This document shows, piece after piece, positions 1 to 28,965 of a stretch of DNA of 28,965 bases. Numbering within the stretch: the stretch's first letter is position 1; every line of letters begins with the position of its first letter. The DNA lies in IMG/VR virus record IMGVR_UViG_3300031758_000424, positions 1-28,965 of that record; one strand, 5' to 3'. Position numbers and translations under genes: made by a program. The DNA comes from a virus. The notes below the pieces were generated by a model. The model was not told the origin of the DNA. It saw only the letters and a list, made by a program, of their open reading frames with translations, and did no database searches.

Positions 1-1
1 A

Positions 2-43
2 GGTGTTAAAGAATTACAATATAAAGAAAGAGTTAAAATTTAA
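2..43 (+). CDS. 3' end of an upstream gene (partial)
   Basis: One forward frame runs from the window edge to a TAA at 41-43 and encodes the tail GVKELQYKERVKI, followed about 20 bases later by a strong terminator. A second forward frame would stop slightly further on, so the frame is a judgement based on composition. The fragment is too short to identify the product. Confidence 0.35.
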   Translation, partial: GVKELQYKERVKI

Positions 44-60
44 TTTATATAAATAAAAAT

Positions 61-90
61 AAAAAACCCTCTTTTTGAGGGTTTTTTATT
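61..90 (+). terminator. Rho-independent terminator
   Basis: AAAAAACCCTC and GAGGGTTTTTT form a perfect 11-bp stem around a TTTTT loop, followed by more T. It ends the upstream gene before the late sigma factor. The A-rich left arm means it could also work in the other direction. Confidence 0.85.
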
Positions 91-174
91 TTTTAAACTT
101 TTTAGACTATAGAGATATAACATGAAGTAAATAGCTTCAAAGAGTTAATCTCTTAAAAAAATAAGCTATAATGG

Positions 175-540
175 ATGTATTTAAATAATAAAGATCTCTA
201 TGTTGAGATAATCGTATCAAAAGCACAAGGTAAACTGACCAGAAATGCTGAAAAAATGTTAGAACTTCTTGGTAAGAAAACAATCAAAAAAATGAGATAT
301 TGGTCAAATGATGATAAACTTGATTGTTATCAATCGGGTTTATTAGATATGTATCAAAATTGGTATAATTTTAATGAAGATAAATCAGTGAATGCTTTTG
401 CTTATTTTACAGAAGTCTTTAAAAGAGGAATAGCTAAGGGTTTTAATGAGTTGTATAAGAAAAAGGGTGATAATGAGAATCAAATAAAATTAATATCTAT
501 AGAAGGTAGTAATGATGGCCAAGGACTACATTCTATTTAA
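175..540 (+). CDS. Late-transcription sigma factor, gp55-like
   Basis: 121 residues. The layout matches T4 gp55, the sigma-like subunit that recruits host RNA polymerase to late promoters. It has an N-terminal YLNNKDL (T4: YVNNKEL), a middle segment with NAEKMLELL (24-32) and MRYWSNDDKLDCYQSGLLDM (40-59), then the NF.EDKSVNAFAYFTEVFKRG region (66-85), which corresponds to sigma region 2, the part that binds core polymerase and the -10 element. T4 gp55 is about 185 residues, so this is a short version lacking most of the C-terminal tail. The ATG at 175 is chosen because the ATG at 171 meets a stop after five codons. It is a single gene bounded by terminators on both sides. It is the natural candidate to read the TTTAATATATA motifs described below. 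That link is inferred. Confidence 0.85.
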   Translation: MYLNNKDLYVEIIVSKAQGKLTRNAEKMLELLGKKTIKKMRYWSNDDKLDCYQSGLLDMYQNWYNFNEDKSVNAFAYFTEVFKRGIAKGFNELYKKKGDNENQIKLISIEGSNDGQGLHSI

Positions 541-555
541 ATAGTTTATCAAAAT

Positions 556-590
556 AAAAAAAACCCACTCAAATTGAGTGGGTTTTTTTT
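556..590. terminator. Bidirectional terminator
   Basis: AAACCCACTCA pairs with TGAGTGGGTTT around an AAT loop, with an A-run on the left and a T-run on the right. It lies between two converging genes, the sigma factor (ends 540) and glutamine synthetase (ends 602 on the minus strand), and can serve both. Confidence 0.88.
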
Positions 591-601
591 GAGTAGTATG
601 T

Positions 602-1675
602 TTATACTAATACTTCAGAATAAACTGTTTCTAACATTTTAGCAGATACTAAGTAAGGGTCACAATTTGAGGCTGGTCGTCTGTCTTCAAAATAACCTCT
701 ACCTTCAACCAAAGATTGTGCTGGAATTCTAATAGAAGTATCTCTAGTGCTATATCCATAACTAAATTCATGAATTCCTGATGTCTCATGTTCACCAGTA
801 AGTCTTTGTTCATTATGTAGACCATAAACCTGGATGTGTTCCATATGAGTTGATTCAAGCTTTGTCATTGTTTCTTTAATCAATTCGATACCACCATCTT
901 TTCTCATTTCTTTAGAAGAGAAATTGACGTGACAACCGGTTCCATTCCAATCTCCTTTAATTGGTTTCGGATGTAAAGATACGTTGACATTATGTTTTTC
1001 TGCAACTCTTTCCAAAATATATCTTGATATCCATAATTGATCAGAACCGTTCAAAGCAGTTACGGGGCCAATTTGATATTCCCATTGACCAAGTAAAACC
1101 TCAGCATTAATACCAGAAATATCTAAACCAATCTCTAAACACATATCCATGTGCTCTTCAACTATTTGTCTTCCAATTACAGTGTCAGCTCCGATTCCGC
1201 AATAATAATCACCTTGTGCTCTTGGTGTTTTACCAATTTCAAATCCAAGTGGAAGACCAACACCCTCACCAAATGGCAATCCTGGTTTATGAGTAAGTGT
1301 ATACTCTTGCTCCCAACCAAACCATGGAGACTCGTCTTTAGTTAAATTCGTAAGATTTAACTCATCTATAACATTAGATAAATTTCTTCTATTATTTGTT
1401 GGATGAGGAGTTCCATCTGGACTAAGTACCTCACAAAATACCAATTTATTAGGATACTCTCTAAATGGGTCTTTACAGACAAAAACTGGTTTTAGTAAAC
1501 AATCAGTGTTTTTCCCTTTTCCTGCCTCTGCTTGAAGAGTTGAACTTCCATCAAAAGACCACATTGCGTAATCCTCTGGATTATTTGTATCTGCTTTGTC
1601 AACAATTTTTGTTTTACTTCTGAGTTGTTGTGGCTCAGAACCATCTAACCAAATATACTCTAATTTAATTTTCAT
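602..1675 (-). CDS. Glutamine synthetase, type II (GSII)
   Basis: 357 residues, the normal full length for GSII, which joins ammonia to glutamate using ATP to make glutamine. Signature motifs appear in order: WSFDGSSTLQA (39-49), DPFR (69-72), WFGWEQEYTL (118-127), GDYYCGIGAD (155-164), AEVLLGQWEYQIGP (191-204), HPKPIKGDWNGTGCHVNFS (235-253), then HETSGIHEFSYG, RIPA and GYFEDRRPASNCDPY. These carry the glutamate, metal and ATP ligands, so the enzyme looks active. The RIPR usual in many eukaryotic enzymes reads RIPA, which I do not consider disabling. It stands alone between a bidirectional terminator and a divergent 74-base spacer. In a phage it is an auxiliary metabolic gene, probably taken from a bacterial host. 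It could support nucleotide and amino-acid synthesis during infection. Confidence 0.93.
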   Translation of the reverse strand: MKIKLEYIWLDGSEPQQLRSKTKIVDKADTNNPEDYAMWSFDGSSTLQAEAGKGKNTDCLLKPVFVCKDPFREYPNKLVFCEVLSPDGTPHPTNNRRNLSNVIDELNLTNLTKDESPWFGWEQEYTLTHKPGLPFGEGVGLPLGFEIGKTPRAQGDYYCGIGADTVIGRQIVEEHMDMCLEIGLDISGINAEVLLGQWEYQIGPVTALNGSDQLWISRYILERVAEKHNVNVSLHPKPIKGDWNGTGCHVNFSSKEMRKDGGIELIKETMTKLESTHMEHIQVYGLHNEQRLTGEHETSGIHEFSYGYSTRDTSIRIPAQSLVEGRGYFEDRRPASNCDPYLVSAKMLETVYSEVLV

Positions 1676-1749
1676 AAAGTGTTTTTTTTATTTTATTTCA
1701 TATTTAAACTTTGTTTAATTTTTAAATACAAAAATCATAAATTGTTTTT

Positions 1750-2049
1750 ATGAATCAAATATTATTACAGATTTGGGAGGAATCAGAGTTAGGAAATCAA
1801 TTAAGACCGGATGGTTGTTCGTTACATTTGGATTATGCAAGTCATAAAGAATATATTAATTTTATAGTAAATTCTAGAAATAGTGAAATTGTTCCTGCTA
1901 TATATGAAAACTTTGTTGGTGATCCTGTTTATGTTTTTGTGAATGATGTAATATATGGAATTCTACAAAGAGATAAAAACGTTAGACTACAGGAACATGA
2001 GTTTAATAATCTTTTAGGTCTAAGAGAAATCGAAATATCAAATGACTAG
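1750..2049 (+). CDS. Hypothetical protein
   Basis: 99 residues, soluble, with no motif I recognise. It has mixed alpha/beta composition with an acidic C-terminus (REIEISND). It opens a two-gene unit: its stop overlaps the start of the membrane protein at 2042 by 8 bases, so the two are probably co-translated. The 74-base spacer shared with the divergent glutamine synthetase gene holds no clear TATATA-type promoter. Confidence 0.7.
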   Translation: MNQILLQIWEESELGNQLRPDGCSLHLDYASHKEYINFIVNSRNSEIVPAIYENFVGDPVYVFVNDVIYGILQRDKNVRLQEHEFNNLLGLREIEISND

Positions 2050-2389
2050 TATTTTTTACATATTTATACCATTCTTTATATGGATGAATCTATACTATTT
2101 AGCTAATTTGACTAAATTAGATGCTAGATTTTACCAGAAAGATTTGTCTAATATGAGTAAGAGTGATTTTTTTTACTATTTTTTAAGAGTAACTTATTGG
2201 ATTTGGTTGTTTATTGGTTTTTTTACATCAATCTACTTTTTCTTCTTATCAATGATTTTAATAAATATAGCCAAGTTTCCGATTTATCATTTAGTTAAAA
2301 AATTATATAGATTATATAATGTTTTGGTTCCGATATTTTCTATAATAATAATGATAATTATAATGTTTTATTTGTTTTTCAAACATTAA
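2042..2389 (+). CDS. Small integral membrane protein
   Basis: 115 residues, very rich in F, I, L and Y. Hydrophobic stretches at about 3-21, 52-82 and 92-113 suggest three, possibly four, membrane segments. A polar piece (LTKLDARFYQKDLSNMSKSD, about 24-43) lies between the first two. There is no recognisable family motif. Small phage membrane proteins include holins and superinfection-exclusion proteins. No lysis gene is adjacent, so neither role can be assigned. It overlaps the end of the converging gp4-like gene by 11 bases. Confidence 0.7.
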   Translation: MTSIFYIFIPFFIWMNLYYLANLTKLDARFYQKDLSNMSKSDFFYYFLRVTYWIWLFIGFFTSIYFFFLSMILINIAKFPIYHLVKKLYRLYNVLVPIFSIIIMIIIMFYLFFKH

Positions 2390-2906
2390 ATTTCTTTAGA
2401 TGGTCTTCAGTAATTATTATAAACTCATAACCCTTTTTATTGCACCAGTTTATCATCGTTTCCCACTTGTTTTTATTCTTATATGCCATTTTCAAATCAT
2501 ATTCAAAGTTTTTTAACTTTTTTGTACCCTTTTCTGGAACTTGGAGTTTACCTTCGTTTAACGCAATGACCATTTTATATTCTTTCATAGGTTTTACTTC
2601 TACAACTACTTGCCTTAACTGACCGTTTTCGTTTCTCATCTCATAATAAAAATCTGGATAGTAGCAGTGCTCTTTTACTTTCATGTCACCATTATCAAAA
2701 TGAGTCATTTGATAAGGTATTCTCATACATTCTGCTCCCCACTTAGTTATTTTTTCATTATGATCTAACCAAGTCATAATTTTTTTTTCCCAAGAACTTC
2801 TGTAGTAAACACCACCTATTGTATTTAATTTTATTATTTTATCTTTGTTTTTAGGAATATAATTACCTTGAGAATAATTAGTATTATTTGGCTTAGAGTT
2901 TAACAT
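2379..2906 (-). CDS. Head-completion nuclease, gp4-like
   Basis: 175 residues. It follows the layout of T4 gp4 (also called gp50), a protein needed to finish DNA-filled heads before tail joining, with a PD-(D/E)xK nuclease fold. Visible motifs are VYYRSSWEKKIMTWLD (33-48), KWGAECMRIPY (55-65), YYPDFYYE (82-89) and VVEVKP (101-106). P84-D85 and E103-x-K105 form the nuclease signature, and E40 may be a further metal ligand. T4 gp4 is about 150 residues. The extra length here is a polar N-terminus. It diverges from the 233-residue gene at 2952 across a 45-base promoter region. Confidence 0.82.
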   Translation of the reverse strand: MLNSKPNNTNYSQGNYIPKNKDKIIKLNTIGGVYYRSSWEKKIMTWLDHNEKITKWGAECMRIPYQMTHFDNGDMKVKEHCYYPDFYYEMRNENGQLRQVVVEVKPMKEYKMVIALNEGKLQVPEKGTKKLKNFEYDLKMAYKNKNKWETMINWCNKKGYEFIIITEDHLKKFNV

Positions 2907-2924
2907 ATTTGTCTACTTTCTTTA

Positions 2925-2935
2925 TTTTATATATA
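2925..2935 (+). promoter_or_regulatory. Putative late promoter (TTTTATATATA)
   Basis: TTTTATATATA is a close variant of the recurrent TTTAATATATA motif. It lies 16 bases before the ATG at 2952 and leaves a short A-rich leader. It is almost self-complementary in its TATATA core and could also serve the divergent gp4-like gene. Confidence 0.45.
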
Positions 2936-2951
2936 AAAACAAAAACTCTTT

Positions 2952-3653
2952 ATGGGTGAATTAATCGAAAGGTCTAAGCTTAGTTTGTTAGTTAATGGTA
3001 ATGGTTTGGCTGATAATTTCAAAAAAAATTCTTTATGGTTTTATGAACAATACCAAAAATCTTCTGAAGAGATTAAAAATATTCAAACAAAAGATATATT
3101 TCCTGGTGGATTTTATTTCTTTCATTATTTAGATGATTCTAACTGGATGAAATGGTCTCCTGTTTTTGTTTCGGATTTTAGGAAGTTTTCAAATAAAATT
3201 ATTATATTTGCAGTAAACTTTAATTTAATACCATTGGAAATCAGAGTTTTTTTATTTGATAAGTTTATAAAACCTGAAGATTTTGAAAAAAATAATTTTT
3301 TAAAAGTAGATTTTAATGGTATGTATAATGAATTAAGAAGTATAGGATTTGAATATGCACTTATGGAGTTTGATTCTTCTAGAATACAATTAGTTCATAG
3401 AATCGGATTAAATGTATTGCCAAGATTTTTATATCATCAACATCCTAAAAATTTATATGATCCTAAAAAGTTAGTGGATATTTGGAAAGTTAAATTAGAA
3501 AAAAGAGATAGCAGACATAAAGAAATGACAACTTCAATATTAAGTGAATTTTATGATGTTGCTTTTGATATAGATGAAAAATATAGTACGTTAAAAAACC
3601 ATATAAATCGAATTAGAACAAATCAAATAAAATACGGAAACAAGTTAAAATAA
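2952..3653 (+). CDS. Conserved-looking phage protein, function unknown
   Basis: 233 residues, soluble. The middle (about 50-105) reads FPGGFYFFHYLDD...SPVFVSDF...IIIFAVNFNLIPLEIRVFL. The pattern PG-x-Y-x-F, then xPVFV, then NxxxxPxxxR recalls conserved T4-like phage proteins of the head/neck gene region, but I cannot name the family. The C-terminal third is basic and helical. It lies between the head-completion nuclease and the portal, which suggests a role in head or neck assembly. T4 gp2 (DNA-end protector), next to gp4 in T4, is a candidate worth testing. No sequence match supports it from memory. Confidence 0.75.
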   Translation: MGELIERSKLSLLVNGNGLADNFKKNSLWFYEQYQKSSEEIKNIQTKDIFPGGFYFFHYLDDSNWMKWSPVFVSDFRKFSNKIIIFAVNFNLIPLEIRVFLFDKFIKPEDFEKNNFLKVDFNGMYNELRSIGFEYALMEFDSSRIQLVHRIGLNVLPRFLYHQHPKNLYDPKKLVDIWKVKLEKRDSRHKEMTTSILSEFYDVAFDIDEKYSTLKNHINRIRTNQIKYGNKLK

Positions 3654-3658
3654 ATCAT

Positions 3659-3967
3659 ATGAAAATTTTCAATTTTAAATCAAAAAAAGAGTCAGAGTTA
3701 AAACCTATGGGTGTAAAGAAAACGGTAGAAAGACCATTTCAACCTGTAAACAGATTAAGTGATGATGAGTTACAAAAATTAATCTCTGATACAAAAAAAG
3801 AAAAAGAGAAGATAAAATCTATGGATCCATATTTCTTACAAGAAATATCTGATAGATTGTTTGGTCCTGAGGCAGAAGATTATATAAAAGCTATAAAAGA
3901 ATTAAATTCAAAATACAAACCAAGAGCTGGTAGAACAGGTCATGATATTTTTAAAATCGAGAAATAG
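3659..3967 (+). CDS. Small hypothetical protein upstream of portal
   Basis: 102 residues, lysine-rich and highly charged, with a long predicted helix around LSDDELQKLISDTKKEKEKI. There is no known motif. It starts 5 bases after the preceding stop, so it shares that transcript. Its stop codon lies in the loop of a terminator hairpin. Its position just before the portal would fit a small head-assembly factor, but that is only context. Confidence 0.7.
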   Translation: MKIFNFKSKKESELKPMGVKKTVERPFQPVNRLSDDELQKLISDTKKEKEKIKSMDPYFLQEISDRLFGPEAEDYIKAIKELNSKYKPRAGRTGHDIFKIEK

Positions 3968-3982
3968 TCTCGATTTTTTTTT
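3953..3982 (+). terminator. Terminator overlapping the stop codon
   Basis: AAAATCGAG (3953-3961) pairs with CTCGATTTT (3969-3977) around a 7-base loop that contains the TAG stop of the preceding gene, and is followed by a T-run. It separates the 2952-3967 unit from the portal unit. Confidence 0.8.
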
Positions 3983-4003
3983 GTTTTGGAGGAATAACCA
4001 TAA

Positions 4004-4014
4004 TTTAATATATA
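4004..4014 (+). promoter_or_regulatory. Putative late promoter of portal gene (TTTAATATATA)
   Basis: Exact copy of the recurrent motif, just after a terminator and 25 bases before the portal ATG. It would leave a leader of about 15-20 bases. Confidence 0.55.
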
Positions 4015-4039
4015 TGGTAAATTTTTATATAAATAATAG

Positions 4040-5761
4040 ATGGCAACTTATAACAATTTTGGTTCCACTCAACAAAATAATTCAAACTTTGCATTTGCTT
4101 CTAATTCTGCAGTAGAAAACAAAGGATTATTTTCTAGGATTCTCAGAACACTTTCTAACTATGGAATGAATTACGATGATATGATAATTCGTAATCAAGT
4201 TGGTATTGGTATAAATGAAGATCCATATGCGGCTAAAGGTAACTCGATGTATGATTTCTTTTCTCAAAGAGCAGTTGCGTCTGTTTTGAACAGAAAATCT
4301 ATACCTTATTTAGATAAAGCATATGCTGATAAAAGAAGAATATTAAGAGAATATTCAATCAAAGATGAAATAAGAGATTTTGTTTCTACAATTTGTGATG
4401 AATCTATTGTTTTCAATGATGATAGTGACTTTTGTGCTCCTAAATCTATTTCAAATGAATATTCTCAAGAGGTAAGAGACAAATATCAAGAATATTTTGA
4501 GAAAATTTATAACAAATTTGGATTTTCTGATAATATAACTGCTTGGAGTATGATGAAAGATTTTCTAATTGATGGTCATATTGCAATAGAAATAATTTTT
4601 GATGATAAAAAGAAAAACATTATTGGTTTTAATAGATTGAGACCTGACACTTTAGTTCCGGCATATGAACCAACTATAGGACATCTATGGATTCAGTTTC
4701 CTGAAGATCCTCAATTAAGAAGAATATTTTTAGATTCTCAGATTATTTATGTCTCCTACTCTACACAAAATGATTATTCAGAGACATCTTATGTTGAGGG
4801 TTTAATAAAGCCTTATAATCAATTAAAAATACTTGAACAAACAAGAATTATGTTCAATATAGTAAATGCGACTGTATATCAAAAATTCACGATTCCAATC
4901 AAAGGTTTATCAAGACAAAGAGCTGAGGAACAAATAGGTCAACTTATTCATGATTATTCAGAAGAAGTTGAATGGGATGATTCTTTAGGAACTTTGACTA
5001 TTAATGGCGCCAAGCATTTACCTTATAATAAACAAATATGGTTTCCTGAAGGTGATGCTGGAACTCCGAATATGGAATTAGTTTCTCCACAGGGTCATGA
5101 TTTGAATGATGAAACTATGCTATCTTGGTTTTATAAAGCTCTTAAAAGAGCCTCTAAGATACCTATGCAACGATTTGAGGCTGAGAATGGTGGTGGAAAT
5201 TTATTTGGAGACTCATCAGAAATGACTAGAGATGAAATTAAATTTCACAATTTCATTTCAAGATTACGTGCTAACTTTAAAGAATTGATAGTGAAACCTC
5301 TGAAACTACAGATGTTGATAGAGTTTCCTGAACTGAAAGATGATGAAGTTTTCACAAATCAGGTAGATATTCAATTCTATTCTAATCAACTATTTGAAGA
5401 TTGGAAGAAAATCAATAATCTGTCTAAAAGATCTGAGATTGTTGGAACTTTATTAGGAGTTATGAATGGTGAAAAACCTTATTTCCATATTGAATGGATT
5501 ATGGATAATGTATTCAAACTAACACCTGAACAGAAGGCTGAAAATGAAAGATATTGGGCTAGAGATGTGGCGAATGTCGCGGCTGGTGCAGCTGGTGCTG
5601 CTCCTGCAGAGGGTGGTGAGGCAGCTCCGGCTGAAGGCGGTGAGGCAGCTCCTGCGGAAGGTGGTGAAGCGGCTCCTGCTGAAGGTGAAGCTCCTGCTGA
5701 AGGTGGTGGAGAAGCTCCTGCTGAAGGTGGTGGAGAAGGTGGTGGAGAGTTTGAATTCTAA
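4040..5761 (+). CDS. Portal vertex protein, gp20-like
   Basis: 573 residues (T4 gp20 is 524). Twelve copies form the ring at one capsid vertex through which DNA is packaged and the tail joins. Features of the family are the central VEGLIKPYNQLKILEQTRIMFNI stem region, the GDAGTPNMELVSPQGHDLND segment and the wing/clip portion DEIKFHNFISRLRANF...LKLQML with DIQFYSNQLFEDWKK. The last ~55 residues are a low-complexity tail built from GEAAPAEG repeats, ending GGGEFEF, which is not part of the standard fold. The gene follows a terminator and a TTTAATATATA motif. Its 3' end overlaps the converging gene at 5758 by 4 bases. Confidence 0.92.
   Translation: MATYNNFGSTQQNNSNFAFASNSAVENKGLFSRILRTLSNYGMNYDDMIIRNQVGIGINEDPYAAKGNSMYDFFSQRAVASVLNRKSIPYLDKAYADKRRILREYSIKDEIRDFVSTICDESIVFNDDSDFCAPKSISNEYSQEVRDKYQEYFEKIYNKFGFSDNITAWSMMKDFLIDGHIAIEIIFDDKKKNIIGFNRLRPDTLVPAYEPTIGHLWIQFPEDPQLRRIFLDSQIIYVSYSTQNDYSETSYVEGLIKPYNQLKILEQTRIMFNIVNATVYQKFTIPIKGLSRQRAEEQIGQLIHDYSEEVEWDDSLGTLTINGAKHLPYNKQIWFPEGDAGTPNMELVSPQGHDLNDETMLSWFYKALKRASKIPMQRFEAENGGGNLFGDSSEMTRDEIKFHNFISRLRANFKELIVKPLKLQMLIEFPELKDDEVFTNQVDIQFYSNQLFEDWKKINNLSKRSEIVGTLLGVMNGEKPYFHIEWIMDNVFKLTPEQKAENERYWARDVANVAAGAAGAAPAEGGEAAPAEGGEAAPAEGGEAAPAEGEAPAEGGGEAPAEGGGEGGGEFEF
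5597..5746 (+). repeat. In-frame 24-base repeats (GEAAPAEG tail of portal)
   Basis: A 24-base unit encoding approximately GEAAPAEG is repeated about three times, followed by shorter AEGEAP and GGGEAPAEG variants. The copies differ at third codon positions (for example GCAGCTCCG and GCGGCTCCT). The stretch is clearly more GC-rich than the rest of the window. It encodes an acidic, flexible Ala/Pro/Glu/Gly tail. Confidence 0.85.
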
Positions 5762-6192
5762 GAGTTCAGAATTTCTAAATCAAAATCTGATAATGAATTG
5801 ATTCCTTTTTCTAGTATTTTATCCAAAACATCATCTTTTGTAGTCCAGTCTTTTTTGAACAATTTAATAAGTTTTAGAACTTCATTCTTAACTGGTTGAT
5901 TTCTATAGTTTTTATATGATAATTTTAAATTATTATCAAAAATAATATCCTTTGTCAAATCAAATATTTTATGATCGATAGAGTATTTTAGATATAGTTC
6001 AGATATCTTATTTAATAGATATTTGTCTAGAATGGCAAACATACATTCGTATTCTTTTTCATCGGTAAACTCAACCATTGATATCTTGTTGTATAATGTT
6101 GATACATAATCTACCTCTGTTGATGACATAGACATAATTATTTCATCAATCTCTCTTTGGTGTTTAGTGGTTGTTATCTTATAAAACCTCAT
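5758..6192 (-). CDS. Hypothetical protein
   Basis: 144 residues, charged and mostly helical by composition, with no recognised motif. Last gene of a minus-strand unit: its start overlaps the stop of the upstream gene by 4 bases (ATGA type), which indicates translational coupling. Its stop overlaps the end of the portal gene on the other strand. Confidence 0.65.
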   Translation of the reverse strand: MRFYKITTTKHQREIDEIIMSMSSTEVDYVSTLYNKISMVEFTDEKEYECMFAILDKYLLNKISELYLKYSIDHKIFDLTKDIIFDNNLKLSYKNYRNQPVKNEVLKLIKLFKKDWTTKDDVLDKILEKGINSLSDFDLEILNS

Positions 6193-6626
6193 GCTGCTTG
6201 TTTTGGTAATTCAAAATAAAAGTTATCTATTTGTCCTTCTATATTTATATGTTGATTAAGTTTTAATTCTAAGCCGGACTCTACTAAGTTTTTAATTACT
6301 TTACCCCATCGTGTGTTTAATAAAATTAATTCAGCTTCTAGTTTCAAAATTTCATTTTCTAAAATTATAAAAGTTAATTTTTTCAAAGATGAACATGCAT
6401 TTGTTAGTGATGTTGTGTATGTATATTCTTGGTCACTTACTGAGATATAAAAGACCATTGGATTATTTTTGATTTCTATATCAAATTGAATTTTTTTTCC
6501 TTTCTCTAATAATTGGTTGAGATTTATTTCTCTTTTGTATTTTTTCCAATTTGAAAATCTCGATAATAAATGTTCATAATCAGTTATTTTATTATTATCT
6601 AACTCAACACTAAACTCTTTTGTCAT
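6189..6626 (-). CDS. Hypothetical protein
   Basis: 145 residues. N-terminal half mixed, with LLSRFSNWKKYKREINLNQL; middle FYISVSDQEYTYTTSLTNAC; then a long helix LKKLTFIILENEILKLEAEL. No family recognised. It is sandwiched with 1-base and 4-base overlaps between the RNase R-like gene and the gene at 5758, so the three form a tight operon. A role connected with the exonuclease is possible but unsupported by sequence. Confidence 0.65.
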   Translation of the reverse strand: MTKEFSVELDNNKITDYEHLLSRFSNWKKYKREINLNQLLEKGKKIQFDIEIKNNPMVFYISVSDQEYTYTTSLTNACSSLKKLTFIILENEILKLEAELILLNTRWGKVIKNLVESGLELKLNQHINIEGQIDNFYFELPKQAA

Positions 6627-8503
6627 CAGAATAATTTAAAATCAATTTGTTTCTTTTCTAAATCAACTGATGAAACAATAACTTTTAAAGGATCTCCTAG
6701 TCTGATTTTATTTCCCATTTCATCAGTGATGGTATAGTGGTCTAAATCTACTTTTACTTTACCAATACTATTATATCGAATCATTCCTTCGCATTTAGAA
6801 TCTATAAGCTCTACATAGATACCCCAATCAGTGACTCCTGATACTATTCCATCAAAAACTTGACCAATTTTATCTTGTAAGAATTCTGCTTGTTTATACT
6901 TAATTGAATCTCGTTGAGCTTTTGCCGCAATTAGCTCTCTACTTGAACACCAACTGGCTTGTTCTTCAATTTTATTAGGATTTCCTTGTTTTCCTTTATT
7001 TAAAAAATCAAAAAGAATTCTATGTGTTATTAAGTCTGGATATCTCCTAATTGGTGAGGTAAAGTGTGAGTAATGTGTGAAACCTAATCCGTAGTGTCCA
7101 ATGTTTTTTATTGTGTATTTTGCTTTAGACATACATCTTGTTACTAAAGTTTCAATCATGTTTTCTTCAGGAGTTCCTTTTATTTCTTTTAGTAATTTGT
7201 TTATGGATTTTTTTAACTCATCACCCTCGCCTTCTATTGCAACATCGTGTCCAAAATTTTGACAAACTCCTACAAGTTGTTGAAGTTTTTCCATATTTGG
7301 TGTATCGTGTATTCTATAGACATTAAACCATTGATTATTAGAAAGTATCTTAGCTACTGACTTGTTTGCAAGTAGCATAAATTCTTCAATAAGTTTGTTA
7401 GCTTCTTTTTGTTCTTTGAAATAGACACCAATCGGTTTTTTATTATCATCTGCTAACTTAAACCTGACTTCAATTCCACCCATTTCAATGGAGCCATCAC
7501 TTATTCTTTTCTTTCTAATTTTTTGAGCTAGTCCGTTAAGAACTCTTATTTCATTTTGGAAATCACCTTCTTGTCCTTCAATTATTTCTTGAGCTTCTTC
7601 ATAAGTAAATCTTCTATCGGAGTGAATGACAGTTTTTCCATGCCACTCATTGATAATCTTTCCATCTTTGTCAATATTAAAAACAACTGAAAATGCTAAT
7701 CTGTCCTCATTTGGTTTTAATGAGCATATTCCATTACTTAGTCTTTCGGGAATCATTGGTACACATCTATCTACAAGATAGACAGAAGTTGCTCTCTTAA
7801 ATGCCTCATCGTCTAATTTAGTTCCTGGTTTTACATAATGACCTACATCTGCAATATGAACCCCAACTTCAATATTATTTTCATTTATTATATTAATTGA
7901 AAGAGCGTCATCAAAGTCTCTAGCATCTACTGGATCAATTGTTAATGTAGTTATGTTTCTCATATCTCTTCTTAGAGATATTTCTTTATCAAATATAACT
8001 TCTGGAACTAATTCCGACTCGTTAAGTACTTCTTGTGGAAAATCTACTGGTAGATTATATTCATACATTATTGAATTCATCTCTGCGTTGTTATCACCAG
8101 CATCTCCTAATATTTTTGTTATTTTTCCCTGTGGTGATTTGCTATCTTCCCATTTTGTAAGTTCTACAATTACTTTTTGACCATCCTTTGCTACTAAACC
8201 TCCTTTTATATAAAAATCGACTGATAATTTATCACTATCTGGAATTACAAATGTTGATTTTTTTCCTATTTGAACTCTGCCTACAAATTCTGTTCTGAAT
8301 CTTGAAATAACTTCTATAACTTTTCCTTCAAGTTTTTTTTCACCTTTGAATATTTCTATTCGTACATTATCTAAGTGTAAAGAATTTTTTGTGTTTTTTC
8401 TATGTATGAATATTAATTTTTCACCTATTGTTGTTGTTGCATTTCCGTTATTCGAAAACTCTATTTGACCTTCATATCGGTCACCTTCTATTATATTTAT
8501 CAT
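6626..8503 (-). CDS. RNase R/RNase II-family 3'-5' exoribonuclease
   Basis: 625 residues. RNase R degrades RNA processively from the 3' end and can unwind structure. In bacteria it also removes non-stop mRNA released by tmRNA. Order: cold-shock-like OB domains (about 1-130), then the RNB catalytic domain, with the metal-binding IDPVDARDFDDAL (189-201; D190, D196, D198, D199), HIADVGHYV (216-224), LVDRCVPMIPERLSNGICSL (243-262) and HFTSPIRRYPDL before the S1 domain. The S1 domain is at the C-terminus (GQVFDGIVSGVTDWGIYVEL). Cellular RNase R is about 700-800 residues. Here the N-terminal helix-turn-helix and the basic C-tail are missing. Catalytic residues are intact. Followed without a gap by two unknown genes. 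Confidence 0.93.
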   Translation of the reverse strand: MINIIEGDRYEGQIEFSNNGNATTTIGEKLIFIHRKNTKNSLHLDNVRIEIFKGEKKLEGKVIEVISRFRTEFVGRVQIGKKSTFVIPDSDKLSVDFYIKGGLVAKDGQKVIVELTKWEDSKSPQGKITKILGDAGDNNAEMNSIMYEYNLPVDFPQEVLNESELVPEVIFDKEISLRRDMRNITTLTIDPVDARDFDDALSINIINENNIEVGVHIADVGHYVKPGTKLDDEAFKRATSVYLVDRCVPMIPERLSNGICSLKPNEDRLAFSVVFNIDKDGKIINEWHGKTVIHSDRRFTYEEAQEIIEGQEGDFQNEIRVLNGLAQKIRKKRISDGSIEMGGIEVRFKLADDNKKPIGVYFKEQKEANKLIEEFMLLANKSVAKILSNNQWFNVYRIHDTPNMEKLQQLVGVCQNFGHDVAIEGEGDELKKSINKLLKEIKGTPEENMIETLVTRCMSKAKYTIKNIGHYGLGFTHYSHFTSPIRRYPDLITHRILFDFLNKGKQGNPNKIEEQASWCSSRELIAAKAQRDSIKYKQAEFLQDKIGQVFDGIVSGVTDWGIYVELIDSKCEGMIRYNSIGKVKVDLDHYTITDEMGNKIRLGDPLKVIVSSVDLEKKQIDFKLF

Positions 8504-8513
8504 AGAAGTTTTA

Positions 8514-8915
8514 TTATTTAGAACTCTTTTGTTTAGTTTCTCTTTTCGAAATATTGTCTACACCATATTTTTTTACAAGTGTTTTCTTCATTTTACTCAT
8601 AACTTTTTTATTTTGAATAGGATAATCCACACCGTAGTTTTTTTGTAATGTTTCTTTTCTTTTCTTTTCGGAGCATTTTCTACAACTATATTCTCCAAAT
8701 TTATTATCGTACTTTACATAATTTTTAAATATCACATCTTTTTCAATACCACATGAATCACATTTGCACTTTATTTTGTGATGAGAACCTTTTGATAATA
8801 ATTCTACGGGTATCATGAGTTCTTCGCCTATTATTATATCCTCATAGCCTAAATTCTCATAGTATGAGAAATTGGCCTCATTTATTTTTACTACTATCTC
8901 TCTGGTCAAAATCAT
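8514..8915 (-). CDS. Zn-ribbon protein with KYGVD repeats, homing-endonuclease-like remnant
   Basis: 133 residues from the ATG at 8915. A longer frame would need a TTG start at 8927. The centre carries two CxxC pairs (CKCDSCGIEK and YSCRKCSEKK), a zinc ribbon. The C-terminal part has two copies of a Y-G-V-D motif (LQKNYGVDYPIQ and LVKKYGVDNISK) of the kind repeated in many phage proteins linked to homing endonucleases and their DNA-recognition regions. No nuclease motif (GIY-YIG, HNH, LAGLIDADG) is visible, and the protein stops soon after the second repeat. It is likely a shortened or degraded member. It lies 10 bases upstream of the RNase R-like gene. Confidence 0.6.
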   Translation of the reverse strand: MILTREIVVKINEANFSYYENLGYEDIIIGEELMIPVELLSKGSHHKIKCKCDSCGIEKDVIFKNYVKYDNKFGEYSCRKCSEKKRKETLQKNYGVDYPIQNKKVMSKMKKTLVKKYGVDNISKRETKQKSSK

Positions 8916-9011
8916 AAAAAACCGCAAAAAATTTAATTATTTATTAAAAAGTTAATTCTTCCTTTTTAGTCCTTTGAAACGTAGTGTTTGTCAAAAGAAT
9001 TAGAAGTTCTG

Positions 9012-9026
9012 TAAAAAATCCACCTT
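9012..9026 (+). repeat. Capsid-gene upstream element, copy 1 (TAAAAAATCCACCTT)
   Basis: Identical to 11188-11202. It ends 63 bases before the ATG of the protease-scaffold gene. The second copy ends 62 bases before the ATG of the major capsid gene. Confidence 0.7.
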
Positions 9027-9050
9027 TTAAAAAGTATGGTTTTATAAAGC

Positions 9051-9060
9051 ATATATATAC
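9051..9060 (+). promoter_or_regulatory. Putative promoter of protease-scaffold gene
   Basis: ATATATATAC resembles the core of the TTTAATATATA motif but lacks the TTTAA part. It is 30 bases from the ATG and 24 bases after the 15-base element. Confidence 0.4.
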
Positions 9061-9089
9061 TTTGAACTGAAAAAAATAATTATTCGCGA

Positions 9090-11180
9090 ATGAAACCAGT
9101 TTTAATAGTAGAAAACTCAACTAATTCTCTTATTAGAGAAAATTCTTCTAGTAAGAAGGATTATATCTTAGGAGGTACATTCACGGAATTTGGTGTTAAG
9201 AATAGAAACGAAAGAATCTATACTGCAGATAAATTCCTTCCTGCCTTAGATGAATTAAACGAAAGAATGAATAGTTTAGGTGCTGTTTATGGTGAATTTG
9301 ACCACCCAGATGTTTTTGATACATCTTTGGCAAGAGCATCTCACACAATCACTAAAGCGCAATACATTAAAGAACAAAACTTAGTATCTGGTGAAATTAA
9401 ACTTTTATCAACTTATTGGGGTAAAGAGGCAAAGGCTTTGGTTGATGATGGTTGTCCAGTATTTGTATCATCAAGAGCAGCTGGTATCACTGAATCTGAT
9501 GGTTCTGTTTCTTTGAAAAAACTTTTCACATATGATATAGTAGCTGACCCAGGTTTTGCTTCTGCAAAAATGAGTGTTAAAGTTTTGAATGAGTCCTTAG
9601 GATACAATCCACAATCTAACTTTAGGATATATGAAATGTCCGACGAGTCTAAAATAAATGAATTATTCAACATGAACAAAAACGAATTCGTAACAAAAAA
9701 ACAGTTGACTGATTATTCACAATACTTAGTAAATGAGATTGCCTCTACTAAGAAAGAAGTCAAAAATGCAATTTCTAAAGGAAATATGAGTCCTAAAAAA
9801 TTAGAACAACTACTTGAGTATTATGAGGAGTTAAACGAGACAAATTCTAAAGTGGTAAAATACTTAGATTATTTAGCTGAGAAAATTCAAGTTGTTGTAA
9901 ATGAGAACAAATCTCTTAAATCTACGACTGAAAAATTAGTTAAACACAATGATTATTTAGCTGAAAACTTAGAAAAGGCTATTAATTACACAGAGTATGT
10001 TGCTGAAAATTTAGATAAAAATATTGAGTACTCAGAGTATTTAGCTGAGAATCTTGATAAGAATATTTCTTATTCTGAATATATCGCTGAAAACTTAGAC
10101 AAAAACATTTCTTATTCTGAATATTTGGCTGAAAACTTAGACAAAAATATTGCTTACTCTGAATATTTGGCTGAAAACTTAGACAAAAATATTGCTTACT
10201 CTGAATACATCGCTGAAAACTTAGATAAAAACATTGCTTATGCTGAGTATATAGCTGAACATGTTGATAATTCTATTGCTTATTCTGAGTATTTAGCAGA
10301 GCATGTTGAAGGTAATATTGCTTACTCTGAATACATCGCTGAACATTTAGATGATAATATTGCTTACTCTGAATACATCGCTGAAAGCTTAGATAAATCA
10401 ATTTCTTATCAAGGATTAATCGTTGAAAAATTAAATGGTGGTAAATTATTCGAATCAGAAGGTGCATTTCCTTCTTTAAACGCTGCTGGTTTTGAAATGG
10501 TTGAAGATGATGAAAAAGAAAATTCTTGGAATAAAGAAGATGATGAAGAAGCAGAATATAACATGAATGGTGTTCCAGCTGCTGAAGCGACTCACGTTCA
10601 TAATAAAGAGGAAGAAGAGGAAGAATGTGGTCCATCTTCTTACGAAGTAACAGGAAAAGACGATACTGAATTATCAGAATCTATTAATAAACTTATTGAA
10701 GAAGCTAAAAAACGTAAAGTTTCTGAAACTACTGACTTGAATTTCTTAAAGTTCTTAAACAAGTCACAAGTAGATAGCTTTTATGCATTATCAGACGAAG
10801 AACAGGAAACTGTAAAACTTCACATAAACGAAAGAAGTTATTTCACACAGAAAGATGTGTTAGGTCTGATCGCAGAAGCATTATCAACTAAGAACGAGAC
10901 TCTTGAAGAAAGAGTTATCAGATTGATGCCTGAAAACGTTAAGCCAGTCTGGAATCAGTTAAATGAGTCTTCTAAAAAATCATTGCTTTCTCAAGCAAGA
11001 CTTTATCCAGAAGATGTATTAAAAACTGAAGCACAAGTTGAGCATTTCTGGTTGACTAGAAATCTCAAAAAGAATGAATCAGTTACTAAGAAATTAGTTT
11101 CACATGAGGCACTTATCCAAGAAGATAAAATCTCAGACAATGAAGCTCAAGCAATCTTAGAAAGATTCAAAAATTTATAA
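9090..11180 (+). CDS. Prohead protease (gp21-like) fused to scaffold-like core region
   Basis: 696 residues. Residues ~22-170 match the T4 gp21 serine protease that matures the prohead: KNRNERIY (37-44), catalytic His in GEFDHPD (H72) and catalytic Ser in FVSSRA (S127/S128). A helical region follows with eleven 14-residue repeats (286-439, type YSEYLAENLDKNIA), an acidic linker (about 473-515, EEEEEE) and a C-terminal helical domain. In T4, protease (gp21) and scaffold (gp22) are separate genes. Here they appear as one chain. Each repeat contains (L/I/V)-A-E-(N/H/S), which fits the (L/I)-x-E cleavage rule of T4 gp21, as do LIVE|N (6-9) and LIRE|N near the N-terminus. The chain may therefore cut itself up during maturation. 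It immediately precedes the major capsid gene. Confidence 0.88.
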   Translation: MKPVLIVENSTNSLIRENSSSKKDYILGGTFTEFGVKNRNERIYTADKFLPALDELNERMNSLGAVYGEFDHPDVFDTSLARASHTITKAQYIKEQNLVSGEIKLLSTYWGKEAKALVDDGCPVFVSSRAAGITESDGSVSLKKLFTYDIVADPGFASAKMSVKVLNESLGYNPQSNFRIYEMSDESKINELFNMNKNEFVTKKQLTDYSQYLVNEIASTKKEVKNAISKGNMSPKKLEQLLEYYEELNETNSKVVKYLDYLAEKIQVVVNENKSLKSTTEKLVKHNDYLAENLEKAINYTEYVAENLDKNIEYSEYLAENLDKNISYSEYIAENLDKNISYSEYLAENLDKNIAYSEYLAENLDKNIAYSEYIAENLDKNIAYAEYIAEHVDNSIAYSEYLAEHVEGNIAYSEYIAEHLDDNIAYSEYIAESLDKSISYQGLIVEKLNGGKLFESEGAFPSLNAAGFEMVEDDEKENSWNKEDDEEAEYNMNGVPAAEATHVHNKEEEEEECGPSSYEVTGKDDTELSESINKLIEEAKKRKVSETTDLNFLKFLNKSQVDSFYALSDEEQETVKLHINERSYFTQKDVLGLIAEALSTKNETLEERVIRLMPENVKPVWNQLNESSKKSLLSQARLYPEDVLKTEAQVEHFWLTRNLKKNESVTKKLVSHEALIQEDKISDNEAQAILERFKNL
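9945..10406 (+). repeat. Eleven tandem 42-base repeats coding for 14-residue scaffold units
   Basis: Eleven back-to-back in-frame units run from HNDYLAENLEKAIN to YSEYIAESLDKSIS. Several central units are nearly identical in DNA sequence, which suggests recent expansion by unequal crossing-over or slippage. An isolated related unit (KYLDYLAEK) lies about 20 codons upstream. Not CRISPR: there are no spacers, and the units stay in frame. Confidence 0.95.
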
Positions 11181-11187
11181 TAATCTA

Positions 11188-11202
11188 TAAAAAATCCACC
11201 TT
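11188..11202 (+). repeat. Capsid-gene upstream element, copy 2 (TAAAAAATCCACCTT)
   Basis: Identical to the copy at 9012-9026. It lies right after the protease-scaffold stop codon and is followed by TTCGAAAAAATCGAA, a partly self-complementary run. Confidence 0.7.
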
Positions 11203-11224
11203 CGAAAAAATCGAAAAATAAAGG

Positions 11225-11233
11225 AAATATATA
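11225..11233 (+). promoter_or_regulatory. Putative late promoter of major capsid gene
   Basis: AAATATATA followed by GATTAT. ATATATAGATTAT also occurs just before the ATG at 20902, where it ends on the start codon itself. Here it is instead followed by an A-rich leader (AAAACAAAAAAAAATAAATA) and the ATG 31 bases downstream. Confidence 0.5.
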
Positions 11234-11264
11234 GATTATAAAACAAAAAAAAATAAATAAAATT

Positions 11265-12989
11265 ATGTCACACATTAGAATAGACAAATCTAAAGCTATC
11301 AAGAAATGGTCTCCAGTTCTTGAGAACATGGGTGTTACTGGTGAGAGAATTGATTGGATGTCAGAATATGCTGAGTTCCACTCAATCAACGAGAACGCTT
11401 ATGTGAATGCTTCTAACGTTGCTGGTATGGGTGGTGTTGTTGCTCCACAACCTTCAACTTTAGCTGGTTCAACAATTGGTAACAATTGGGCTGGTTTTGG
11501 TGGTTCAAATGGTTCAGGAGATGTAGGTCAAAACTTACTTCCTGTAGCTATGAAAATTGCTGCTCAAACAATCGGTCTTGACCTTGTTGCTGTTAAACCA
11601 TCTCCAGGTCCGAAAATCGACCTTCTTTACATCGACTTCCAATACGATGATACTCGTTTAGGAAATGAAGATGAAAGACCACAAGTTTTCAAAATTGCTC
11701 CTAAAACAGCAGGATTGACTTCTACTAAATTAACAGCAGTTATCGCTGGTCTTAGAGCTCAGTTAGCAGCTTCTTCTCCAGTTATTAGCGAAACTACAGG
11801 TGGTTTAAATGGTAGAATTTGGAATAACATCGATACAGGTGCTGCAATTACTTCAGAGCCATCTGATAAAGAAAATAAAGTTGAATTTTTAGGATTCTCA
11901 AGAATTGATGGTTATCCAATGTTCAGAGCTTACAGACAATTCAACACGTCTCATACAGCGGTTGGTTCTGCAGCTACAACTTGGGCTTTTGATACAACAA
12001 GAAATACATTTGATTCTACAACGTCTATGGCTTCTCAAATCATTGCTTTAGGTGGTACTGCTTTAGGTGGTGAGCCTGCAATCGAATTGGTTTCTGCGTT
12101 AGAAGATCATATCCCTGGTTTTTCTGCAAACTGGAACTCTGGTTCAACTTCTCAATTCTCTGGACAATATCCAATGGATAGAGATCAAGATGACTCAAGA
12201 TATTCTGGAGTTATCGGACCAAAAATCTCTTCTAAAACTATCGCAGTTGGTACTATTGAAGTATCTTCAGCTCTTAGAAGAACTGAAATTGAAGATATCA
12301 AAGCTAACACAGGTATGGATATCGTTCAAAAAATGGAATCTATTCTTGTTAATGAATTATCTCAAACAATTTCTAAGCAAATCGTTGCTAAGATTTTTGA
12401 AATGGGTGATCTTAACAGAACTAGCGCGCCTTTAGCTGGATTAACTTTCTCAACTAATATTGCTAGCCAAACAATCTTTGACTTAGATACTACTTATGTA
12501 ACTAGTACAGTTGGTGGTGAAACTACTCACGCCGTACAAAGAAAACTTATCACTAAAATTGCTCACGCTTCTAACTACATTGCAACTGAAGGTCGTGTAG
12601 GTCCAGCTCAATACCTTATCACAAACGGGGGTCTTGCTGCTGCTTTAGCTGATATTTCTGGTTACACTATTAACCCAGTTAAGTCTAAGTTAAACGGACA
12701 AGGTCAATTATATCCTGTTGGTTCAATCGGTGATATTTCTATCTACGTTGATCCATATATGAGATATAATGATAACAGAATCGTTCTTGGTAGAAAGAAC
12801 AATCCTGATCAACCAGGTATCATTTTCGTACCTTATTTAATGGCACAATCAATCTCTTTGATTTCTGAGGCTACTTTTGCTCCAAGAATGTTGTTGAGAT
12901 CTAGATATGCTGTTGCTGAAGTTGGTTGGTTCCCACAAAAACAGTTTATGACTATTAAAGTTTCTGATTCTTATGGATTATTAAACTAA
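11265..12989 (+). CDS. Major capsid protein, gp23-like
   Basis: 574 residues (T4 gp23 is 521). It builds the hexamers of the head shell. The N-terminus has KWSPVLENMG (14-23), as in T4-type capsid proteins. SINE|NAYVNASNVAG (40-54) aligns in position and style with the T4 maturation site FLTE|AEIGG, predicting cleavage after E43. Later family features are SSALRRTEIEDIKANTGMDI with ILVNELSQTISKQIV (polymerase-like spine helix), ISIYVDPYMRYNDNRIVLG, PGIIFVPYLMAQSI and MLLRSRYAVAEVGW near the end. Codon choice is more uniform (GGT, GCT, AAC, CTT) than in neighbours, as expected for the most abundant virion protein. It has its own promoter-like leader and ends at a strong terminator. Confidence 0.94.
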   Translation: MSHIRIDKSKAIKKWSPVLENMGVTGERIDWMSEYAEFHSINENAYVNASNVAGMGGVVAPQPSTLAGSTIGNNWAGFGGSNGSGDVGQNLLPVAMKIAAQTIGLDLVAVKPSPGPKIDLLYIDFQYDDTRLGNEDERPQVFKIAPKTAGLTSTKLTAVIAGLRAQLAASSPVISETTGGLNGRIWNNIDTGAAITSEPSDKENKVEFLGFSRIDGYPMFRAYRQFNTSHTAVGSAATTWAFDTTRNTFDSTTSMASQIIALGGTALGGEPAIELVSALEDHIPGFSANWNSGSTSQFSGQYPMDRDQDDSRYSGVIGPKISSKTIAVGTIEVSSALRRTEIEDIKANTGMDIVQKMESILVNELSQTISKQIVAKIFEMGDLNRTSAPLAGLTFSTNIASQTIFDLDTTYVTSTVGGETTHAVQRKLITKIAHASNYIATEGRVGPAQYLITNGGLAAALADISGYTINPVKSKLNGQGQLYPVGSIGDISIYVDPYMRYNDNRIVLGRKNNPDQPGIIFVPYLMAQSISLISEATFAPRMLLRSRYAVAEVGWFPQKQFMTIKVSDSYGLLN

Positions 12990-13008
12990 AAATAGTTTAA
13001 ATATTAAC

Positions 13009-13037
13009 AAAAAAAGACCCTTAATGGGTCTTTTTTT
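13009..13037 (+). terminator. Terminator after major capsid gene
   Basis: AAAAAGACCC and GGGTCTTTTT form a perfect 10-bp stem around TTAAT, followed by further T. It separates head genes from the accessory region. Confidence 0.9.
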
Positions 13038-13048
13038 GTTTTATATAA

Positions 13049-13059
13049 ATTAATATATA
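13049..13059 (+). promoter_or_regulatory. Putative late promoter (ATTAATATATA), 5 bases from ATG
   Basis: ATTAATATATA ends at 13059 and the ATG of the NFACT-R gene is at 13065. If this is a -10 element, the transcript starts at or very near the start codon. Confidence 0.5.
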
Positions 13060-13064
13060 AGTAT

Positions 13065-13448
13065 ATGAAATATTTAAAATATTTTGAATCAAAAAAAGTT
13101 AAATTTCCTGACATCAAAAAAATAGAAGTTGATGGTTATTTAATAATGGTTGGTCGAGACGCTAAATCTAATGACTTTTTAACCTTTAATACAGCAGAAG
13201 ATGAAGATATATGGATGCATGTCAAAGGCGTTCCTGGAAGCCATGTTGTAATTAGAGTCAGAGAAAATTTACCAACACCTGAGATATTGAAATATGCTGC
13301 GGAATTAGCTAAAAAAAATAGCAAAGCTGCTAAAGAGCCATCTGTAAAAGTTGTATATTGTCAAAGAAAGTTTGTTAAGAAGGAGCCAAATATGAATGAT
13401 GGTCAAGTAAAAGTTGATTATCTAAATTCAGAAGAAATAACAATTTGA
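13065..13448 (+). CDS. Stand-alone NFACT-R domain protein (RqcH/NEMF-related)
   Basis: 127 residues. The NFACT-R domain (formerly DUF814) is the RNA-binding part of RqcH/Rqc2/NEMF, which act on stalled large ribosomal subunits. Matches: GRDAKSNDFLTFNTA (30-44), DEDIWMHVKGVPGSHVVIR (46-64), EILKYAAELAKKNSKA, VVYCQRKFVKKEPN and a final DGQVKVDYLN. Cellular RqcH is about 550-600 residues with extra NFACT-N, HhH and coiled-coil parts. Here only NFACT-R is present. The N-terminus MKYLKYFE|S resembles a capsid-targeting peptide, so the protein may be packaged and injected. It could mimic or block host ribosome quality control. That role is inferred. It is the first gene after the capsid terminator, with a promoter motif 5 bases before its ATG. 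Confidence 0.85.
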   Translation: MKYLKYFESKKVKFPDIKKIEVDGYLIMVGRDAKSNDFLTFNTAEDEDIWMHVKGVPGSHVVIRVRENLPTPEILKYAAELAKKNSKAAKEPSVKVVYCQRKFVKKEPNMNDGQVKVDYLNSEEITI

Positions 13449-13449
13449 A

Positions 13450-13460
13450 TTTAATATATA
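13450..13460 (+). promoter_or_regulatory. Putative late promoter (TTTAATATATA), 4 bases from ATG
   Basis: Exact motif, then CATT, then ATG at 13465. Identical spacing is seen at 19797, 20902 and 26183. Confidence 0.55.
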
Positions 13461-13464
13461 CATT

Positions 13465-15000
13465 ATGAATTTATTAAAATATAGTCAAATATTTGAAGCT
13501 GGTACACAAAGTGTAGTTGACCAGGCTAAAGATTACAAACCAAGTGGTGGTTACAAAAGCAAAGAAGATGTCTTTGATGAATCAAAAAATGTTGATAGAT
13601 CTGCTAGAATAAAAATATCTTCTGAATTAGAGAAAGTTCTTAAAAAAATGGAAGACAATGATAGTTATCTTGCTTTTGAGATGCTTTGGTTAGGTGAGTC
13701 TGATTCTAAGTACCAGAATGGTTTAGGTATAACTGATGTGACTATTTCTAATAAACCTTATTGTTTTGAAGTAACTATTGGTGGTAAAAAATTTGATATG
13801 AAGATTGGTAAATTTTTCAGATATTATTGGCCAGGATTATTAACAGAAGATGAAATTAAGTCATTCATATATCAATATAATGATATGACATCTGATAATA
13901 TTGGCGATGAATCAATTACCTCAGCTCAAAGAATAAAGGTTCCTGAGTTTTCGTATAATCCTAAAGATGTTAAAGCAACTTTTCTTTCATTAACTACAAA
14001 AACATATCCACATTTTGATGATTGTAGACATGAAAAGGAAGTTTTAAAATTTTTACCATCTCTTGAGAGAGACCAAGTTGGAAATTATTATAAAATAATT
14101 GGTTCTGAAAAACCAACAATAATGTTTACTTGTCATTTAGATACGGCTGATAGAGAACAAAAAACGACAAAATTATTTCAAGTCAATGGTCGAGTAGTTG
14201 AAGAAGGTTATTCATTTAGATTGATAAAAAGTGGAACTGGTGATGAACATATCTATACCGACGGCTCTTCAATATTAGGCGCTGATGATAAAGCTGGTAC
14301 TGCTGTTATGTTATATATGATGGCTAATAATGTTCCAGGTATTTATTACTTCTTTATTGGTGAAGAGAGAGGTGGTATTGGTTCTAATGCTCTTTCATCT
14401 ATTTATGATAGATGTGATTATCTAACTGATGTAAAAGCTTGTGTTTCTTTTGATAGAAGAAGGACAACATCTGTTATAACACATCAATTAGGTAGACAAT
14501 GTTGTTCTAACGAATTTGGTCAGGCTTTGTGTGATGAATATAATAAAAATGGATTAAATTTATCATTAGATCCAACTGGTGTTTATACAGATTCCGCGTC
14601 ATTAATGGAGGACATACCAGAATGTACAAATATATCAGTTGGTTATTATAATGAACATAGAGGAACAGAAATGCAAAATATTTCTTACCTTAAAAGATTA
14701 GCTGAAGCTTCGGTAAAAGTTGATTGGAATAAACTTCCAATTAAAAGAAAAGTTGGTTATAATGAAGAGTTATTTGCTAAGCATAAAAGCATGATTAATG
14801 AGATAAAAAAGAATGTCTTTGGAATTGATGTTAAAGTTGTTGGTAAAGATGATAGAATCTTTGTTAGTTTAGACTTAGAAGAAACCGATATGGGTGAAAT
14901 TTATGATGCTCTAATTAGAGTACAAACAATATTAAACAAATATAAAATAGAGGATTTAGGATTCTTTGATGAGACATATTTTAAAATAGAATTGAAATAA
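13465..15000 (+). CDS. M20/M28/M42-type metallopeptidase with packaging-like N-terminus
   Basis: 511 residues. The C-terminal two thirds is a di-zinc aminopeptidase/deacylase domain. HLDTAD (H224, D226) gives the first metal ligand, LGADDKAG (271-278) the bridging Asp, IGEERGGIGS (298-307) the catalytic and metal Glu pair, TGVYTDSASL (371-380) a metal Asp, and GYYNEHRGTE (393-402) the last metal His. All key residues are present. The ~170-residue N-terminal region is not part of the peptidase, is not recognised, and starts MNLLKYSQIFE|AG, which fits a capsid-targeting peptide with an I-x-E cut. The substrate is unknown. If packaged, the enzyme would act in the host cell just after DNA entry, or on scaffold-derived peptides in the head. 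The next gene starts 1 base after its stop. Confidence 0.85.
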   Translation: MNLLKYSQIFEAGTQSVVDQAKDYKPSGGYKSKEDVFDESKNVDRSARIKISSELEKVLKKMEDNDSYLAFEMLWLGESDSKYQNGLGITDVTISNKPYCFEVTIGGKKFDMKIGKFFRYYWPGLLTEDEIKSFIYQYNDMTSDNIGDESITSAQRIKVPEFSYNPKDVKATFLSLTTKTYPHFDDCRHEKEVLKFLPSLERDQVGNYYKIIGSEKPTIMFTCHLDTADREQKTTKLFQVNGRVVEEGYSFRLIKSGTGDEHIYTDGSSILGADDKAGTAVMLYMMANNVPGIYYFFIGEERGGIGSNALSSIYDRCDYLTDVKACVSFDRRRTTSVITHQLGRQCCSNEFGQALCDEYNKNGLNLSLDPTGVYTDSASLMEDIPECTNISVGYYNEHRGTEMQNISYLKRLAEASVKVDWNKLPIKRKVGYNEELFAKHKSMINEIKKNVFGIDVKVVGKDDRIFVSLDLEETDMGEIYDALIRVQTILNKYKIEDLGFFDETYFKIELK

Positions 15001-15001
15001 T

Positions 15002-15571
15002 ATGAAAATAAAAACATTTATAAAATATTTAGAAAATATCAGAGAAGATGAATTTAGTCATCTAAACAATGGTCTTTCTGCTAATAAAAAAAATGAAGCA
15101 CGTTGGCCAGAAGATGATTATGAGTATGATGATGATTCTACTAAAGATTATGGTGAGTATGATGATTGGTATGATGATGAAGACGATAAATACTATTCTG
15201 GAAAAAAATCATCAAATCCGAAGTTTGATGATGATGATGATGATGATTATGGATATGATGAAGATGATGAAGATGATGATGTTCAGCATTTAACTTATTT
15301 ACTTCGTCAAATGTTTAGAAATTCAGGAGTTGATAATGTGCAAATTACCGCTAAAAGAAATGAAGACATTGTAATAGAGGTTCATATGGCTAAAAAGGAA
15401 ACATTAAGAAATGTTATCAAAGTTTTCGAAGTCGCTAACAAACTTAAAAGAGATATTTTAGCTCAATATGATGCTGAATTTGACATTTGGCAATCAAAAT
15501 CTGGTGGTGGGATACTTTCATTTGGTTTTACTTTAGATGAAGGCTTAGATGATGATACAATGCCTTTCTAA
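15002..15571 (+). CDS. Highly acidic protein with packaging-like N-terminus
   Basis: 189 residues. It begins MKIKTFIKYLE|NIRED, similar to the other packaging-type N-termini. Residues ~36-95 are dominated by Asp/Glu/Tyr, including runs of seven Asp, and are followed by a compact basic-acidic domain (about 96-180) with HLTYLLRQMFRNSGVDNVQITAK and GGGILSFGFTLDEG. No family recognised. Strong negative charge is a hallmark of DNA-mimic inhibitors of nucleases and DNA-binding proteins, and of scaffold proteins. Either is possible. It is co-transcribed with the peptidase, and a further small gene follows after 12 bases. The Asp-rich stretch is coded by repeated GAT, making an unusual low-complexity DNA tract. 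Confidence 0.75.
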   Translation: MKIKTFIKYLENIREDEFSHLNNGLSANKKNEARWPEDDYEYDDDSTKDYGEYDDWYDDEDDKYYSGKKSSNPKFDDDDDDDYGYDEDDEDDDVQHLTYLLRQMFRNSGVDNVQITAKRNEDIVIEVHMAKKETLRNVIKVFEVANKLKRDILAQYDAEFDIWQSKSGGGILSFGFTLDEGLDDDTMPF

Positions 15572-15583
15572 AAAATAAATAAT

Positions 15584-15859
15584 ATGAAATACATTAAATT
15601 ATTTGAAAGTTTTAACAACGATAAAGTTAAATATTTTGTAAATAGAGTTGGTAGCCACTTTAGAATATTCGCACTCACTCCAAAAATGATGGCTGATGGT
15701 CTAACTTATAAAGATGCTGAAGACGCTGAAGAATTGTTTGGCAAAGGTTCTCTTTGGACAAATTATGACTCTTATGAAGAAGTTGAAAACATTATAAAGA
15801 GTTTAGACTCTGATGAATATGAACCTGAAGAAGGTGATTCTCCTGATGTATTTAATTAA
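15584..15859 (+). CDS. Small protein with packaging-like N-terminus
   Basis: 91 residues beginning MKYIKLFE|SFNND; L-F-E|S fits the (L/I)-x-E rule. The rest is acidic, with YFVNRVGSHFRIFALTPKMMADG and a C-terminal tail EYEPEEGDSPDVFN. No family recognised. The operon position, 12 bases after the acidic protein and 3 bases before the next gene, suggests joint expression with the other tagged proteins. Confidence 0.7.
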   Translation: MKYIKLFESFNNDKVKYFVNRVGSHFRIFALTPKMMADGLTYKDAEDAEELFGKGSLWTNYDSYEEVENIIKSLDSDEYEPEEGDSPDVFN

Positions 15860-15862
15860 ATA

Positions 15863-16261
15863 ATGAGATATTTAACAGATTTTAAATTTTTTGAATCAAT
15901 AGATTCTGATGTTAGTGAGATTATTAATGATATTACTCCTATTGTTAATGATATTTTATTAGAATTGAATTTTAAAAATATTGAAGGTGAGTCTCGATTT
16001 GTAAAAGTTGGTAATAGAAAAGGTCCTAATGGTTATTATATAATAATTAAACTTAAAAAAGAATCTCGTGAATTAACTTGGAATGAAGTTAGTGATGTTA
16101 TAGGTGTCGTTTCTGATTATTTAAAAGATAATAAGTTTCTATATAGTTCAGAGAAGACGAAGTATTGGGGAACTGGTGTTGCCTTTGATAAGCCAAACTC
16201 TCAATATAATGCTGGTGAGTGTAGAATGGACATATATTTTAAATATGAAGATAATATCTAA
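15863..16261 (+). CDS. Small protein with packaging-like N-terminus
   Basis: 132 residues beginning MRYLTDFKFFE|SID. The body alternates helices and strands (IVNDILLELNFKN, YYIIIKLKKESRELTWNEV, CRMDIYFKYE). No family recognised. Last protein gene of the 13465-16261 unit, just before the tmRNA. Confidence 0.7.
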   Translation: MRYLTDFKFFESIDSDVSEIINDITPIVNDILLELNFKNIEGESRFVKVGNRKGPNGYYIIIKLKKESRELTWNEVSDVIGVVSDYLKDNKFLYSSEKTKYWGTGVAFDKPNSQYNAGECRMDIYFKYEDNI

Positions 16262-16280
16262 ACTTTTTTGTATTTTATAA

Positions 16281-16291
16281 TATTATATATA
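16281..16291 (+). promoter_or_regulatory. Putative promoter of the tmRNA gene (TATTATATATA)
   Basis: TATTATATATA followed by CATTTG, 31 bases before the mature tmRNA 5' end. It resembles the recurrent promoter motif. The bases between would be a leader trimmed by RNase P. Confidence 0.45.
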
Positions 16292-16322
16292 CATTTGTAG
16301 AAATAATTACAATATAAACTAT

Positions 16323-16697
16323 GGGGATGTTTTTTAGTATAGATTCATAGAGTAGTGGTGATTATGCAGGTGTCGGATGGTCAAGTAACCGACTAATAAA
16401 TTTGGTGGCAAAAAGTCGTAAATGGCAAAACAAATGAAGTAGCATCCCGTGAAGATTTAGTAGCGGCGTTACAAAACAACATGCTTAAGGCAGAAGAGCT
16501 ATCTTTAGTTTAATCTTTTAAGCTTTCGAAAAAATTCTCCAGCTGAATCACACAGTTAAAAATGTGAAACCAGAATTGTTAGAGTGATGGGTTGTTCAAC
16601 TAACTATTTTGTAAGTTTCGAAAAACTTTCTAAGCCTGTGAATGAATAATTATTGTTAACTAGGGAAGACACGATGGGCAGTACATCGTCATCTCCA
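16323..16697 (+). ncRNA. ssrA: tmRNA (transfer-messenger RNA), phage-encoded
   Basis: The ends form the tRNA-like acceptor stem: GGGGATG (16323-16329) pairs with CATCTCC (16690-16696) over 7 bp. The third pair is G-U, the alanine identity mark found in all alanyl tmRNAs, and A16697 is the discriminator. GATTCATAG follows the 5' stem where E. coli has GATTCGACG. TGCAGG (16364-16369) can pair with CCTGTG (16635-16640), matching the E. coli P2 helix in position. GTCGG/CCGAC (16372-16376/16389-16393) forms the first stem of a pseudoknot before the reading frame. AAAAGTC then GTA gives the resume codon, as UAGUC-GCA does in E. coli. Oddities: the 3' end reads ACTA rather than ACCA, and the T-arm has a 6-bp stem with loop GGCAGTA instead of TTCRANY. 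A terminator follows directly. Confidence 0.85.
16418..16513 (+). other. tmRNA tag reading frame (31 codons)
   Basis: From the resume codon GTA to TAA at 16511-16513 the frame encodes a peptide starting VNGKTNEVASRED and ending LKAEELSLV. The start resembles the bacterial tag style (AND-ENYA or G-K/E-TN). The C-terminus is Leu-Ser-Leu-Val instead of the ALAA-type end read by ClpXP, and the tag is about three times longer than usual. The resume codon is assigned by analogy with E. coli. Entry at GGC, two codons later, would not change the C-terminus. Confidence 0.75.
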
Positions 16698-16705
16698 CTA
16701 AAATT

Positions 16706-16729
16706 AAGTCCACAAAAGTGGACTTTTTT
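16706..16729 (+). terminator. Terminator of tmRNA gene
   Basis: AAGTCCAC and GTGGACTT form a perfect 8-bp stem around AAAA, with a run of T after it. It begins 9 bases after the tmRNA discriminator base. Confidence 0.88.
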
Positions 16730-16750
16730 GTTTTATATAGTATAATAAAT

Positions 16751-17236
16751 ATGACTATTGAGCAATTTAGAGGTAAATATTATTTTTTATCAAATTTTTA
16801 TGAATCAAAAATTGAATTTCAGGGAATTACCTATCCTACAGTTGAGCATTTTTATGTTGCTATGAAATCTAATTCGGATCAAATGTTAAATGGAAAATAT
16901 TATACATCGGCTGACTTTAGAGAAATGATTTCTAAAATAAAAGAACCAGGTGTGGTAAAAAAAATAGGTCAAAAAATAAAAGTTCGCAAAGATTGGTCTG
17001 AAAAAAAAATTGAAATTATGAATTTTGCAATCAGAGAAAAATTCAAAGACGAAAATCTCGCAGAACTACTAAAGTTGACGGGTGATGCTAAAATTGTCGA
17101 GGTCAATTTATGGAAAGATACTTTTTGGGGCGTCTTCAATGGTAAAGGCGAAAATCATTTAGGTAAAATATTAATGAAAGTAAGAGATGAAATCAACGGC
17201 ATACAAAAAACCGGATTAGAACAAATATTAAAATAA
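16751..17236 (+). CDS. NADAR (YbiA-like) N-glycosidase family protein
   Basis: 161 residues from the ATG at 16751. An upstream TTG would place the start inside the terminator. Family marks: FRGKYYFLSNFY (6-17), YPTVEHFYVAMKS (28-40), and the C-terminal WKDTFWGVFNGKGENHLGKILMKVRDEI. NADAR proteins cleave N-glycosidic bonds. Members have been shown to remove ADP-ribose from guanine in DNA, reversing DarT-type toxins, and others act on riboflavin intermediates. In a phage, counter-defence against DNA ADP-ribosylation is the most attractive role, but this is inferred. It has no packaging-like N-terminus, so it is probably made after infection. It is 9 bases from the methyltransferase gene and likely co-transcribed. 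Confidence 0.85.
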   Translation: MTIEQFRGKYYFLSNFYESKIEFQGITYPTVEHFYVAMKSNSDQMLNGKYYTSADFREMISKIKEPGVVKKIGQKIKVRKDWSEKKIEIMNFAIREKFKDENLAELLKLTGDAKIVEVNLWKDTFWGVFNGKGENHLGKILMKVRDEINGIQKTGLEQILK

Positions 17237-17245
17237 AAATAAAAC

Positions 17246-18187
17246 ATGGCAGTAATAAGTTATTTTGGAGGTAAAAGTTCCTCTGCATTTCAGGAGTTAA
17301 TCAATACAAAAATTCCAAAAACTGGAATAAAAACATATTTAGAGCCTTTTTCTGGTTCAATGGGAACGTATATGGACGACGATCAACTTAAATTTGATGT
17401 AGTTATCTATAATGATAAAAATCGACACCAGGTGAACTTATATAAGTGTTCATCACAACCTGAAGAGTTTTTACCTTATTTGGAAAATTTAAAAAATACT
17501 TTATTACACACAACTGAAACAGAACCATTAAAAAAATGGGACTTTTATAAAAAGATTTATAAGGACTACCAAAAGAATGATTTCTTGGATGATATGAACT
17601 TTGAAATTGGAGATTTTGAAAAGGCGGCTATTTATGCTTTTCTTATTACATCTGCTCATAATTCGGTTTATCCACGAGGTGCTGGTTTCAATGGTTATAA
17701 AAAAGATAAAGACCGTCTTAAATTAGAAGTTCTCATTGATAAATTGAAGAAAAATAAATATACTCATAAATTACAATCAATTACTGAATTTTTAAATATT
17801 GACTTTGAAGAGTTGATTACTAAATATGATGCGGAAGATACTTATCTTTATTTAGATCCTCCTTATTTTAGACCAGATGAGAACGGAGAGGACGATGCTA
17901 AAAGACTTTTTTGGTATGGAGCTGACAAAGAAGGTGTATTTGGTCCAGCTTCTCATAGAAGGTTATTAGAATTACTTAAAAAAACAAAGTGTCGTTGGTC
18001 TCTTTCTTATTATTATTTTCCACTTTTAGAAGAGTTATTACCTAAAGATAAATACGTTTGGACTGAGAAAGAGGTTTTCAGAAGCTCTGCTCATGGTGGA
18101 AATAATTCCGAACTTAAAACTGAACAAGCTAAAGGTGTTGAGTTGTTGATTATGAATTATGATCCTAAAACTGGTATTAAACTATAA
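17246..18187 (+). CDS. DNA N6-adenine methyltransferase (Dam-like, D12 class)
   Basis: 313 residues. It transfers a methyl group from S-adenosylmethionine to adenine N6. Motifs: YFGGKSS (6-12) and EPFSGSMG (33-40) for the cofactor, catalytic DPPY (204-207, in YLYLDPPYF), and SAHGGNNSE near the C-terminus. The order FGGK - EPFSGSG - DPPY is that of the Dam/T4 Dam group. The target sequence cannot be told from the protein alone. It probably protects phage DNA from host restriction. The next gene's ATG shares the A of its TAA stop, so the two are tightly coupled. Confidence 0.9.
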   Translation: MAVISYFGGKSSSAFQELINTKIPKTGIKTYLEPFSGSMGTYMDDDQLKFDVVIYNDKNRHQVNLYKCSSQPEEFLPYLENLKNTLLHTTETEPLKKWDFYKKIYKDYQKNDFLDDMNFEIGDFEKAAIYAFLITSAHNSVYPRGAGFNGYKKDKDRLKLEVLIDKLKKNKYTHKLQSITEFLNIDFEELITKYDAEDTYLYLDPPYFRPDENGEDDAKRLFWYGADKEGVFGPASHRRLLELLKKTKCRWSLSYYYFPLLEELLPKDKYVWTEKEVFRSSAHGGNNSELKTEQAKGVELLIMNYDPKTGIKL

Positions 18188-18417
18188 TGGCTGTTAAACT
18201 TCAACCTAATGTATTTAATGTGAATAGTTCATCTGGTGATTCTGTTCTTAGAATAGAGCCAGATGGATATTGTGTCATAACTAAATTAGCGCTCTTAGAT
18301 GATGTAACCGGTAATAAATGGGAAATAAAAATATCAAATGGTGAATTAATAGTTGAGCCGATTGAATTAGAAGATAAAAGAGAATATAAACTTAATAAAG
18401 TACTTAAAAATGATTGA
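18187..18417 (+). CDS. Small hypothetical beta-rich protein
   Basis: 76 residues. The middle (NVFNVNSSSGDSVLRIEPDGYCVITK) alternates short strands and turns, resembling the shaft-start segments seen at the N-termini of some phage fibre proteins, but it is too short to assign. It shares 1 base with the methyltransferase stop and 8 bases with the next gene, and sits in the 16751-18742 operon. Confidence 0.65.
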   Translation: MAVKLQPNVFNVNSSSGDSVLRIEPDGYCVITKLALLDDVTGNKWEIKISNGELIVEPIELEDKREYKLNKVLKND

Positions 18418-18742
18418 ACATTTAGATAGAATTGAAAAGTTAGGTTTTACAATAAATTTAAATTGGAATAAATCAATTGATATTATTTATGACACTGAAC
18501 GACCATTGGATTTTAGAATTCTATTTTGTGGATATGATTCGTTTTTAGAACCATCATTTGAAGATATAGTTGAGACTACCTGTGATTTCTTTTATATGTG
18601 GTATAATAAAAATTTAGAAACTCTAAAAGACTACGAATTTGATACAACAGACTCAAATTTTGATAAATTGATTGATACTGGTTTAGGTGATATTACTAAA
18701 CAAGTCTACAGAGATTTTAATTTAGATAATTTATTAGACTAA
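18410..18742 (+). CDS. Hypothetical protein
   Basis: 110 residues, acidic (many Asp), soluble, with no recognised motif. Its start overlaps the preceding stop, and its end overlaps the end of the converging nucleotidyltransferase gene by 4 bases. No terminator separates the two converging units. Confidence 0.65.
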   Translation: MIEHLDRIEKLGFTINLNWNKSIDIIYDTERPLDFRILFCGYDSFLEPSFEDIVETTCDFFYMWYNKNLETLKDYEFDTTDSNFDKLIDTGLGDITKQVYRDFNLDNLLD

Positions 18743-19797
18743 GAATTGACTTTATTGTAAAGTTCTAAATATATTTCTTTACAATTTTGTTGAGTTAATT
18801 TTCTTAGCATACTCTCTGACTCTTCGCTTGACAACCATCTTTTGTATTTAGAAGTGTCTGTTCCTTCAAGTTTAGCATTTTGTTGAAGATAATATTTTAA
18901 AGTTTCGTATAAACTATATCTCAGATTTTGTCTATATATTGAGTCTAATCTTAAGCCAAATTTATTTTTCAATTGTTCAAAAGAGGTAGTAGGGTTATTC
19001 ATTACTTGGTCAATTTCATGTCTGCTAATTTTGAATACTGAATACATTGGCATTTGAACTCGTTGAATTTTTAAAAATTTATTAGTTTGTAGTTTTATAG
19101 GTGTTGAAGTTCCTATAACAATTCCTTCAATTGGTGATACTTTATCAACTACAGACACAATTACTTCATCTAGTAAATCACCTATCATATCTTTTAGTTT
19201 ACCTACTTTATAATCGTCTTTAAAAGTCATTGATATGAATTCATTTCTTAAACCACCTTCCCAAACTTTTTTGAAATCTTCAAAGGCTTGATTTTTATTG
19301 ATATTAATTTTGATATCTTTTTTTGTCAATAGTTTTATTCCTGTATTTAATTTTTTTCTTATTTCTTCTGCCAGCTCCTCAGATAGATTACCAGTGTATT
19401 CAATGTATATTTTATCTACATTTTTATATTGTATGTAATCGTGATTAGAACGAGGATTTAGTATCTCAAATCCCCAAGTTTGATCTGGTAACTTTTGGTT
19501 GGCAATTATGTCTATGAGTGGTCTAGTGATGTCTGATCCCCATCTTGAGTGTGATGCATTTCTTCCAGATTGCCCTGATAAAATTTGGTCTTTTGTATTT
19601 ACCATGACAAAATTATCTTTAATTGTTACGGTAAGATGTTGTCCAGCTATTTTTTCGGTTATATCTATATTTTTAGAATTGTATAAAAATTGGTCTACAA
19701 AATCAACTATATCACCTACACTCGCGTTTCTAAATCTAGTAGGACTTACTGTATTCTCTAATATTAATTTGAATTCTGAAAATTTCTTTATAATCAT
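18739..19797 (-). CDS. Ligase-like covalent nucleotidyltransferase with packaging-like N-terminus
   Basis: 352 residues. The motif order fits the DNA/RNA ligase and capping-enzyme superfamily: motif I EKIAGQHLTV (48-57, K49 the likely AMP-accepting lysine), SGRNASHSRWG (77-87, motif Ia-like), WGFEIL (108-113, motif III), IEGIVIG (223-229, motif IV) and FLKIQR (241-246, motif V). Motif I reads K-x-A-G, not K-x-D-G, which is unusual. The C-terminal ~100 residues are helical and would bind nucleic acid. Whether it seals DNA or RNA cannot be told. The N-terminus MIIKKFSEFKLILE|N matches the packaging-type peptide. A ligase delivered at infection could repair host-inflicted nucleic-acid cuts. That is inferred. 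Its ATG lies 4 bases from a TTTAATATATA motif. Confidence 0.7.
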   Translation of the reverse strand: MIIKKFSEFKLILENTVSPTRFRNASVGDIVDFVDQFLYNSKNIDITEKIAGQHLTVTIKDNFVMVNTKDQILSGQSGRNASHSRWGSDITRPLIDIIANQKLPDQTWGFEILNPRSNHDYIQYKNVDKIYIEYTGNLSEELAEEIRKKLNTGIKLLTKKDIKININKNQAFEDFKKVWEGGLRNEFISMTFKDDYKVGKLKDMIGDLLDEVIVSVVDKVSPIEGIVIGTSTPIKLQTNKFLKIQRVQMPMYSVFKISRHEIDQVMNNPTTSFEQLKNKFGLRLDSIYRQNLRYSLYETLKYYLQQNAKLEGTDTSKYKRWLSSEESESMLRKLTQQNCKEIYLELYNKVNS

Positions 19798-19801
19798 ATT
19801 A

Positions 19802-19812
19802 TATATATTAAA
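19802..19812 (-). promoter_or_regulatory. Putative late promoter (TTTAATATATA), 4 bases from ATG
   Basis: On the minus strand: TTTAATATATA, then TAAT, then the ATG at 19797. It lies in the 37-base divergent gap shared with the Nudix gene at 19835. Confidence 0.55.
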
Positions 19813-19834
19813 TATTTTTTTGTATATTTGAATT

Positions 19835-20404
19835 ATGAATACTAAATTCTCAGGTGGTGGTATATTACCAATTGTTAAGATAAATGACGACTTATACTTT
19901 TTAACATTTGGTTCAAAAAGAGGAGTTTTATCAGATGCTGGTGGAAAATGTGACTTTGGGGAAAGTATTGAAAAAACTTGTGTCAGAGAGTTTTATGAAG
20001 AAAGTTGTAAGTTATTTGACATAAGTGTATCTGATATATCCAATCATAAATTTATTAATATTAATGCTGGTCGGACTTTCTATAGAAGTTATTTGCCTTT
20101 TTTCAAGTTCGATATATCTCAAAATTTATTTTCTAAAAATAGAAATATTTTAAAATCAAATAAGTGTTCTTATCAATTTTTAGAAAAAAGTGAAATGATA
20201 TTAGTTCCTGTAAATTCCAAATTTGAGAGGCTGAATTCAAATTCAACTAAAATCTATACTACACAAGATATATCTGGTCAATTGCGATTAGTAAATAGAA
20301 GGCTTTATAAATTAATTAGAGATTTCCAAAAATCAAATATAAATACTGAAGAAATAATTTTAGAGAAAAAAAAATTAGGTGGATTAGTAACTTACTCAAA
20401 ATAA
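19835..20404 (+). CDS. Nudix hydrolase
   Basis: 189 residues. The Nudix box begins at G37: G-x5-E43-x7-R51-E52-x2-E55-E56, read in GKCDFGESIEKTCVREFYEE. The last box glycine is replaced by Cys. The fold cleaves nucleoside diphosphates linked to another group. The substrate (ADP-ribose, NAD, dNTP, capped RNA or others) cannot be told. There is no packaging-like N-terminus, unlike the second Nudix protein at 23376. Monocistronic, ending at a bidirectional terminator. The 37-base spacer upstream also carries TGTATATTTG, which may be its promoter. Confidence 0.82.
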   Translation: MNTKFSGGGILPIVKINDDLYFLTFGSKRGVLSDAGGKCDFGESIEKTCVREFYEESCKLFDISVSDISNHKFININAGRTFYRSYLPFFKFDISQNLFSKNRNILKSNKCSYQFLEKSEMILVPVNSKFERLNSNSTKIYTTQDISGQLRLVNRRLYKLIRDFQKSNINTEEIILEKKKLGGLVTYSK

Positions 20405-20436
20405 AAAACCTTTGAATTGAATCAAAGGTTTTTTTA
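20403..20436. terminator. Bidirectional terminator
   Basis: AAAAAACCTTTGA pairs with TCAAAGGTTTTTT around a 6-base loop, with T-rich sequence after it. It lies between the converging Nudix gene and the minus-strand gene ending at 20438. Confidence 0.88.
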
Positions 20437-20437
20437 T

Positions 20438-20839
20438 TTATTTTTTCCAACTTGGAACAAACTTATCAGAGTATTTTCGAGTGTATGCGATATTTGGTCT
20501 TTGGTGTTTACGCGATGGATAGTTAGGACTTCCTATAGCTCTTCTAATAAGTGGTCTCATAGAGTCATGTATATGCATACTTAAGTCATCCCAAACCTCA
20601 TCTTGATTTCGGTCACCTTCTGGTACATATCCGAATTGTTGCATAAATTCTTCGATATGGTCTATTGTATAAAAAAGATCATGTAGAGCTGTATCAGATC
20701 CGGAATCTGCAATTCTATCAATTTCTGCAAACATTTTATCAGCCGATTCTCTGTTACTCTCAGTTCCTTTACCAAATCCTGGTGAGTAGAAGTGTTTGGT
20801 TGTATCTTCACTTTCATTAAATCTTTTTAAATGTTTCAT
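20438..20839 (-). CDS. Protein with packaging-like N-terminus
   Basis: 133 residues beginning MKHLKRFNE|SED. The centre is helical and acidic (ADKMFAEIDRIADSGSDTALHDLFYTIDHIEEF), and the C-terminus is basic (PSRKHQRPNIAYTRKYSDKF). No family recognised. A single gene between a bidirectional terminator and a promoter motif 23 bases upstream of its ATG. Confidence 0.7.
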   Translation of the reverse strand: MKHLKRFNESEDTTKHFYSPGFGKGTESNRESADKMFAEIDRIADSGSDTALHDLFYTIDHIEEFMQQFGYVPEGDRNQDEVWDDLSMHIHDSMRPLIRRAIGSPNYPSRKHQRPNIAYTRKYSDKFVPSWKK

Positions 20840-20862
20840 AGTTTCATTTTTTTTTTATAAAG

Positions 20863-20873
20863 TATATATTAAA
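20863..20873 (-). promoter_or_regulatory. Putative late promoter (TTTAATATATA)
   Basis: Exact motif on the minus strand, 23 bases before the ATG at 20839 with an A-rich leader between. Confidence 0.5.
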
Positions 20874-20886
20874 TTAAAATCTTATT

Positions 20887-20897
20887 TTTTATATATA
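20887..20897 (+). promoter_or_regulatory. Putative late promoter (TTTTATATATA), 4 bases from ATG
   Basis: TTTTATATATA, GATT, then ATG at 20902. The string ATATATAGATTAT is shared with the major capsid promoter region. Confidence 0.5.
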
Positions 20898-20901
20898 GAT
20901 T

Positions 20902-23376
20902 ATGAAATTTATAAGAGATTTTTCCAAATTTAGAGAATTAAGAATCAATGAGGCTTTAGAGTCGGGTCAGTTTTTAGCTTACCATAGAACAAGATTAGTC
21001 GAACAAAGTTATATAGTCAATGTAGAACCTGATCCAAATGTAAATTTTTATCAACAATTTGCTGAGTCTATGATTTTTGGTTTAACTAAAAATACAAAAG
21101 AGTATCAATTAGCAATCAGTAACAATATTAAATTACTAAGTGATATGAATCCCGATATCAAATTGGATGATAGAGGTTTTCCAATAGTTAAAATAGGTGA
21201 TAAAATTACAACACAGGATCCAAGAATAATTTCTCAAGGTTTCAGAGCAGGTGCAGGAGATTTTTATGGTGTTGGTTTGTATACTTGTTATGAGTTTGAT
21301 GATCAGATTAGAGACTTTGATGGTGATGGTAAACCTGATATGAGAGGATATGGACAAAATATTGTTGAATTTAGAGTCGATAACACTGGTAAATTTTTAA
21401 TACTTGATATGACTGAAGGAAATAATCAAGCAAAAAAAGTTTGGGGAGCTAATCACACACTTATTGACCAATTGAAAAAAATAATGGGTGGTAAGTTTTT
21501 AAATTTCTATAATAAGAATAAAGAACTACTGAATGGTTTTAACGAAATCTTAGTAAAGACAAAAGTAACAACTCCAGGTGGTTTTGTTGAAGAGTTAGAA
21601 AAGGACAAAAAGGGTAGATTTTTGACTGGTCCGATTGCTCTAAGATTGTGTAAAATGGATGGATTTATATCATTAGTTGATGGTATTTCATTTACAGGTG
21701 GTAATGATGGAAGAGTATTGGTCATTTATGATGCAGACTTGGCTAAACCGACAAGATATACATCAGATGATGGGAGAACTTGGAATCCAATGTCTAAGTT
21801 AGAGTACCAATACGAAAGAGTAAGAGTGGGTAATAAAGACATTCTTCAGTGTAAAATCATAGACAATGATAAAGAGTTGATACAAATAGACCCGAATAGA
21901 CCGGTTCAATGGATAAAAAGTTTGGATATTCCATCAATTCTCAAAGATAGTGAAAAGACGGTCAAACTTTTTTCACGTATAAACATTTCAAGTATTGGAT
22001 CAAAGAAGATATTTACTGAATTGATTTCGGATTTATCAAAGAGCAAACCACAGGTATTAGATAATATTATAAAAAGACTCTATGATTTACCTTTAACAGA
22101 TAGAAATTTAGAAAAAAGTGAATTTATAAATTATTTATCTAATCTGATTATTTTTTTATTAGAGTTTGTAAAAATGTCTGGTCAAAAATCAGATTTGCTC
22201 AAAAAGAAAATTGAACAAATATGTGAGTATTTTTCTAAAAATAGTGAAGACATTTCATTTCCAATCTCAGTTATAACATCTATCTATTCTGAAATAGAAG
22301 GAGGTAGTGAAAGTGTTGAAAAATTCAGAGAAGTATTAAAAAATAATTTTTTAAAATCTCATGAATTATATTCTGAGACTTCTGAATATGACGGTGATGT
22401 ATTTGTTAAAATGTTAAATGAAATGAAAATTTTACCAAAAGAAGTTGTTGATAAAAAAATTGACGATTCCTTAGATAAATTATCAAAATTATTAATTAAT
22501 ACAGAATTGACGGACTCGAACCCAGATTTCTTAGGTACAACTACAAATGCGAAAAGATTCAATTTAGTAGATTACAAATTGAGTCCTTTTAAAAGGTTTA
22601 CCTATTTGATGACTTTTAGTTTTGATGGATTGGCTCAAAAATATATTGATGTTTTTTGTAAATTGTTACAAAAAAAATTAATTGTATTTCATAAAGGATT
22701 TAATCGACTGTATGACTATCGAGCTGATAAAAAAGCGAGTTTCTCTTCTTTAAATTTGATAGAGTGCTTTAAACAAACTCCTACTGATTACACAGGAAAT
22801 AATCTAATTATAAAAGTTATATCTAATCCAAGTAGGCTTAATGATGAATCCGTGGACATAATTGCTGATGCTATAATTTTATATTTAATTGCAATGAAAG
22901 AGGAGCATATTGGTCGAGGTTCAATCAAGGGTCAAAATTTTGTTATTGATATAATAAAAGGAAATAAGATATTTGATAGAATTAAAGAAAAATTATTAAA
23001 GTTAAAAAATGGAGAAAAATTGGAAATATCAGGGGAACAATTGAGATTTGGCTTCGGAGTAGTTTATAGTGAGTTCTCTAAATATGTCAAGCTTGGTGAA
23101 GAATTCGAACCAGATTTGGACTACGACTACATAGCCGATAGAATATTTAAATCTATGTATGGACCAAGTTACAAAAAAGATGAATTATTTGATAAAATGT
23201 CTGAATTAAGAAACGATAAAGATTTGCAAAAAGTAAAATTAGCCTTTGGTAAAAGAAAGGGAATGATAGGTAAAGAATATGATTTAGATTATTGGATTAA
23301 AGACGAACTCAGTAAAGATGATTTACAAAAATTGAACAACATATTAAAAGAAAAAGGAATCAATTATCAATTCTAA
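20902..23376 (+). CDS. Large putative ADP-ribosyltransferase with packaging-like N-terminus
   Basis: 824 residues. It opens MKFIRDFSKFRELRINE|ALES, a packaging-type peptide with an I-N-E cut. Directly after comes FLAYHRT (24-30), then GDFYGVGLYTCYEF (119-132). A His in a Y-H-x-T strand followed by G-x-G-L-Y-T is the pattern of the H-Y-E class of ADP-ribosyltransferases. H28 and Y127 would be the first two catalytic residues. I cannot place the third (E/Q) with confidence; the domain probably ends near VLVIYDADLAKP (about 275). The remaining ~540 residues are helical, without motifs I know. T4 packages and injects the ADP-ribosyltransferase Alt, so this could be a functional counterpart. The next gene's ATG shares a base with its stop. 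Confidence 0.6.
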   Translation: MKFIRDFSKFRELRINEALESGQFLAYHRTRLVEQSYIVNVEPDPNVNFYQQFAESMIFGLTKNTKEYQLAISNNIKLLSDMNPDIKLDDRGFPIVKIGDKITTQDPRIISQGFRAGAGDFYGVGLYTCYEFDDQIRDFDGDGKPDMRGYGQNIVEFRVDNTGKFLILDMTEGNNQAKKVWGANHTLIDQLKKIMGGKFLNFYNKNKELLNGFNEILVKTKVTTPGGFVEELEKDKKGRFLTGPIALRLCKMDGFISLVDGISFTGGNDGRVLVIYDADLAKPTRYTSDDGRTWNPMSKLEYQYERVRVGNKDILQCKIIDNDKELIQIDPNRPVQWIKSLDIPSILKDSEKTVKLFSRINISSIGSKKIFTELISDLSKSKPQVLDNIIKRLYDLPLTDRNLEKSEFINYLSNLIIFLLEFVKMSGQKSDLLKKKIEQICEYFSKNSEDISFPISVITSIYSEIEGGSESVEKFREVLKNNFLKSHELYSETSEYDGDVFVKMLNEMKILPKEVVDKKIDDSLDKLSKLLINTELTDSNPDFLGTTTNAKRFNLVDYKLSPFKRFTYLMTFSFDGLAQKYIDVFCKLLQKKLIVFHKGFNRLYDYRADKKASFSSLNLIECFKQTPTDYTGNNLIIKVISNPSRLNDESVDIIADAIILYLIAMKEEHIGRGSIKGQNFVIDIIKGNKIFDRIKEKLLKLKNGEKLEISGEQLRFGFGVVYSEFSKYVKLGEEFEPDLDYDYIADRIFKSMYGPSYKKDELFDKMSELRNDKDLQKVKLAFGKRKGMIGKEYDLDYWIKDELSKDDLQKLNNILKEKGINYQF

Positions 23377-23867
23377 TGATTAAAACATTTTCACAATTTA
23401 TTAAAGAATCTAAAGATTGGAGTAATTCAGTTACTGCTGTCATTGCTCTTTTCAATAAGAGTGGTCAATTATTAGCACTTAAAAGAGGAATGACTGCTCC
23501 TTGGAAACCAGGACACTGGAATATTACTGGTGGTGTGGTTGGTGACCATAATCTTGATGAAAAACCAAAAGAAGCTGCTTTAAGAGAGGTTTTAGAAGAA
23601 ACAGGGTTAACGCCAACAAATGTTCAAGATTGGGGTGTGATTGATACAAAAGGTCATCCAGATTCTGCTTGTGGATTTATTTATTATTTTACTGGCAAAG
23701 TTGATAGTTTACCTACCTCATCAGACGGTGAAAATTCTGAGTGGAAATTTGTAAATAAAGAAGATTTAGATAGAGTTTACTGGGTTCCTTTTTTAACAGA
23801 TTTTACTGGATGTGACTTATCCGGTGCAAAGTTTAAGAAATCTTTTCTACACGAAGTTTGGTCTTAG
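23376..23867 (+). CDS. Nudix hydrolase with packaging-like N-terminus
   Basis: 163 residues with a fully canonical Nudix box, G56-x5-E62-x7-R70-E71-x2-E74-E75-T-G-L, within GDHNLDEKPKEAALREVLEE. The upstream strands (AVIALFNKSGQLLALKRG) and WKPGHWNITGG are typical of small nucleotide-processing Nudix enzymes. It starts MIKTFSQFIKE|SKDW, close to T4 internal-protein leaders. It overlaps the preceding gene by 1 base, so it is made together with the putative ADP-ribosyltransferase. An ADP-ribose or NAD-related substrate is thus an attractive guess, no more. Confidence 0.87.
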   Translation: MIKTFSQFIKESKDWSNSVTAVIALFNKSGQLLALKRGMTAPWKPGHWNITGGVVGDHNLDEKPKEAALREVLEETGLTPTNVQDWGVIDTKGHPDSACGFIYYFTGKVDSLPTSSDGENSEWKFVNKEDLDRVYWVPFLTDFTGCDLSGAKFKKSFLHEVWS

Positions 23868-24127
23868 AATAGTTTTTGTAATTTAATTTTTAAATCACCG
23901 CTACCCTTTATCAACCTATGAAATACACCTTTTGGTATAGTGATTTCCCCAGAAATTATTTTCGGTAGTTCATTATCAATTTGTATCATCCAATCTGTAT
24001 CTTTAATAGATTCAATTATACGATTTTCGTAATCTCTGTGCCACATGAACTCTCCAGAATCTGTTTCTTGATTAAATTCTCTGATAAAAGTATTATCTGA
24101 TATTTTAGTTTCTTTGAAAGGTAACAT
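23864..24127 (-). CDS. Small cupin-like protein
   Basis: 87 residues. The pattern FMWHRDYENR, then WMIQIDNELP, then ISGEITIPKGVFHRLIKGSGDLKIKL is a compact single cupin-type barrel with two conserved His (in WHRD and FHR) that may bind metal. Similar small proteins occur in many large phages without known function. There is no packaging peptide. Its start shares one base with the stop of the gene upstream, and its stop overlaps the converging Nudix gene by 4 bases. Confidence 0.65.
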   Translation of the reverse strand: MLPFKETKISDNTFIREFNQETDSGEFMWHRDYENRIIESIKDTDWMIQIDNELPKIISGEITIPKGVFHRLIKGSGDLKIKLQKLF

Positions 24128-24615
24128 TATTTTGTTATTAATTTTTCACCATCAAAATATCCGTAATTAAACTTTACTGGTATGTTACCATTAGAAAATT
24201 CTTGATAATTGTCCAGTAAATCATTTTCAATTGTGTCTATGCTAACTCTTCTTTCGGACGATATTTCACCAAATTCTGATTTAGGCATTGCTAATAAAAA
24301 ACATCCTAATTGATTTCTATGTGGAGAGATACCATCAATCATATTAGAAAGTAGAGTGTAAAGATTTGATTTATTAGTTATGGCTGTTGTGCCACTAAGT
24401 CCAGTGCCTAAATTGAATTTAAACTGTGTTTCAAATATACTTTTTGCAAATTCTGGTGAAGTTACATGTGTTAGGTAGTGATTTGAATCAGGTAAAGAAT
24501 CTATTTTAGATTTTAATTCTAATTTTAGTAAATCTCTACTAAAATTTTCCACATCTTTAGATTCTATTATTGGAAAATTAAAATTATATTCAGTATATGT
24601 TTTTAAATGTTTCAT
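24127..24615 (-). CDS. Protein with packaging-like N-terminus, possibly ADP-ribosyltransferase-like
   Basis: 162 residues from the ATG at 24615. A longer frame from 24663 exists, but the internal start gives the MKHLKTYTEY leader common in this region and begins 4 bases after the upstream stop. The leader ends PIIE|S. The body has YLTHVTSPEFAKSIFETQF, then GLSGTTAIT, and ends IPVKFNYGYFDGEKL. H-x-T-S followed by a G-x-x-G-T-T element loosely recalls small ADP-ribosyltransferase folds. The match is weak, and no full catalytic triad can be set out. Confidence 0.6.
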   Translation of the reverse strand: MKHLKTYTEYNFNFPIIESKDVENFSRDLLKLELKSKIDSLPDSNHYLTHVTSPEFAKSIFETQFKFNLGTGLSGTTAITNKSNLYTLLSNMIDGISPHRNQLGCFLLAMPKSEFGEISSERRVSIDTIENDLLDNYQEFSNGNIPVKFNYGYFDGEKLITK

Positions 24616-24619
24616 AATT

Positions 24620-25606
24620 TTACCAATAACCAGGATAAGTTTTACCTCCCCAAAGATGTCCATATTTATTTACCCTACAAGCCCAGTATCCGGCTTTAGT
24701 TTTATCTTTCTTAGTTGAGCATTTATGACGAGCTGCAAAGTTTCTTCTCGCTTCGGGATTACTTACTTTAGCTGTTAAACCACCGTGTACATCACCAAAA
24801 GCAATCTTTTTCACGTTTCCTGTTTTAGGATTTTTAACATATACATAGTATTTTTTAGTGCCGCCACGCATTGGATAGTTTAACTTAACTTCTTTTCCTT
24901 TATATTCAGCTTCTGATAAAAATTCAACATTTTCCATAGTCAAATCTAGAGGAACTAACTCTCCGTTAAACCAACCGAATTTACCTATTTCTGTACTTTC
25001 ATAGATTTCTTTGTCTATTTCACATAATTTAACTTTACCTGAATCGAATAATTGGCGAGCCTCTTTAATAACACTAAAGAATGCCTCTGAACCAGGTCTG
25101 AAAATATTTTCAGTTATTGGTTTATTTTTTTCTAAATGATATTTTAGACTTTCAGAAAAAAGAATATTCACAAATTCTGATGCTTTTTTGATATTATCGT
25201 CAGAATCACATTTACAATCTGCGCAACCACAATAACAATTATCCTCACCTGTACATGAATCACAACATCCACAACCATTTATTTCACTTTCTTCATAATC
25301 CGAATCTATTTCTAATTCATCTTGTAAGTCATAGTCATTTTCACATTCAATATTATCAACATGATCAATATTTACTGTGATGAAGGACTCAAATTTTTCA
25401 ATTTTATCTTTATTTTTTTTGAATTCCTTTTCAACTTTCTCTTGTTGTTCAACTGAACTTTTGAAACCTGGTTTTTCTTCATCTCTCTTCAATGAATCAG
25501 CTTTAAATTTAATTTCAATATCTTTTTCTTTTTTAGATTTTTTCTCTTTATTATCCGAGATATTTAAATTTTTAGCAGCATCTTTGAATTTTTTTATTTC
25601 TTTCAT
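24620..25606 (-). CDS. Cys-rich phage protein with conserved C-terminal domain
   Basis: 328 residues from the ATG at 25606. A TTG two codons earlier is less likely. Start MKEIKKFKDAAKN is a weaker version of the packaging-type leader, without an obvious I-x-E cut. There is a basic, charged stretch, then nine Cys within residues 112-133 (CGCCDSC...CYCGCADCKC), likely a metal-binding cluster. The C-terminal ~95 residues contain KKYYVYVKNPKTGNVKKIAFGD, then ARHKCSTKKDKTKAGYWACR. I recognise this as a domain widely found in T4-like phages of marine and other bacteria, without established function. It heads the minus-strand run 24620-23864. Confidence 0.7.
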   Translation of the reverse strand: MKEIKKFKDAAKNLNISDNKEKKSKKEKDIEIKFKADSLKRDEEKPGFKSSVEQQEKVEKEFKKNKDKIEKFESFITVNIDHVDNIECENDYDLQDELEIDSDYEESEINGCGCCDSCTGEDNCYCGCADCKCDSDDNIKKASEFVNILFSESLKYHLEKNKPITENIFRPGSEAFFSVIKEARQLFDSGKVKLCEIDKEIYESTEIGKFGWFNGELVPLDLTMENVEFLSEAEYKGKEVKLNYPMRGGTKKYYVYVKNPKTGNVKKIAFGDVHGGLTAKVSNPEARRNFAARHKCSTKKDKTKAGYWACRVNKYGHLWGGKTYPGYW

Positions 25607-25614
25607 AATCAATA

Positions 25615-25824
25615 TTATTTTTTTTGAAACATATTATCTAAAACTTGATACATAGCGTCTATTACTCCATAAGAGTCAATTCCAAATTGACCTGTATATT
25701 TATCTACGATTTGCATCATATCTTTTTCTAAACTAGACCATTTGTCTTTTTCTTCAGTTTTTCTATTATTTTTTAGAACTTCATCCCAGTCAAATTCTTC
25801 GTTAAACTTTTTTAGATGTTTCAT
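25615..25824 (-). CDS. Small protein with packaging-like N-terminus
   Basis: 69 residues beginning MKHLKKFNE|EFDWDE. Helical and acidic, with WSSLEKDMMQIVDKYTG and VIDAMYQVLDNMFQKK. No family recognised. Its start overlaps the stop of the gene at 25821 by 4 bases, which indicates coupling. Confidence 0.68.
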   Translation of the reverse strand: MKHLKKFNEEFDWDEVLKNNRKTEEKDKWSSLEKDMMQIVDKYTGQFGIDSYGVIDAMYQVLDNMFQKK

Positions 25825-26183
25825 TTTTCGTTTATTTTTTTAAGCACTTCTGCGCATTTTTCGAATTCTTCTTGTGATTCTAATTCTTTAAGATAGTTTC
25901 TCAGTTGATTTCTGTCACATAGCTCTAATTTTAATTTAAATCTTATGTCAACAACGTCTTTCATATCTTTTGCTGTATGGTCTATTATTTTATTCACAAT
26001 ATCTCTGTCAAATGGTGACATTTTTTCAAAATCTGACCAGTCATAAATTTGATTATCATTGAGAAAATTTAAAATATTTGTCAATGCGTCTTGTACTCTA
26101 TCTGATTTAGATTTAGATTTTTTTTTGATTTTTTTAAAAAATTCTTCATTAATAAAGTTCATATACGTATTTAACCTTTTCAT
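25821..26183 (-). CDS. Small protein with packaging-like N-terminus
   Basis: 120 residues beginning MKRLNTYMNFINE|EF, one of the clearest matches to the T4-type leader with an I-N-E cut. A lysine-rich stretch (KKIKKKSKSKS) follows and then helices (DALTNILNFLNDNQIYDWSDFE). No family recognised. First gene of the minus-strand unit 26183-23864, with the promoter motif 4 bases upstream of its ATG. Confidence 0.7.
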   Translation of the reverse strand: MKRLNTYMNFINEEFFKKIKKKSKSKSDRVQDALTNILNFLNDNQIYDWSDFEKMSPFDRDIVNKIIDHTAKDMKDVVDIRFKLKLELCDRNQLRNYLKELESQEEFEKCAEVLKKINEK

Positions 26184-26187
26184 TTAT

Positions 26188-26198
26188 TATATATTAAA
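26188..26198 (-). promoter_or_regulatory. Putative late promoter (TTTAATATATA), 4 bases from ATG
   Basis: On the minus strand: TTTAATATATA, ATAA, then the ATG at 26183. It shares a 67-base divergent spacer with the promoter of the large virion gene. Confidence 0.55.
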
Positions 26199-26220
26199 TT
26201 ATTCTATCAAGAAAACTAAA

Positions 26221-26231
26221 ATTAATATATA
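26221..26231 (+). promoter_or_regulatory. Putative late promoter of large virion gene (ATTAATATATA)
   Basis: ATTAATATATA with 19 bases to the ATG at 26251, so it leaves a short leader, as for portal and major capsid. Confidence 0.5.
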
Positions 26232-26250
26232 AACAAAACTATTATAATAG

Positions 26251-28965
26251 ATGTCAAATCACAAAAATCTTGTCTGGTTTAATAAAGAAGGGGATTATTT
26301 AAATTTTAATTATAATGATGTTGCGGAGAGGTTTGAAGGTAATATCATATTCCATGAAAATTCTACTGATACATTTAGGACTTATGGTTTATACATGTTA
26401 GAAAAGCTACCGGCTTTTGAATATGAACTACCTGGTGAGCTAACTGTTGATAAATTTCAATTATTTAATGAACTTGGTCTACATATGTATGGTGCAAAAT
26501 ATGAAAGTGAATCTTATACAAAAATTGAACCTATCAACAATGATTCAAATTTTTATTCTAAATGGATTTATGGAGATAATTTTGAAAAAAAGTTTCCTGT
26601 TGGAACTCTAATAAGATTTGATGTTCCTTTTTTAGAATTTACTGACGTGACTCAAACATATGCTGTTGTGTCATCCAAGAAAGGCGCTATAATGATTATT
26701 TCTCAGATGGATAATGATACGTTTGAAACTACTTATTTTGAAACATATGGTGGTGACCAAACAGAACTTGATAATCCATCTCCTTATGTTGGTAAAACCA
26801 TTACTGGTCTAAATGCTATTGGTGTTTATGATTATGTCAATAGTCAGTATCTACCTAAAATATCACCTTGGAGTGAACCTTTTTTTTATGATAAGTATTA
26901 TGTTAATAAAAAATTAAATTTAATAAATACTGGGAAACAAGTTGGTGACGAAATAAGTAGACCGCCATTATATTCACCAGTTCCTGTAACAATAAAAAGT
27001 GTTGATTTAGCTGACCAAGTTCATTTCGAATATTCTGTTAGTAAAACTAGCTTACCGCCAGAATCAAATCTTATAATTGAGGTTTTGACAAGAATGGATC
27101 TTCCTAAGATATATGAAGGTGGAATAGAAATCACAGGTGATGGTCGTATCAACATTTCATTTACTCCTAAATTTCCTCAAACTATAAAACCTGGTAAAGA
27201 AATAAAAATCATAAATTCTCAAAACAATTCGAACTTTTTGACAGTTGCTAATATTCCTCGCTGGGATGGTATATTCAATGAAACTTTTTTTGCAACTCAA
27301 TCTCAAGTAATATTCAATAATAAAATATACGAATGTATACAGGCATATACTCAAAGTTTTGGACAAGCTCAAACTTCATCTATTACACCATTAAATAATA
27401 AATTTTGGTCATTACCAACTTATATACCTGTTGAACAGACTACGGTTCAAGAGTCGATTTTATTTGCTCAAATTTATTACACTACGGATAAATATTATTA
27501 TGAAATGTCTTATACACAAAGTGCGCCTGTAACAATGGCTTCTGCTGTAGAAAAGTATGCTGAGGATTTAAAGATATTTAATATAGACCTGTATTATAAA
27601 AATAATAGACTAAGAGCGGACTTGATGTATCCATCTAATTATGCTATAGTCAATTTTTATCATACTGCGGTTGGACCAACTTATTCTATGGGTTCATTTA
27701 ATAGGGCGTATGAAAAGTTAATTCAAACAAAAGAACAATTAAATTATGAATTAAATTATAATTTTTCTGAAAACTTTAGTTATAATATAGTTTTTACTGA
27801 TTTAGATGAATTCGGATTAAAAATAATCATAAACGGAATGGTTTATGAAGAAGAAATCGCTTATGTTTATTCTGGTGCGACTCTTGATATGGAGAGAACA
27901 ATTGATAAAACATTAAGAAGATGGTTGGTAAGAAATTATCTAAGACTTTATGTTCTTGGAATCAGAGTTGAGTTAAAATATGTTGGTAATTATACTTCAA
28001 TATTTTACAATGCAATTATCGTAAAAACTCAATATCCAAACGTACCGATGGTCATCGATAGAGTTGAAGTTGGAACTGCTGCAAAATTTCATATTGAGCA
28101 TTCTAAGGTAACTTTCAACTCAGGAAGTTATTCTATACCATATGTAAATGTTAAAATAAATGGTGAGGAGTATATTACAGAATCGGTTTATTACGCCTCG
28201 ACTAATGTTGTTGATATACCGACTACACTTCAGAATTGGGTTAATGCTTATTCTGAAGAATTGGCACTTATTGGTTATTTAATTACTAATATAAATTATG
28301 TTCTTAAATTTGATGTGACTCAATTGGAAGTTCCATTGAACCTTAGTATTATCACTGGTCGTGTAAATTTACCCGGCTTACAAGATTATACTTTAGTCGA
28401 AAAAATAAAGGGTAATCATGGTATGTTGATTGCTTCGAATCAAATAATGTTACCAGAGGCATCAACTGCTTCATTTGAGTCAGAAGGATTTGCTACTGGT
28501 AGAGTTATTTCAATTAATAATACGGTTTTCCCATGGAATAATCAAGAATACAATGTCACTTTTTTAGATCCACACGTCATGAATATAAGTTATCAGGGTC
28601 CATTTTGGGGATTAACTGATAGTATTTGTAGTTCTTCTGCTTATGTGACACTTGCTTTTGATACCGGTTTTGGACAGACCGCTTGTGCTTTACCGGTCGC
28701 TCCTACTGGTGGAACTGGAAATGGTGCGCCTTTTTCAATAGACTCATTCAGTCCAGGCTTTAGTATAACTGTAAATCCAAATAATTATGAAATTAACAAT
28801 TTAGATTTATCTGGTTTTGTTGGTTCGGGTAATTTGGTCGATATAAAGTATGTTCAGGTTTCAAATTCAATATATGCTTTCGGAGATGGTGTTAATGTCA
28901 TCGATTCTAATACTGGTCTTCATTATGCTACGATAGAGTTTACAGGTAATACTCAAAGTATTGAG
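26251..28965 (+). CDS. Large virion protein, tail/baseplate or fibre type (5' part)
   Basis: Open from the ATG at 26251 to the window edge: 905 codons without a stop. Composition is that of a phage surface or baseplate protein: beta-rich, many Tyr, Asn, Thr and Ser, few Cys. Around residues 345-390 SQVIFNNKIYECIQAYT...NNKFWSL resembles a small carbohydrate-binding module (CBM5/12-like V-x-Y-x-C...W). Two related segments occur in tandem, one with INGMVYEEEIAYVYSGATLD and one with INGEEYITESVYYASTNVVD, about 105 residues apart. The last residues (YVQVSNSIYAFGDGVNVID) look like one blade of a beta-propeller. A tail-fibre, baseplate or adhesin role is likely. The exact protein is not recognised. 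Confidence 0.75.
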   Translation, partial: MSNHKNLVWFNKEGDYLNFNYNDVAERFEGNIIFHENSTDTFRTYGLYMLEKLPAFEYELPGELTVDKFQLFNELGLHMYGAKYESESYTKIEPINNDSNFYSKWIYGDNFEKKFPVGTLIRFDVPFLEFTDVTQTYAVVSSKKGAIMIISQMDNDTFETTYFETYGGDQTELDNPSPYVGKTITGLNAIGVYDYVNSQYLPKISPWSEPFFYDKYYVNKKLNLINTGKQVGDEISRPPLYSPVPVTIKSVDLADQVHFEYSVSKTSLPPESNLIIEVLTRMDLPKIYEGGIEITGDGRINISFTPKFPQTIKPGKEIKIINSQNNSNFLTVANIPRWDGIFNETFFATQSQVIFNNKIYECIQAYTQSFGQAQTSSITPLNNKFWSLPTYIPVEQTTVQESILFAQIYYTTDKYYYEMSYTQSAPVTMASAVEKYAEDLKIFNIDLYYKNNRLRADLMYPSNYAIVNFYHTAVGPTYSMGSFNRAYEKLIQTKEQLNYELNYNFSENFSYNIVFTDLDEFGLKIIINGMVYEEEIAYVYSGATLDMERTIDKTLRRWLVRNYLRLYVLGIRVELKYVGNYTSIFYNAIIVKTQYPNVPMVIDRVEVGTAAKFHIEHSKVTFNSGSYSIPYVNVKINGEEYITESVYYASTNVVDIPTTLQNWVNAYSEELALIGYLITNINYVLKFDVTQLEVPLNLSIITGRVNLPGLQDYTLVEKIKGNHGMLIASNQIMLPEASTASFESEGFATGRVISINNTVFPWNNQEYNVTFLDPHVMNISYQGPFWGLTDSICSSSAYVTLAFDTGFGQTACALPVAPTGGTGNGAPFSIDSFSPGFSITVNPNNYEINNLDLSGFVGSGNLVDIKYVQVSNSIYAFGDGVNVIDSNTGLHYATIEFTGNTQSIE

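Follow-up and report, generated by a model that had tools for sequence, protein, structure and literature searches.

A short Glu-ended leader shared by unrelated proteins of T4-like huge phages, a probable capsid-targeting sequence

The window analyzed here, the entire 28,965-nucleotide stretch of the IMG/VR virus record IMGVR_UViG_3300031758_000424, encodes a T4-type head gene set (portal, gp21-type protease, and major capsid protein, with matches to phrog_207, phrog_138, and phrog_213). The capsid protein shares 75% identity with its counterpart in the huge phage LR745206 and 53% with the one from the 735-kb phage LR756501, which places the window in a T4-like huge-phage lineage. The huge phages of this lineage are uncultured. 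Thirteen further genes begin with a related N-terminal leader of 8 to 18 residues (an arrow marks the junction at its end):
4040..5761, plus strand: portal protein; TTTAATATATA upstream, ATATATA at 4008-4014
9090..11180, plus: gp21-type head maturation protease with a fused scaffold-like repeat region; ATATATA at 9053-9059
11265..12989, plus: major capsid protein; ATATATA at 11227-11233
13065..13448, plus: NFACT-R domain protein (PF05670, 1.5e-17); leader MKYLKYFE↓S at 13065-13088, ATATATA at 13053-13059
13465..15000, plus: M28-like peptidase (phrog_4191, 9e-66; Pfam M28 only below cut-off); leader MNLLKYSQIFE↓A at 13465-13497, ATATATA at 13454-13460
15002..15571, plus: acidic protein (acidity read from the sequence); leader MKIKTFIKYLE↓N at 15002-15034
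15584..15859, plus: small protein without assigned function; leader MKYIKLFE↓S at 15584-15607
15863..16261, plus: protein without assigned function; leader MRYLTDFKFFE↓S at 15863-15895
18739..19797, minus: protein without assigned function; leader MIIKKFSEFKLILE↓N at 19756-19797, ATATATA at 19800-19806
20438..20839, minus: protein without assigned function; leader MKHLKRFNE↓S at 20813-20839, ATATATA at 20863-20869
20902..23376, plus: 824-aa protein without assigned function; leader MKFIRDFSKFRELRINE↓A at 20902-20952, ATATATA at 20891-20897
23376..23867, plus: Nudix hydrolase (PF00293, 6.7e-16); leader MIKTFSQFIKE↓S at 23376-23408
24127..24615, minus: protein without assigned function; leader MKHLKTYTEYNFNFPIIE↓S at 24562-24615
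24620..25606, minus: phrog_7595 protein without assigned function; weak leader MKEIKKFKD at 25580-25606
25615..25824, minus: small protein without assigned function; leader MKHLKKFNE↓E at 25798-25824
25821..26183, minus: protein without assigned function; leader MKRLNTYMNFINE↓E at 26145-26183, ATATATA at 26188-26194

All 13 starts, which a preliminary description of this DNA had grouped by their common leader, are in-frame ATG codons of the genes concerned, with that at 24615 being an internal ATG of an open reading frame (24127-24663) that could begin at 24663. The gene at 25606 is a doubtful member, since it lacks Glu at the expected site. A scoring matrix trained on 11 of the window leaders gave leave-one-out scores of 6.8 to 23.3 (6.8 for 13465 and at least 10.9 for the other ten), and the two leaders left out of training, 20902 and 25606, scored 11.2 and 11.1. 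A second matrix was rebuilt from 129 matches in LR745206; it is not independent, because those training genes were found with the window matrix. By this second matrix the 13 genes ranked 1 to 13 among 34 rows, made up of the 33 called genes and the start at 24615, with 12 of the 13 scoring at least 10 against a shuffling expectation of 0.14 for the window. The thirteenth, 25606, scored 9.9; the next-ranked genes scored 8.9 (8514) and 4.3. Neighbors said to lack the leader indeed do not score as leader genes: NADAR (PF08719, 2.9e-25), a D12 methyltransferase (PF02086, 8.4e-14), the gene at 19835 (a weak Nudix PHROG match, 0.0018, and no Pfam match), and the gene at 23864, whose cupin label is unconfirmed by any Pfam match. 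Among the bodies behind the leader, the NFACT-R, Nudix, peptidase, and acidic assignments were borne out by Pfam, PHROG, or sequence, but no support was found for a ligase-like body at 19797 or an ADP-ribosyltransferase-like body at 20902.

The family thus stands, but not as a local one. When the leader profile was searched across relatives, as had been proposed, the window matrix found 129 of 890 genes in LR745206 (5.4 expected by shuffling, 1.4 from internal Met positions) and 75 of 963 in LR756501 (5.4 and 3.6), which for these two complete genomes amounts to one gene in roughly 7 to 13. The corresponding figures were 156 of 1,185 for IMG/VR loci (7.8 and 6.9) and 44 of 559 against 4.0 for the first 400 kb of LR756504; some of the genes counted in LR745206, LR756501, and the IMG/VR loci are orthologs of window genes. 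Each smaller phage examined had 0 to 3 genes above the window-matrix threshold, and phiKZ had 1 of 342. At the threshold used, none of 32 structural genes had the leader, and of 24 replication or metabolism genes one did.

The usual forms of the leader are MK(Y/H)LKxF(N)E↓S and MKYLKxYKxFE↓S. In LR745206, relative entropy reached 3.5 bits at the Glu, fell to 1.2 one residue on, and stayed at or below 0.2 from there; matrix selection raises the values as far as the residue after Glu but not the later drop. Glu occupies the site in 126/129, 73/75, and 146/156 leaders, a count for which the matrix itself selects. When genes in LR756504 were instead selected on the first block alone, Glu within five residues showed no clear excess (15 of 27 against 12.5), although the broader site was enriched (22 against 9.3); the same selection in LR756501 left just 6 genes and no excess of the site (2 against 1.8). 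The NFACT-R gene, which adjoins the capsid gene, keeps the junction Glu in all 33 anchored homologs, the window included, while their leaders differ in sequence and length. The leader is also modular: among 60 peptidase homologs, 8 (the window included) carry it, and 52 homologs and paralogs do not, a distribution that also counts against a capsid-targeting role. Together, these data support a modular, Glu-ended peptide conserved at the protein level.

In T4, the capsid-targeting sequence (CTS) is carried by the internal proteins IPI, IPII, and IPIII and by the Alt propeptide, and gp21 cuts it at L/I-x-E. The huge-phage leader resembles it in being short, N-terminal, borne by unrelated bodies, and ended by Glu, and in the presence of a gp21-type protease gene in the same phage. 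Relatives of this protease were found in all 10 records searched, each chosen for a related capsid protein; its scaffold-like region (residues 231 to 696) contains 24 [LI]xE sites. In passages of a review (PMC9026906), the targeting residues of IPIII are given as hydrophobic or aromatic at positions 4 and 7, and loading of various proteins by CTS is suggested for T4-like phages. A hydrophobic residue at 4 with an aromatic at 7 occurs in 95/129 and 32/44 leaders, compared to 30/699 and 22/481 other genes, in two of the three huge phages, although the matrix used for selection favors this pattern. By eye, the window leader closest to T4 MKTYQEFIAE↓A is that of the Nudix hydrolase at 23376. A looser T4-type pattern is common to the huge-phage leaders and two of the three T4 internal proteins. 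It has few matches in smaller T4-like phages, some in head or neck clusters: one in MA9V-2 sits between an annotated capsid assembly protein gene and the prohead protease, and one in P-SSM2 lies near the gp13-gp15 neck genes.

We consider it probable that the leader is a T4-type capsid-targeting sequence which, in these huge T4-like phages, is carried by genes across much of the genome. That dozens to over a hundred mostly unrelated proteins in some of the largest known phages start with a peptide built like the T4 head-loading tag suggests a large protein cargo carried with the DNA. Tagged proteins would be made late in infection, alongside head proteins; the leader, with its hydrophobic and aromatic residues three apart, would bind the prohead scaffold core and carry the protein inside; and the gp21-type protease would cut after the final Glu to release a mature protein. 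That protein would remain in the head with the DNA, at least some of the cargo may enter the next host with the genome, and a counterdefense role is conceivable there.

Several observations run against this assignment. Only 51/129, 25/44, and 41/75 leaders (40 to 57%) have the strict T4 motif L/I-x-E where the site was scored; P3 is hydrophobic in 106/129, 34/44, and 65/75 and is often Phe, Tyr, or Thr. In LR756501 the register is shifted, with the 4/7 layout in only 15/75 leaders versus 56/798 other genes. As for the likeness to T4 first proposed, the head system, the Glu-ended modular peptide, and an upstream element shared with head genes are in place, but the window matrix did not recover the T4 internal proteins (0 of 241 T4 genes scored at least 10; IPI scored 5.6), so that architecture alone matches, not the window sequence profile. 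Another P-SSM2 match of the T4 type is an annotated cytidyltransferase amid metabolism genes. Injection is not an obvious fate for a tagged DNA primase (phrog_849, 7e-27) or for tagged proteins with DHH, Toprim, sigma-70, and kinase-like matches. Finally, the same review (PMC9026906) calls T4 internal proteins basic, whereas tagged proteins in LR745206 have a median net charge of −0.046 per residue, more acidic than the −0.020 of other genes. The leaders thus depart from the T4 CTS in looser P3 and acidic cargo, and where T4 has a handful of tagged genes, the two complete genomes have 129 and 75.

Some of these features could instead fit an N-terminal address that sends proteins to a membrane, to a compartment made by the phage inside the cell, to a protein hub, or to degradation, acting late without head loading and with Glu as a binding motif rather than a cleavage site. 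The leader is short and amphipathic-looking (mean helical-moment z of 0.8 to 1.1 above shuffled leaders), about half of the leaders lack the strict T4 motif, and the tagged genes outnumber the head proteins of one giant phage, SPN3US (about 50, from the part of PMC5694885 available). We nevertheless regard such an address as unlikely. Conservation stops sharply one residue past Glu, the T4 layout is matched in two of three genomes, and the looser T4-type matches include some in head or neck clusters. The capsid protein of the same phages also contains a conserved SINE↓N, with the junction behind residue 43 (the Glu encoded at 11391-11393 in the window), which may be its propeptide end. In addition, leader genes and head genes have the same upstream element. 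ATATATA lies within 60 nt upstream of 50/53 major capsid protein, 55/55 protease, and 11/14 portal genes, and of 23/32 structural versus 5/24 replication or metabolism genes. Among leader genes with at least 20 nt upstream, it precedes 54/59, 27/31, and 26/32 (81 to 92%) in three huge phages, compared to 115/373, 51/298, and 126/388 comparison genes.

Another reading is that the shared start is itself a DNA- or RNA-level unit, either a mobile promoter together with the opening codons or a region for translation initiation, of which copies stand before many genes. Promoter-like TTAATATATA does lie at a fixed distance, 14 to 19 nt before the leader gene in 28 of 43 LR745206 cases, and some codons are skewed (TTT for Phe-7 in 50/57, against 0.70 genome-wide). 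Against this, leader codons vary synonymously, with Lys, Tyr, His, Leu, Glu, and Asn broadly matching genome usage; orthologous leaders change in length and residues around a constant Glu junction; members of the element family also stand before capsid genes that have no leader; and TTAATATATA is found at just 8 of the 70 LR745206 leader genes with an upstream gap below 20 nt. Such an origin is highly improbable. Equally improbable is ordinary paralogy, with tagged genes as diverged copies of one ancestral family: LR756501 does have a cluster of 13 linked leader genes and only 56 clusters for 75 bodies (67 to 74 in random sets), but the 129 bodies of LR745206 form 119 clusters (125 to 128 in random non-leader sets) and the 44 of LR756504 form 43 (phmmer E 1e-3 throughout), unrelated Pfam families stand behind the leader, and the same body occurs with and without it. 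By these comparisons the bodies appear mostly unrelated to one another, and the LR756501 deficit may be due in part to a DPYGEExW peptide common to many linked leader genes; this second motif, DPYGEE mostly followed by xW, is on 87 proteins of the 735-kb lineage.

Capsid targeting by the leader would have partial precedents beyond T4. CTSs are discussed for SPN3US in PMC5694885. Head and inner-body proteins of phiKZ and SPN3US also carry propeptides; a distantly related gp21 homolog processes the head proteins behind a Glu, and some of them are ejected into the host. SPN3US differs in having several propeptides longer than 100 residues, A-x-E as its motif, and a set of eight cleaved head proteins. 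Delivery of many conflict-related enzymes with DNA was advanced as an idea for jumbo-phage polyvalent proteins and injected factors (Iyer et al. 2021, PMC7824862); there, the domains belong to large multidomain proteins, the available portions mention no common short leader, and the main text contains no occurrence of "N-terminal signal," "N-terminal peptide," or "N-terminal motif." Similarly, "inject" and "leader" do not occur in the main text of the paper reporting the huge genomes. Among the literature matches listed, given mostly as title or start of abstract and with subscription papers and bioRxiv preprints largely outside their scope, we found no description of such a leader in the T4-like huge-phage group.

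A broader reading, which we put forward tentatively, is that the largest known phages may use a genome-wide sorting code. If a cleavable head address is present on about one gene in 7 to 13, the frequency counted in the two complete genomes, the virion would deliver about a hundred different proteins at once, acting against host defense before any phage gene is expressed and including RNA-repair, CCA-adding or poly(A)-polymerase-like, Nudix, and nucleotide-signal enzymes. If true, a sizeable share of the unknown genes of huge phages would be virion cargo readable from sequence, a partial answer to their unexplained coding capacity. Exact mature N termini would be predicted for mass spectrometry, and lists of hypothetical proteins would become ranked candidates for antidefense and takeover factors. 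The finding would also show the extent to which the T4 head-loading trick can be scaled up.

The preliminary description had named 13 genes in the window whose products begin with a short peptide (leader) ending in Glu. All 13 starts are present in the sequence and take ranks 1 to 13 among the 34 window rows under a matrix rebuilt from matches in LR745206, a huge T4-like phage related to the window, so the gene list was almost exactly right; 25606 (-), a gene with a weak leader, is its one doubtful entry.

The head genes of the window are T4-like: besides a portal (phrog_213) and a major capsid protein (phrog_138), they encode a head maturation protease (phrog_207) to which a long repeat region is fused. 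By tblastn, the capsid protein matched LR745206 (635 kb) at 75% identity, LR756502 (642 kb) at 74%, LR756501/LR756503 (735 kb) at 53%, LR756504 (636 kb) at 52%, and LR756500 (462 kb) at 35%; PTm1, Chryseobacterium, and Lak phages came next, each at <30%. These capsid matches place the window with uncultured huge phages; PMC7162821, which described these genomes, gives 634, 636, 642, and 735 kb for its largest complete ones. A 111-kb IMG/VR record (G001) encodes a capsid protein 100% identical to that of the window and carries the window's leader genes. Near the head genes, a glutamine synthetase gene lies at 602-1675 (-) of the window (PF00120, 3.9e-20; PF03951, 3.4e-8), and a protein similar to it by eye is encoded at a comparable place in LR745206.

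Because the window's own record is only a 29-kb fragment, relatives were used for leader counts. The window matrix, trained on 11 of the 13 leaders with two left out, consists of an A block ending in Phe/Tyr and a B block (P3-P2-Glu-P1'), applied at a threshold score of ≥10; controls were shuffling of residues 2 to 30 in each protein and internal Met positions. Leaders were detected on 129 of 890 genes in LR745206 (shuffled, 5.4; internal Met, 1.4), 75 of 963 in LR756501 (5.4 and 3.6), 44 of 559 in the first 400 of 636 kb of LR756504 (shuffled, 4.0), and 156 of 1,185 distinct genes at IMG/VR capsid-flanking loci (7.8 and 6.9; set L005-L081, reduced to distinct first 60 residues). False positives are expected to number about 5 each among the 129 and the 75, so individual proteins require checking. 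No 40-kb segment of LR745206 was empty (2 to 18 leader genes each), and in G001 two matrices placed the leader on 16 to 18 of 108 genes, with 10 of the 16 listed falling in the window stretch. The leader is also found outside the window, throughout the genome in relatives; it is genome-wide and not confined to the stretch in which it had been described. Genes were called on separate pieces as ATG ORFs of ≥60 aa under a greedy overlap rule, which misses GTG/TTG starts and genes across piece ends. Chance and start-codon bias are ruled out by the shuffles and internal-Met controls.

Elsewhere, the window matrix matched 0 of 241 genes in T4, 0 of 100 in crAss001 (100 of 103 kb covered), and 0 of 39 in Lak (41 kb, translated with the standard code); 1 of 165 in HTVC008M (140 of 147 kb), 3 of 296 in P-SSM2, 1 of 232 in Cr30, 1 of 342 in phiKZ (280.0 of 280.3 kb), 1 of 132 in MA9V-2 (∼122 of 219 kb), and 1 of 298 in PTm1 (∼20 kb counted twice in two overlapping pieces). 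Coverage of G003 was 120 of 249 kb. Base composition was rejected as the cause, as neither PTm1 (30% GC) nor crAss001 showed an excess. A short T4-type pattern occurred in 12 genes of LR745206, 4 of LR756504 (400 kb), and 18 of LR756501 (shuffled, 0.4, 0.0, and 0.15). In T4 itself it picked out 2 genes, which are two of the three internal proteins; P-SSM2 and MA9V-2 gave 2 matches each and Cr30 gave 1. The five remaining phages scanned (crAss001, HTVC008M, phiKZ, PTm1, and Lak) had no match. The MA9V-2 matches lie between an annotated capsid assembly protein gene and the prohead protease, and between a head completion gene and an annotated DNA end protector gene. In P-SSM2, one match adjoins a gene for a virion structural protein in the vicinity of gp13-gp15, and the second, annotated as a cytidyltransferase, sits amid metabolism genes. 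The neighbors of the Cr30 match are all hypothetical except for one annotated signal peptide motif.

Conservation ends abruptly behind the leader. Aligned on Glu, relative entropy in LR745206 was 3.5 bits at Glu, 1.2 at the next residue (Ser in 58, Asn in 18, Glu in 15, and Ala in 12 of 129), and ≤0.2 thereafter; profiles were similar in LR756504 and LR756501, with the second residue reaching 0.4 and 0.3. The matrix selects for Glu and its neighbors, not for the entropy drop behind them. Selection on the first block only gave 82 genes in LR745206, of which 77 had Glu within 5 residues (41.1 with the rest shuffled). LR756504 gave no clear excess for Glu (15 of 27 versus 12.5), although the broader site was in excess (22 versus 9.3), and LR756501 yielded just 6 genes (Glu, 5 versus 2.0; broader site, 2 versus 1.8). 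Leader codons broadly match genome codon usage, which argues against DNA-level copying as the cause; constraint therefore acts on the peptide.

Paralogy is very unlikely to account for the shared start, as the bodies in LR745206 are mostly unrelated: 129 formed 119 clusters (phmmer, E 1e-3), compared with 125 to 128 for random non-leader sets. The same threshold gave 43 clusters among 44 bodies in LR756504 (random, 41 to 43) and 56 among 75 in LR756501 (random, 67 to 74). In the NFACT-R gene adjoining the capsid gene (13065 in the window), Glu ends a leader of 8 to 13 residues in all 33 anchored homologs, window included, with Ser or Gly directly following in 32; one anchored ORF (L046) begins upstream of its leader, and of 43 homologs, 10 had no anchor and were excluded, 7 of them starting with a leader-like peptide and 3 not. 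Of 60 homologs and paralogs of the downstream peptidase (13465), 8 bear the leader; many copies that occupy the same position begin without one. Such a pattern would be expected of a detachable address.

The leader genes also share an upstream element. In relatives, ATATATA lies within 60 nt upstream of head genes in most distinct regions (major capsid protein, 50/53; protease, 55/55; portal, 11/14). Among genes with ≥20 nt upstream, it preceded 54 of 59 leader genes versus 115 of 373 others in LR745206 (Fisher P = 2e-19), 27 of 31 versus 51 of 298 in LR756504 (4e-15), and 26 of 32 versus 126 of 388 in LR756501 (8e-8); denominators differ between our two tallies of upstream gaps because the gap sets differed slightly. 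The contrast was weaker in smaller contigs (7/7 versus 31/54, 13/15 versus 50/99, and 3/3 versus 29/65; P = 0.04, 0.01, and 0.1). With PTm1 genes as queries, ATATATA preceded 23 of 32 structural and 5 of 24 replication/metabolism genes (P = 3e-4), where 4 structural rows rest on PTm1 gene position instead of annotation and 3 query proteins are cut by stretch ends. None of the 32 structural genes scored as a leader gene, and 1 of the 24 others did (RtcB of LR756501, a poor leader). Tagged genes thus share the control region of head genes, yet are not recognized structural genes. The element is a putative late promoter. The T4 late promoter TATAAATA was not enriched (4 of 129 leader genes versus 29 of 699 others). 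TTAATATATA is also found upstream of a uvsX-like gene. Before LR745206 leader genes it falls into only two distance classes, 14 to 19 nt (28/43) and 29 to 44 nt (15/43) from ATG; were it a promoter, mRNAs from the near class would be almost leaderless.

A further peptide, DPYGEE, occurs in 101 copies in 87 of 963 genes of LR756501 (L120-L156), followed by xW in 96 copies and encoded by varied synonymous codons. It lies within 6 residues of the C terminus in 36 of the 87 proteins, is commoner among leader genes (23/75 versus 64/888), and looks like a second protein tag. Called genes in the remaining phages of the analysis lacked it, and it was present in at least 80 IMG/VR stretches (L265-L344), some with many copies; DPYGEE genes without a leader showed no ATATATA enrichment (6/18). 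The prohead protease domain occurs in an additional short copy (L120:11314-11850, -) that ends in DPYGEExW, as does a fragment that looks by eye like the capsid protein end (L127:5891-6127, +).

Most tagged cargo has no named family. Pfam (E 0.001) assigned, among the 129 tagged LR745206 proteins, two Nudix, Sa_NUDIX, a poly(A) polymerase/CCA-like head, a T4-type RNA ligase, a nucleotide cyclase, NFACT-R, DHH, Toprim, and an M15 peptidase, and a 2H phosphoesterase (2_5_RNA_ligase2) joined to a DEDD exonuclease; this 2H protein falls below the Acb1 family cutoff. PHROGs added DNA primase (7e-27), single-strand DNA binding protein, and endolysin-like matches. Tagged LR756501 proteins include CoaE, RtcB (weak leader), methyltransferase, sigma-70, and dNK, among others in the 25 of 32 families listed. 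Among the PADLOC matches were DRT-associated NUDIX, effector families, and a weak PycC. Nucleotide cyclase domains (PF00211) occur in LR745206 (L114:8558-9244, +), where the protein bears the leader, and in HTVC008M (13229-13792). For window genes 20902 (+) and 19797 (-), the sole relatives retrieved, where there were any, were contigs carrying a copy 100% identical, and for 24615 (-) there were no relatives; PDB sequence searches gave weak matches only (E 0.01 to 1), and single-sequence predicted structures of 19797 and the first 353 residues of 20902 averaged pLDDT 33.

The leader is most likely a T4-type capsid targeting sequence (CTS). The observed basis is the leader, its modular spread, the protein-level constraint, the shared control element, and the protease gene. 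According to a T4 head review (PMC9026906), targeting by the 10-residue T4 leader depends mainly on residues 4 and 7 and processing on 8 and 10, and gp21, the head protease, cuts after L/I-X-E. A hydrophobic residue at 4 with an aromatic at 7 was found in 95 of 129 leaders in LR745206 and 32 of 44 in LR756504. In LR756501, where the form MIKKFxxFE is frequent, just 15 of 75 leaders had this pair. The capsid proteins hold Glu-terminated sites (SINE|N, IHE|N, and MNE|N) that are putative cut sites, and the scaffold part of the window protease fusion has 24 [LI]xE sites versus 11.9 when shuffled (shuffle maximum, 22). This part (9090-11180) contains near-identical repeats of type YSEYIAENLDKNIA with [LI]AE sites, and both LR745206 and LR756501 contain partial matches to the repeat at other places. 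Counting against the CTS reading, strict L/I-x-E ends only 51 of 129, 25 of 44, and 41 of 75 leaders (LR745206, LR756504, and LR756501), and the tagged proteins, instead of being basic, are acidic. The observation in the preliminary description is thus confirmed and extended, whereas its interpretation, that these are internal head proteins delivered with the DNA, is supported only in part. Under a CTS mechanism, tagged proteins would be made late in infection, the leader would bind the prohead core and be cleaved by the protease, and the cargo would be packaged in the head and ejected. The same review suggests that a CTS may let T4-like phages load various proteins; the case here would be a much larger one, and it is its scale that sets it apart from known T4-type targeting.

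What the first reader, a model, noticed from the sequence alone, without database searches (positions are those of the whole stretch)
20902..23376. 824-residue injected ADP-ribosyltransferase candidate with a large unknown C-terminus
Seen: leader with INE cut, then AYHRT and FYGVGLYT. Known: T4 injects Alt, which modifies host RNA polymerase. Inference: functional analogue with a different fold class and a ~540-residue unexplained helical region that may choose the target.
Basis: partly seen in the sequence, partly recalled or inferred. Interest (0 to 1): 0.62.

Follow-up and report, generated by a model that had tools for sequence, protein, structure and literature searches.

The report
Head-packaged ADP-ribosyltransferase of a huge phage
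A giant bacteria-infecting virus carries a gene for a previously unclassified ADP-ribosyltransferase-like enzyme whose short N-terminal tag matches tags on many other proteins of the same virus, suggesting that the enzyme is loaded into the virus head and injected into the host as infection starts.

Summary
ORF 20902-23376 (824 aa) has a leader ending RINE, then AYHRT, FYGVGLYT and a long, variable C-terminus. No Pfam, PHROG or NCBIfam model and none of 50,697 phage records match it. A motif scan of IMG/VR found about 20 relatives that share this N-terminal domain and differ in their C-termini. A family model (pLDDT 82, pTM 0.82) matches ART-superfamily structures almost exclusively (AcrIF11, MbcT, PARPs, exotoxin A), though TM-scores are low (0.25-0.49). 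The active-site pattern is H-Y-[D/E], a different ART clade from T4 Alt (R-S-E); the usual catalytic Glu is not conserved and Asp269 is the candidate. The window belongs to a Mahaphage-type huge phage with gp20, gp21-type protease-scaffold and gp23. Its MCP carries a conserved INE site, the tripeptide of the ART leader. About 113 of 853 ORFs of a 634-kb relative carry a similar leader (about 9 expected), and in four phages the ART leader resembles the leaders of its own phage. I judge a packaged, injected ART likely (0.6). Activity, target and packaging are untested; NAD hydrolysis instead of transfer is the main rival. A new ART family; the genome-wide leader class may be the larger find.

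The parts
20902..20952 (+). N-terminal leader MKFIRDFSKFRELRINE (residues 1-17), predicted head-targeting propeptide with a cut after E17
   Evidence: [LI]xE aligned in 18 of 18 relatives; 6 of the 10 most similar N-termini come from its own contig, which holds 8.8% of the pool, p=7e-5; INE is also the conserved site in the MCP
20953..21816 (+). ART-like domain, residues 18-305
   Evidence: Family alignment, model pLDDT 82 / pTM 0.82 of relative L029, PDB hits almost all ART superfamily
20983..20991 (+). motif 1, H28-R29-T30
   Evidence: H and T invariant in 18 sequences; lies on the first strand of the family model
20992..21225 (+). insertion of about 80 residues between motif 1 and the ISQGF segment
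   Evidence: Absent from most relatives, with a counterpart in L036-L040
21262..21285 (+). motif 2, FYGVGLYT (residues 121-128, Y127)
   Evidence: YGxGxY invariant; 0 of 100 shuffles contain the extended pattern
21706..21711 (+). motif 3, D269-G270 at the start of the last core strand, candidate third catalytic residue
   Evidence: Asp in all members but one, which has Glu; no conserved Glu in the PARP position
21817..23373 (+). C-terminal region of ~520 residues, predicted helical, family-variable
   Evidence: Model (low confidence); no profile match to the C-termini of L036-L040
9090..11180 (+). gp21-type protease fused to a scaffold-like repeat region
   Evidence: phrog_207 E=6e-30, PF03420 E=0.002; repeated [LI]AE sites 14 residues apart
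11265..12989 (+). gp23-type major capsid protein with INE site at residues 41-43
   Evidence: PF07068 E=1e-27; [ILM]xE-N conserved in 7 of 8 MCPs
4040..5761 (+). gp20-type portal protein
   Evidence: PF07230 E=6e-58
23376..23867 (+). Nudix hydrolase directly downstream, with a T4-like leader MIKTFSQFIKE
   Evidence: Nudix models up to E=1e-6, below their curated cut-offs; leader match
25821..26183 (-). small protein with leader MKRLNTYMNFINE
   Evidence: Strict leader match
20438..20839 (-). neighbouring protein with leader MKHLKRFNE
   Evidence: Leader class

Best explanation
The gene encodes an ADP-ribosyltransferase of the H-Y-[E/D/Q] clade that is made late in infection, carried into the prohead by its N-terminal leader, trimmed after INE-17 by the phage's gp21-type protease, kept inside the mature head and injected with the DNA. 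In the host it uses NAD+ (H28 and Y127 binding NAD, D269 as the likely acidic residue) to mono-ADP-ribosylate one or a few host macromolecules. The long C-terminus probably selects or holds the target. Shown computationally: the ORF, the family, the ART-like fold, the leader class and the shared INE site. Inferred: timing, packaging, cutting, injection, catalysis and target choice.
For: Fold: the family model gives PDB hits whose first 37 ranks are ART-superfamily entries, headed by AcrIF11 at E=7.5e-4 with probability 1.00. BFVD hits are PolyVal ARTs and PARP-like viral proteins. A Pfam-confirmed ART-PolyVal protein aligns in register over the H-x-T and GxGxY motifs, P=0.005. Leader: [LI]xE in 18 of 18 relatives. 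A relative has MITFRKFLVE directly before its domain. The ART leader resembles those of its own phage in four phages, p=7e-5, 3.5e-6, 1e-3/5e-5 and 4e-4. 113 of 853 ORFs of LR745206 carry the leader against ~9 expected, 20 of 108 in G002 against 0.7. T4 targeting depends on CTS residues 4 and 7 and processing on 8 and 10 (PMC9026906); the enriched positions here include hydrophobic 4 and aromatic 7. The MCP has the same INE. Precedents: T4 Alt is packaged and injected (PMC9026906); AcrIF11 works with H-F-H-D (PMC12421852). Purifying selection.
Against: TM-scores are 0.25-0.49 and no sequence-profile hit to a solved ART is significant. The usual catalytic Glu is not conserved. The full-length model of this very protein is poor, so the fold is carried over from a relative at about 29% identity. 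No gp21-type protease was found in many relatives' contigs, mostly fragments. The leader test is not significant in G004, G006, G014 and G023. In L025/L028 the leader would be only MLNE. No proteomic data.
Confidence: 0.6

Rival explanations
1. It is an injected or intracellular NAD+-consuming enzyme (NADase or NAD+ phosphorylase) of ART fold that drains host NAD+ and does not modify a target macromolecule.
For: MbcT is the second and third PDB match and a NatRT toxin-antitoxin complex is also listed. Iyer et al. note that H-Y-[EDQ] ARTs include NADases and phosphorylases. The usual catalytic Glu is missing.
Against: Draining NAD+ early would also harm the phage. The long variable C-termini suggest partner recognition. 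The best match is AcrIF11, a protein mono-ART.
Confidence: 0.2
2. The ART is real but not packaged: the leader is a different sorting or expression feature, and the protein acts inside the cell in which it is made.
For: No virion data. Some relatives have almost no leader (MLNE). More than a hundred proteins share the leader in a relative, which would be a very large cargo. The ART lies in an accessory island.
Against: The leader ends in the site of the phage's own MCP, resembles T4 targeting sequences in position and residues, and differs by phage in step with other proteins.
Confidence: 0.2
3. The domain is an ART-derived pseudoenzyme that binds NAD+ or ADP-ribose, or only proteins, without catalysis.
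For: No conserved Glu; Asp269 sits before the strand and not in the usual position.
Against: H, Y and the acidic residue are all kept across divergent members, with dN/dS 0.11-0.14; AcrIF11 shows that Asp can serve.
Confidence: 0.12

Closest known systems
T4 Alt (R-S-E clade ART, head-packaged, injected)
   Same: ART superfamily; N-terminal propeptide ending in a gp21-type site (T4 Alt starts MELITELFDE); phage with gp20, gp21, gp23
   Different: Different active-site clade (H-Y-[D/E] here); no detectable sequence relationship; large variable C-terminus; encoded in an accessory island
ART-PolyVal (PF18760) of phage polyvalent proteins
   Same: H-x-T and GxGxY in register; BFVD fold hits; two such proteins, also behind [LI]xE leaders, occur in relative contig G004
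   Different: No Pfam match for any of 18 family members; the ART-PolyVal protein has Glu before the last strand, this family Asp
AcrIF11 anti-CRISPR mono-ART
   Same: Best PDB match (6kyf); diphtheria-like with Asp in place of Glu (H-F-H-D, PMC12421852)
   Different: AcrIF11 is a small single domain; no sequence similarity; acts on Csy1 of the type I-F complex
PARP/diphtheria-type catalytic domains
   Same: H-x-T, G-x-G-x-Y, order of strands; structural hits to PARP1, 2, 3, 4 and tankyrases
   Different: Canonical third Glu absent; about 10% identity in the structural alignments

Membership tests
ART superfamily | Split beta-sheet ART fold | tested here: met
   Model pLDDT 82, pTM 0.82; first 37 PDB hits are ART-superfamily entries. 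Caveat: TM-scores below 0.5, and the model is of a relative
ART superfamily | Significant sequence-profile match to a known ART | tested here: inconclusive
   No Pfam/PHROG/NCBIfam hit; hhalign P=0.005 to one ART-PolyVal protein; PARP10 only at E of about 1
H-Y-[EDQ] ART clade | His in strand 1 and Tyr in GxGxY | tested here: met
   H28 and Y127 invariant in 18 sequences
H-Y-[EDQ] ART clade | Acidic (or Gln) third residue at the last core strand | tested here: inconclusive
   D269, Asp or Glu in all members, but shifted from the PARP position
ART-PolyVal PF18760 | Match above the gathering score | tested here: not met
   No match for any of 18 members
T4 Alt / VIP2 (R-S-E) | R-S-E active site | tested here: not met
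   The conserved residues are H, Y, D
T4-type head-packaged protein with CTS | Short N-terminal leader ending in [LI]xE in a phage with a gp21-type protease | tested here: met
T4-type head-packaged protein with CTS | Present in the virion in cut form and delivered to the host | not testable with these tools
   Needs virion mass spectrometry
Active ADP-ribosyltransferase | NAD+-dependent transfer to a target | not testable with these tools
   Biochemistry required

The most novel reading that the evidence does not exclude
Mahaphage-type huge phages use one short N-terminal address tag, read by the head-assembly core and cut by the head protease, to load on the order of a hundred different proteins into each head. 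These would include this new ART family, an Acb1-like/2H protein and an RNA ligase, so that a large set of counter-defence and takeover enzymes enters the host with the DNA.
Probability: 0.4. Interest if true: 0.85.

Novelty: new variant of a known kind. Interest (0 to 1): 0.62.

Why it matters
Head-packaged ARTs have been proposed to be widespread beyond T4 (Iyer et al. 2022, PMC9503650), but the evidence there rests mainly on gene neighbourhood and fusions. Here is a new ART family that carries a readable delivery tag. The tag gives a sequence rule with which candidate injected proteins can be listed in the largest known phages, whose genes are mostly of unknown function. If correct, it points to dozens of untested host-takeover and anti-defence enzymes and to a directly testable prediction: the N-termini found in virions.

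Tried and rejected
tblastn of the protein, its domain and three relatives against 50,697 phage records: no match. First DNA pattern miswritten, one scan wasted. Genome collection: alignments A2 and A3 not conserved enough for a scan; a pattern scan gave two bacterial MAG stretches that a family HMM does not recognise, taken as chance. Full-length structure model of poor quality, fold search meaningless. C-terminus against C-termini of the 920-aa relatives: no similarity. NADAR (16718-17236) as antitoxin or eraser partner of the ART: rejected as a specific pair, because ART-less relatives also carry it. Neighbour 24127-24615 (HVT motif) as a second member of this ART family: no profile support. 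A simple count of [LI]xE in N-termini was only weakly informative in G002, so leader classes were tested separately. Promoter scan: no more hits than in shuffles.

Full report
1. Observation. The ORF at 20902-23376 is intact, 824 codons, with leader, AYHRT and FYGVGLYT as described. The reverse strand is not open. Pfam, PHROG and NCBIfam give nothing significant, and 50,697 phage records give no tblastn match.

2. A family exists. A degenerate DNA pattern built from the YGxGxYTxYE...Q motif matched 12 stretches of IMG/VR. A profile-guided scan gave 25 loci, about 15-20 distinct proteins. They share a domain of about 200 residues: xVYHRT, G[FY]KxGxG, YGxG[LIF]YTTYDLxSQ, M..YG, and a last segment GI.FTG..DG.VLV.Y. 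The pieces behind this domain differ almost completely between members: helical regions, repeats of the kind STDKDLIATKIID (L020), NGTW repeats (L021), and others. Several phages carry two or three copies in tandem or apart (G005, G006, G012, G023). Among close relatives the ART part is more conserved (dN/dS 0.11-0.14) than the C-terminus (0.19-0.24), and in the tandem pair of L020 the C-termini reach 0.73.

3. Fold. A model of the domain of relative L029 with 18 sequences reached pLDDT 82 and pTM 0.82. In the PDB the first 37 hits are ART-superfamily entries: AcrIF11 first (E=7.5e-4, probability 1.00), then MbcT, PARP4, PARP2, exotoxin A domain III, PARP1, PARP3, NatRT, tankyrases, TreX and Tpt1. 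In BFVD the hits include PolyVal ARTs, an iridovirus PARP-like protein and a MuF-fused protein. TM-scores are only 0.25-0.49. His of strand 1 (H28) and Tyr of GxGxY (Y127) are invariant. In place of the usual Glu there is Asp269, or Glu in one member, directly before the last core strand. AcrIF11 is a precedent for Asp: its key residues are H-F-H-D and D115A is inactive (PMC12421852). A Pfam-confirmed ART-PolyVal protein of relative contig G004 (E=2.8e-14) aligns in register, P=0.005. The conclusion of an ART fold is therefore strong at family level and carried over to the window protein by homology (about 29% identity, all key residues kept).

4. The phage. The window encodes gp20-type portal, a gp21-type protease fused to a scaffold-like repeat region, and gp23-type MCP. 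The MCP is 75-76% identical to those of uncultured 634.8-kb and 642.4-kb phages and about 53% to that of a 735.4-kb phage. These sizes match the largest genomes of Al-Shayeb et al. 2020, which belong to the Mahaphage clade with predicted Bacteroidetes hosts (PMC7162821). Gene order is kept over most of the window, but the ART and its neighbours (about 18410-24600) are an island: in LR745206 only about 270 bases separate the flanking orthologues. The family profile finds no ART in five huge uncultured phage genomes, a Lak phage and Tenacibaculum phage PTm1.

5. The leader. T4 internal proteins are targeted to the prohead by a 10-residue N-terminal sequence; targeting depends on residues 4 and 7 and processing on 8 and 10 (PMC9026906). 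Jumbo phages also cut at sites such as TFE (PMC5694885). In LR745206 the N-termini show strong enrichment for K2, H/Y3, L4, K5, F/Y7, F10 and E11, and 113 of 853 ORFs fit a simple leader pattern against about 9 expected from internal Met positions. In 77% of these the first Glu falls at positions 8-12, against 32% of other ORFs, followed most often by Ser or Asn. In the 111-kb contig that contains the window, 20 of 108 ORFs fit against 0.7 expected. The ART leader MKFIRDFSKFRELRINE belongs to this class. Neighbouring leaders include MIKTFSQFIKE (Nudix), MKRLNTYMNFINE and MKHLKRFNE. Across the family [LI]xE stands at the same place in 18 of 18 members. In four of the phages the ART leader is most similar to leaders of unrelated proteins of the same phage, for example MKIIITESQLNRLNE beside MKIIITESQLKKLIKNNLNE in G005, and MITFRKFLVE beside MRTFKKYLQE in G012. 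In four others the test is not significant. A leader that follows the phage and not the enzyme is hard to explain as part of the ART fold. The MCP site [ILM]xE-N is conserved in seven of eight MCPs, as INE in the window, which is the tripeptide of the ART leader.

6. How it most likely works. Late synthesis, targeting by the leader, trimming after INE-17 by the gp21-type protease, injection with the DNA, then NAD+-dependent modification of a host molecule chosen with help from the C-terminus. The leader and the ART motifs are supported by computation; the rest is inference by analogy with T4 Alt. The main rival is NAD+ breakdown instead of transfer, because MbcT and NatRT are among the structural matches.

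7. What is known. Iyer et al. [quoted passage not shown] They list N4-like, PART, ORF28, p0068, Alt/VIP2 and Mod families. I could not match this family to one of these by sequence, and it is absent from Pfam and PHROGs. No paper found in the held library describes the leader class in huge phages; this is not proof of absence.

8. Breadth. In LR745206 leader-bearing proteins include one with 2'-5' RNA ligase-type/Acb1-like plus exonuclease domains and one T4 RNA ligase 1 family protein. Relative contig G004 carries two ART-PolyVal proteins and further H-x-T proteins behind leaders such as MIKLKDILLE and MTKLKILLEQVLKE. This suggests delivery of many counter-defence enzymes by one tag, which is the most novel reading and remains to be tested.

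Noticed in passing
LR745206.1 genome-wide (loci L112-L143): About 113 of 853 ORFs share an N-terminal leader (K2, H/Y3, L4, F/Y7, E8-12, then S/N) against about 9 expected: a candidate genome-wide head-packaging tag.
   Followed up: partly
window 9090-11180: Protease fused to a scaffold-like region made of ~14-residue repeats, each with an [LI]AE site, as if the scaffold carried serial cleavage sites for its own protease.
   Followed up: partly
window 18410-24600: Accessory island with the ART, two Nudix-like genes and a ligase-like protein, replaced by about 270 bases in LR745206.
   Followed up: yes
window 16718-17236: NADAR-family protein (TIGR02464 above cut-off), conserved in ART-less huge phages, so not a dedicated ART partner.
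   Followed up: yes
window 24127-24615 (-): Leader MKHLKTYTEY followed by a short protein with HYLTHVT and a Gly-rich segment, possibly a second diverged ART-like protein; no profile support.
   Followed up: partly
window 13065-13448: Leader-bearing stand-alone domain resembling the C-terminal part of RqcH/fibronectin-binding protein EfbA (NF038240 E=1e-17, below its full-length cut-off).
   Followed up: no
L134:8257-9573 (-) and L135:10485-11747 (+): Leader-bearing proteins of LR745206 with 2'-5' RNA ligase/Acb1-like plus exonuclease domains, and with a T4-type RNA ligase domain: candidate injected counter-defence enzymes.
   Followed up: partly
G004 contig (L059-L061), e.g. L061:1909-3003: Cluster of several H-x-T ART-like proteins behind [LI]xE leaders, two of them ART-PolyVal by Pfam.
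   Followed up: partly
L021:8829-11158: Two tandem family members whose C-termini consist of NGTWxxGTW repeats.
   Followed up: no
window 602-1675 (-): Sequence looks like a glutamine synthetase; orthologues at 73% in two huge phages; family not tested here.
   Followed up: no
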